NCBI GenBank assembly: GCA_030683995.1
Contig: JAUXPH010000009.1
Span: 1-43,955, forward strand
Direction: 5' to 3'
Source of the DNA: Lutibacter sp.
GTDB taxonomy: Bacteria > Bacteroidota > Bacteroidia > Flavobacteriales > Flavobacteriaceae
Length of the DNA stretch: 43,955 bases
Part shown: piece by piece, positions 1-43,955 of the stretch
How the letters are laid out: every line of letters begins with the position of its first letter
Position numbering within the stretch: the first letter of the stretch is position 1
The notes under the pieces: model-generated
The model's input: the letters and a program-made list of their open reading frames with translations, nothing else
What the model was told of the DNA's origin: nothing
Databases searched by the model: none
Made by a program: the position numbers and the translations under genes

Positions 1-456
1 TCATTCGGATCCGTAAATCCAAAGTCTACTGCTGCAAAAGTATAATCTGTATCCTCATCTGTGGTTACGGTATTATCGGCTCCTTCCGGTGCATCATTCA
101 CTGCTGTTACAGTTATAGTTATCGTGTTGGCACTCTGATCAAGATCTACTCCTCCATTTAATACGCCACCATTATCCTGTATCTGGAAGGTAAAGGTTGT
201 ATATGGTGATCCGTTCGCATTGGCTGCTGGAGAGAAAGTAAGATTACCAATACTTGCTACAGGTATAAAATCTGCTGCTACTACTACTACCCCACTAAGT
301 TTTAATATTCCACTTGCCGGAAGCGTTGTGATCTTTACTGCAAGAAGTGTATTTGCTGGGGTGTCATTCGGATCCGTAAATCCAAAGTCTACTGCTGCAA
401 AAGTGTAATCTGTATCCTCATTTGTTGTTACTGTTTTATCTGCTCCTGCCGGTGCA
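1..456 (-). repeat. 363-bp in-frame tandem repeat inside the adhesin gene
   Basis: DNA from position 1 onward matches DNA from position 364 onward with few differences (both begin tcattcggatccgtaaatcc). The period is 363 bp, exactly 121 codons. The first copy in protein order spans about 456-94; the second begins at about 93 and leaves the window. Confidence 0.85.
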
Positions 457-1271
457 TCATTTATGTCTGCAGCAGTCCATGAAATAATTATAAGACCACC
501 AGCACCGGTTCCACCAGATTGTTTCTTAGCACCAGAACCACCACCGCCACCTCCATAAATCAATCCAGAATAACCATCTAAATTAGCTGTGCCATTTCCA
601 CCAGCTCCTCCATTAAGTGTTGTTGCAATACCGGCAGTTTCTACAGAGGCATCTTTACCAACATCAGTAGAACCGGCAGCTCCACCGCCACCTCCTCCGT
701 AAACACCTCCACTACCATTAGCACCATCCCCACCTTTATAAATGATTGTACCGATACTTGTTCCGTTAGAACCTCCTAAACCCTTAGTGCCAGCTAATAA
801 ACCTAAAACACCTCCGGTTCCACCACCACCACCAGCAGCAGTTATAGTATTTGTACCAAATGTTACAGTAGAAAATCCACCAGCGGTACCGTTGGTACCT
901 GTATTGATTCCTCCTATACCACCCGATCCAACGGTAATACTATAAGTATTTCCAGGTACTACTGCGACAGAAGTTTTGGTTGCATAAGAACCACCGCCAC
1001 CGCCACCGCCAGTTGCATTGTTAACATTAGCAGAACCACCTCCACCACCACCGGCACCCCATGCCTTAACAGTAACACTAGTTACACCGGCAGGAACTGT
1101 AAAAGTACCATTAGCATCAAACGTTTGTGTCTGCGCCCAAATATTGGCACTCATGAATACCGTTAACATGATTGTTAACCAAATAGAAACCGGTTTGACA
1201 ATTCGTTTTCCGTTGAATTTTCCGCTAAGAGTATTTAAAAAATTCGTTGAATGGGTAGTTTTAGATTCCAT
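1..1271 (-). CDS. Secreted glycine-rich, cadherin-like repeat adhesin (3' end outside window)
   Basis: An uninterrupted minus-strand reading frame starts with ATG at 1271 and runs off the left edge, so only about 423 N-terminal residues are visible. A long signal peptide (about 47 aa, ending in a hydrophobic stretch and NIWAQ) is followed by a domain with many Gly runs (about residues 50-265), then by tandem repeats that begin [20 protein letters not shown] and contain [15 protein letters not shown]. These resemble the VCBS/cadherin-like repeats of large bacterial surface adhesins. The repeat unit is 121 aa; one full copy and the start of a second are visible. By family knowledge such proteins in Flavobacteriia are exported, often through T9SS, with the sorting tail at the C terminus, which is not visible here. 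Export and repeat architecture are seen; the adhesion role is inferred. Confidence 0.8.
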
Positions 1272-1842
1272 AGTATGATTATTAATGCGTTATTACATAT
1301 TTAAAACCATTATGCACAAAAGCATAATCAATATTTCTCAGAATTAATCCGAGTAACTATTAAAAAAATATTAGTAATAAAAAAAATTTATAAAATCAAT
1401 ATTAGAAAACAATGATTTTATTGTGGGGCTCTTGTGGGGTTCATACTTTTCAAAAATTTGGTTTCACCAAACAGATAAAAACCAAAAACAAATTAAATCA
1501 GATTAGAAATGTAACTCATAGCAAAATTATGGGACATACAATTTCTATTTCAAATTTAGCAAAAAAAGCATAACCTGCTCTTTTTCAGAATCTAAAAGCA
1601 ATAATAATTTGCAAATTGCATTGTTTTGGCAATAAACGGCATTAATTAATTTTCTTTTGGTAATTTTTAACAATGCGGCCTTTTGTCTTCTTTTTTAGGA
1701 AATAGATTTACTTTTTTTGGAAGAAATTTTAATAATTTCTGTGTCGCAGTCTTTCTTTAACAAAAAAAATAGGCCGTTATCAGGCTATTTATTTATTATC
1801 TTTATTTATTATCAGTTTTTAAATGATGTTTTCCATTAAATA
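1272..1842. other. Non-coding gap between adhesin gene and antitoxin relic
   Basis: No convincing gene on either strand. It holds the upstream region of the adhesin gene and, near its right end, a leftward terminator for the antitoxin relic. A TAnnTTTG-like box lies on the minus strand at 1558-1551, but it is about 280 bp from the adhesin start and no good -33 TTG is seen, so I do not call it a promoter. Confidence 0.6.
1762..1790 (-). terminator. Leftward Rho-independent terminator after the antitoxin relic
   Basis: Read on the minus strand, the AAATAG-CC arm (1790-1783) pairs with the GG-CTATTT arm (1775-1767, one bulged base) around a 7-nt loop, followed by a run of T. It lies about 50 bp past the antitoxin relic stop, where the end of a mobA-mobB transcript would have been after deletion of mobB. 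Confidence 0.55.
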
Positions 1843-1850
1843 TTAAAACC

Positions 1851-2156
1851 TCAATCCCATAAGGATTTGGGAATCTCCCTTCTAATTTCCCGGGCAATAT
1901 CTTCAATTTCTTGTTGCACCTCATCGGCACTCATCACTATATTTTCGGTAATTGCATTTGATTTTTTTACTACCATTTTCTCAGCCAGTTCACGCGCTTT
2001 CAACTCAATAAATTTTTCCAATGAATGGTGGTTTGAAACAAAACCGTACACAAATTTCATATCTAATGCTTTACCAACTTTTTTCATCGATTTTATGGAA
2101 ATTGAACCCGACAATTCTCTTTTTTCGATGTCCTGAACACCTTGTATGGTAATTTT
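1851..2156 (-). pseudogene. N-terminally truncated mobile mystery protein A (antitoxin) relic
   Basis: About 100 residues match my recollection of the C-terminal two thirds of 'mobile mystery protein A': KITIQGVQDIEKREL, GSISIKSMKKVGKALDMKFV, YGFV, SLEKFIELKARELAEKMV and a final IPKSLWD. In that family an N-terminal arm and the first helices of an XRE-type HTH precede this part. Here they are replaced by unrelated low-complexity sequence (about 2157-2180, poly-Ile), so the N terminus is lost. The family normally pairs with mobile mystery protein B, a Fic-domain protein. A five-codon frame ATG GGA TTG AGG TTT TAA at 1860-1843 overlaps the mobA stop where mobB would begin, and no Fic sequence follows. 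The family assignment is from memory; truncation is inferred from the missing HTH start. Confidence 0.7.
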
Positions 2157-2489
2157 AATAATAATAATAACAGGTCGCAATTATTTTTTTAGGCGATAAT
2201 TTCCCCATTCAGGCAAATTCCTAAGTTGGGTTTTTATATCTTGATTCTATCCTTCCGAGGTACAAGGAATCGAAAAATATTGCACCAATTTGTTGAGATT
2301 CCTCCTTTGTTAGGCTCTAGCGATAGTAGACTGGGGAAGTAATGAATAATATTTCCATATTTTAATGACTTTGCCCTTTGTAGATAAGGGGCTTTTTTTA
2401 CTTTCAGGCAATAATTCCCCCTTCGAGGGTTAGGGGGCGTTAATTTTTTAATTAAATTTGCGCATCCTAACATACAAAAAAATCAATTT
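2157..2489. other. Non-coding gap with purL promoter
   Basis: No supported gene. A 79-aa minus-strand frame here has the biased composition of intergenic repeat DNA (ccccttcgagggttaggggg type) and is rejected. The right end contains the purL promoter. Confidence 0.6.
2453..2460 (+). promoter_or_regulatory. Candidate purL promoter -7 box
   Basis: TAAATTTG matches the Bacteroidota -7 consensus TAnnTTTG. It lies 29 bp before the purL ATG, so transcription would start near 2466. No clear -33 TTG is visible at the usual distance. Confidence 0.5.
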
Positions 2490-5400
2490 ATGATTCAATT
2501 CTTTGGAAACAAAATCAGCAAAATATACGCTGTACAAACGTCAAAAGAACTTATCCAAACCGACATTCAAAAATTACACTGGCTTTTTGGCAACCAGGAA
2601 AAATTAGCTGAGGCATCTTTGGATGCTTTTTTTATTGGTCCGCGCGCCGCGATGGTGACGCCTTGGAGTACAAATGCCGTTGAAATTACCCAAAATATGG
2701 GGATAGATGGCATTGTGAGAATTGAAGAATTTAACGCCACATTAGAAGATGCGCCCTTTGATCCAATGATTTATCAGAAATATCCCCAATTAAACCAGGA
2801 TATTTTCACCATTCATATTGAGCCAGCCGCTATTTTAGAGATTGGAGACATTGCCGCATACAACGCCCAGGAAGGTTTGTCGTTAAACGATGAAGAAATT
2901 GATTATTTAAATGAAATGAGCAAGCGAATCGGACGAAAATTGACCGATTCTGAGGTGTTCGGATTTTCACAGGTGAATTCTGAACATTGCCGACATAAAA
3001 TTTTTAACGGCACTTTTGTGATTGACGGCGAAGAAATGCCTTCATCACTATTTAAACTCATCAGAAAAACTTCTGAAACACATCCCAACGGAATTGTTTC
3101 TGCCTATAAAGACAATGTGGCTTTTGTGGAAGGTCCGTTGGTGGAGCAATTTGCGCCAAAAACACCTGACAAGCCCGATTTTTACCAAAAAACAAACTTT
3201 AAATCGGTGATTTCATTAAAAGCCGAAACGCATAATTTTCCGACAACCGTTGAGCCTTTTAACGGTGCCGCAACAGGTTCAGGCGGAGAAATCAGAGACC
3301 GTTTGGCCGGCGGAAAAGGCTCGTTGCCTTTGGCAGGAACCGCAGTTTATATGACTTCCTATTCGCGTTTAACGCAAGACAGGCATTTTGAATCTCCGCA
3401 AGACCGACCTTGGGAAAAAGGAATGGAAGAGAGAAAATGGCTGTACCAAACGCCTTTGGATATTTTAATAAAAGCATCAAATGGCGCATCCGATTTCGGA
3501 AATAAATTCGGGCAGCCTTTAATTACGGGTTCTGTACTGACTTTTGAACATCAGGAATCCGCTTCGGATTCGCTCAATAGCGACACACCCAGTGCACCTT
3601 CACGCAAATTGGGTTACGATAAAGTGATTATGCAAGCCGGCGGCATTGGATACGGAAAAGCAGACCAGGCTTTAAAAGACAAACCGGCTGCAGGCGATAA
3701 AATAGTGATTTTAGGTGGCGACAATTACCGAATTGGGATGGGCGGCGCAGCGGTTTCATCGGCTGATACCGGCGAATTTACCAGCGGCATCGAACTAAAT
3801 GCGGTACAACGATCCAATCCCGAAATGCAAAAAAGAGCTGCAAACGCCATCCGCGGTATGGTTGAAAGTGATTTAAATCCAATTGTTTCCATACACGATC
3901 ACGGGGCAGGCGGACATTTAAATTGCCTGTCTGAATTGGTGGAAGAAACCGGCGGATTGATTGATTTGGACAAATTGCCTATTGGTGACCCAACCCTTTC
4001 AGCCAAAGAAATTATAGGAAATGAATCCCAGGAACGTATGGGGTTGATTATCAGCAAAGAAAATGCGGATATTTTAAAACGAGTTGCCGAAAGAGAACGC
4101 GCTCCGTACTATGAAGTCGGGGAAATCACCAACAACGACCGATTTACTTTTGAATCTAAATCCACCGGAAAAAAACCAATGGATTTAGCCCTGACCGAAC
4201 TATTCGGCAGTTCGCCAAAGACCATTATGAACGATATTACCGTTGAAATTAATTATAGTGAAATTATTTACAATCAGGAAGATATACATCTTTACTTAAA
4301 TAAAATATTGCAACTCGAAGCGGTGGCCTGCAAAGACTGGCTGACCAATAAAGTGGACCGTTGTGTTGGCGGAAAAGTGGCCAAACAACAATGCGTCGGT
4401 CCGTTGCAATTGCCCTTAAACAACTGTGGCGTGATGGCGTTGGACTTCAACGGAAAAGAAGGCATTGCCACTTCCATTGGCCACGCGCCAATCTCAGCGC
4501 TTATTGATCCGGTTGCCGGCAGCAAAAATGCGATTGCAGAGGCGTTGACCAACATTGTTTGGGCGCCTTTGGAAAATGATTTGGCCTCCATTTCCCTATC
4601 CGCAAACTGGATGTGGCCTTGCAAAAATGAAGGTGAAGATGCACGTTTGTACAAAGCGGTGAAGGCGGTATCCGACTTTGCGATTGATTTGGGCATCAAT
4701 GTTCCTACAGGAAAAGACTCCTTGTCGATGAAACAAAAATACCCAAATGACGAAGTGATTTCTCCGGGAACAGTGATTATTACTGCAGCCGGACATTGCA
4801 ACGATATTACAAATGTAGTTGAACCTTTAATTAAGGAAACACTAAATAATAAACTGTATTACATTAATTTATCTAATGACACTCATAAATTAGGAGGCTC
4901 GTCATTTGGCCAGATTCATCACAAAATAGGAAAAGAAACGCCAACCATCAAAGATGCCGCTAAATTTAAAATTGCGTTTAACACCCTTCAAAAATTAATT
5001 AAAGAAGACCGGATTTTAGCCGGTCACGATATTTCTTCCGGAGGAATGATTACCACTTTGCTCGAAATGTGTTTTTCTCAACAAACGCTTGGCTTAAACA
5101 TTGATCTTACCACTATTGCGGAAGCCGATACCGTAAAATTGCTTTTTGCTGAAAACAGCGGAATTATTTTCCAAAGTGCCGATGAAAGGGTACCTGTAAT
5201 TTTAGCCGAAAACAATATTGAATTTTTTGAAATAGGTTTTGCTCATAAAAGTGATTGTGTAACCATCAACAATTTTGATGAAATACTCACTTTCAACATT
5301 GCCGAACTGCGCGATGTTTGGTATGACACGTCTTATTTGCTGGACCAAAAACAATGTGCCAACAACAAAGCGCTGGATCGTTATGAAAATTATAAAAATC

Positions 5401-6287
5401 AGCCTTTGCAATATATTTTTCCAAACCATTTTACCGGTGCTTCGACTCCGCTCAGCAGCCTTAATTCTGAGTCAATCAGTAACCTTGAAAATTCGGCTCC
5501 GCCCAGCACCCTTAATTCTGAGTCGCAGGCTCCTAAAAGACCAAAAGCAGCCGTTATTCGCGAAAAGGGAAGCAATTCTGAACGCGAAATGGCGAATGCA
5601 ATGTATTTGGCAGGTTTTGATGTAAAAGATGTGCATATGACCGATTTAATCAGCGGACGCGAAACCTTGGAAGACATACAATTTATTGGTGCTGTGGGCG
5701 GATTTTCAAACTCTGATGTTTTGGGTTCCGCAAAAGGCTGGGCGGGTGCATTTTTGTTCAACGAAAAGGCGAAAAACGCCTTGGACAATTTCTTCAAGAG
5801 AGAAGATACCTTATCCGTCGGAATTTGCAATGGCTGTCAGCTTTTTATGGAGTTGGAAGTCATTAATCCCGAACACGAAGTTCACGGAAAATTATTGCAC
5901 AACGATTCCCACAAACACGAAAGCGGATTTACTTCGGTAACCGTTCAGGAAAACAATTCGGTGATGCTTTCTACTTTGGCAGGCAGCACATTGGGGGTTT
6001 GGATTTCTCACGGCGAAGGAAAATTTAACTTGCCAATGGAAGAATCTGCCTATAATATTGTGGCTAAATATGGCTATGATGCGTATCCGGCAAATCCAAA
6101 CGGATCCGACTACAATGTGGCGATGATGAGCTCAAAAGACGGCAGGCATTTGGTGATGATGCCGCATATTGAACGTTCTCTTTTTCAATGGAACTGGGCA
6201 TATTATCCGGAAGACAGAAAAGATGAAGTTTCGCCTTGGGCAGAAGCTTTTGTGAATGCCAGAAAATGGCTGGAAAATAAATTTTAG
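2490..6287 (+). CDS. purL: Phosphoribosylformylglycinamidine synthase, large single-chain form
   Basis: Converts FGAR, ATP and glutamine to FGAM, step four of cytosolic de novo purine synthesis. At 1265 aa it is the fused (PurLQ-like) enzyme. The synthetase half shows NSEHCRHKIF (about residues 163-172), AETHNFPTTVEPFNGAATGS with GGEIRDR, a second half with GPLQLPLNNCGV, and PTGKDSLSM. The C-terminal class-I glutamine amidotransferase domain has GICNGCQLF with nucleophile Cys1113, and His1226/Glu1228 in MPHIER. Odd features are two linker insertions: residues about 357-370 (SASDSLNSDTPSAPS), and about 984-1013, a Ser/Pro/Asn-rich stretch just before the amidotransferase domain. The second is encoded by repeat DNA related to an intergenic element of this genome. 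Preceded by its own promoter, followed by a strong terminator: a single-gene unit. Confidence 0.97.
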   Translation: MIQFFGNKISKIYAVQTSKELIQTDIQKLHWLFGNQEKLAEASLDAFFIGPRAAMVTPWSTNAVEITQNMGIDGIVRIEEFNATLEDAPFDPMIYQKYPQLNQDIFTIHIEPAAILEIGDIAAYNAQEGLSLNDEEIDYLNEMSKRIGRKLTDSEVFGFSQVNSEHCRHKIFNGTFVIDGEEMPSSLFKLIRKTSETHPNGIVSAYKDNVAFVEGPLVEQFAPKTPDKPDFYQKTNFKSVISLKAETHNFPTTVEPFNGAATGSGGEIRDRLAGGKGSLPLAGTAVYMTSYSRLTQDRHFESPQDRPWEKGMEERKWLYQTPLDILIKASNGASDFGNKFGQPLITGSVLTFEHQESASDSLNSDTPSAPSRKLGYDKVIMQAGGIGYGKADQALKDKPAAGDKIVILGGDNYRIGMGGAAVSSADTGEFTSGIELNAVQRSNPEMQKRAANAIRGMVESDLNPIVSIHDHGAGGHLNCLSELVEETGGLIDLDKLPIGDPTLSAKEIIGNESQERMGLIISKENADILKRVAERERAPYYEVGEITNNDRFTFESKSTGKKPMDLALTELFGSSPKTIMNDITVEINYSEIIYNQEDIHLYLNKILQLEAVACKDWLTNKVDRCVGGKVAKQQCVGPLQLPLNNCGVMALDFNGKEGIATSIGHAPISALIDPVAGSKNAIAEALTNIVWAPLENDLASISLSANWMWPCKNEGEDARLYKAVKAVSDFAIDLGINVPTGKDSLSMKQKYPNDEVISPGTVIITAAGHCNDITNVVEPLIKETLNNKLYYINLSNDTHKLGGSSFGQIHHKIGKETPTIKDAAKFKIAFNTLQKLIKEDRILAGHDISSGGMITTLLEMCFSQQTLGLNIDLTTIAEADTVKLLFAENSGIIFQSADERVPVILAENNIEFFEIGFAHKSDCVTINNFDEILTFNIAELRDVWYDTSYLLDQKQCANNKALDRYENYKNQPLQYIFPNHFTGASTPLSSLNSESISNLENSAPPSTLNSESQAPKRPKAAVIREKGSNSEREMANAMYLAGFDVKDVHMTDLISGRETLEDIQFIGAVGGFSNSDVLGSAKGWAGAFLFNEKAKNALDNFFKREDTLSVGICNGCQLFMELEVINPEHEVHGKLLHNDSHKHESGFTSVTVQENNSVMLSTLAGSTLGVWISHGEGKFNLPMEESAYNIVAKYGYDAYPANPNGSDYNVAMMSSKDGRHLVMMPHIERSLFQWNWAYYPEDRKDEVSPWAEAFVNARKWLENKF
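3561..3600 (+). repeat. Possible repeat-derived insertion in purL (first)
   Basis: This stretch begins gcttcggattcgctcaatag and encodes the Ser/Asp-rich linker SDSLNSDTPSAPS between conserved purL segments. It loosely resembles the gcttcgactccgctcag element at 5439, so the same origin is possible but unproven. Confidence 0.35.
5439..5524 (+). repeat. REP-like repeat pair inserted in frame in purL linker
   Basis: Two related copies lie 52 bp apart. Copy 1 (5439-5473) begins gcttcgactccgctcagcag and copy 2 (5491-5524) begins attcggctccgcccagcacc; both end cttaattctgagtc. Bases 5440-5455 match the reverse complement of the intergenic element at 13441-13456 with one mismatch. The reading frame stays open, giving PLSSLNSES and APPSTLNSES between the synthetase and amidotransferase domains. 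Confidence 0.7.
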
Positions 6288-6309
6288 CCAATTAAACTCG
6301 CTAAATTCT

Positions 6310-6348
6310 AAAAAAGGATTTCATTTTTTGTGAAATCCTTTTTTTTTT
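6310..6348 (+). terminator. Rho-independent terminator of purL
   Basis: A perfect 14-bp stem (aaaaaaggatttca, 6310-6323, with tgaaatcctttttt, 6331-6344) closes a 7-nt loop and runs into eight or more T. It lies about 22 bp after the purL stop. Confidence 0.85.
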
Positions 6349-6356
6349 CTACTTTG
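6328..6356 (+). promoter_or_regulatory. Candidate promoter of first acyl-CoA synthetase
   Basis: TTG at 6328-6330 and ctacTTTG ending at 6356 are spaced like a Bacteroidota -33/-7 pair, although the TA of the -7 box is replaced by CT. The -33 lies inside the purL terminator. The ATG is 18 bp downstream. Confidence 0.35.
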
Positions 6357-6374
6357 CGTTAACAATCCTAATTT

Positions 6375-8150
6375 ATGGCAGAAATTTGTACGCGATTATT
6401 TGATTTTGCTTACCACCAATTGGCAACCAATCCGCAGCAAAAGTGTTTTAACACCAAAGTTGGAAATCGGTGGATTTCAACTTCCTCCCAAAGCTATATC
6501 GATCAGGCAAATTGCATCAGCAGGGCTTTGCTGCGTTTGGGCGTAAAGCCCAAAGATAAAATTGCGGTGGTGACTGCCACAAACAGGGTTGAATGGAGCA
6601 TTTTAGACATTGCCGTTTTGCAAATCGGCGCGGTGAATGTTCCCTTATACCCTACTATTTCTTCCAGCGATTTTCAATATATCATCAACCATTCAGACGC
6701 TGTCTTATGTTTTGTTTCAGATAAAGAACTTGCCAAAAAAGTTTCAAAAATTAAGGATAATACCCAATTAAGGGATATTTATTCTTTTGACACTGCTGAA
6801 GGAATTTCAAGCTGGAATTCCCTGTTGAAATTGGGAGAAGAACAAAGCAATCAAACAGAAGTTGACTTGTTAAAAACACAAGTTAAGGGGACCAATTTGG
6901 CGACTATTATTTACACATCCGGCACCACAGGAACTCCGAAAGGCGTGATGCTTTCCCATAAAAATATTGTTGAAAACGCATTTTCCAGTGCCAAAGCTTT
7001 GGATTTTACACCCGGAAACTATATGGTTTTAAGCTATTTGCCCATTTGCCATATCTTTGAACGTTTTGCCTTGTATTATTATCAGTATATGGGATTTGAA
7101 GTTTATTTTGCCGAATCCATCGATAAATTGGGCGACAATTTAAAAGAAGTAAAACCGCATTTTATTCCAGTTGTGCCTAGATTATTAGAAAAAATATACG
7201 ATAAAATTGTAGACAAGGGAAGTAATTTAAAAGGAATAAAAAGAATGCTTTTCTTTTGGTCGCTTAACTTGGCAAAAAAATACGAACCTTATCAAAAAAA
7301 TGGCTGGTGGTATCATTTTCAGCTAAATATTGCCAACAAATTGGTTTTCAGTAAATGGCGTGAAGCTTTGGGCGGAAACATTAAATTTCTGGTATCTGGA
7401 AGCGCTCCGCTCCAGCCAAATTTAATCCGTGTTTTTACGGCTGCGCAAATTCCAATTTTTGAAGGCTACGGAATGACCGAATCTTCTCCCGGAATTTCCA
7501 TCAACGATTTCAGAAATAAAGGTTTTAAAATTGGAACCGTAGGCCGAATTTTGGAGGATATGGAAGTCAGAATTGCCGAGGATGGCGAAATTTTGGTAAA
7601 AGGCTCCAATGTGATGATGGGTTATTATAAAAATGAAGCATTGACCAACGAAACCATCGTAAATGGCTTTTTGCATACCGGAGATATTGGCGAATTGGAT
7701 GCGGACGGATTTTTAAAAATTACCGATCGCAAAAAAGAAATGTTTAAAACATCGGGCGGAAAATACATCGCGCCATCGGCTATTGAAGGATTGTTGAAAG
7801 AGTCGCGTTTTATTGAACAGGCGATGGTGATTGGAGAAGGCCAAAAAATGCCGGCAGTGATTGTTCAGCCACATTACGAATTTTTATTGGAATGGGCAAA
7901 ACGCAAAGAAATTGAATTTGACGGTTCAAATGAAGGCGTAATTCAGCATAAAAAAGTGATTAAACGCATCCAAAAAGAAATTGATTTTGTCAATGAAAAA
8001 TTAGGACAGTGGGAACAGGTAAAAGCCTTTGAGCTGACGCCGGAAATTTGGAGCGTGGAAAATAATATGCTAACGCCTACCTTAAAAATGAAACGAAAAG
8101 TTATTTTAGAAAACTACAGTCATTTATGGGCAAAAATCTATAAAAATTAA
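6375..8150 (+). CDS. Long-chain fatty acid--CoA ligase (AMP-forming), copy 1
   Basis: 591 aa, a normal length for FadD15-type acyl-CoA synthetases. It activates long-chain fatty acids with ATP and CoA to acyl-CoA for beta-oxidation or lipid synthesis. Adenylate-forming motifs are all present: the P-loop-like TIIYTSGTTGTPKGVMLSH (about residues 178-196), GYGMTESSPG (about 363), TGDIGELDADGFLKITDRKK (about 434), and GGKYIAPSAIE (about 461) of the C-terminal cap. No signal peptide; probably cytosolic or membrane-associated. It lies just upstream of a closely similar gene on the same strand, a tandem duplication. Substrate chain length cannot be read from the sequence. Confidence 0.93.
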   Translation: MAEICTRLFDFAYHQLATNPQQKCFNTKVGNRWISTSSQSYIDQANCISRALLRLGVKPKDKIAVVTATNRVEWSILDIAVLQIGAVNVPLYPTISSSDFQYIINHSDAVLCFVSDKELAKKVSKIKDNTQLRDIYSFDTAEGISSWNSLLKLGEEQSNQTEVDLLKTQVKGTNLATIIYTSGTTGTPKGVMLSHKNIVENAFSSAKALDFTPGNYMVLSYLPICHIFERFALYYYQYMGFEVYFAESIDKLGDNLKEVKPHFIPVVPRLLEKIYDKIVDKGSNLKGIKRMLFFWSLNLAKKYEPYQKNGWWYHFQLNIANKLVFSKWREALGGNIKFLVSGSAPLQPNLIRVFTAAQIPIFEGYGMTESSPGISINDFRNKGFKIGTVGRILEDMEVRIAEDGEILVKGSNVMMGYYKNEALTNETIVNGFLHTGDIGELDADGFLKITDRKKEMFKTSGGKYIAPSAIEGLLKESRFIEQAMVIGEGQKMPAVIVQPHYEFLLEWAKRKEIEFDGSNEGVIQHKKVIKRIQKEIDFVNEKLGQWEQVKAFELTPEIWSVENNMLTPTLKMKRKVILENYSHLWAKIYKN

Positions 8151-8174
8151 TTTTCACGAATGCTACGAGCATTG

Positions 8175-8204
8175 TTGTGAGTTCACTTTTATTTTTATAC
8201 TTTG
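8175..8204 (+). promoter_or_regulatory. Candidate promoter of second acyl-CoA synthetase
   Basis: TTG (8175-8177) and tatacTTTG (ending 8204) form an approximate -33/-7 pair in the 80-bp gap between the two synthetase genes, suggesting copy 2 can be transcribed on its own. It also argues against the GTG start at 8177, which would lie within this promoter. Confidence 0.4.
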
Positions 8205-8230
8205 CAAGAACACTTTACAACCTAAATAAA

Positions 8231-10015
8231 ATGCCAAGAGAAATTACCCGATTGTTTGATTTTGCCTATTACCAACTCGAAAAATACAATTTAGAGAAAG
8301 CTTTTACCACAAAATATAATGGAAAATGGATTTCAACATCCACCCGGGAATATATTGATAAAGCGAACGCAATTAGCAGGGGATTGTTGAGATTGGGCGT
8401 AAAACCCGGCGATAAAATTGCGGTTATTACATCGGCCAACCGAACAGAGTGGAATATTCTGGATATTGGGATTATGCAATTGGGAGCCATCAGTATTCCT
8501 ATTTATCCAACAATTTCTAAAGAAGAATATGCCTATATTTTCAATCATTCAGAAGCTATTTATTGCTTTTTGTCGGATGCAGTGCTTTATGAAAAAGCCA
8601 TTTCAGCCAAAAAAAATGCACCTTCCATAAAAGAAATTTATTCTTTTGAAGAAATTGAAGGATGCCAAAATTGGGAAGAAGTATTGGCGCTCGGAAAAGA
8701 CGAAAGCAACCAGCCCGAAGTTGAGGCGCTAAAAGATACGGTAAAGCCATTTGATTTGGCCACCATTATTTACACATCGGGAACCACAGGGCAACCAAAA
8801 GGCGTGATGCTTTCCCACAACAACATTGTTACCAATGTATTGGACAGTTTTCCCAGACTGCCTTTAATTTTAGGAACTACGAGAACCCTGAGTTTTTTGC
8901 CGATTTGCCATATTTTTGAACGCATGTTGCACTACTTATACCAATACTCCGGGACTTCCATTTATTTTGCGGAATCCATTGAAAAACTGGGGGAAAACAT
9001 CAAAGAAACCAATCCGAATTTAATGTCGGTTGTGCCGCGTTTACTTGAAAAAATATACGACGGCATTATTGCAAAAGGTTCTGAATTAAAGGGAATAAAA
9101 CGTGTGCTTTTCTTTTGGGCAGTTGAATTGGGCTTAAAATATGAGCCTTACGGCAAAAATGGTTTATTTTATGAAATGCAATTGGCCATTGCCAATAAGA
9201 TCATATTTGTAAAATGGCGCGAGGCTTTGGGTGGAAATTTAACCACGATGGTTTCCGGAAGCGCAGCTTTACAGCCACGATTGGCCAGAATATTTTCTGC
9301 GGCAAAAATGCAGGTTATGGAAGGTTACGGATTGACAGAAACATCACCAGTAGTTTCCGTAAATATGTATAAAGGAAATCTTTTTAAAATAGGAACTGTT
9401 GGAAAACCTATTGGCAATGTGGAAGTTAAAATTGCGGAAGACGGTGAAATATTGGTGAAAGGCCCAAATGTAATGCTTGGTTATTATAAAGATCCTGAAA
9501 AAACGGCAAGTGTTATGACTGAAGAATATTTCCATACAGGAGATAAAGGTGAAGTTGATGCTGATGGATTTCTTAAAATTACCGGCCGCAAAAAAGAGAT
9601 TTTTAAAACATCGGGCGGAAAATATATTGTGCCAGCCTTGCTTGAAAATCAGATGAAACAATCCCGATTTATTGAGCAAATTATTGTGATTGGCGAAGGC
9701 CAAAAAATGCCTGCAGCAATCATACAGCCTAACTTTGATTTTCTAAGAAAATGGGCGAAAATTCATCACGAACCAATTCTTCAAAACAATCAGGATTTAA
9801 TTGAGAATCCGATTGTTATTGAGCGGATTCAGCAAGAAATTGATGAAGGAAATAAAAATTTCGGCAAATGGGAAACGATCAAAAGATTTGAACTGACTCC
9901 CGAAGTTTGGGGAATTGACAACGGACTGTTAACGCCGACGATGAAACCTAAACGGGACGAAATTATTTCGAGATACAAACAGCTGTACAATAAGATTTAT
10001 GAGATAAAGGAGTAA
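8231..10015 (+). CDS. Long-chain fatty acid--CoA ligase (AMP-forming), copy 2
   Basis: 594 aa when started at ATG 8231 (MPREITRLFDFAYYQLEKYN), which aligns with the start of copy 1 (MAEICTRLFDFAYHQLATNP). The longer frame from GTG 8177 adds a tail with no counterpart. Motifs: TIIYTSGTTGQPKGVMLSH (about residue 178), GYGLTETSPV (about 364), TGDKGEVDADGFLKITGRKK (about 436), GGKYIVPALLENQ. It is similar to copy 1 along its whole length, but loop residues differ, so the two enzymes may prefer different chain lengths or conditions. Same activity class: ATP-dependent acyl-CoA formation. Confidence 0.93.
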   Translation: MPREITRLFDFAYYQLEKYNLEKAFTTKYNGKWISTSTREYIDKANAISRGLLRLGVKPGDKIAVITSANRTEWNILDIGIMQLGAISIPIYPTISKEEYAYIFNHSEAIYCFLSDAVLYEKAISAKKNAPSIKEIYSFEEIEGCQNWEEVLALGKDESNQPEVEALKDTVKPFDLATIIYTSGTTGQPKGVMLSHNNIVTNVLDSFPRLPLILGTTRTLSFLPICHIFERMLHYLYQYSGTSIYFAESIEKLGENIKETNPNLMSVVPRLLEKIYDGIIAKGSELKGIKRVLFFWAVELGLKYEPYGKNGLFYEMQLAIANKIIFVKWREALGGNLTTMVSGSAALQPRLARIFSAAKMQVMEGYGLTETSPVVSVNMYKGNLFKIGTVGKPIGNVEVKIAEDGEILVKGPNVMLGYYKDPEKTASVMTEEYFHTGDKGEVDADGFLKITGRKKEIFKTSGGKYIVPALLENQMKQSRFIEQIIVIGEGQKMPAAIIQPNFDFLRKWAKIHHEPILQNNQDLIENPIVIERIQQEIDEGNKNFGKWETIKRFELTPEVWGIDNGLLTPTMKPKRDEIISRYKQLYNKIYEIKE

Positions 10016-10092
10016 GTTATTGGTTATATGTTATTGGTTATTGGTTATTGGTTATTGGTTATTGGTTATACGTTATATGTTATTGGTTTGAA
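10016..10092 (+). repeat. TTATTGG 7-bp tandem repeat
   Basis: A run of about ten ttattgg units, some degenerate (ttatatg, ttatacg), directly after the second synthetase gene. The array has no spacers, so it is not a CRISPR; it resembles the low-complexity arrays common in Flavobacteriia intergenic DNA. Confidence 0.85.
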
Positions 10093-10104
10093 AAAAAAAC
10101 TTGA

Positions 10105-10122
10105 TCCCGATAGCTATCGGGA
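10105..10122. repeat. 18-bp perfect palindrome
   Basis: TCCCGATAGCTATCGGGA is a perfect inverted repeat with no loop, between the 7-bp array and dnaX. There is no T-run after it, so I read it as a small dispersed palindrome rather than a terminator. Confidence 0.6.
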
Positions 10123-10206
10123 CTGAAACTTGAAACATTTAACTTCTAACATTTAACTTTTAACTTAATAATATTTACTTTTACCATCCGAATAAAAAAA
10201 TAAAAC

Positions 10207-11919
10207 ATGGAACATTTTGTAGTATCAGCCCGTAAATACCGACCTCAAACTTTTGAGGATGTGATTGGGCAACAAGCCATTACAAACACGCTTGATAATG
10301 CTATAAAAAACAACCATTTGGCGCAGGCATTGTTGTTTACGGGTCCAAGAGGCGTTGGAAAAACGACGTGTGCGCGCATTTTGGCAAAAAAAATAAACCA
10401 GGCAAGCGGCGGCGACCTTGAGGAAGATTTTGCTTTTAACATTTTTGAACTGGATGCCGCTTCAAACAATTCGGTTGACGATATTCGGAATTTAAACGAT
10501 CAGGTTCGCATTCCGCCACAAACAGGAAAATACAAGGTGTATATTATTGATGAGGTCCATATGTTATCGGCCTCGGCTTTTAATGCGTTTTTAAAAACTT
10601 TGGAAGAACCGCCGGCACACGCCATTTTTATTTTGGCGACCACCGAAAAACACAAAATTATTCCGACCATACTTTCTCGTTGCCAGATATTTGATTTTAA
10701 ACGTATTGGCGTGTTGGATACCAAAAAATATCTTGAAAAAATTGCCGTTCAGGAGCATATTGAGGCCGAAGATGACGCCTTGCACATTATTGCCCAAAAA
10801 GCTGATGGCGCCTTGCGTGACGCACTTTCCATTTTTGACCGTGTAGTGAGTTTTTCGGGGAAAGAGCTGACACGTAAAGCGGTTACCGAAAACCTGAATG
10901 TACTGGATTACGATGAATATTTTATAACCACCGATTTGTTGCTCGACAATAAAATCCCGGAAGTTTTGGTTCATTTCAACACGATTTTGTCGAAAGGATT
11001 TGACGGAAACCACTTTATCACCGGATTGGCTTCCCATTTTAGGGATTTGTTGGTGAGCAAAGACAAGATTACCATTGAATTATTGGAAGTTGGCGACAAC
11101 GCCAAAAAGAAATATTTAAGTCAGGCCGAAAAATGTGATTTGAAATTTTTGTTGCAGGGAATTGAATTGGCAAACGACTGCGATTTGAAATACAAAAGCA
11201 GTAAAAATCAGCGATTGCTGGTTGAACTTGCCTTGATGCAACTGGCCTCTGTCACTTATGACGGAGAAAAAAAAAATAGCAAGCCTTATATAATTTCGGC
11301 GGTTGTTTTTAGATCCAAAATCGCCAAAAAAAGCAGCGGCAAATTTGTTGTAAAAGAAGAAATTAAGGCGGTGGCAAAACAAGAAACGCCTGTAATTAAG
11401 GATGTACCGAAAATTGCAACCCCAAGCACAGAAGTCGTAAAACTTGAGTTGATCAATATCCCGAGAAGATCCTCTGGCCTTTCCTTAAAAAGTTTAAAAA
11501 CAAAAGCAGAAGTCGCAAAAATTGAAGTCGATTTTGAAGAAGTTGAAGGATTGCCTGCAGACGTATTTTCTGAAAGTAAATTATTGTTGCTTTGGGAAGC
11601 CTACATCAATATTTTGATGGAAGACGGCAAAAAAAGTGTGGCTTCTATTATGAATTCGAATGTGCCGAGCGTTAAAAACGGAATCATCCATTTTCAGTTG
11701 CCGAATGCGATGATGAAAGACCAACTTGATCGCGCCAAATTTCCATTGGTAAAATATTTGCGAGAAAAATTGAACAATTATAAATTGGATGTTGTTGTGG
11801 ATGTGAATGAAGAAGAAACCAAGAAATATGCCTATACACCAGATGAAAAATATCAAAAATTGAAAGAAAAAAACAGGGCGATTGAATTGCTGAAGAAGAC
11901 TTTTGATTTGGATATTTAG
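10207..11919 (+). CDS. dnaX: DNA polymerase III subunit gamma/tau
   Basis: Clamp-loader ATPase of the replisome, 570 aa. AAA+ motifs: Walker A GPRGVGKTTCAR (about residues 44-55), Walker B DEVHML (about 114-119), SRCQIFDF (about 156), and LRDALSIFDR. The four-cysteine zinc module between Walker A and ELDAASNNSVDDIRNL is absent (replaced by QASGGDLEEDF), as I recall for Flavobacteriaceae DnaX. The tau-specific C-terminal part begins after about residue 355. Exactly there is an A10 run (codons 354-357) followed by TAG in the -1 frame, so slippage would yield a 357-aa gamma-like form. Flanked by intergenic repeats on both sides; probably monocistronic. Confidence 0.96.
   Translation: MEHFVVSARKYRPQTFEDVIGQQAITNTLDNAIKNNHLAQALLFTGPRGVGKTTCARILAKKINQASGGDLEEDFAFNIFELDAASNNSVDDIRNLNDQVRIPPQTGKYKVYIIDEVHMLSASAFNAFLKTLEEPPAHAIFILATTEKHKIIPTILSRCQIFDFKRIGVLDTKKYLEKIAVQEHIEAEDDALHIIAQKADGALRDALSIFDRVVSFSGKELTRKAVTENLNVLDYDEYFITTDLLLDNKIPEVLVHFNTILSKGFDGNHFITGLASHFRDLLVSKDKITIELLEVGDNAKKKYLSQAEKCDLKFLLQGIELANDCDLKYKSSKNQRLLVELALMQLASVTYDGEKKNSKPYIISAVVFRSKIAKKSSGKFVVKEEIKAVAKQETPVIKDVPKIATPSTEVVKLELINIPRRSSGLSLKSLKTKAEVAKIEVDFEEVEGLPADVFSESKLLLLWEAYINILMEDGKKSVASIMNSNVPSVKNGIIHFQLPNAMMKDQLDRAKFPLVKYLREKLNNYKLDVVVDVNEEETKKYAYTPDEKYQKLKEKNRAIELLKKTFDLDI
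11267..11279 (+). other. Candidate slippage site in dnaX (A10 followed by -1-frame stop)
   Basis: The normal frame reads GAA AAA AAA AAT AGC. Adding one A by polymerase slippage, or a -1 ribosomal shift, gives AAA AAA AAA TAG, stopping at 11277-11279. The site falls at the junction between the clamp-loader core and the tau-specific tail, as in the known gamma-producing dnaX genes of Escherichia coli and Thermus. No obvious downstream hairpin is seen, which fits transcriptional slippage better. Confidence 0.5.
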
Positions 11920-12030
11920 TTAGAAGAACTTAAAATGCCAAAGGATTTTTTTTAACCGCAAAACGCGCAAAGAAAAATCGCAATGGGCGCAAATCCAATT
12001 TTGAATTATTGATTAAAGCTGCGTTAGGGA

Positions 12031-12120
12031 TTGCAGCGGAAAGCCCGCAGTCACGCTTTTGGGCGTGACGAGGACTTGCAGCGAAAAGCCCGACCTGCCA
12101 GTTGGCGGGGAACGCCCAAA
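12031..12120. repeat. Duplicated short repeat with hairpin between dnaX and miaE
   Basis: Two near-identical 17-bp copies (ttgcagcg-g/a-aaagcccg at 12031-12047 and 12076-12092) flank a hairpin with arms gtcacgc (12050-12056) and gcgtgac (12063-12069). The composition is richer in G+C than the neighbours. A 65-aa frame crossing it reads through repeats and is not credible. Probably a dispersed intergenic repeat. Confidence 0.55.
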
Positions 12121-12166
12121 AAAAATTCGAATAAAACCGAAAAATTAACCAAAAATTTGATGCCTT

Positions 12167-12748
12167 ATGTTAGGTTTAAAACTTCCTACCGACCCGCGAT
12201 GGGTGAACATTGCCGAAAAAAATATTGATGAAATCTTGATAGATCACGCACATTGCGAGCTGAAAGCGGCTTCGACGGCGAACTCTTTGATTATGAGTTT
12301 TCCGGAATATTCGGACTTGGTGACGGAAATGGTTGCTTTGGTGAAAGAAGAAATGAGCCATTTCAACATGGTGCACGAACGTTTATTGAAACGGGATGTT
12401 ATTTTGGGACACGACCGGAAAGATGTTTACGTGAACAATTTGCTGAAATTTTTCCCGAAAGGCGGCAGCAGAACCACGCAATTGGTGCACAGATTGCTGT
12501 ATGCGGCGCTTATTGAGGCGCGGAGCTGTGAACGTTTTCGCTTGCTCTCGGAAAACATAAAAGACCAAGAACTGGCGAAATTTTACCGCGATTTAATGGC
12601 ATCGGAAGCAAATCATTATACCTTATTTTTAGGTTTTGCGAGGAAATATGGAGAACGCGAAGAAGTGGATAAGAAATGGAACGATTTACTGGATTTTGAA
12701 GCGGAATTGATGAAAGATTTGGGAACGCAGGAAACCATTCACGGATAA
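12167..12748 (+). CDS. miaE: tRNA 2-methylthio-N6-isopentenyladenosine-37 hydroxylase
   Basis: 193 aa. Diiron mono-oxygenase that hydroxylates the isopentenyl group of ms2i6A37 in tRNA. It is a ferritin-like four-helix protein; visible iron ligands are Glu31 (HAHCELKAAS), Glu62 and His65 (KEEMSHF), Glu117 (LIEARSCERF), and Glu147 and His150 (ASEANHY). The start MLGLKLPTDPRWVNIAEKN matches the family's beginning as I know it. Acts in the cytosol; the tRNA-modifying mnmE lies two genes downstream but is not co-transcribed by any visible signal. Confidence 0.93.
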   Translation: MLGLKLPTDPRWVNIAEKNIDEILIDHAHCELKAASTANSLIMSFPEYSDLVTEMVALVKEEMSHFNMVHERLLKRDVILGHDRKDVYVNNLLKFFPKGGSRTTQLVHRLLYAALIEARSCERFRLLSENIKDQELAKFYRDLMASEANHYTLFLGFARKYGEREEVDKKWNDLLDFEAELMKDLGTQETIHG

Positions 12749-12787
12749 TTTCTATGGAAATTTGAAATTTCAGAAAATAGAATAGAG

Positions 12788-12855
12788 AAAATAGACAAAA
12801 GACTTCAAACTTGATGATAGAAGGATAAACTATTAAAGGCATAAACGATTAAACA
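12788..12855 (+). repeat. Direct repeat flanking the DUF4268 gene, left copy
   Basis: aaaatagacaaaagacttca at 12788 and the following roughly 60 bp (gaaggataaac, ataaacgattaaac) match 13371-13432 with scattered differences. The two copies enclose the DUF4268 gene. Confidence 0.7.
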
Positions 12856-12864
12856 AATTAAATA

Positions 12865-13308
12865 ATGTTCAGCAAAGAGGAAGCGACGCAGTTGCGAAAA
12901 GAATTTTGGATAAGTTTTGGGAAATCTTTTCCGAGAAAATGGGTATTGTACAACACGCAAATCAAGGATTTTAGCTTTAAGTTTGTGGCGGACAAAAATA
13001 AGGCATTGGTTTGTTTGGATATAGAATCGTTGGACAAAAACAAAAATCAGCTGCTTTTTGACCAAGTCTTAGAATTGAAAAGCAATCTTACTGATGATTA
13101 TTTGCCGGATGTTATTTTTGATGAACTTTATCTGTTGGATAATGGTAAAATTATTCATAGAATTTATGTGAAATATCATCGCGAATTTAATATTCAAAAT
13201 AAAAACACTTGGCAAGGAGCCTACAATTTTTTTAATGAAGCTATGCATCAATTTGAGCTGTTTTATGAGGATTATGAAGATTTTATAAAACAGGCTGTTT
13301 ATAATTGA
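12865..13308 (+). CDS. DUF4268 family protein
   Basis: 147 aa, no signal peptide or membrane segment. Starts MFSKEEATQLRKEFWISFGK and continues PRKWVLYNTQIKDFSFKF, which I recognise as the DUF4268 pattern found alone in Flavobacteriia and, in other bacteria, fused to restriction-like nuclease proteins. Many aromatic residues, and an acidic end (FELFYEDYEDFIKQAVYN). No catalytic motif can be named and the function is unknown. The gene sits between two copies of a roughly 60-bp direct repeat, which may reflect duplication or insertion of the repeat rather than mobility of the gene. Confidence 0.75.
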   Translation: MFSKEEATQLRKEFWISFGKSFPRKWVLYNTQIKDFSFKFVADKNKALVCLDIESLDKNKNQLLFDQVLELKSNLTDDYLPDVIFDELYLLDNGKIIHRIYVKYHREFNIQNKNTWQGAYNFFNEAMHQFELFYEDYEDFIKQAVYN

Positions 13309-13326
13309 GAAAAGAGAAAAGAAGTC

Positions 13327-13354
13327 GGAAGACGGAAGACGGAAGACGGAAGTC
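13327..13354 (+). repeat. GGAAGAC 7-bp tandem repeat
   Basis: Four units (ggaagac three times, then ggaagtc) directly after the DUF4268 gene. Same 7-bp period as the TTATTGG array at 10016, with a different sequence. Confidence 0.75.
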
Positions 13355-13370
13355 TGAAGTTCTAAACGAG

Positions 13371-13432
13371 AAAATAGACAAAAGCCTTCAAACTTGAACA
13401 TAGAAGGATAAACGATTAAACGCCTAAACGAT
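13371..13432 (+). repeat. Direct repeat flanking the DUF4268 gene, right copy
   Basis: Begins aaaatagacaaaagccttca and matches 12788-12855 with scattered differences, including gaaggataaac and taaacgatt. Confidence 0.7.
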
Positions 13433-13436
13433 TTGT

Positions 13437-13457
13437 CACCCTGAGCGTAGTCGAAGG
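13437..13457 (-). repeat. Dispersed intergenic element (cttcgactacgctcag)
   Basis: Read on the minus strand this is ccttcgactacgctcagggtg, a short element I recognise as common in Flavobacteriia intergenic DNA. It shares 15 of 16 bases with the sequence inserted in purL at 5440-5455. Confidence 0.6.
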
Positions 13458-13483
13458 GAAACATTTAATTAAACAATAAACCG

Positions 13484-13491
13484 TAATTTTG
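13484..13491 (+). promoter_or_regulatory. mnmE promoter -7 box, giving a near-leaderless mRNA
   Basis: TAATTTTG is an exact TAnnTTTG match ending only 5 bp before the mnmE ATG at 13497. With the usual spacing transcription would start at or within a few bases of the start codon. Confidence 0.5.
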
Positions 13492-13496
13492 CACCT

Positions 13497-14912
13497 ATGA
13501 ACAATTCCATTATAAACGACACCATTATTGCTTTGGCCACCTCATCGGGTGTTGGCGCCATTGCGGTTGTTCGTTTATCGGGTGAAGATTCGATTGAAAT
13601 TGTAAATAAGTTTTTTGCTTCCAAATTCGGAAAAAAAGATTTAAACAAGGTAAAATCGCATACCATTCATTTGGGGAATATTGTGGACGGGAATCGCGTG
13701 ATCGATGAAGTTTTGGTTTCTGTTTTTAAGAATCCACATTCCTATACCGGTGAAAATGTGGTGGAAATCAGCTGTCACGGCTCTGTTTACATTCAGCAGG
13801 AAATATTGCAGATGTTCATCAAAAATGGCGTTCGAAGTGCCAATGCAGGTGAATTTACAATGCGCGCTTTTTTAAACGGCAAAATGGACTTGACCCAAGC
13901 CGAAGCGGTTGCCGATTTAATTTCCTCCAATTCTGCAGCATCGCACCAAGTAGCTTTGCAACAAATGCGCGGCGGTTTTAGCAATGAAATTAAAAACCTG
14001 CGTCAGCAATTGCTGAATTTTGCCAGTTTGATAGAATTGGAACTCGATTTTTCTGAAGAAGATGTTGAATTTGCCGACAGGGCTGAATTTAACCGACTGG
14101 TGGAAAAAATAAACTCGGTTTTAAAACGGCTGATAGATTCCTTTGCTTTGGGAAATGTGTTGAAAAACGGAATTCCGGTAGCGATTGTGGGCGAACCAAA
14201 TGTGGGGAAATCGACGTTACTGAACGCCTTGTTAAATGAGGAAAAAGCCATTGTGAGCCATATTGCAGGAACCACAAGAGATGCCATAGAAGATGAAATT
14301 GCCATAGACGGTGTTGCTTATCGCTTTGTGGATACGGCGGGTATCAGGACCACGGAAGATATCGTTGAAAGTCTGGGCATTCAAAAAACATTCGAAAAAA
14401 TTGAACAGGCGCAACTGGTTATTTATGTTTTCGATTTGGAAAAAATTAAAAACGGCCAACTTTCCCTTTCAGGAATTTTGGAAGAAATCAAAAAGATCAA
14501 AGACAACAATCCAAACAAACAATTGTTGATTATTGCAAATAAAGTGGATGTTGCCGATGCCGAATTGATCGACAAAACAATGGAAGCTTTTCAGCATGCT
14601 TCGCTCCTGTTTTTATCGGCCAAAGAGAAAATCGGGATTCATGAGCTCACCTCCACCCTCACCCATTTGGCCAACAAAGGCGCTTTAAGCAACAACGAAA
14701 CAATTGTAAGCAATTCTCGTCATTTTGAAGCCTTAAACAACGCTTTAAAAGCGATTAAAGAAGTGCAAAAAGGCATTGACAACAACATCAGCGCCGACTT
14801 GTTTGCCATCGACATCCGTCAGGCATTGTTTCATTTAGGAGAGATTACAGGCCAAGTCACCACCGAAGACTTGTTGGGGAATATTTTTGCTAATTTTTGT
14901 ATCGGAAAGTAA
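13497..14912 (+). CDS. mnmE: tRNA uridine-5-carboxymethylaminomethyl(34) synthesis GTPase
   Basis: 471 aa; with MnmG it modifies U34 in the wobble position of several tRNAs. The N-terminal domain starts DTIIALATSSGVGAIAVVRL; the GTPase domain is inserted in the helical domain with G1 GEPNVGKST (about 231-239), AGTTRDAIEDEI, G3 DTAGIR (about 278), and G4 NKVD (about 347). It ends in the invariant FCIGK, whose Cys is catalytic. The last 15 bases, including the stop, form attL of the integrated element, so the insertion leaves the protein intact. The 3' end of this gene (also called trmE/thdF) is a known integration site for other islands, for example SGI1. Confidence 0.97.
   Translation: MNNSIINDTIIALATSSGVGAIAVVRLSGEDSIEIVNKFFASKFGKKDLNKVKSHTIHLGNIVDGNRVIDEVLVSVFKNPHSYTGENVVEISCHGSVYIQQEILQMFIKNGVRSANAGEFTMRAFLNGKMDLTQAEAVADLISSNSAASHQVALQQMRGGFSNEIKNLRQQLLNFASLIELELDFSEEDVEFADRAEFNRLVEKINSVLKRLIDSFALGNVLKNGIPVAIVGEPNVGKSTLLNALLNEEKAIVSHIAGTTRDAIEDEIAIDGVAYRFVDTAGIRTTEDIVESLGIQKTFEKIEQAQLVIYVFDLEKIKNGQLSLSGILEEIKKIKDNNPNKQLLIIANKVDVADAELIDKTMEAFQHASLLFLSAKEKIGIHELTSTLTHLANKGALSNNETIVSNSRHFEALNNALKAIKEVQKGIDNNISADLFAIDIRQALFHLGEITGQVTTEDLLGNIFANFCIGK
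14898..14912. other. attL core
   Basis: TGTATCGGAAAGTAA, the last five codons of mnmE including its stop. Identical to 31207-31221. Similarity to the attR side continues imperfectly for another roughly 54 bp. Confidence 0.85.
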
Positions 14913-14977
14913 TTCATTAATACTTATTTGCTAACTATCTCTATTTCTTATATTTAAATAATTCTTTTAACATTTAT

Positions 14978-15066
14978 TTGTTGCCCATAACCACTTTTTA
15001 CGTTATATTTGTTGTCTATTTGTTGCCCAATGTGTGATTTTGTTGCCCAAATCTAAATGGCAACAA
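14978..15066. promoter_or_regulatory. Left arm-type integrase site cluster
   Basis: TTGTTGCCCA occurs at 14978-14987, 15020-15029 and 15040-15049, plus an inverted GGCAACAA at 15059-15066. The same word occurs once near the right end at 31157-31166. Repeats of this size at 65-170 bp from the core are what tyrosine-integrase arm domains bind (as in lambda or CTnDOT). Binding is inferred. Confidence 0.6.
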
Positions 15067-15131
15067 AATTGGCGAGATGATGCTACATAATGCTACACTT
15101 CGCAACATTACGCAACATAATACTACATATT

Positions 15132-15500
15132 ATGAGTAGCAATATGATGATTCCAAAAACCTGTTCTTATTGTGGTAAAGCCTTCGTAGCCAAGACCACC
15201 TTAACAAGATATTGTTGCCATAAATGCAACTCAAGACATTATAAGCAGAAAATTAAAGATGAAAAAATTCAAAAATCTTTAATTGAACAACAAAGCTTGC
15301 AAACATTGCAAACATTGCAAAAAAATAATCCAAATTCCTTAATATCAAAAAGCTATCTTTGTGTAAAAGAGGCTGCGGAATTAATCGGTGTTAGCAGATG
15401 GACAATAAACCGAATGATTAAACGTGGCGATTTACAAATTCATAAATTCGGCAGAAAGAAAATAATTCAACGTTCACAAATAGATAATCTTTTTAATTAA
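15132..15500 (+). CDS. Zinc-finger/HTH protein, probable excisionase or regulator
   Basis: 122 aa from ATG 15132 (MSSNMMIPKTCSYCGKAFVA); a longer frame from 15090 starts inside a repeat-rich stretch and adds no conserved residues. N-terminal zinc-ribbon-like motif CSYC...CCHKC, then a Lys-rich linker containing LQTLQTLQK (encoded by a 9-bp repeat), then a MerR/HTH_17-type helix-turn-helix: YLCVKEAAELIGVSRWTINRMIKRG, with KFGRKKIIQRSQIDNLFN. In Bacteroidota elements this arrangement directly upstream of an integrase usually means a DNA-binding directionality factor. It ends 5 bp before the integrase start, so the two are probably co-transcribed. Confidence 0.7.
   Translation: MSSNMMIPKTCSYCGKAFVAKTTLTRYCCHKCNSRHYKQKIKDEKIQKSLIEQQSLQTLQTLQKNNPNSLISKSYLCVKEAAELIGVSRWTINRMIKRGDLQIHKFGRKKIIQRSQIDNLFN
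15297..15320 (+). repeat. 9-bp-period TTGCAAACA array, copy set 1
   Basis: TTGCA begins at 15297, 15306 and 15315. The units encode LQTLQTLQ in the zinc-finger/HTH gene. The same period and core recur at 21213 and 22632 within this element. Confidence 0.65.
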
Positions 15501-15505
15501 TTGCT

Positions 15506-16612
15506 ATGAAAGTTACTTTAAGACAAAGATTAAAGGCTAATAAAATTAGCCTATATCTTGATTATTACAAAAGCGGTAAGCGCGAATATGAATATTTAGG
15601 ATTATACCTCATCCCAGATCCAGAAAAGGGCAAACTAACACAACCCCAAAAAGACGAAAACAAAAAAATTCTAAACTTAGCCGAAAGCATAAGATCAAAG
15701 CGACATTTAGAAATAAGAAATGGTTTTTATGATTTCAACGACCAAGAAAAGCTGAAAGGATTCTTCAGACTGTATATGCAAACCATTGCAGACACAAGAA
15801 TGGATAGCAAAGGAAATTATGGAAATTGGGACAGCGCCATAAAACATTTGCAAAAATACAATCCGAGAGATGTTTCATTTGCGCAATTGGATAGAAAATA
15901 TGTTGAAGGATTCCGGGAATATTTAAACAGTACAGCAAAAACGCCTGCAGGTAAATTATTATCTGATAATTCTGCCTGCTCCTACTTCAATAAATTCAAG
16001 GCAGCCTTAAAACAAGCTGTAAAAGAAGGTATCATAAGAAACAATCCAGCTGATCAGGTTGACAGCATACCACAAGGTGATAGCGAAAGAGCATTTCTTA
16101 CGTTCGAGGAACTTCAAAATATACTCAAACACGAATGTGAAATTCCAATCCTTAAAACTGCCTTTATTTTCAGTTGTCTAACAGGTTTAAGATGGTCCGA
16201 CATCAATAAATTAGTTTGGTCTGAGATACAGCATTCAAATGATTACGGTTATTACATACGTTTCAGGCAAAAAAAAACCAAAGGAGCTGAAACCTTACCA
16301 ATGTCAAACCAAGCAAGTGAACTATTAGGAGAAATTGGAGAACCGGAAGATAGAGTTTTTAAAGGTTTAAAGTACAGCGCCTGGCACAATCTAAAATTAC
16401 AACAATGGGTTATGAAAGCAGGTATTAGCAAAACAATCACATTTCATTGTGCAAGGCACACATATGCCACATTGCAATTGACTTTTGGTACAGATTTATT
16501 TACAGTTTCTAAATTATTGGGCCATAAAGATATTAGGACCACACAAGTGTATGCCAAAATAATTGATGAGAAAAAAATGGAAGCTGCAAATAAAATTATC
16601 CTCAATTTTTAA
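15506..16612 (+). CDS. int: Tyrosine-type site-specific integrase
   Basis: 368 aa. Catalyses integration and excision of the element at the mnmE att site. Domains: N-terminal arm-binding region (about 1-75), SAM-like core-binding region (about 80-185, with YMQTIADTRMDSKGNYGNWDSAIKHL across it), and catalytic domain (about 195-368). Catalytic residues are visible: Arg229 (CLTGLRWSDI), Lys259 region (KKTKGAETLPM), His314 and Arg317 (FHCARHTYA), His340 (LLGHKD) and the nucleophile Tyr349 (TTQVYAKI). It lies about 0.6 kb from attL, transcribed away from it. The next gene begins one base after its stop, so translation is coupled. Confidence 0.93.
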   Translation: MKVTLRQRLKANKISLYLDYYKSGKREYEYLGLYLIPDPEKGKLTQPQKDENKKILNLAESIRSKRHLEIRNGFYDFNDQEKLKGFFRLYMQTIADTRMDSKGNYGNWDSAIKHLQKYNPRDVSFAQLDRKYVEGFREYLNSTAKTPAGKLLSDNSACSYFNKFKAALKQAVKEGIIRNNPADQVDSIPQGDSERAFLTFEELQNILKHECEIPILKTAFIFSCLTGLRWSDINKLVWSEIQHSNDYGYYIRFRQKKTKGAETLPMSNQASELLGEIGEPEDRVFKGLKYSAWHNLKLQQWVMKAGISKTITFHCARHTYATLQLTFGTDLFTVSKLLGHKDIRTTQVYAKIIDEKKMEAANKIILNF

Positions 16613-16613
16613 T

Positions 16614-18197
16614 ATGCACAATATTAATTACTTATATCAGGGTATTAACCTCGTTACAATACCAGATATTATATATAAAGAATTATCAAAACACGGCGAC
16701 GAGAAAAGTTTTAAATCTTATAAAGATAAAACTGGGAAGCAGATAACAGAGTATGGAAATCTTATGCCTCCTTTTAAAACTTATTTTAATTACGGTGATT
16801 TTGGTTTTTGGTGTTTAGAAAAGTATTACAAAATTTTTCAGCTTTATTTAAAAAAAGGTCAATATTTTGATTTAGACTTAAATCAATTAAACGCTGAAAC
16901 TATTATGCCTTATTTAAATGAATACGCTAAGGGTTTTGAAGATGGCTATATATATTTTGAAGAAAAAATAAAACAAAAAAATAACATTTTTTCGATAACT
17001 AATGAGCAAATAGCTCATAAAGTTTTTTCAAGAATTTATGGTTTTGTATCAGTTGAAACTGGCAATTTTAAATATGGTGGCCTATCTAAAGAAACAGAAC
17101 AGAATGAACTAAAACAAAAATACAATATTGATTTTGTTTTTATTATAAAGAAAGACCTATTATATCAAAGTGGTTTTGGAGGTGGCGGTTTCTTCAAAGC
17201 CTGGGAAATTATACTAAATAATCCTACTTTATTTAAATCTATTTTTGAAGAAAATATAACTTATGTTGCTCCATCAATTATTAAAGAAGAAATAACAATG
17301 TTTTTTCCTCCTATGCATAAGGTATTTTTTGTTCATTATCAATGCGAAGACTTTAACATCGGCGAAAAAATTATAAGTTTAGGAATCTACAATAATGGCA
17401 AAGCAACACTGTTTTCTGTTAATGAATTAGAAAATATTATTTCATATTCAAAAACGGTAAATCAATTATTGGACGAAGGACTTATACTTGTTCACTGGAA
17501 TCAGGACAGACCCAACTTTGGCTCAGACCATATTAATAAAAGATATAATGAACTAACAGGATTAGTAAATACTTTAGACTACAAAAACTGTATAAACCTT
17601 GCTGAATTATTAATTAATAAATATGGTCAAGATTATATAGAACATCCAAGATTGGATAATCTAGCCAAAGCAAATCAATTTCACGGTATAAGGGAAACTC
17701 AAAAGAATGAAAAAATATTCGATACCAATAGATTATTACTATTATCTAAAATTTTTTTTAATGCATCAAAAGAAACACTAAAATTCAAATTAAATATTAA
17801 AAGTACTAATGTCGATGCAAAGCAAGAAATATCATTAACAAATTTCTATTTCAAAATTAATGCTGGTGCTTCAAAAAAAATTAAAGCATCTACTTTATTT
17901 GAAGCCCTCGAAAAAAATAATCACATTGACATTACTTCCAAAAATGATTTTATAAATGGATTCATTGGAAATGTTCCCGATAATAAAATAAATTGGAAAG
18001 GGAATTTTGGAGACTTGAAATCTTTTATTAACTATTCAATTAGTGAAAAACTTATTGAAAATGTTTCAAAAAAATGGGTTTATACAGCTAATTTTTTTAC
18101 GCATAATGGCATTCATTTTAATAATAACAGAATTAAAGATGCTGCAAGAACAATCAACGACGATAGTATAAAAAAAATAGTACGATCAATTTTATAA
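16614..18197 (+). CDS. Unknown protein with C-terminal module shared with the next gene
   Basis: 527 aa from ATG 16614, one base after the integrase stop (TAATATG); a longer frame from 16563 overlaps the integrase and is unlikely. No signal peptide. The middle contains SGFGGGGFFKAWEIILNN and FFPPMHKVFFVHYQCEDFNI, which I do not recognise. The last roughly 105 residues match the end of the next gene: FINGFIGN, KINWKGNFGDLKSFINY, SEKLIENV, RIKDAART, DDSIKKIVRSIL. The KxxW.G...DL pattern recalls, weakly, the C-terminal region of RteC-type regulators of Bacteroidota conjugative transposons. Translationally coupled to int, so a role in integration/excision control or as cargo is possible; function unknown. 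Confidence 0.7.
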   Translation: MHNINYLYQGINLVTIPDIIYKELSKHGDEKSFKSYKDKTGKQITEYGNLMPPFKTYFNYGDFGFWCLEKYYKIFQLYLKKGQYFDLDLNQLNAETIMPYLNEYAKGFEDGYIYFEEKIKQKNNIFSITNEQIAHKVFSRIYGFVSVETGNFKYGGLSKETEQNELKQKYNIDFVFIIKKDLLYQSGFGGGGFFKAWEIILNNPTLFKSIFEENITYVAPSIIKEEITMFFPPMHKVFFVHYQCEDFNIGEKIISLGIYNNGKATLFSVNELENIISYSKTVNQLLDEGLILVHWNQDRPNFGSDHINKRYNELTGLVNTLDYKNCINLAELLINKYGQDYIEHPRLDNLAKANQFHGIRETQKNEKIFDTNRLLLLSKIFFNASKETLKFKLNIKSTNVDAKQEISLTNFYFKINAGASKKIKASTLFEALEKNNHIDITSKNDFINGFIGNVPDNKINWKGNFGDLKSFINYSISEKLIENVSKKWVYTANFFTHNGIHFNNNRIKDAARTINDDSIKKIVRSIL

Positions 18198-18258
18198 CTT
18201 AAAATATTAAATCATACAATTAAAAGAAATTGCTAAACCAATTAAACTCAATTTTGAC

Positions 18259-19578
18259 GTGCAAAAACCATTTATAGAAATAGCGGCGAAGGATATGATT
18301 ATTTATCCTTCTGAAATTCAAAAACCGGAAGGATATGTATCTCCAATTAATTATCCTGATTGTTGTTTTGCTCACAGGGAAAATTTTAGATTATTAACAA
18401 CCTATTTAGATATATTTCCGCGATGCTGTGAAAGACACAAAGAGTTTTATAGAAAATTTAAATTTAACAAACATGTTGTTTATAAAGACTTTCCTATCAG
18501 AATTTTAAACACAGTTGAATACACACAATACCAAATATCGAATGTCATTAAAAATGATGATTGGTTTGAGGATATTTCAGAGTATCTGGAATATGCTGTA
18601 AGAAGTTTGGGTCAACCAGCAATTGGTTACCATATATTTTTGGAATTGATTGAATCATTTATTAATAATAAAAAATCTAAAATTCCTATAGATAAAAAGA
18701 AAGCTATTTTGCAATTGTTTGAAGAACAAAAAAATTATTCACCAAAAAAAGAAAAATCAGATTTAAACTTACTCTATGATATTTACAAAAGATGGTTAAA
18801 TTTTTTCCCGTTTGAATTATCATTTTATTCACATTTAAAGTCTAAACATTTTAGCACTTTACCATTTATAAAAGAAACCGTTAAATCAAACAGGTATCTT
18901 GGACTCGTATCATTTACAGTTGTAACACCTTCCGAATTAGTTGATTTCTTATTTAAAAAAACAGTTTCTATGCTGTCCTTAATAAATACAGTTGAATTGG
19001 TCAAAGAAGGCAAAATCGACAATGCAGAAAAAACCAAACTCGATTTTATTAACCATTCCCACCAACATAAACAAAAAATGTTGCTCGCTGCTTTTAGTAA
19101 AGGTGAAAAAAAATATATTAAAACAATAAAAGAATGGCTTGACAATGAAAAATATTTTTTTCAAGATATTGTTCCTATTATCAATCAAAAAAAATTGTCA
19201 TTAGAAGTAAGAACAAATACACACAAATATTTTCAAATTAAAGACAGTGCCTCACGCCATTATAAAGCAAATAGCCTATTTGATAAATTAGTCATTAAAA
19301 ATTATCTTGAAAATGGTTGTAAAGCAAATTTCATAAATGCTTTTACCGGTACAAAATCAAAAGACAAAATAAATTGGATTGGTGATTTTGGAGATTTAAA
19401 ATCATTCATTAAATATTGCGACTCTGAAAAATTATTTAACGATAGTACTGCTATTTGGGTTATTGCTTCTGAAGTATTCACAATTAAAAAAGTAAATTTT
19501 GTGGCAAAAAGAATTAAGGACACTAAAACAACGAAAAACGATTATAGCATAAAAAAGTTAGTGCAATCCATTTATTAA
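18259..19578 (+). CDS. Unknown protein, C-terminal paralogue of preceding gene
   Basis: 439 aa from GTG 18259, with no in-frame ATG upstream before a stop; the next in-frame ATG is 18295, at MIIYPSEIQ, and either could be used. The N-terminal part has several Cys residues (NYPDCCFAHRENF, IFPRCCERHKEFY). The C-terminal roughly 105 residues align with the preceding gene: FINAFTGT, KINWIGDFGDLKSFIKY, SEKLFNDS, RIKDTKTT, NDYSIKKLVQSIY. N-terminal parts look unrelated, so this is a shared module on two different proteins. RteC-like regulator is a weak suggestion. Followed by a strong terminator, ending the integrase operon. Confidence 0.65.
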   Translation: MQKPFIEIAAKDMIIYPSEIQKPEGYVSPINYPDCCFAHRENFRLLTTYLDIFPRCCERHKEFYRKFKFNKHVVYKDFPIRILNTVEYTQYQISNVIKNDDWFEDISEYLEYAVRSLGQPAIGYHIFLELIESFINNKKSKIPIDKKKAILQLFEEQKNYSPKKEKSDLNLLYDIYKRWLNFFPFELSFYSHLKSKHFSTLPFIKETVKSNRYLGLVSFTVVTPSELVDFLFKKTVSMLSLINTVELVKEGKIDNAEKTKLDFINHSHQHKQKMLLAAFSKGEKKYIKTIKEWLDNEKYFFQDIVPIINQKKLSLEVRTNTHKYFQIKDSASRHYKANSLFDKLVIKNYLENGCKANFINAFTGTKSKDKINWIGDFGDLKSFIKYCDSEKLFNDSTAIWVIASEVFTIKKVNFVAKRIKDTKTTKNDYSIKKLVQSIY

Positions 19579-19673
19579 CTCCGCACCTCCTTTATTTATT
19601 TTAACTTTCTTCCAACTATCTTTCTTTTAGATAGCTTATAGTTGCTAATCTCAACATATTTACCACTCCGCCT

Positions 19674-19705
19674 ACACTCCGCCTCTGTAAGGCGGAGTGT
19701 CTTTT
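19674..19705 (+). terminator. Terminator of the integrase operon
   Basis: An 11-bp perfect stem (acactccgcct, 19674-19684, with aggcggagtgt, 19690-19700) around a 5-nt loop, followed by cttttg. It lies about 95 bp past the stop of the preceding gene. Confidence 0.75.
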
Positions 19706-19751
19706 GTATACTTTATCTAACATAAATTGCACTTGTGTTTGAGGATAAAAC

Positions 19752-19773
19752 CTCTCGTTCTTAAACACGAGAG
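19752..19773 (+). promoter_or_regulatory. 5'-leader hairpin ahead of the HTH/primase operon
   Basis: ctctcgt (19752-19758) pairs with acgagag (19767-19773) around an 8-nt loop, 30 bp before the ATG at 19804. It may be an operator or leader structure; nothing in the sequence decides. Confidence 0.35.
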
Positions 19774-19803
19774 AGGAAATTTTTAATATTAAAATTTCAA
19801 AAA

Positions 19804-20100
19804 ATGGAAGAATTAATTTTGCAAAAACTGAGTAACATCGAAACTATGTTACAAGAACAAAACCTATTAAAAAAAGATGTATTAAATTTCAATGAAACCT
19901 GCGCTTATCTAGACACAAGTGCTTCTAATTTGTATAAAATGACAAGCCACAAGCTAATCCCTCATTTTTGTCCACAAGGGAAGAAACTGTACTTTAAACG
20001 TGCTGAATTAGATGAATGGCTGCTAAGGAACCGCCAATCTTCAACAGAAGAAATAGAAACAATTGCCGCTAACTATTTATTAACCAATAAAAGAAAATAG
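19804..20100 (+). CDS. Helix-turn-helix (excisionase-family) protein 1
   Basis: 98 aa. N-terminal coiled-coil-like stretch (LQKLSNIETMLQEQNLLKK), then an HTH_17-type DNA-binding domain: LNFNETCAYLDTSASNLYKMTSHKLIPHFCPQGKKLYFKRAELDEWL. Proteins of this form are common in Bacteroidota mobile elements ahead of VirE-N/DUF3987 genes and are taken as replication/excision control proteins. It begins an operon with the next HTH gene (2-bp gap) and the primase-like gene. Confidence 0.8.
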   Translation: MEELILQKLSNIETMLQEQNLLKKDVLNFNETCAYLDTSASNLYKMTSHKLIPHFCPQGKKLYFKRAELDEWLLRNRQSSTEEIETIAANYLLTNKRK

Positions 20101-20102
20101 CT

Positions 20103-20381
20103 ATGGATTTTTACGAAAAAACAGAAAAAAAACTCGATAAAATTATCGATAGCGTGAACGAATTTGGTGCAAAAACAAAATTGGTTCAGAATGTAGATCC
20201 TAAAAATGTCTTTTTTGACAATCAAGAGTTCCTTCAATTAATGAATATAAGTAAGAGAACTAGCCAAATGTGGCGTGATACAGGATTCATTGGGTTTTCA
20301 CAACTTGGAAATAAAATTTATTATCGTCTGGAAGACATTCAAAATCTATTAAAGGAAAACTATAATCCTAAAAAATTATGA
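20103..20381 (+). CDS. Helix-turn-helix (excisionase-family) protein 2
   Basis: 92 aa. Coiled-coil start (YEKTEKKLDKIIDSVNEF), then an HTH_17-like domain with FFDNQEFLQLMNISKRTSQM and WRDTGFIGFSQLGNKIYYRL. Its stop overlaps the start of the primase-like gene by 4 bases (ATGA), so the two are translationally coupled. Same family as the preceding gene but clearly diverged; they may act as a pair or bind different sites. Confidence 0.75.
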   Translation: MDFYEKTEKKLDKIIDSVNEFGAKTKLVQNVDPKNVFFDNQEFLQLMNISKRTSQMWRDTGFIGFSQLGNKIYYRLEDIQNLLKENYNPKKL

Positions 20382-22627
20382 AAAATACACCCAACCTTAA
20401 ATTTATGGTTAGTAGGTATGAAGATTTCAAACACAATTTAGGAAATAGTAATTTAATGGATGTTCTCCAAGAAATTAAATCCGATAAATATGAAAGTGTC
20501 ATAAATTCTCTGCGCTATGCAAAACATAAAGGTGATGATAATAAAGCGGACAAAATCAAAAACGGTTTGATTGGTTTTACAACTTCCGGTACATTTGGAA
20601 ATACAAGAACAAAGGATGATATTATTTCCTATTCCCAAGTTGTATGTATAGATTTTGACGATATTCCGGTAGAATTGTTAAATGACAAATTGGCTAAAAT
20701 AAACGAATGCAAGTATACACTTGCATCGTTTATAAGTCCAAGCGGCGAAGGAATAAAGGTATTTACTGAAGTTAATTGCAATGCAGAACAACATACAACA
20801 GCATACAATCAAGTGGCACTGTATTACCAGGAAGTTGCACAATTTAAGTTTGATGTTAAATGCAAAGACGTAACCCGTCTTTGCTTTATCTCCTTTGATC
20901 CAAATACCTACATAAATGAAAACTCAACTATTTTTGAATTAATAAGAGAAAGTATTCCTATTAAAAATGAGGCTAAAACAATAATTCCAGTACAACATTC
21001 CACGTATGATATATTAAACAAATGCTTGCAGTTTACGCAGCAAAAAGAACAATACTTAAATGGAAACAGAAATAATTTCATTTATTTATTTGCAAGCAAT
21101 GCCAATCGCTTTGGAATTTATGAAGATGAAACACTTGATTATTGTACCACAAATTTTGACTTAAATATTACAGAAATTAATAATTCAGTAAACAGTGCAT
21201 ACAAACATCAAATTGCAGACTTTGCAAAGTTTGCAGACTTTGCAAACTACAATAGCGAGACAGAACACAATCTCATTGAAAATATTTCAACCGAAAATGC
21301 GCTTTCCAGTATGCCCATTTTGCCCGATGATGTTTTTGACAAACTTCCGGAAATACTAAAAAAGGGTTGCAGTGTTTTTGAAGACAAGCGTGAACGTGAC
21401 GTATTTTTAACTGGTGCGCTTTCTATTATTAGCGGTTGTATGGTGAATGTTTCTGGTGGGTATCGAGGTAAAAAACATTATGCAAATCTATTTTGTTTTA
21501 TCATTGCACCTGCCGCAAGCGGCAAAGGAGCTATTGCATTTTCCAAAGATTTGGGCAATAAATATCACGAAAAATTAGTCAATGAGAGCAAAGAAAAACA
21601 AAAACTTTATGCAATAAAACTAAGAGAATACAATAAAAAAATAGCAGATAAAAAACAAGATACTTCCGATTTAGAGCCGCCTCTAATCCCTCCCTTTAAA
21701 GTCTTGTATATACCTGCAGATAACAGCAGCGCAAGAGTTATTCAGCAGCTGCAAGAAGGTGACGAACAAGGCATTTTTTGTGAAACGGAAGCCGATTCAA
21801 TGGGAAATGTCTTTAGCCAGGATTGGGGTGGATATTCTGTCCTTCTAAGAAAATCATATCACCACGAACCAATTACATACAGCCGTAAAACAAATAAAGA
21901 GTGGATTGAAATTAAACAGCCACGGTTATCGGTTGCCTTAGCGGGCACGCCTAGTCAGGTGGCAGGTTTAATCAAATCCGCGGAAGATGGTTTATTCAGT
22001 CGTTTTATCTTTTACACTTTTAAGTCCGAATTAAAGTGGATTGATGCAGGGGAAACAATGGGCGGTATTAATTTAACCGATTGGTTTGATATGCTTTCTA
22101 ACGATGTTTTAAATTTTGTGGAATTTTTAGAAAACCAAAGTGACATCAATTTTAATTTAACAACTGCACAATGGCTTAAATTAAATCAATTCGGCAAAGA
22201 ATGTTTAAATAATTTCGCCACTTTTATCAGTGAAGATTTGTCCAGTACATCAAAGCGCTTAGGTCTTGGTTTATATCGTATTTGTATGCTATTAACAGCA
22301 CTGCGTTATTTTGACAATGGTGAAACAACTACAAATTTTATTTGTGATGATGAAGATTTTGACATTGCTTTGAAATTGGTAAAAATATACCAAGAACATT
22401 CCGCCTATATGTTCAAGGAATTACCAAAAAAGGGTTCTATTACTGATAAGGTGCTTGCTACTTTTTACAATGCCCTTCCTTTTAAGTTTCAAAGAAAAGA
22501 TGCTATTGAATTAGCTGAAACAAAGTTTCAAATTAAAGAACGAACAGCTGATTTATACTTATCTAAATTAGATACCTCTAAGTATTTAGAAAAAATAAAA
22601 AGTGGTTTTTATCAAAAAATACAATAA
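20378..22627 (+). CDS. VirE N-terminal / DUF3987 primase-helicase-like protein
   Basis: 749 aa. The N-terminal BT4734/VirE-N domain (about residues 40-190) has a PrimPol-like look: VVCIDFDDIP (about 89-97), SPSGEGIKVF (about 120) and KDVTRLCFISFDP (about 162). The C-terminal DUF3987 domain (about 320-740) has an ATPase-like P-loop, IIAPAASGKGAIAF (about 375-388). Thought to prime and unwind DNA during replication of the excised element; that role is inferred from the family. A 9-bp repeat in its gene encodes ADFAKFADFANY. A second repeat of the same kind directly follows the stop, which could be an origin. Confidence 0.85.
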   Translation: MKNTPNLKFMVSRYEDFKHNLGNSNLMDVLQEIKSDKYESVINSLRYAKHKGDDNKADKIKNGLIGFTTSGTFGNTRTKDDIISYSQVVCIDFDDIPVELLNDKLAKINECKYTLASFISPSGEGIKVFTEVNCNAEQHTTAYNQVALYYQEVAQFKFDVKCKDVTRLCFISFDPNTYINENSTIFELIRESIPIKNEAKTIIPVQHSTYDILNKCLQFTQQKEQYLNGNRNNFIYLFASNANRFGIYEDETLDYCTTNFDLNITEINNSVNSAYKHQIADFAKFADFANYNSETEHNLIENISTENALSSMPILPDDVFDKLPEILKKGCSVFEDKRERDVFLTGALSIISGCMVNVSGGYRGKKHYANLFCFIIAPAASGKGAIAFSKDLGNKYHEKLVNESKEKQKLYAIKLREYNKKIADKKQDTSDLEPPLIPPFKVLYIPADNSSARVIQQLQEGDEQGIFCETEADSMGNVFSQDWGGYSVLLRKSYHHEPITYSRKTNKEWIEIKQPRLSVALAGTPSQVAGLIKSAEDGLFSRFIFYTFKSELKWIDAGETMGGINLTDWFDMLSNDVLNFVEFLENQSDINFNLTTAQWLKLNQFGKECLNNFATFISEDLSSTSKRLGLGLYRICMLLTALRYFDNGETTTNFICDDEDFDIALKLVKIYQEHSAYMFKELPKKGSITDKVLATFYNALPFKFQRKDAIELAETKFQIKERTADLYLSKLDTSKYLEKIKSGFYQKIQ
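21212..21245 (+). repeat. 9-bp-period TTGCARANT array, copy set 2
   Basis: TTGCA units begin at 21213, 21222, 21231 and 21240 (ttgcagact, ttgcaaagt, ttgcagact, ttgcaaact), inside the primase-like gene where they encode ADFAKFADFAN. Confidence 0.65.
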
Positions 22628-22631
22628 GCAC

Positions 22632-22656
22632 TTTGCAAGGTTTGCAATATTTGCAA
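22632..22656 (+). repeat. 9-bp-period TTTGCAA array, copy set 3 (iteron-like)
   Basis: TTTGCAA begins at 22632, 22641 and 22650, within 30 bp of the primase-like gene stop and outside any gene. Evenly spaced short direct repeats next to a replication gene are the usual form of iterons; origin function is inferred. Confidence 0.55.
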
Positions 22657-22675
22657 AGTCTTATAATATAAAAAA

Positions 22676-22700
22676 CCCACCGCAGATAGACTACGGTGGG
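22676..22700 (-). terminator. Leftward-facing terminator-like hairpin
   Basis: CCCACCG (22676-22682) pairs with CGGTGGG (22694-22700). On the minus strand the hairpin is followed by six T, so it would stop leftward transcription, yet no minus-strand gene lies to its right. A second hairpin, ggtctt-gtga-aagacc, follows at 22721-22736. Confidence 0.45.
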
Positions 22701-22736
22701 AAAATTGCTATGAAAAAGATGGTCTTGTGAAAGACC

Positions 22737-23117
22737 TAAGTATCAAATATAGTGTTTTTATTGTTAAAATGATATTTTTTATTATAATGTTAATTATCCT
22801 ATTTCTTTATTTCGCAATTTAAAATTTGATAATTCAAGAATTAAACTTTACTTTTAAAAAAAATTGCATAAATCAAATATTTATTAATTATTTTGAATAA
22901 AGCCTTATGTTTGTTTAGCGCCGTTTTTATGATTCAATAAGGCAAGTTAAATAATATAATCAAGTAGTAATTTTATAAATTAAATTATTAGAAATATTAT
23001 CAGAAAGCCAGTAATATATAGTGTTAAATTACTTCAAGGCTCTCTACTCTTGATTCAGTTTAATACTTATTAAAATATTAAGTCTTATAATTATCAACTT
23101 TCTTACTCAATTAACTA
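22737..23117. other. Non-coding AT-rich gap before the restriction-modification operon
   Basis: No gene seen on either strand. It contains a 7-bp inverted repeat (gccttat 22901-22907, ataaggc 22936-22942) and ends in the promoter of the methyltransferase gene. Confidence 0.55.
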
Positions 23118-23125
23118 ACTTTGGA
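23118..23125 (+). promoter_or_regulatory. Candidate promoter -7 box of the restriction-modification operon
   Basis: TAACTTTG matches TAnnTTTG, 24 bp before the methyltransferase ATG. No clear -33 TTG at the normal distance. Confidence 0.5.
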
Positions 23126-23149
23126 ATGAAAATAAATAAGTAAAAAATA

Positions 23150-24397
23150 ATGAAATATATAGAAACTAAAGAGGAAATATTGTCCGTGGAACTACCACCT
23201 CAACTATCGCTTATTGATGATAGTATTGATGACGTTATTTTACCAAAATTAGACACTCTTAAAAATAATAAAACAAATAATCTTAACAAGTATGAATTGC
23301 ATATTAATGATGCCATTACTTTAAGCAGTAAACAGCTAATAAATAATACTGATGAGTTTCAATTAATTTATCTTGACCCACCATACAATACCGGTCGCTC
23401 AAGAGGGTCTAGAAAGCATTATAATGATAATTCATCAAGTTGGTCATCACATATTCAAAAAGTAGTTGTTAACAGCCATAAACTTCTAAAAAAAGAAGGG
23501 TTTTTAGTTTTCTCTATTAATCAAATGGAGTTATTTAATCTAAAAAGTATTTGTGATTCTGTTTTTGGGTCCGAGTGTTTTATAGGATTGTTTCCTGTAA
23601 AAATAAGACATAGTGAAAGACAGTTGATGATTAATGCTACTTATCACGATGTCTTCGAATATTTACTTTTCTACAGAAAACATAAACAAACTCGTTTTTA
23701 TACCGAACCAAAACACCCTAGAATTGAAAAGTTCGATTACCGGATTGAGACGTTAACTGAAAATCCAAGGAAAGAAATTATCAATGGAAAACAAGTTGAA
23801 ATATATCAACCAAACGAATACAAGATCGTAAAAGATAAGCCTAGTTTAAAAAATTTAAGGAGATATATTATCGCAGGAAAACTTGCCACAGCAAACTGGT
23901 CAGGTGAATGGTTCGAAAGTCATTTAAGGCAACTTGGAGAAAACTTACTTGTTAAAGTTCACGGTCTAGAAAATGAAGGGTTAGGCTATCGTTGGTTTCA
24001 TACACACAATGAAAAGAGACGTAGTGGTGTTTATTTCCAATCTTCTTTGACAGCAGGAAGACCCATACTTCCAACAAATGACTTAGATTTTACGGAAATA
24101 GTCCCAAATATTTATAAAGAAGGGGGTTTAGGTATTGACTTCAAAGACTCTAAAAAACCAGAACAACTTTTAGATTATATAATTTCTATAACAACTAAAG
24201 AAAATGACCTTGTTGGTGATTTCTATGGGGGTAGTGGAACTACTATTGCAAAGTGTATTAAAATTAATAGAAGTTGTATTACTGGCGATAATGGTTTAGA
24301 GTCTATCAAAATTATTTTGCAACGACTTTCCAACCTTAAAGAAGGCAAAGATATTTGTGGCATAAAATATAATTTCAATCTTGTTAACAATATTTAA
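23150..24397 (+). CDS. Site-specific DNA methyltransferase, beta class (N6-adenine or N4-cytosine)
   Basis: 415 aa. Motif IV LIYLDPPYNTG (about 73-82) comes before motif I GDFYGGSGTTIAKC (about 356-369), the order of beta-class amino-methyltransferases such as type III Mod and many type II enzymes. DPPY fits N6-adenine or N4-cytosine methylation. A long central region (about 150-330) is probably the target-recognition part. First gene of a four-gene operon, 9 bp before the next; it would protect host sites from the nuclease encoded downstream. LlaJI itself uses C5-cytosine methyltransferases, so this combination differs from that model system. The target sequence cannot be read from the protein. 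Confidence 0.88.
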   Translation: MKYIETKEEILSVELPPQLSLIDDSIDDVILPKLDTLKNNKTNNLNKYELHINDAITLSSKQLINNTDEFQLIYLDPPYNTGRSRGSRKHYNDNSSSWSSHIQKVVVNSHKLLKKEGFLVFSINQMELFNLKSICDSVFGSECFIGLFPVKIRHSERQLMINATYHDVFEYLLFYRKHKQTRFYTEPKHPRIEKFDYRIETLTENPRKEIINGKQVEIYQPNEYKIVKDKPSLKNLRRYIIAGKLATANWSGEWFESHLRQLGENLLVKVHGLENEGLGYRWFHTHNEKRRSGVYFQSSLTAGRPILPTNDLDFTEIVPNIYKEGGLGIDFKDSKKPEQLLDYIISITTKENDLVGDFYGGSGTTIAKCIKINRSCITGDNGLESIKIILQRLSNLKEGKDICGIKYNFNLVNNI

Positions 24398-24406
24398 TTA
24401 TTTTAA

Positions 24407-25063
24407 ATGATAAACTATTTATTCCCGGGAAATACAATTCACACTTTATCAAGACCACAAACACCTGCTATTAAGTACACATCTTTAATTGACTTTACTT
24501 CAGAACAACTTATTGGAGCAGGTGGTCAGAATCCCATTAATGCAGGATCAAGTATGTTTGTGGACACTCCAAATCTCGAACCTCGGATCAAAGATTTAAT
24601 CAATGCACATTTTACGAAAGATAGTTATCTTTTCAAATATGGTCAAAGACCCATTGATAATGTTACAATGTTAGCTGCATTAAATTTTATTGATTTTAAA
24701 AATGACTTGGTAAAACGCCAAATAATTTTGGACCATATATTTGACCGCGAAACAAGAACATTTAAGAATGATATTTACGGGAGTTACATTTTTATTTTCA
24801 TTTCACTATACTTTGCTTTAAACTTTACTTTATTTAATAGAAACTCGACTCCACATTCAAAAATTATTGCAAATAAATATTTCAGTGATGAGACAGATTT
24901 ACTTAACAAAATTATTGATGCCCTTTATAATGCCCCAAATATTGAAAATCTAAATGCTTTATGTCACGGAAGATATTTTTTCATAGATTCAAAGCTCTGT
25001 GATTTCCAAGACTTTAAACCAGTTCCAATAAAAGTTATTGAACTCTTAAAAAACAACATTTAA
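24407..25063 (+). CDS. Unknown 218-aa protein of the restriction-modification operon
   Basis: I do not recognise a family. No signal peptide; one hydrophobic segment (YGSYIFIFISLYFALNFTLF, about residues 124-143) that could be a buried helix or a membrane pass. It starts MINYLFPGNTIHTLSRPQTP and contains FTSEQLIGAGGQNPINAGSS and GQRPIDNVTML. It sits between methyltransferase and GTPase with gaps of 9 and 3 bp, so it is made together with them and probably belongs to the system, perhaps as a specificity, assembly or control subunit. That role is inferred from position only. Confidence 0.75.
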   Translation: MINYLFPGNTIHTLSRPQTPAIKYTSLIDFTSEQLIGAGGQNPINAGSSMFVDTPNLEPRIKDLINAHFTKDSYLFKYGQRPIDNVTMLAALNFIDFKNDLVKRQIILDHIFDRETRTFKNDIYGSYIFIFISLYFALNFTLFNRNSTPHSKIIANKYFSDETDLLNKIIDALYNAPNIENLNALCHGRYFFIDSKLCDFQDFKPVPIKVIELLKNNI

Positions 25064-25066
25064 AAT

Positions 25067-26023
25067 ATGTCATATAACAAAATATTTTTTGGTTCGCCAG
25101 GAAGTGGCAAATCGCACAAGGCGCAAGAATATGCTTTTGGAAAAAAGCAATTTACTGCAACATTTCACCCTGAATTTGATTATAACAACTTTGTTGGTTC
25201 ATATAAGCCATTATCAATAATTGATAATGGTACTAATAAAATTACCTACTCTTTTATTCCCCAATTTTTCCTAAAAGCGTATGTTGAAGCCTGGAAGAAT
25301 CCAGGGGAAGAAGTAGTTTTGATTGTCGAAGAAATAAATCGTGGTAATTGTGCCCAAATATTTGGAGATACTTTTCAACTTCTTGATAGAGATGATATTG
25401 GTTTCTCGAGATATTTTATAACTGTTGAAACTGAGATAGAAGCTTTTTTAAAAAATGAATTTGTAAATAGTGATTATGATGTTAAATTGCTCGATTTGTA
25501 TTTTCTTAAAAGAGGAACAAGAAACGTAAATCCTTTTTCTATTTTACTAATTCCATCTAACCTTACAATAATCGCTACAATGAACACTAGCGACCAATCT
25601 CTTTTTCCAATGGACAGTGCATTTAAAAGAAGATGGCAGTGGGAATATATCCCAATAAATTACGAAGATGCGTCAGCTTTTTCCTTAAAGATTGCTGGCC
25701 AAAATTACAATCTCAAAACATTTTTAAAAGCAGTTAATGAAAAAATTTACAGTATTACTGAAAGTGAAGATAAGCAAATAGGTAATCGATTTATCACCTC
25801 ACCCAATAACGTAATAGATGAAACTGAATTTGTTAATAAAGTAATGTTTTATTTGTGGTTTGATGTTTTTAAAGATGAAGATTTTAATCATAAGGATTAT
25901 ATTTTCAAATATACAGAAGGCCAAAATATAATTCCGTTTAAATTCTCCGACTTATTCAATGAAAATAAAGATAGTGTCCTAATCGGGTTCTTTGATAATT
26001 TGGGGGTTAAACCAGAAGTATAA
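25067..26023 (+). CDS. McrB-like AAA+ GTPase, restriction motor subunit (LlaJI R1 type)
   Basis: 318 aa, the AAA+ core without the N-terminal DNA-binding domain of classical McrB. Walker A GSPGSGKS (residues 9-16), the McrB-type FHPEFDYNNFVGSYKP (33-48), Walker B VLIVEEINRGNCAQIFGD (84-101), the GTP-specifying MNTSDQS (172-178, compare MNTADRS in McrB) and the arginine pair FKRRWQW (186-192). Such subunits form hexamers that hydrolyse GTP and drive DNA cleavage by an McrC/LlaJI-type partner; the next gene, one base away, encodes that partner. Target recognition must come from the nuclease subunit or the unknown 218-aa protein. Confidence 0.88.
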   Translation: MSYNKIFFGSPGSGKSHKAQEYAFGKKQFTATFHPEFDYNNFVGSYKPLSIIDNGTNKITYSFIPQFFLKAYVEAWKNPGEEVVLIVEEINRGNCAQIFGDTFQLLDRDDIGFSRYFITVETEIEAFLKNEFVNSDYDVKLLDLYFLKRGTRNVNPFSILLIPSNLTIIATMNTSDQSLFPMDSAFKRRWQWEYIPINYEDASAFSLKIAGQNYNLKTFLKAVNEKIYSITESEDKQIGNRFITSPNNVIDETEFVNKVMFYLWFDVFKDEDFNHKDYIFKYTEGQNIIPFKFSDLFNENKDSVLIGFFDNLGVKPEV

Positions 26024-26024
26024 T

Positions 26025-27734
26025 ATGCATTTATTAATCGAAGGTTATAGGTATGATAATAAGTTGCTTTCAACTTTATTGCCTGATAAATATATAACCG
26101 ATATAGGAAATGGTAGAGCATCGACTAATTTTGTAGGCTATTTCAACAGTTCTCAAAAAAGTGGGATGGTTTTAATTCTCCCTAAAATATTCCTTACTGG
26201 TGAATTTGTTTTCAATTCCGTTCCTGTTGTGGAATTGGCAAGTGAAAATTCATTTTCTATTTTGAAGAAATATGATAAATCAAAAACAGAAGCTGATTTT
26301 ATTTATACTTTCTCTCTTACTCTTTTCCTTTGTCTCAAAGAGTTTATTCAAAGAAATCCTGAAACAATAATTATTAATAAAGAAAAATTAAGAAGTATAA
26401 CGTCCAACCTTAGTTATTTCGAAAATACAGAGTTAGATTTAGTTGTTAGTTTATTACAATTCTATAAAAACAACAAATCTTTGATAACTTTTAAAGTAAA
26501 AACTAAACAATCAGAATTAGGAAGGCGTATAAGTTGGAATAAAACTGTAAACAAAACCCTTCCAGTATTTACTGAGAATGATTCGGTTGTATATTTTAAT
26601 CCAATTCAAAAAATAAAACACATAAATTATGAAGATGAATTACTACGTATTTTTTATTCAGTGCTTTTCAAATTTAAAACCGAATATGGTTTTAAGTTAA
26701 TTATTGATGAAAATTATAATATAATTACGGCAACCAATTTTTTAGCATTTGAGCTAAAAGCATTAAAAGTACTAAAGTCTTTAAAGCACAAATATTTTTC
26801 TGATAAATTTAAACATCTTTATAAGTTATTGTACCTCTACTTTCAGAAAAAAAGTGAATCTAATTCTAAAGCTGGTCTAGAAGAATTTATTTTATCAAGT
26901 AACTTTAATATCGTTTTTGAAAATATGATAGATAAACTTCTTTCAGATACAAAAAATATCGAAAAACTAAAATATCAAGCAGATGGTAAAATTGTTGACC
27001 ATATTTTTGAATTTAATTCATTGTTTAACCCTGATAAGATTTTTTATGTCGGTGACTCTAAGTACTATAAAGAAACAACTCAATACGGTGTAAACTCAAT
27101 ATACAAACAACATACTTATGCCAAAAATGTTATTCAATATAACATTAATCTTTTTAATACTGGCATATTATCTCATAATCTACGTTACCGCGACTCAAAA
27201 ACAGAAGGATATAACATTACCCCCAACTTTTTTATTCAAGCATTCATTGATAATAACAATCTTACAGACACGGCAGCTAAATTTCAAAACGACACTGCTG
27301 AAAAGGTAAAAATTAATTTTCAATTTAAGAATAGATTATTCGATAGAGATACTCTTATTATACATAATTTTAAAATCAATTTCCTTTTTGTAGTCCGTTC
27401 ATATTTAACTAAGGATGTTACACTATTAAGTTCTTTTAAAGCACATTCTATAAATTTCATACGCGAAAATATTTTAAACCATTTCCAAAATTATTACTCT
27501 TTTTTTATACTTAGTTCAATTATTCCAATCGATTCATTTATTGAAAAACATTTTAAAATACTAAATGGTAAGATTTATTCTTCATCAGAATTTGATTCAA
27601 GTCCTAATAGTATAATCTTGGCTATTAACAACCAACAAGAGTTTCTCGATGACAATGAAAAATTAATCAATATTATTCAGGCAGATTGTATTTTACAAAA
27701 AATTGACATTACAGTACCAACTAACCAATCATAA
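26025..27734 (+). CDS. LlaJI/McrC-like PD-(D/E)XK restriction nuclease subunit
   Basis: 569 aa from ATG 26025, one base after the previous stop (TAATATG); a longer frame from 25992 overlaps the GTPase gene. The nuclease core is Asp325 (GKIVDHIFEF) with Asp344-Ser-Lys346 (YVGDSKYYKETT), then IYKQHTYAKNVIQYN, the D...DxK...QxxxY pattern of LlaJI-type and McrC/DUF2357 nucleases. An N-terminal region (1-300) would contact the GTPase ring and DNA. Together with the McrB-like protein it should cut unmethylated target sites. A terminator follows about 110 bp on. The name LlaJI-like rests on the motif arrangement and the partner gene. Confidence 0.8.
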   Translation: MHLLIEGYRYDNKLLSTLLPDKYITDIGNGRASTNFVGYFNSSQKSGMVLILPKIFLTGEFVFNSVPVVELASENSFSILKKYDKSKTEADFIYTFSLTLFLCLKEFIQRNPETIIINKEKLRSITSNLSYFENTELDLVVSLLQFYKNNKSLITFKVKTKQSELGRRISWNKTVNKTLPVFTENDSVVYFNPIQKIKHINYEDELLRIFYSVLFKFKTEYGFKLIIDENYNIITATNFLAFELKALKVLKSLKHKYFSDKFKHLYKLLYLYFQKKSESNSKAGLEEFILSSNFNIVFENMIDKLLSDTKNIEKLKYQADGKIVDHIFEFNSLFNPDKIFYVGDSKYYKETTQYGVNSIYKQHTYAKNVIQYNINLFNTGILSHNLRYRDSKTEGYNITPNFFIQAFIDNNNLTDTAAKFQNDTAEKVKINFQFKNRLFDRDTLIIHNFKINFLFVVRSYLTKDVTLLSSFKAHSINFIRENILNHFQNYYSFFILSSIIPIDSFIEKHFKILNGKIYSSSEFDSSPNSIILAINNQQEFLDDNEKLINIIQADCILQKIDITVPTNQS

Positions 27735-27842
27735 TTAAAAACCTTATGCCTTATAAAAATTATCAGGAATTGAAAATATTCCACATTTACAGCAGTATTA
27801 CATTTCGTTTCACTTCACTACATACAGCTTCCAATTCCGCAC

Positions 27843-27876
27843 AATAAGAGCTTTAAAAAAAGCACTTATTTTTTGC
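27843..27876 (+). terminator. Terminator of the restriction-modification operon
   Basis: AATAAGAGCTTT (27843-27854) pairs with AAAGCACTTATT (27859-27870), one mismatch, around a 4-nt loop, followed by TTTT. Confidence 0.65.
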
Positions 27877-28077
27877 CTTTGCGCTTTTTTTAATCCGTTT
27901 CCATAAGAATGGTCTCAACAAAACAGAATGTTTAGCAGGTAATAAGGTGTTCGCAATCCGCTTCATTTTGTTCCATAAAATATATCTGCAAGGGCATTTA
28001 ATAAATCAGACAATATAAACTTGTTTTAATATTCATTGGTAAAACCCTATTTCCGTTAACAAACCCTTGCATATACC

Positions 28078-28124
28078 ACAAATAGCACTACTGCGGTGAC
28101 ACATCCTCGTTTAGTGCTATTTGT
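28078..28124. repeat. 13-bp perfect inverted repeat
   Basis: ACAAATAGCACTA (28078-28090) and TAGTGCTATTTGT (28112-28124) enclose 21 nt containing ctgcggtgacacatcctcg. The right arm runs into tatttta, so it could end a transcript, but no gene ends nearby. Confidence 0.7.
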
Positions 28125-28173
28125 TTATTTTACTTCACACATTACGCGTCTTACTCACGCACAGCTACTTTTG

Positions 28174-28220
28174 TACCCAAACCCTTTAATGTTTTGCTAC
28201 GCAAGACTTTTATTTGGGTA
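28174..28220. repeat. 8-bp inverted repeat with nested stem
   Basis: TACCCAAA (28174-28181) and TTTGGGTA (28213-28220) enclose a smaller ttgc-tac-gcaa hairpin. Nested inverted repeats are typical of nick regions, but also of RNAs. Confidence 0.5.
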
Positions 28221-29054
28221 AAACCGCTGTTTAATAATTTGGCTCGCCTGCTGCTCGCTCGGGCTAAAAAAGGGTGTCACAGTTTTTGAAAGCACCATTT
28301 TGCATATGAAATAACCGTTGCAAGCACATATTTTATTCCGACAAACTACAAGTTTTATCTCACCAAGAATCTGATTAACTTCAAATATTACAACGGATTA
28401 TCACATATTGCAAACGCTCGCAAGAGCAAAGTATTCCGTTCATTGTTCCTCATTATGGCGCTCCGCAAATTGTAATTCAAAACATAATTTTCTAACCCAA
28501 TACCCAACAACAAAACAAAGCATTCAACTACCAAAGCGGAGCGCACACCACTCGTCACGCTTCACTACATAAATTGCCCTTGCCTTCCCCGACGCATCAA
28601 AAACACCGCCACCCTTGCGTGTACCACGTAGGCGTGGGACGCACTTATGCCGCTGGCAACGTGCTCTACCCACACCACCCTCGCTCAACTTCGCTGTCGG
28701 CTCGCGCAAAAATGCTCCTCATTTTTTGCTGCGCTGTGTTTAGTAATTTATAAGAGAAATTATAGGTATTACTTTCTAAGAAATATTCGGAATAAAAAAA
28801 TAAAAAAAGCAAGTAAAATTATTTGGCTACCATCATCCGACGCTATTGGCTATAAAGTTCAAGCCCTCCGGGTTTTTAAAAAAATCTCCACCCCAATATA
28901 AAAACGATTATAAAACAACATTTCAGTAGGGTTGTATTTTTTCAAAAAAACTTGACAGCCAGCCCACGCCAACAAGTAAACTACTTTCTTTTTTTCTTTT
29001 TTCTTTTAAAAATGATTTGTGAGCGAAGCGAAACATAACTTTAATTGCGTTATT

Positions 29055-29489
29055 ATGTCAACTTTTGAAATCAAAACACACCAGATCGGAAGAACCTATT
29101 CCAAACCACATTTTTTTATTCTGAATAAAGGCCTGAACAGTGGAAACCCGATGAAAAAACCCTGCCCGAATTGCTTTGTGCTGACCACACAAACCGATGA
29201 CGCACTGCAAACACTTTTCTACCTATGCCTGTCACTTAAAATAGGGCGTTATTTTGCCTACTATTTGAAAGGAAGCGTTATTCCGTTCATAACAATTAAC
29301 GACTGTTCTAAAGTGCTTAAATCTACTGATTCAAATCTTGACAGCCACCGGGAACAGCTGCAAAAACACATACAGATTATGAATCATATTCAACAAAAAG
29401 AGGAACTCTTAAAAGAAAATCTAAAATCAATTCAGCAGCTTAAAGTTGCTTTCGCACAAAGCTATTTTGCTCAGGGAAATAAATCATAA
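29055..29489 (+). CDS. DUF6943 family protein
   Basis: 144 aa from ATG 29055 (MSTFEIKTHQIGRTYSKPHF); a longer frame starts at GTG 29019 in repeat-like DNA. The pattern KPHFFILNKGLNSGNPMKKP and CPNCFVL, then a segment ending FAYYLKGSVIPFITINDCSK, is one I recognise as DUF6943, small proteins found in Bacteroidota mobile elements. A Lys/Gln-rich helical tail (about 105-144) may form a coiled coil. Function unknown. It follows the long non-coding region and faces a convergent gene, sharing a terminator hairpin. Confidence 0.75.
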   Translation: MSTFEIKTHQIGRTYSKPHFFILNKGLNSGNPMKKPCPNCFVLTTQTDDALQTLFYLCLSLKIGRYFAYYLKGSVIPFITINDCSKVLKSTDSNLDSHREQLQKHIQIMNHIQQKEELLKENLKSIQQLKVAFAQSYFAQGNKS

Positions 29490-29654
29490 ATATTTTAGAT
29501 TATGCAGATTGAAGTCAATTAATATTGTTTTCCTGACCCATATTCCCGAAATCTGAAACGACCTACTTAATGAGGATTGACTAACCTTTATTTCGCATTA
29601 ATATGTACCATAACCCGAACATAATTCACCATTATAGATAAATTAGCGCAAAAG

Positions 29655-29690
29655 AAAAAACCCTCTCAAAAGAAAGGGTTTAATTTTGAA
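29655..29690. terminator. Bidirectional terminator between convergent genes
   Basis: aaaccct (29658-29664) pairs with agggttt (29675-29681). On the minus strand the hairpin is followed by tttttcttttg, on the plus strand by aatttt, so it serves the leftward gene best and may also stop rightward transcription. Confidence 0.7.
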
Positions 29691-29722
29691 GTTTTAGCTT
29701 CTCAAAAAATGTCTGATTTCTT

Positions 29723-30526
29723 TTAGAAAACGTCTTGAATCTTTAATGCGTTACCGGCATTGAATAAATAGTAATTGGATCCTACCATTTGATAAAACTC
29801 AATTCCAATACTTCCCAAAACTGCAACATCAGCAGAAATTGTAGGTGATCCCGGTAAAGTTGCAGTTACATCAATCAATGTAGTTGCTGCATCTACTGGT
29901 GTGTAATCCGAATACGCAATATTTGACATTTCATTCAAAAGAGCATCTGCAGGTTCATAAGATCCTGTAGTTGGATTGTAAACAAAATCAGAAACAACCG
30001 ATAGCGCATTGATAATTCTAAAATGACTTGCTCCCGATGGAATGTTCAAATAGTTCAAAGGATTGAAAGCAGGAATACTTAAAGTACTTTCATTTTTGCC
30101 CACAACAGCAGTCAAAGTAAAGGGAGCATTGAATACACCATAAAATGAAATGTTACGGTTGAAATCCAAACCTTTTAAATATTGAGGTTGTTGGGAAACC
30201 AGAACGGCTCTTTGACCCCTGGCTTCTGAACCATCTTCAATATTTATTTTTTTCATAATTGCTGTTAGACGCCCGGTAAGCTGACTGTCTGACATTTGTT
30301 TCATCAAAGCAGATAAACCAGTTCTAAGTGCCTTTCCTGCATTCGCACAAGCTGCAAACTCAGCCATATTTTCTCGTGTACGAATAAAACTTGGGGCAGT
30401 TTTTACTTGTTCGCCAGTTGGTCCACCTTTTAATCCTGCAAAGTAACCTTGATTACCTTTAATTTTGAAGTGTCTAACTTCTCCTAATGTTCCGACATAT
30501 TTAATATGCCCCTTCTGTCTTGCCAT
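29723..30526 (-). CDS. Conserved Bacteroidota protein of unknown function (MARQKG type)
   Basis: 267 aa from ATG 30526. A longer frame begins at 30685, but its extra 53 residues are hydrophobic noise overlapping the divergent nuclease gene, whereas MARQKGHIKYVGTLGEVRHF is the start I know for this family. Conserved stretch: GNQGYFAGLKGGPTGEQVKT, APSFIRTRENMAEFAACANA, GKALRTGLSALMKQMSDSQL, TGRLTAIMKKI. The first half is basic and possibly nucleic-acid-binding; the second half is beta-rich. Many Flavobacteriia carry several copies. No function is known to me. It is divergent from the nuclease gene, about 100 bp apart. Confidence 0.75.
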   Translation of the reverse strand: MARQKGHIKYVGTLGEVRHFKIKGNQGYFAGLKGGPTGEQVKTAPSFIRTRENMAEFAACANAGKALRTGLSALMKQMSDSQLTGRLTAIMKKINIEDGSEARGQRAVLVSQQPQYLKGLDFNRNISFYGVFNAPFTLTAVVGKNESTLSIPAFNPLNYLNIPSGASHFRIINALSVVSDFVYNPTTGSYEPADALLNEMSNIAYSDYTPVDAATTLIDVTATLPGSPTISADVAVLGSIGIEFYQMVGSNYYLFNAGNALKIQDVF

Positions 30527-30632
30527 AAAAAATTTTTTTAAGTTAAATATATTTACTAAATTTACAACATAAAACGCTATAAATGAACAACTTATATAAT
30601 GCAAATTGATGCATTTTAACGCTAATAAACTT

Positions 30633-31100
30633 ATGAGAAGAAATATTATTCTTAATATCAAAAAAGTAGTAGATGGGGATGGCATTATTGCAGAGGATTT
30701 TCTAACTAAAAAAGAGTTTGAAGTTAGGCTTTATGGGATTGATGCTCCTGAAATGAAATATTGTGATAAAATCAAAAAAGATGAAAAAGAACTTCAAATG
30801 CCTGCTGCTTTACTAATAAAGCTGGGTTATTTATCATTTGAGTTTTTTAAAAGCAATATTACCATAGGGGAAAAATGCACTTTAGTCCAGGAAGAAAATA
30901 ACCATTTTGACAAATACGGCAGATCATTGGGGTATTTAATTTTAAGTAATGGAAGCTCATTGAATGAAATAATGATTAAAAAAGGCTACGCAAAGCCTTA
31001 TGACGCTGTATTTTGTGAAAACCTACCGTTATATCAAAAATGGAATTTAAGTGCTAAAAAATCATCAAAAGGACTTTATAAAATTGTAGATAATTTTTAA
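30633..31100 (+). CDS. Staphylococcal-nuclease-like (thermonuclease) enzyme
   Basis: 155 aa from ATG 30633 (MRRNIILNIKKVVDGDGIIA); in-frame ATG 30609 would add eight residues. Calcium-dependent nuclease fold: VVDGDGI, then FEVRLYGIDAPEMKY holding the catalytic Arg and, eight residues on, Glu, and DKYGRSLGYLIL holding the second catalytic Arg, so the active site looks intact. SLNEIMIKKGYAKPY is also typical. No signal peptide, so unlike secreted relatives it seems to stay in the cytosol. Last gene of the element, ending 107 bp before attR. May degrade incoming DNA or act in element processing; both are guesses. Confidence 0.85.
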   Translation: MRRNIILNIKKVVDGDGIIAEDFLTKKEFEVRLYGIDAPEMKYCDKIKKDEKELQMPAALLIKLGYLSFEFFKSNITIGEKCTLVQEENNHFDKYGRSLGYLILSNGSSLNEIMIKKGYAKPYDAVFCENLPLYQKWNLSAKKSSKGLYKIVDNF

Positions 31101-31144
31101 TATTTTTCATATATTTACACTGTATTACTGCTTCCTAAACCATT

Positions 31145-31168
31145 TTTGTTGGCTATTTGTTGCCCAAT
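31145..31168. promoter_or_regulatory. Right arm-type integrase site
   Basis: These 24 bases match 15008-15031 at the left end with a single mismatch, including TTGTTGCCCA (31157-31166). They lie 39 bp inside the attR core. Confidence 0.6.
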
Positions 31169-31206
31169 CTTCTATAAGCCCAATAGAATATAGCTTCGGT
31201 ACTTTC

Positions 31207-31221
31207 TGTATCGGAAAGTAA
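31207..31221. other. attR core
   Basis: TGTATCGGAAAGTAA, identical to attL. On this side it is preceded by ACTTTC, making an inverted pair ACTTTC/GAAAGT (31201-31206/31214-31219) around the probable crossover TGTATCG, as expected for core-type sites of a tyrosine recombinase. Confidence 0.85.
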
Positions 31222-31492
31222 CTACTTAATACTTATTTGTTAACTATCACTATTTCTTGTAGTTAAATATTTCTTATAAGATAACCAAAGGAGCTGAAAG
31301 AGAAGCTTACGTACCTATTTGTTTGGGATAGCTTTTATACGAACAAAAAGTTTAGCAATGCCAATTGGAATGCATTTTATGTCGAATTGGACGCAGTTCT
31401 TCTTGGTTTTGGTGTTAGTGGCAATGAGCAAAGCGGGTTTTTAAAACCAATATTTAATGGAGACAAATAACAAGATATTCGCCATCTATTTT
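31222..31492. other. Remnant DNA beyond attR (probable older element)
   Basis: The 54 bp after the attR core (31222-31275) match the 54 bp after attL (14913-14966) at roughly 85%. Then 17 bases at 31283-31299 (aaccaaaggagctgaaa) are identical to integrase DNA at 16276-16292 and read TKGAEREAYVPI before a stop. Both fit the left end of an earlier related element reduced by deletion. Confidence 0.5.
31285..31470 (+). pseudogene. C-terminal gene fragment, unrecognised
   Basis: A frame open from 31285 with no in-frame ATG ends at TAA 31468-31470. The downstream part reads FVWDSFYTNKKFSNANWNAF, YVELDAVLLGFGVSGNEQSG, FLKPIFNGDK. The natural-looking composition suggests the 3' end of a real gene whose front was lost; its first few codons overlap the integrase-like scrap in another frame. 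I do not recognise the family. Confidence 0.4.
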
Positions 31493-34282
31493 TTAAAATC
31501 CTTCATTATATGGCACTTTTATGACAACTATTATTCCTGATTTATTTGTCGCAGGAAGATGTATGTACAACAATCCATTATAAGGATTTTCAACTTTGGT
31601 TTCTTTTCCATTGAAAGTGACTTTGTATTTGAATGACGGGTTCATGCAAATCACCAAACTCCTATTGTGTGCCACGGTAGCATTATCAAAAGAGATTTCA
31701 GCTTTATAAGAACTAAGGGCTTCATTAAATGATTGATTTTTAATCCAAATCTCAAATCCAGTTGTGACTGTCCCAGGTTTATAGTAAGCTGAAAACCAGG
31801 ATAGCACAGGAGTTGAAAGCCCTGAAAATTGATGCCAACCTGCACCACGTCCAGTTTTTGCAAGAAAGTGTTCAAAGGTATAATAGGATTCATCGGTTTC
31901 CTTGCTGTAAACATCGAGTCCTTTTTTGGCAATTTTAAAAGCAAGATCCGGTCTTCCTAAATCTAGCATCGTCTTCCAGATAAACCATTGATGCGGCATC
32001 CAAACTGAACCATTCCAATAGCCATCCATTTTGTAATAAGGTGCAGATTGATCCACAACACTAAGGCCTGAAGGTGTCCACATTTCTTTTTCAGAAAATA
32101 TTTTTTCAATCAAACCCTTTTGTTGTTCTGGAGTACAAATTCCGGCAACCAATGGATAAACACCATCCAAGCCCATATTGTAATCGATTCCATTTTCGTT
32201 CTTGAAAGGTCCTGTTGGAAATCCTTTAGCGTCATGTGTAACATAACTGAAATAACCGCTGGCCTCGTTCCACGAATATTTTTGCAATGCAAATGTAAAG
32301 TCTTTTATGTCTTTGTCATAAGTCTTAATGTCCATCTTTTTATCAAGTGTTTCAGCAGCCATTCGTAAAATTTTTGCTATACGAATTTGTTGAGCCGTGT
32401 TGATGGCAGGCGCAATAGATGACTCTTGTTTTTGACGATGCACTTCAACCTGAGCTGGATAATCATCCCAACCTCCTGAATTATAAAAATAATCCCAAGT
32501 TTTAATTAAGTTTGATTTAAGCGTTTTGGTTGTTGAACTACCCAGACGGCCAGCCATAAATTCGTAATACTGTTTCAACCTTGGATAAAAATACTGCAAT
32601 GCTTCCTTTGATTGGGTTTTATTCCAAAGATCCTGAAAAGCGTAAAACTGTGTAGGCACAGGTGAACCATGATGAATAAATGCAGACTGGCTGCCAACTG
32701 GCGTGGTATAAGCATTGATACATTCTGCGGCCGTATTTACATTTATTTCGTTTAAGCCCAAGGCTATAAAACCTGAATCCCATGTGTAAAGACTGTTCCA
32801 CCATTTGCCTGGAGTAAAGTGCCTGATGTAACTGCCCTGTGTATAAATAGGATAAACCAAGTCTGTCATTACCGTTGCTTTGAGCATTTTTTGGCTGAAT
32901 TCATATTTTTTCCCTTGTGGAAGAATTATACCAATAGTGTTATTTGCTATTTTGTCTTCTTGGGTGTTTTTTTCTTTTAGAGAATTGAATTCATCAAGTC
33001 TTGCTTTTACCTGCAACTGATTACCAGTACACAATATCCCGTAAATTGTTTTCTCGCTTTGTGGTTGTAATTCTATCGGACGAATAAATATATTGGAATA
33101 GTCTCCTTTATTATTTCCTGTTAGTACATTAGCTGCATGATTATGAACCAATTTCCTGAAAAACACGTCCAATTCATCGTTTTTAATTTGGCGAAGTTGA
33201 TAATCATTGTCACCATCCCAACTAAATCCATAGTATGATGGAATATCTCTGTATTTTGATATGAGCTGTTTATCGGGAATATTTGTATTTGTTTCGGGAG
33301 AAAATTCTTTGCTGACAGTCACAATCTTTGTTTGGTTTTCTTCCCCGGATGGAGTGAATAAAACACCATTCAATTCAATGGTACTGTCACCTTCGGACAT
33401 TAAAATTAGAATTTGAGACATCTTGTTTGATGAACCATAAGGTATTTCAATTTGGGATAATTTCCCCTCTCCTTTTAACGTTATTGATTTATTAACCAAT
33501 CCTGATAATTGAAATGTACCTATTGTATTTTCCTTCATGCGGTACACTATTGTGAGAGTACCATTTTGATATTCCTTTTTAAAATCAAATTTATAGCTTA
33601 CATTATCGCCTTTGTCTTTGCCAAAATTTTGACCAATGGCAGAACCATCAATAAATTCGTTATCACGCACTTCCCCACGCATCCATCCATCTGTAACCAA
33701 ATTATCTTTCGGACGCTTTTGTGCAAATTCCAAAGAAGCGTAATCCACCGCATTTACCCACACCGCATTTTCGGAAAGCGATAATTTGCTGATTGAATAT
33801 ACATCGGGATATTCAATGCCATACACTAGGTTAAGCGAAAGGTTTTGCGGAAGCAATGTATTGTTTACACATTTTATTCCCACAATTACGGTTTGGCTGT
33901 CAATAACAGAATAAGTAACATCGACAAATACCTTGTCTTTCCATTCCAATTCATACCGGTAAGTATAGCGGGTCAAATCAGCGTTGACTTCCCAAGGAAA
34001 ATATCCCGATTCGAATGTCACGTTAGGGATAAGAATTTTATTGCGGTAATAGCCGGGTAAAACAGAAAAATCAAAACGCATACCGTCTTTCATGTCATAA
34101 ATATGGGAGATGCCGGCATATTTTTTTGAAAATGGACCCCAATCAGGCAAACTAATATCATGGGTGTTTTTCAACTTATTGAAATCTACTGACAATGTTT
34201 GATTAGTTTGCGCTAATGAAACTTGTGTGATAATAAACAACCCTGATAAAAGACTTAAAGATTTCCTTTTCATTAATTTCAT
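31493..34282 (-). CDS. GH63-like alpha-glucosidase, exported
   Basis: 929 aa from ATG 34282 (MKLMKRKSLSLLSGLFIITQ); an upstream TTG at 34306 is less likely. Signal peptide ends SLAQ. The N-terminal beta domain (about 30-440) is followed by an (alpha/alpha)6 barrel with WWNSLYTWDSGFIALGL (about residue 490), GGWDDYPAQ (about 600), YNMGLDGVYPLVAGIC, YWNGSVWMPHQWFIW and a final beta segment. This pattern fits GH63 / mannosyl-oligosaccharide glucosidase-like enzymes, which remove terminal alpha-linked glucose. Last gene of the glucan locus, about 40 bp after the amylase gene, so probably co-transcribed. Exact linkage preference is not readable. Confidence 0.75.
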   Translation of the reverse strand: MKLMKRKSLSLLSGLFIITQVSLAQTNQTLSVDFNKLKNTHDISLPDWGPFSKKYAGISHIYDMKDGMRFDFSVLPGYYRNKILIPNVTFESGYFPWEVNADLTRYTYRYELEWKDKVFVDVTYSVIDSQTVIVGIKCVNNTLLPQNLSLNLVYGIEYPDVYSISKLSLSENAVWVNAVDYASLEFAQKRPKDNLVTDGWMRGEVRDNEFIDGSAIGQNFGKDKGDNVSYKFDFKKEYQNGTLTIVYRMKENTIGTFQLSGLVNKSITLKGEGKLSQIEIPYGSSNKMSQILILMSEGDSTIELNGVLFTPSGEENQTKIVTVSKEFSPETNTNIPDKQLISKYRDIPSYYGFSWDGDNDYQLRQIKNDELDVFFRKLVHNHAANVLTGNNKGDYSNIFIRPIELQPQSEKTIYGILCTGNQLQVKARLDEFNSLKEKNTQEDKIANNTIGIILPQGKKYEFSQKMLKATVMTDLVYPIYTQGSYIRHFTPGKWWNSLYTWDSGFIALGLNEINVNTAAECINAYTTPVGSQSAFIHHGSPVPTQFYAFQDLWNKTQSKEALQYFYPRLKQYYEFMAGRLGSSTTKTLKSNLIKTWDYFYNSGGWDDYPAQVEVHRQKQESSIAPAINTAQQIRIAKILRMAAETLDKKMDIKTYDKDIKDFTFALQKYSWNEASGYFSYVTHDAKGFPTGPFKNENGIDYNMGLDGVYPLVAGICTPEQQKGLIEKIFSEKEMWTPSGLSVVDQSAPYYKMDGYWNGSVWMPHQWFIWKTMLDLGRPDLAFKIAKKGLDVYSKETDESYYTFEHFLAKTGRGAGWHQFSGLSTPVLSWFSAYYKPGTVTTGFEIWIKNQSFNEALSSYKAEISFDNATVAHNRSLVICMNPSFKYKVTFNGKETKVENPYNGLLYIHLPATNKSGIIVVIKVPYNEGF

Positions 34283-34322
34283 TATTTTATAGTTAAGATT
34301 CTGCAAGTTTACTGCTCTGTAT

Positions 34323-35879
34323 TTATTTATTTAACACCAACGTACTGTATGCCGCTAATTGAACCGTATTGTTTTTTAAATCACTTTTCTTAGTTTTAAA
34401 ACGGATTTTTTTATATTCTTTGAGATTTTCAGGAAGATTGACAGTTACATCCTTTTTTGATAGATTATGAAAGATCAATAGGTCTTCATCCTCAAAGTTT
34501 CTTTGAAAAGCACAAACTTCTCTTACAGCAATGTCAACTGGTTTTAGATCTCCATAAGTCAATGCCTTGCTATTGTTTCTTAAAGCAATAAATGTTTTAT
34601 AATAATTTATGAGTGAGTTTTTGTCTTTTAATTGCTGAGTGGCAGGAACAACGGTACTATCACTGCTGTATTGCGGTGTAAACCAGGTAGTACGTCCTTT
34701 ATCTTTTTTCATTTCATCCCACAAAAAAGGTTCCCTTATAAGTTCATCTGGTTTTTTTCCTCTCATTCCAATTTCTTCTCCATAATAGAGATATGGGGAA
34801 CCCGGTAAAGTAAATAATAATGCCGCGGCCATTCTTGCTTTGTCCATATCATTGTTTAATGAACTCATGATTCGGTTTTGATCATGGTTAGAAAGGAAAG
34901 TAGCATCAATAAAATCAGGGTTGACTGCGGTATAGATTGTTTCTGTTTTTTTTAGTTTAATAGCTAAGGAATCTGCTGCTTGCTCTTCATTTACGACCTT
35001 TCTAATGGCGGATGCTAAATCAAAATTGAACAAAGCTGGAATGCTTTTTAGATATGGAGCCACCTTATCGGTTGTTGTCCAGACTTCACCAACCAAATAC
35101 ACATCTTTTTTTACTTTTCGCATTTCACTTAAAAAATACACCCACCAATTTTGACTCTCACGTGCTCTTTCTTCTGGAAAAATATGTCGGGCAGCATCTA
35201 GTCTTAAACCATCAATCCCTACTTCGGCAAACCAGAAACGGCCGATTTTAAAAACTTCTTCCCGCAATTTTGGATTGTCATAGTTCAAATCGGGCATATG
35301 GCTGCCAAAATAACTGTAAAATAAATAATCACTGCCTTCTACTTTATTCCAGCGGTCTCTATTTTTCGAATCTTCATCAGTTTTGGTTACAAAAGATTTT
35401 ACCTGTGGGTCATCTTTATGAGTCCAAACAAAATAATCTCGGTATGGACTGTTTTCATTTTTTGCAGCGTCTAGAAACCACGGATGCTGATTCGAACAAT
35501 GGTTGAGCACCATATCAATCACGACTTTAATATTTCTTTTGTGTGCTGCGGCTACAAAAATTTTAAAATCATCCATTGTTCCGTAATCAGGATGGATGCC
35601 ATAATAATCAGTTACATCGTATTTATGATAAGAAGGCGAAGGATTCATAGGCATTAGCCAAACAGCTTCCACTCCTAAATTTTTCAAATAATCTAGTTTT
35701 GAGGTCATTCCATTTATATCTCCTTTACCATCTCCATTGGAGTCACAAAACGATTGAACAAAAATTTCATACGTTATCCCTCTGGGCCATTTACTTACAT
35801 TGGTCTGTTGGGCATTTGCTATTTGCCGTGCAGGAATTAAAAAAAAGGAGAGTAAAAGAATAAAAAAATATTTTTTCAT
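34323..35879 (-). CDS. GH13 alpha-amylase, exported
   Basis: 518 aa with a signal peptide (MKKYFFILLLSFFLIPARQI, cut near ANAQ). (beta/alpha)8 barrel motifs: region I DMVLNH (122-127), region II GIDGLRLDAARH with nucleophile Asp228, region III GEVW with acid/base Glu265, region IV LSNHDQ with Asp333. YEIFVQSFCDSNGDGKGDI with a calcium-binding-like Asp pattern is typical of periplasmic amylases. No lipobox Cys and no T9SS tail at the C terminus, so probably periplasmic. It hydrolyses internal alpha-1,4 bonds in maltodextrins imported by the SusC/D pair. Lies between GH31 and GH63 genes on the same strand. Confidence 0.92.
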   Translation of the reverse strand: MKKYFFILLLSFFLIPARQIANAQQTNVSKWPRGITYEIFVQSFCDSNGDGKGDINGMTSKLDYLKNLGVEAVWLMPMNPSPSYHKYDVTDYYGIHPDYGTMDDFKIFVAAAHKRNIKVVIDMVLNHCSNQHPWFLDAAKNENSPYRDYFVWTHKDDPQVKSFVTKTDEDSKNRDRWNKVEGSDYLFYSYFGSHMPDLNYDNPKLREEVFKIGRFWFAEVGIDGLRLDAARHIFPEERARESQNWWVYFLSEMRKVKKDVYLVGEVWTTTDKVAPYLKSIPALFNFDLASAIRKVVNEEQAADSLAIKLKKTETIYTAVNPDFIDATFLSNHDQNRIMSSLNNDMDKARMAAALLFTLPGSPYLYYGEEIGMRGKKPDELIREPFLWDEMKKDKGRTTWFTPQYSSDSTVVPATQQLKDKNSLINYYKTFIALRNNSKALTYGDLKPVDIAVREVCAFQRNFEDEDLLIFHNLSKKDVTVNLPENLKEYKKIRFKTKKSDLKNNTVQLAAYSTLVLNK

Positions 35880-36101
35880 AACTGTAGTTTATTAATTTAG
35901 GATATGTCGGCTGGTTGATTCTATAAATGGGCAAAATTGTAATTAAAAGAGGTTGCGAATTCAATATTAAATTTTCTTTAGAGATATATAAATGATTGAT
36001 TCACTCAAAGAAAAATCATTAAGACATTCCGTTTCATTAATTTTTTTAAATTATTCTTTAATAAAACGAATATCTTATTGGCAAAAATAACATCCTATTT
36101 C

Positions 36102-38534
36102 CTAAATTTGTTTTATCACAAATGCTTTAGTAACAGGAGAACGCTGAATAAATAATGTCAAGATTTTTTTATGCTCATCCCATACCGCGGCATCTTTTTC
36201 TGAAGTTTGGTTTTGCTTGGCTTGAACCATTTTTATTTTTACCCCGTTCACTTTAAAAAAAACCGGTTTTGAAATCCCATGAAAGACAATTTGGTAAGCA
36301 CGTTCTTCACAAGCATTTTTATAGGTTCCGGCTGCAGCATCAATTTTTAAAGAAAATGAAGTTTGATTGAATGTTATTTCAGTAGTTCTTTTTTCATTTT
36401 TACGGTACGCTTCCGAAACTCCATCATCTTCATACAAGGTAAAGCTGGCATTTTTCCCAGGATAAACATGAATGCTAAGGCTGTCATTGGCAATAAAAGC
36501 TGTGCTCAAGGCAAAATTTGCCATTGGAATTATGGAGCCCGCCTTTACAAACAAAGGTAATTTGCCAAGAGGAGCTGGATAACTAATCGTTTTATTTCCT
36601 TCTATTTTTTCATCACTCCAGAAATCGTACCATTCACCTTTCGGAAACCAAACCGAAACATTATCATTGTCGGAACAATTTGGGGCCACTAAAAATTCAT
36701 TTCCCCATAAATATTGCAGGTCGCTTTTCCATGCTAATGGATCATTTTGATAATCAATAACCATGGCACGAGCCATAGGCATTCCGGTTTCATTTGCTTT
36801 TTGTGCATACGTATAAATATACGGCATTAGTTGGTAACGCATTTTACTATAAGTTATTGCGTCTTTTTGCACATCGGCAGAACGGTCAAGTGGCCAACGA
36901 GATTTTCCTATTCCGTGCGGTTTCCAGAATGGAGTAAAACTTCCAAATGCCATTGACCATTGGCGATACATAGCGTCATCTGGAGTGTCTTTTGATTCTC
37001 CGAGACGAAATCCACCTGCATCATGCGCCCAAAAAGGAAATCCAGAAAGCCCTGCTAATTGTAACCCTCTTATTTGCATTTTCATTTCATCATAAGTAGA
37101 AAGGATGTCGCCACTCCATAAAGTTGCATAACGTTGCGCTCCGGCGGTCATGCCTCGTACCCATAAAAATGGGCGTTTTGTGCCGTTAAAACTTTTGTCC
37201 CATCCTTCCTGTACCAATGCTTTTGAAATCAGAAAAAACCAGTAATTTCTCATTTCTCCCCAGGTAGTTCCGTTTTCAAACTTCATGGTTACAGGTGCTT
37301 TTCCCATTTCGTCAAATTCATCTATCCAAAGCGCATCGCCAGGATATTCTAATGCAGGATTTAATGATTTGCTCCACATTGTATTCCAAAACCAGCTTCG
37401 TACTTCTTTTTTTGTAAAGTCCGGTGCGCTGGTATTAAAGTCAATTCCTTCATTCTGCGGAAGATTGAATTCTGGTTTCCAGCCTTCGCTTTGTACGGCA
37501 ATACATCTGTTGAAATCTAATGTCATAATTAATCCATTTGATTTTACCCATTGTTGGTATTCTTTTGGGTCTGGATACCGGGTTTTATCCCAATCAAAAT
37601 AAGACAAACAACGCTCGCCGCCTCCTGCTCTCCAGCGATTGTCATTCACGACATGATCTAACGGGTATCCGGCCTTACGGTGTGCTCCAATTTTATTTTT
37701 CCACCATTGCTCGTCCGAAGGGTCTACCGAATTATGATCACTTCCTTTATCAGAAAGCGCCAATCCGAAAAATGATTTTAATGGTAATCTAGGTCTTCCG
37801 GTAAGTTGAGTGTAAAGATCCATAATTTTCGAAAACTCTGGTCCAAGAATTACAAAGTAATCCATACGTCCGTTTCCTTGGATGGAAAATTCATACTGTC
37901 CGTTTTTTCCAAAATTAAAGGCATTCGGAAAAGTGCTGTTCAAGAAAATTCCGTATCCTTTGCTCGACAAATAAAATGGGACAATTAAAGGTGATTGTTG
38001 GTGGTGTTCTGTTCCGTAATTTCGGGTTATTGTTCTACCGCTAAAATCAATACTTTCTTCTCTTCCTAAATAACTGTGTCCCAATCCTGTGAAATGCTCT
38101 TGAGAATCATAAACAAATGAGGTTTTGATTAAATCACCGTCCCATTGCGTTCCATTATGGCTCTTAAGAAAAGGAGTTGCATCTCCCGTTTTTCTAAAAG
38201 AAAGCTGCATGGTTGTTTTGTCTATAAAAACAGAAACTCCTTCTCTTGCATCAGCAGTAATTTTAAAATCTTTTTTATCTTGGGTTATCGCTAATTTTCT
38301 GGGCCATTGGTGAGTTTCAACCATTTCGTATCGGTCGTCTGCAAAAAAATCTTCCTCTTTTCGAACTGTTTGCACCCGAATCATATTGTTTCCATAAGGA
38401 GTCAATCGCAAACGTTCGCCATTTGTATTGGTAAAAATAAGGCTCCTGTCTTTCATAGTATAAGTTAAGCCCGTTTGTGCTCTACAAATGAATGTTGCAG
38501 CAATTAAAATAGAAAATAGAAAATATTTTTTCAT
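36102..38534 (-). CDS. GH31 alpha-glucosidase, exported
   Basis: 810 aa, signal peptide ending FICRAQ. GH31 signature: ALWIDEFDEMG with nucleophile Asp405 and WSGDILSTYDEM with acid/base Asp476; also FPFWAHDAGGF and the N-terminal beta-sandwich typical of the family (about 20-240). Releases glucose from non-reducing ends of alpha-glucans; the wider family also includes xylosidases and transglucosidases, but the neighbouring amylase favours alpha-glucosidase. A 222-bp gap separates it from the amylase gene and 278 bp from susD; the latter gap holds a relic of another gene. Confidence 0.9.
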   Translation of the reverse strand: MKKYFLFSILIAATFICRAQTGLTYTMKDRSLIFTNTNGERLRLTPYGNNMIRVQTVRKEEDFFADDRYEMVETHQWPRKLAITQDKKDFKITADAREGVSVFIDKTTMQLSFRKTGDATPFLKSHNGTQWDGDLIKTSFVYDSQEHFTGLGHSYLGREESIDFSGRTITRNYGTEHHQQSPLIVPFYLSSKGYGIFLNSTFPNAFNFGKNGQYEFSIQGNGRMDYFVILGPEFSKIMDLYTQLTGRPRLPLKSFFGLALSDKGSDHNSVDPSDEQWWKNKIGAHRKAGYPLDHVVNDNRWRAGGGERCLSYFDWDKTRYPDPKEYQQWVKSNGLIMTLDFNRCIAVQSEGWKPEFNLPQNEGIDFNTSAPDFTKKEVRSWFWNTMWSKSLNPALEYPGDALWIDEFDEMGKAPVTMKFENGTTWGEMRNYWFFLISKALVQEGWDKSFNGTKRPFLWVRGMTAGAQRYATLWSGDILSTYDEMKMQIRGLQLAGLSGFPFWAHDAGGFRLGESKDTPDDAMYRQWSMAFGSFTPFWKPHGIGKSRWPLDRSADVQKDAITYSKMRYQLMPYIYTYAQKANETGMPMARAMVIDYQNDPLAWKSDLQYLWGNEFLVAPNCSDNDNVSVWFPKGEWYDFWSDEKIEGNKTISYPAPLGKLPLFVKAGSIIPMANFALSTAFIANDSLSIHVYPGKNASFTLYEDDGVSEAYRKNEKRTTEITFNQTSFSLKIDAAAGTYKNACEERAYQIVFHGISKPVFFKVNGVKIKMVQAKQNQTSEKDAAVWDEHKKILTLFIQRSPVTKAFVIKQI

Positions 38535-38643
38535 GTTTTTTGGTTAAAAAGGAATAAAACCGTTAATTAATTCAAACTAATCCGATAATTCCGAAGCTCT
38601 TGGAAACCTAAATGAGAAATCTAATGGTAGTAAACCTTAATTC

Positions 38644-38750
38644 TTATTTCTTTATAAACTTCATTACTGACATTTCGTTATTCTCGTTAAATACTTTTAC
38701 AATATACAATTCTTTGTTCATATCATTTATATTAAAAATTGATACTTTTT
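38644..38750 (-). pseudogene. Relic of a T9SS-sorted protein (C-terminal tail only)
   Basis: On the minus strand, VSIFNINDMNKELYIVKVFN then ENNEMSVMKFIKK and a stop at 38644. LYIVKV...KFIKK is the end of a type A T9SS sorting domain. A neighbouring frame just upstream reads NYDLKSINF before a stop, so the domain seems frameshifted as well as truncated. No start or body remains between susD and this tail. It probably is what is left of a SusE/SusF-like or enzyme gene of the locus. Confidence 0.6.
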
Positions 38751-38812
38751 AAATCGTAATTGCCAAAATAGATATTGTTATATTTATCATTGTTTTGAAA
38801 TTTAATAGTATG

Positions 38813-40414
38813 CTAGTAACCTGGATTTTGTGTTAAATTTGGATTTGCTGATATTGATGCTGAAGGCAAGGGATATAATTTCAAATTATTAGAAAGGGCA
38901 GTCCCATTTAAGGCATTCCCTTTCCAAGCCCAATTGTAAGTGTCTTCAACATATTTGTCAAAACGAATTAAATCTTGTCTTCTATTGCATTCCCAATGTA
39001 ATTCTCTTGCCCTTTCATCTAAAATAAAATCAAGCGTTAAATTAACTGCTGCAATATTTGCACTAGTAGAACCTGAATTAGCTCTTTCTCGTAAAGCATT
39101 TACATAAGTAACTGCTTGGGGCAGTGTTGCTCCTGATGCACCTCTTACTGCACACTCTGCATACATTAAATATACATCCGCCAAACGGAAAAGAGGAAAA
39201 TCAGTATCAACAAACCTAGAATTAGGTCCTGGAACCCCCATGGAAGAAATATTTGTGTATTTTGCTAAAATATATCCTTGTTTTCTATCAGCAATATCAT
39301 TAATTTCAATAGTTCTTGTGCCAGAAATAATTGTATTTCTTTTATCCGTACTAAATTCTGGTCCGTCAAATTTTTGAGCAAATTGCTTTCTAATTCTGAT
39401 AGCACCACTAAAACCATTAGTAGTAACTCCTAACGAAACCCCATTTTTTTCAATATTACCAACTTCTCCATTAATTATTACCGTTGTAGCCCCAAAGCTC
39501 TGGGTAACAAGCCCGTCTGATTGAAGCGTGAAAATTAGTTCTGGTGAAAGATTATTATCAGCATTAAAGTTGTTTAAATATTTAGCGTTCAAAGTATAAC
39601 CGCCAGCAATAATTTCATTACATAAGGTTGCACATTCACTATATTTATTTGCGCCAATATAAACTTTTGCATTCAAATACATTTTGGCTAATATCATTTT
39701 GGCAACAGCTTGATCCACTCTTCCATACTCATTAGTTCTTGGGGCTTTCAAGTCCGGAATTAAAGCTTTTAATTCTGATTCAAGAAACGTAAACAATTGT
39801 TGTCTGTCGTATTGTGGACCGGCAAAATTAACGGGGTCATTTTCAGTAACAAAAGGTGCTTTACCAAATAAATCCATCAATTGATAATAGGCTAATGCTC
39901 TCAATACTCTTGCTTCTTTTCTATACAATTGAATTTCGCCAAGTAAAGCAGCATCCGTAACGCCTCTTGAACTTAATTTTTCAGGAGTCGTTTGTTTTAA
40001 ATATTCGTTTACCAATGATACTTCGACCATCGATCTACTAAAAAACCCTAAAAGGAGAGGGTTAGAAGCAGTCCAGATGTTTCGCTGTATTTCTCTAATT
40101 CCAGCGTCATTTTCATAGCTCCATACTGCTTGATCAGTAGGCAAATCTTGTAAATACCACAAACATCTACTGTATTGACTTGTTCCTGCATCAACTCCTT
40201 CTAGGAAAGAAGAACCTGATCCGCCAGTTCCGGTTAATGATAAATTTCCATAAACGCCCGCTAATGCCTGTTTATAAGCACCGGGCTGAGCAAAAAAGTT
40301 TTCAGATGTAAATATATCATCGTCTTTGGGTAGCACACTTAGGTCATTGGTACAAGAATTAAGGACTAATGTAAGTCCCAAAAGAGCCAAAAGTTTTAAA
40401 TTATTTTTTTTCAT
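38813..40414 (-). CDS. SusD/RagB-like glycan-binding outer membrane lipoprotein
   Basis: 533 aa. Lipoprotein signal with lipobox LVLNSC (Cys21), then DLSVLPKDDDIFTSENFFAQ, the usual SusD start. Helical TPR-like body with AYYQLMDLFGKAPFVTENDP, AVAKMILAKMYLNAKVYIGA, FPLFRLADVYLMYAECAVR, LDFILDERARELHWECNRRQ and DLIRFDKY, all typical of the family. It sits on the cell surface as the lid of the SusC transporter and captures oligosaccharides. Starts 11 bp after susC, so the two are co-transcribed. Ligand is inferred to be an alpha-glucan from the downstream GH13/GH31/GH63 genes. Confidence 0.93.
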   Translation of the reverse strand: MKKNNLKLLALLGLTLVLNSCTNDLSVLPKDDDIFTSENFFAQPGAYKQALAGVYGNLSLTGTGGSGSSFLEGVDAGTSQYSRCLWYLQDLPTDQAVWSYENDAGIREIQRNIWTASNPLLLGFFSRSMVEVSLVNEYLKQTTPEKLSSRGVTDAALLGEIQLYRKEARVLRALAYYQLMDLFGKAPFVTENDPVNFAGPQYDRQQLFTFLESELKALIPDLKAPRTNEYGRVDQAVAKMILAKMYLNAKVYIGANKYSECATLCNEIIAGGYTLNAKYLNNFNADNNLSPELIFTLQSDGLVTQSFGATTVIINGEVGNIEKNGVSLGVTTNGFSGAIRIRKQFAQKFDGPEFSTDKRNTIISGTRTIEINDIADRKQGYILAKYTNISSMGVPGPNSRFVDTDFPLFRLADVYLMYAECAVRGASGATLPQAVTYVNALRERANSGSTSANIAAVNLTLDFILDERARELHWECNRRQDLIRFDKYVEDTYNWAWKGNALNGTALSNNLKLYPLPSASISANPNLTQNPGY

Positions 40415-40425
40415 AATTTTTTACA

Positions 40426-43353
40426 TTAAAATTTTATATTAGCTCCAAATAAAACAGAGCGTTGTCTTGGATAAATGGTATTATCTATACCATTATTAGT
40501 AATCTCAGGGTCTAAACCAGAATATTTTGTAATTACAAAAGCATTTTGAACACCCGCAAACAATCGTAAAGAGGCTTTCCCTTCTAACCAGTTAGGAAAA
40601 GTATATCCTAAAGTCACATTATCTAATTTTAAAAACGACGCATTTTCAATATAAACGTCAGACAACACTACATTTGAAGTGGTAATAAAGTTCGTTTCAG
40701 TAACTTGAGTTGGTATATTTCGTACAACACCGTTCAATAAATTGGCATATTGTGCACGACCTGCATTTACCGCATTATAAATGCTATTTCCAACATTGGC
40801 TCTTAAGTTAAATGAAAAATCAAAATTTTTGTAATTTAAATTAGAAGCAAAACCAAAGGTTGCGTCTGGATCTGGATTTTTATAAATATATCTATCATTA
40901 TCATTTAAAACTCCATCCCCATTCAAATCAGCATAAGATCCTTCTATTGGTTTACCTGCATCATCAAATAATTGTTTACGAACATAAAAAGAATAAGGGG
41001 TATAACCTTCTCTGAAAATTTGAACAGTTCCTCCGGTACCTGCACCAGTTCCTCCTAAAAGGATATCTGATTTTAATGCTAGTTTATCTATTCTTCTTTC
41101 AAATTTTGTAGCATTAAAGTTTACATTCCAATTGAAGTCTTTCGTTCTGAAAATTTCAGCATTTATGGTTAGTTCCAAACCTTTTGTTGTCATATTACCA
41201 ATGTTTTGCCATCCTCTATTAGAAAAATTACTGCCATCTGGCACAGCGGCACGAACTAATAAATCTTTTGAATCTTTATAAAAAACTTCAATGCTGCCAC
41301 TAATTCTATTGTCATAAATTCCATAATCAATACCCACATTGTAAGTAGTTGTTTCTTCCCATTTAAGGTTGGTGTTGTATACTGAAGAAACCCCAATTGG
41401 CAATGGAGTTGTTCCAAAAGTATATTGTGAGTTTCCGTTTCCAATTACATATTTCTGCAAAAACTCAGTAGATGCGGATGATCCAATATCTTGTTGACCT
41501 GTAATACCATATCCTAATCTAAGTTTAAAATCAGAAACCACTTTTGAATCTTTGAAGAATTCCTCTTTTAGTTTCCACGCAAATGCAGCCGCTGGAAAAT
41601 TACCCCATCTATTATCTTCACTAAATCTAGATGATCCGTCTCTTCTGTAGGAAAGAGTCAATAAATATTTATCGTCAAAGTTAAGATTGGTTCTTGCGAA
41701 GAAACCAACTAATACTATGTCAGTATCAATATCCGTTTCTGGTCCAATGGTCTTGGGATCTAACTGATTTCTTGTATAATAACTTTGACCCTCGAATTTT
41801 TGGTAAGAGTAACCCGCAGTTGCATCAAAATTTAGTGTCTCAATTTTTTTATTATAACTTAAGTATCCATCAAACAATTTGTTTTTAATAGTTCTTTCAG
41901 AATACTCATCAGTACCAAAAGGTATGTTATTATTACTTGGAGAAGAAGCTGCATTACTCGAAACTAAATTGGTTCTATTTCCTTTAGACTCATCATAACC
42001 TACATTGGCAACAACTCTTAATTCTGGCAAGAAGTGAAATTTATAATCCATTTCAACATTCCCAAAAATTCTATTATTCACACCCGTATCATTAGTTTGC
42101 ATAAGTTGAGCAACTGGGTTTCTTGGCCCTAAAACTAAAGGATTTGTAGCACTTGGAGTATAATACTCAAAATAACCCCCATATGGTGACCCCTCTTTAT
42201 AAATAGGTTGTGTAGGATCAAAACTTATAGCAGATCCTTCAACACCTCCAGCAAATCTATTTTTTTCATTAGCGTAATTTGCATTAACTCTAAATTTCAA
42301 ATGATCTTTAAAAAGCGAAGGACTTAATGAAGCAGAAAAAGTGTTTCTGTTAAAATTATTTGTTAGTCTTAATCCTTCTTGGAATGTATTCCCAAAAGAT
42401 AAACGTGAAGGAATAGCATTAAATAAATTACCTTTTATAGACACGTTATTATCAATATAATCAGTCCTTCTATAAATTGCATCTTGCCAATCTGTATTTA
42501 CAGTTCCTAAATTGACGACTTGATCTGGTAATCTGGTTGCTATTAATGCTCTGTAATCATCTGCACTAAAAACGTCAACTTTATTAGTTAAGTTACCTGA
42601 GCCATACTGAAAATTAAAGTCAACAGATAATCTTTTTCCGCCTTTTTTAGTCGTAATAATGATTACTCCATTTGATGCTCTTGAACCATAAATTGCAGTT
42701 GCTGATGCATCCTTTAGAACGGAAAAACTTTCAATGTCATTCGGGTTTAAAGAGGCTAAAAATGATGTTGACCCAGTATTTGATGAATTGGATATTGGTA
42801 AACCATCAATAACAATTAAAGGATCATTCGATGCGAATAATGATGAACCTCCACGAATTCTAATTTGAGAACCCGAACCTGGTGCTCCACTTGTAATAAC
42901 TGTTAATCCAGCCACACGACCATTAAGTAGGTTCTCTGCCGTTACAGTCGCCCCTTTATTAAAATCTTTTGTAGTGATTAAAGTAACCGCTCCAGTTGCA
43001 TCTTTTTTCCTTACAGTTCCATAACCTACTTGCACCACAACTACATCCAGTTGGTTGACATCTTCCACAAGAGCGACAGTTAATGATTTTTGATTTTTGA
43101 ACTCAACAGTTTCACTTTTATATCCAATGAATGAAAAAACGATTTTATCGCCTTGCTTAACATTTGATAATACAAATTTTCCATCAAGATCTGTTGCAGA
43201 TCCGTTTGTGCCTCCCAGTACATTTACATTTACTCCCGGAATAGGTTGTCCTGATGTTTTATCAAGAACTAAACCGCTTGTTGTGTGCTGAGCCAGAACA
43301 CATACAGGTAGGAGTAAGATCAAAAACAACAATTTTTCATAAGTTTTTTTCAT
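40426..43353 (-). CDS. SusC/RagA-like TonB-dependent outer membrane transporter
   Basis: 975 aa. Signal peptide (MKKTYEKLLFLILLLPVCVLA), an N-terminal carboxypeptidase-D-like beta domain (HTTSGLVLDKTSGQPIPGVN, about 22-100), a TonB-box-like VVVQVGYGTVRKKDATGAV, plug domain with IRIRGGSSLFASNDPLIVID and the SusC signature FSVLKDASATAIYGSRASNG, then the beta-barrel ending RQRSVLFGANIKF with a terminal Phe. Imports oligosaccharides in a complex with the SusD protein encoded next. First gene of the locus; no regulator (SusR or anti-sigma) lies in the window. Specificity for maltodextrin is inferred from the neighbouring hydrolases. Confidence 0.95.
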   Translation of the reverse strand: MKKTYEKLLFLILLLPVCVLAQHTTSGLVLDKTSGQPIPGVNVNVLGGTNGSATDLDGKFVLSNVKQGDKIVFSFIGYKSETVEFKNQKSLTVALVEDVNQLDVVVVQVGYGTVRKKDATGAVTLITTKDFNKGATVTAENLLNGRVAGLTVITSGAPGSGSQIRIRGGSSLFASNDPLIVIDGLPISNSSNTGSTSFLASLNPNDIESFSVLKDASATAIYGSRASNGVIIITTKKGGKRLSVDFNFQYGSGNLTNKVDVFSADDYRALIATRLPDQVVNLGTVNTDWQDAIYRRTDYIDNNVSIKGNLFNAIPSRLSFGNTFQEGLRLTNNFNRNTFSASLSPSLFKDHLKFRVNANYANEKNRFAGGVEGSAISFDPTQPIYKEGSPYGGYFEYYTPSATNPLVLGPRNPVAQLMQTNDTGVNNRIFGNVEMDYKFHFLPELRVVANVGYDESKGNRTNLVSSNAASSPSNNNIPFGTDEYSERTIKNKLFDGYLSYNKKIETLNFDATAGYSYQKFEGQSYYTRNQLDPKTIGPETDIDTDIVLVGFFARTNLNFDDKYLLTLSYRRDGSSRFSEDNRWGNFPAAAFAWKLKEEFFKDSKVVSDFKLRLGYGITGQQDIGSSASTEFLQKYVIGNGNSQYTFGTTPLPIGVSSVYNTNLKWEETTTYNVGIDYGIYDNRISGSIEVFYKDSKDLLVRAAVPDGSNFSNRGWQNIGNMTTKGLELTINAEIFRTKDFNWNVNFNATKFERRIDKLALKSDILLGGTGAGTGGTVQIFREGYTPYSFYVRKQLFDDAGKPIEGSYADLNGDGVLNDNDRYIYKNPDPDATFGFASNLNYKNFDFSFNLRANVGNSIYNAVNAGRAQYANLLNGVVRNIPTQVTETNFITTSNVVLSDVYIENASFLKLDNVTLGYTFPNWLEGKASLRLFAGVQNAFVITKYSGLDPEITNNGIDNTIYPRQRSVLFGANIKF

Positions 43354-43478
43354 AATTGTTTGGTTAGTTATTAATAGTTTTAGGATAATCTTTGTTTAGC
43401 GCCCATTTTTTTATATATTTTTTGCGTGCGGGCACACGTTTTGTTTGAAAAAAAAGCAATCATTGATTACCGTGTACG

Positions 43479-43486
43479 CAAACATA
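43479..43486 (-). promoter_or_regulatory. Candidate promoter -7 box of the glucan locus
   Basis: On the minus strand TATGTTTG matches TAnnTTTG, about 125 bp before the susC ATG. No -33 TTG at the usual distance, and the implied leader is long. Confidence 0.35.
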
Positions 43487-43870
43487 CAATTTATATTTTG
43501 AAAATAAAAATATATTCATATAATTATTCTTAAAAAACTGGTATAAAATTCCATTTAATATGTTTTATTTTAATAGAGGAATAAATTAATAAAAACTTCT
43601 AACATTAATGTAATTTCTTAAAAATAATAGTGCATAAATACATCCTACAATAACAAATCATAATAAGCCAACCATCTGGTACCCGTAAAACTCCCGTATA
43701 TTTTTTTATTCCAAAAATAACTTCGAGAAATCAAATATTAAGAAATTTAACTCTTTATGGATTATAAAAACAACCAATTATAACTTCTTTTTAGTAAAAA
43801 AAATCATTGTTGTCCGGTAAAAATTCATTGCAATTTAACAATCCTAATCTTAATCGGCCTTAACAAACAG
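43487..43870. other. Non-coding AT-rich region upstream of susC
   Basis: No gene on either strand and no clear structure; it presumably holds the regulatory region of the glucan locus. Confidence 0.5.
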
Positions 43871-43873
43871 GTC

Positions 43874-43955
43874 GCCCCGATGGGGCTTGTTTTTTTGAAA
43901 ATCTATTTTCTACAAACAGTTCGTCCCTCTGGGACTAAAAAAGCTCCATAGGAGC
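43874..43955. repeat. Cluster of three short palindromes at the window edge
   Basis: GCCCCGATGGGGC (43874-43886), GTCCCTCTGGGAC (43923-43935) and GCTCCATAGGAGC (43943-43955). The first is followed by ttgttttttt, so it could act as a rightward terminator, but no plus-strand gene precedes it. They look like dispersed intergenic palindromes. Confidence 0.55.

What the first reader, a model, noticed from the sequence alone, without database searches (positions are those of the whole stretch)
14898..31221. Integrative element defined by exact att repeats at the 3' end of mnmE
The 15-bp sequence ending mnmE is repeated exactly at 31207-31221, with an HTH gene and tyrosine integrase just inside attL. 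The insertion rebuilds the mnmE end (FCIGK plus stop). Integration at mnmE/trmE is known for SGI1-type islands of Gammaproteobacteria; here an unrelated Bacteroidota integrase appears to use the same gene end, suggesting convergence on the conserved FCIGK codons.
Basis: partly seen in the sequence, partly recalled or inferred. Interest (0 to 1): 0.72.

Follow-up and report, generated by a model that had tools for sequence, protein, structure and literature searches.

The report
Mobile island inserted at mnmE end
A 16-kb mobile DNA island with likely virus-defence genes has inserted exactly at the end of a housekeeping tRNA-modification gene, beside the remains of an older island, and its insertion enzyme is a distant cousin of the one used at the same site by a well-known Salmonella island.

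Summary
Observation confirmed; one main interpretation overturned. An 18-nt core (one wobble difference; 14895-14912 and 31204-31221) bounds a 16,309-bp element with an HTH gene, a tyrosine integrase and restriction-modification-like cargo in a Lutibacter-type genome. The repeat continues about 60 nt past the right core. That DNA is the left arm of a second, decayed element, so this is a stacked insertion and not a clean chromosome junction. The family is real. In 47 of 48 integrase relatives the core lies just upstream of the integrase, in 44 with mnmE present. A further core lies 10.5-41 kb away in 19 of 42 genomes. Right ends carry a TTACTTTC-TGTATCG-GAAAGTAA repeat, which places the crossover in the Cys-Ile-Gly codons. 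Convergence is contradicted: an SGI1-type integrase (enterobacterial mnmE, same core; unannotated contig) is 43% identical over 348 residues and groups among the Bacteroidota mnmE integrases, so the site was most likely inherited and carried between phyla. No empty site or circular form was seen for this insertion. Seven full-text searches listed no Bacteroidota mnmE island.

The parts
13497..14912 (+). mnmE (host target gene), last codons F-C-I-G-K-stop
   Evidence: ORF 471 aa; MnmE_helical, TrmE_N, MMR_HSR1
14895..14912 (+). attL core, 18 nt; inferred 7-nt overlap TGTATCG at 14898-14904, right half-site GAAAGTAA at 14905-14912
14913..15060 (+). P' arm: conserved CTTATTTGCTAACTA block and TATTTGTTGCCCA arm-type repeats (14975-14987, 15008-15031)
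   Evidence: profile from 33 other loci hits 14923-14986, E 1.8e-5; repeats
15090..15500 (+). HTH_17 protein with a Cys-rich (Zn-ribbon-like, my reading) N-terminus, probable regulator/excisionase-like
   Evidence: PF12728 E 1.5e-8; PHROG excisionase/regulator E 3e-12
15506..16612 (+). tyrosine integrase, 368 aa
   Evidence: PF17293, PF13102, PF00589; mnmE-linked clade
16614..18197 (+). hypothetical protein, C-terminus similar to next gene
   Evidence: (repeat D3); no Pfam match
18259..19578 (+). hypothetical protein
   Evidence: no Pfam match
19804..20100 (+). HTH_17 protein, conserved backbone, excisionase-like candidate
   Evidence: PF12728 E 1.9e-10; in 35 of 93 loci, some overlapping
20103..20381 (+). 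second small HTH protein, conserved backbone
   Evidence: PF12728 below cut-off; 34 of 93 loci
20378..22627 (+). BT4734-like_N + DUF3987 primase/helicase-like protein, conserved backbone
   Evidence: 34 of 93 loci
23150..24397 (+). N6/N4 DNA methyltransferase (cargo)
   Evidence: PF01555 E 2.9e-28; PADLOC type III/II MTase
24407..25063 (+). hypothetical cargo protein in the methyltransferase/AAA cluster
   Evidence: no match
25067..26023 (+). AAA_5 McrB-like protein, restriction-enzyme-like (cargo)
   Evidence: PF07728; PADLOC REase_II E 4e-37; McrB model far below its cut-off
25992..27734 (+). hypothetical protein, possible nuclease partner of the AAA protein (inference from position only)
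   Evidence: no informative match
29019..29489 (+). DUF6943 protein
   Evidence: PF22105 E 4e-49
29726..30526 (-). conserved right-end protein of unknown function, 267 aa
   Evidence: similar protein in 12 of the 17 right-end loci L099-L115; no Pfam, PHROG or NCBIfam match
30606..31100 (+). staphylococcal-nuclease-like gene, conserved at right ends
   Evidence: PF00565 E 7e-15; in 11 of the 17 right-end loci L099-L115
31142..31168 (+). P arm: ATTTTTGTTGGCTATTTGTTGCCCAAT, 93% like 15005-15031
   Evidence: (D19)
31199..31221 (+). attR: left half-site GTACTTTC (31199-31206), overlap TGTATCG (31207-31213), right half-site GAAAGTAA (31214-31221)
31222..31282 (+). P' arm of a second, decayed mnmE element
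   Evidence: 88% over 31207-31275 to attL; second-best profile hit in the window, 31232-31269, E 0.14; 87-88% to G021/G034 arms
31283..31299 (+). possible integrase-gene fragment of the second element (17 nt identical to 16276-16292)
   Evidence: weak, short match

Best explanation
A 16,309-bp integrative genomic island is inserted at the 3' end of mnmE by its own IntCTnDOT-type tyrosine integrase. Shown by sequence: an 18-nt core at both ends, arm-type repeats TATTTGTTGCCC on both sides, the integrase adjacent to attL, and the same layout in dozens of relatives. Inferred: the integrase binds TTACTTTC- and GAAAGTAA-like half-sites and exchanges strands across TGTATCG, the Cys-Ile-Gly codons; the element then supplies the last codons and stop, so mnmE stays intact. 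The island sits upstream of an older related element of which only the left arm (31222-31282), and perhaps a scrap of integrase gene, is left. The integrase and its site share ancestry with SGI1-type islands. The cargo looks like a restriction-modification system. No relaxase was found, so passage between cells would need outside help.
For: Core repeat beyond chance. 93-nt repeat. Integrase domains. 44 of 48 integrase relatives lie next to mnmE, with the core at the mnmE end within 1 mismatch of the pattern and 170-643 bp from mnmE end to integrase (L079). Three of the other four have the core in place: L050 at a contig edge, L059 as second element of a tandem, L052 at a secondary site, 1 mismatch. 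Further core on the same contig and strand, nearest 10.5-41.4 kb away, in 19 of 42 genomes; 82 pattern hits against 15 for the reversed pattern. Tree clade 99/91 of 50 rows: 47 mnmE, 2 tandem/edge, 1 secondary site. In 296 Bacteroidota genomes, 30 loci fetched (one the window): 12 at mnmE, among them the 9 best-scoring. Left half-site at least 6 of 8 like TTACTTTC in 22 of 24 right-end cores and 5 of 45 left-end cores. SGI1-type integrase 43% identical over 348 residues.
Against: No relative with the exact empty site for this insertion. No reads, so no circular form seen. The P'-arm profile hit at 31232 is weak on its own (E 0.14 in the window alone; not reported at E up to 1 when the window was pooled with other loci). 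L081 (26% identity, Smithellaceae) has no core within 2 mismatches. The next three integrases by score after the top nine are not at mnmE. G+C is 0.27-0.34 in six of seven 2-kb steps inside, against 0.37-0.41 to the left but 0.34-0.38 to the right, so composition marks only the left border well.
Confidence: 0.92

Rival explanations
1. The right-hand core is native: 31222 onward is the old mnmE 3' flank, and its likeness to the element's left arm is chance or a short local duplication, so the island is single and clean.
For: Only about 60 nt beyond the core are clearly similar; the integrase scrap is 17 nt; the profile hit is weak by E-value.
Against: Similarity is 88% over 69 nt and colinear with the core. 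A profile from 33 other elements' arms ranks this place second in the window. Cores followed by a further arm or integrase occur in L100 and L115. G021 has a solo arm between mnmE and its neighbour.
Confidence: 0.1
2. mnmE specificity arose independently (convergence) in Bacteroidota elements and in SGI1-type islands.
For: Different phyla. mnmE linkage needs 5 changes on the tree, at least 3 forced by starred branches, so specificity can shift. Two of the four rows grouped with the SGI1-type row (L137, L138) are not at mnmE. The fork joining clade A, that group and the SGI1-type row is 96/85 with L249 but 92/78 without it.
Against: 43% identity over 348 residues. The SGI1-type row groups with mnmE-linked L133/L134 at 97/95, and a clade of window-type plus L133-L138 rows without it is disfavoured (p-AU 0.03, group chosen after seeing the tree). 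Same 18-nt core, and attL ends in GGGAAGTAA as reported for the SGI1 cluster.
Confidence: 0.15
3. The 16 kb is a chromosomal defence island grown by ordinary recombination, and the cores are incidental.
For: Lutibacter G011 and G023 have defence genes between two cores with no integrase of this family detected.
Against: An intact integrase next to attL, arm repeats on both sides, conserved backbone genes, and an identical integrase and 150-nt right arm at 28.9-kb spacing in a Winogradskyella and a Polaribacter genome.
Confidence: 0.04

Closest known systems
Salmonella genomic island 1 and SGI1-related elements (trmE/mnmE/thdF)
   Same: Insertion in the terminal 18 nt of mnmE, integrase beside attL, last 9 nt of attL supplied by the element, tandem arrays and secondary sites reported (passages and section 17 of PMC9035990; passages of PMC6531882). 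An SGI1-type integrase is 43% identical over 348 residues and also stands near an HTH_17 gene.
   Different: Different phylum, backbone (HTH, DUF3987 primase-like, SNase-like; no RepA_C) and cargo; no SGI1 transfer genes recognised.
MGIVchHai6-type islands at trmE
   Same: Same site; tandem integration downstream of SGI1-like elements reported (passages of PMC7449626).
   Different: Helper system (IncC/AcaCD) of Gammaproteobacteria; nothing of the kind sought or seen here.
IntCTnDOT-subgroup integrative elements of Bacteroidota (CTnDOT, NBU1)
   Same: Integrase subgroup and domain layout (PMC8138268 section 11).
   Different: Conserved 18-nt target in mnmE; no PF03432 relaxase in the window's genome.
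dusA- and yicC-specific islands
   Same: Protein-gene target whose reading frame is preserved or restored (passages of PMC8409611).
   Different: Other genes; dusA elements rebuild the 5' end.

Membership tests
Site-specific integrative genomic island (tyrosine integrase) | Direct-repeat att cores at both ends | tested here: met
Site-specific integrative genomic island (tyrosine integrase) | Tyrosine integrase gene next to one end | tested here: met
   PF00589, PF13102, PF17293; 597 bp after the mnmE end
Site-specific integrative genomic island (tyrosine integrase) | Same target recurs across independent hosts | tested here: met
   44 of 48 next to mnmE; further core in 19 of 42 genomes
Site-specific integrative genomic island (tyrosine integrase) | Empty site in relatives with the same right flank | tested here: inconclusive
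   None for this insertion. Three Lutibacter genomes share one right neighbour at about 165 bp, 3.0 kb and 12.6 kb from mnmE.
Site-specific integrative genomic island (tyrosine integrase) | Excised circle / attP junction | not testable with these tools
   no reads held
IntCTnDOT integrase subgroup | Arm-binding + SAM-like core-binding + catalytic domains of that subgroup | tested here: met
   that these Pfam models mark the subgroup is my reading of PMC8138268
SGI1-related elements | Insertion in terminal 18 nt of mnmE | tested here: met
   site definition from PMC6531882 passages
SGI1-related elements | Integrase of the SGI1 lineage | tested here: met
   43% over 348 residues to the L248 integrase and grouped with it. 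L248 is unannotated; I call it SGI1-type from its enterobacterial mnmE, core, HTH_17 and RepA_C genes. The similarity is distant; no SGI1 cluster was tested.
SGI1-related elements | SGI1 backbone (rep, sgaCD, mpsAB, transfer genes) | tested here: not met
   no such match among the window ORFs scanned; one 84-aa ORF (28647-28901) and smaller ones were not scanned; gene names from passages of PMC8409611/PMC9035990
Integrative mobilizable element (canonical, with relaxase) | Relaxase gene in the element | tested here: not met
   PF03432: none in the window genome and none within the elements of 18 other genomes by contig position; other relaxase families only through the Pfam scans of window ORFs

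The most novel reading that the evidence does not exclude
The last 18 nt of mnmE are an old integration site shared across phyla. One IntCTnDOT-type integrase lineage acquired mnmE specificity, diversified in Bacteroidota (clade A, the window type; the group of L133/L134; clade B in Lutibacter G012/G020/G024/G035, G153, G360, G100), and one Bacteroidota branch gave rise to the integrase of SGI1-type islands. The site persists because the FCIGK codons of MnmE are constrained, and successive islands stack there as defence arrays.
Probability: 0.65. Interest if true: 0.68.

Novelty: new variant of a known kind. Interest (0 to 1): 0.57.

Why it matters
The 18 bp that receive the best-known resistance island of enterobacteria are a busy insertion site across Bacteroidota, with arrays and defence cargo, and the integrases are kin. 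This suggests where the SGI1 integrase came from and makes it testable. The defined core could also serve as a landing site for neutral genetic tools in Flavobacteriales.

Tried and rejected
Considered and dropped: (1) that Lutibacter G012, G020, G024 and G035 are empty sites. They share a post-mnmE flank, but ORFs showed a divergent integrase (37-40% identity over the full gene) behind a Cys-rich/HTH gene, so they are occupied by a second lineage. (2) An empty site for the F. covae element: the right flank is a multi-copy repeat. (3) An empty site for the Polaribacter element: the right-flank gene is found in many congeners, but mnmE lies within none of the 19 loci checked, one of them the element's own genome. 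(4) Getting SGI1 integrase through E. coli mnmE neighbourhoods: the three split sites opened held another gene and no island. (5) Plasmid collection: 60 of 104 records seen, none enterobacterial. (6) I first wrote that SGI1 integrase could not be obtained. (7) Naming L248 by a longer match: none in E. coli genomes; one Salmonella plasmid record shares 722 bp, unnamed genes. (8) viral contigs: no relative of the integrase. (9) Rfam on 14000-32000: nothing. (10) The neighbour of mnmE in G005/G021/G023 is not in the window at that place; best match in the genome is 32% on another contig. (11) The Cys-rich motif upstream, in its looser form, was found before 35 of 62 mnmE-linked and 5 of 22 other integrases, so it is not diagnostic. 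(12) L145 (G364): no core within 2 mismatches in 20 kb, unexplained. No structure prediction or fold search was run.

Rows left out of counts: one search dropped four short integrase frames (L048, L077, L078 and a second match in L121) and skipped matches under 150 residues such as L079. One search did not include L122 (two further cores in G100). The reduced trees used 38 of 79 earlier rows plus 4 to 6 new ones. The arm profile left out 11 loci with a short leader.
Full report
Observation. The 15-mer is present twice in the window and exactly twice in the 3.08-Mb genome. Reading both sides shows an 18-nt core, TTYTGTATCGGAAAGTAA, with one synonymous difference, spaced 16,309 bp. mnmE is intact and ends FCIGK. 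G+C is 0.27-0.34 in six of the seven 2-kb steps wholly inside (0.37 in 28001-30000), against 0.37-0.41 to the left and 0.34-0.38 to the right. No tRNA or Rfam family explains the repeat.

Host. The window is from a Lutibacter-type genome.

Right of the second core. The repeat does not stop at the core: 88% identity runs over 31207-31275, in total 93 nt at 83%. That stretch matches the integrase-side arm of the element. A profile from 33 other loci's arms hits the window best at 14923-14986 (E 1.8e-5) and second-best at 31232-31269 (E 0.14), right after the core; pooled with other loci the second hit is not reported at E up to 1. The stretch is 87-88% like arms in Lutibacter G021 and G034. Seventeen nt at 31283 equal part of the integrase gene, a weak match. 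I conclude that the island sits in front of the remains of an older relative. The glycoside-hydrolase, SusD and SusC genes at 31493-43353 (names beyond the first gene are my reading) may be native or the older element's cargo; none of 36 relatives searched, 22 of them congeners, shows their first 3 kb.

The family. Forty-eight integrase relatives were found. In 44, mnmE lies directly upstream in the same orientation, with the core at its end and 170-643 bp to the integrase (L079). The four others: L050 begins at a contig edge inside the mnmE end; L059 is the second element of a tandem; L052 has its core, one mismatch, inside an MFS-transporter-like gene, a secondary site which suggests that the core itself is recognised; L081 is a 26% relative with no core. 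Hosts span several Bacteroidota families; one contig is titled as an actinobacterium (L048), perhaps a binning error. In a sample of 296 genomes of the phylum, 42 had a relative at E 1e-40. Of the 30 loci fetched, the window included, 12 lie at mnmE, among them the nine best-scoring; the next three do not.

Boundaries and arrays. The core pattern gave 82 hits in the 42 genomes behind named loci, against 15 for the reversed pattern. In 19 of 42 a further copy lies on the same contig and strand, the nearest 10.5-41.4 kb from the mnmE copy; two Winogradskyella genomes have four in line. Many contigs end too soon to show a right end. Right ends share a P arm with TTTGTTGCC-type repeats. After the right core comes another arm in L100 and another integrase in L115. 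An identical integrase with an identical 150-nt right arm and 28.9-kb spacing occurs in a Winogradskyella and a Polaribacter genome, which points to recent transfer; I did not compare the full 28.9 kb.

Crossover. The five bases before the right-end core are TTACT in 13 of 24 cases and NNACT in 18 of 24; before the mnmE-side core CTAAT is commonest (13 of 45). At least 6 of 8 matches to TTACTTTC occur in 22 of 24 right ends and in 5 of 45 left ends. So the element carries an inverted repeat, TTACTTTC-TGTATCG-GAAAGTAA. I infer 8-nt half-sites and a 7-nt overlap covering the Cys-Ile-Gly codons. The Winogradskyella/Polaribacter pair fits: core position 9, inside the overlap, is C/T in opposite order at the two ends. 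For SGI1 the site is the terminal 18 nt of trmE and the last 9 nt of attL come from attP (passages of PMC6531882; section 17 of PMC9035990): the same geometry.

Kinship with SGI1. Two phage-labelled wastewater contigs (L247, L248), probably host DNA, hold an mnmE that is 93-95% (amino acids) and 83% (DNA) identical to that of E. coli, the core TTCTGTATTGGGAAGTAA and the same integrase; in L248 the integrase has 405 aa, starts 204 bp after mnmE and is followed by HTH_17 and RepA_C genes. The last 9 nt, GGGAAGTAA, are those reported for the SGI1 cluster, and one record's host is Salmonella Kentucky, a serovar in which SGI1-K is known (abstract of PMC11237444 in the listing). The contigs are unannotated, so "SGI1-type" is my identification. 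This integrase is 43% identical to the window's over 348 residues. In trees it groups with Bacteroidota integrases L133, L134, L137, L138 at 97/95 (with L249 added 98/95), two of the four being at mnmE. That group joins the window clade at 96/85 with L249 and 92/78 without. Holding the SGI1-type row outside is disfavoured (p-AU 0.03; group chosen after seeing the tree; long branch). PMC8138268 (section 11) already lists SGI1 recombinases in the IntCTnDOT subgroup with Bacteroidota integrases. Common descent is therefore much the better reading. The direction, Bacteroidota to enterobacteria, is suggested by nesting and depends on the root, which was set only at the midpoint.

Cargo and mobility. 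Counts over 93 loci, some overlapping the same DNA and many short: HTH gene 42, integrase 56, the two small HTH genes 35 and 34, DUF3987 gene 34. Of 17 right-end loci, 11 have the SNase-like gene and 12 the unknown protein. Variable cargo here is a methyltransferase with an McrB-like AAA protein and two unknowns, most simply a restriction-modification system; this is inference. No PF03432 relaxase is in the window genome or, by contig position, inside the elements of 18 others.

Hot spot. Three Lutibacter genomes share the same right neighbour (TolC-like by my reading) at about 165 bp (G021, a solo arm), 3.0 kb (G005) and 12.6 kb (G023) from mnmE. G011 has Cas10, Cas7/Cas5-like, a reverse transcriptase and Cas1 between two cores; G023 has a type IIG restriction enzyme there. 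Of the 30 congener mnmE loci, seven, the window included, carry the window-type integrase. Four genomes (G012, G020, G024, G035) carry a second integrase lineage, 37-40% identical. In a 42-row tree the window clade has 18 of 18 rows at mnmE (95/88) and the second clade 7 of 8 (97/90); mnmE linkage needs 5 changes, at least 3 forced by starred branches.

Comparison and novelty. The mechanism is that of a known kind, and site and integrase are those of the SGI1 lineage; backbone and phylum differ. Stacking and decay match the accretion model reviewed in PMC5704250 (passages). Seven full-text searches (one search showed 20 of 64 papers) listed no Bacteroidota island at mnmE/trmE/thdF; the Bacteroidota island paper they raised concerns an Arg-tRNA site (PMC6764341, passages). 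A search for target-site surveys led to one whose main text has neither mnmE nor trmE (PMC12884075, passages). The library lacks most subscription journals.

Noticed in passing
window 31493-43353: Trehalase/GH-like, alpha-amylase-like, GH31-like, SusD- and SusC-like genes, all on the minus strand, right of the decayed arm. Names beyond the first gene are from reading the translations.
   Followed up: partly
L247, L248 (records OR845421, OR850969): Phage-labelled wastewater contigs that hold enterobacterial mnmE plus an SGI1-type left end; probably host DNA in phage preparations.
   Followed up: yes
L249 (record MT837961): Gut phage-labelled contig with an mnmE 49% identical to the window's, a core ending in TGA and an integrase 44% identical to the window's.
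   Followed up: partly
L093 (G011), 4820-17725: Type III-D-like CRISPR-Cas genes with a reverse transcriptase and Cas1 lie between two mnmE cores, with no integrase of this family detected.
   Followed up: partly
L091 (G023), mnmE end to +12.5 kb: Type IIG restriction enzyme and a PDC-S06/PrrC-like protein between two cores, no integrase of this family detected; similar genes directly after mnmE in G026 (L085).
   Followed up: partly
L241-L244 (G012, G020, G024, G035): A second, divergent mnmE-linked integrase lineage with TGTACC arms in the same genus.
   Followed up: yes
L052, 9357-9374: Secondary-site insertion into an MFS-transporter-like gene at a fortuitous core-like sequence.
   Followed up: yes
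window 29726-30526 (-) and 30606-31100 (+): Divergent pair (unknown 267-aa protein and SNase-like nuclease) conserved at many right ends; distant homologues of the unknown also right of the core in L104 and L109.
   Followed up: partly
window 27850-29000: About 1.1 kb inside the element with raised G+C and no clear gene or Rfam match.
   Followed up: partly
L107 (G095, Flavobacterium covae), 1-1270: The DNA right of the element is a multi-copy repeat family in that genome.
   Followed up: no
L163-L165 (E. coli): In 9 of 60 sampled E. coli rows the match stops at or next to the mnmE stop; in the three opened, a gene annotated as an effector family member follows. Described only.
   Followed up: no
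L239 (G018): An arm-like scar after mnmE is interrupted by an IS3-type transposase pair (named from reading the translations).
   Followed up: no
L245 (G364 contig 299): Two related integrases on one contig with no core within 2 mismatches in the first 20 kb; target unknown.
   Followed up: partly
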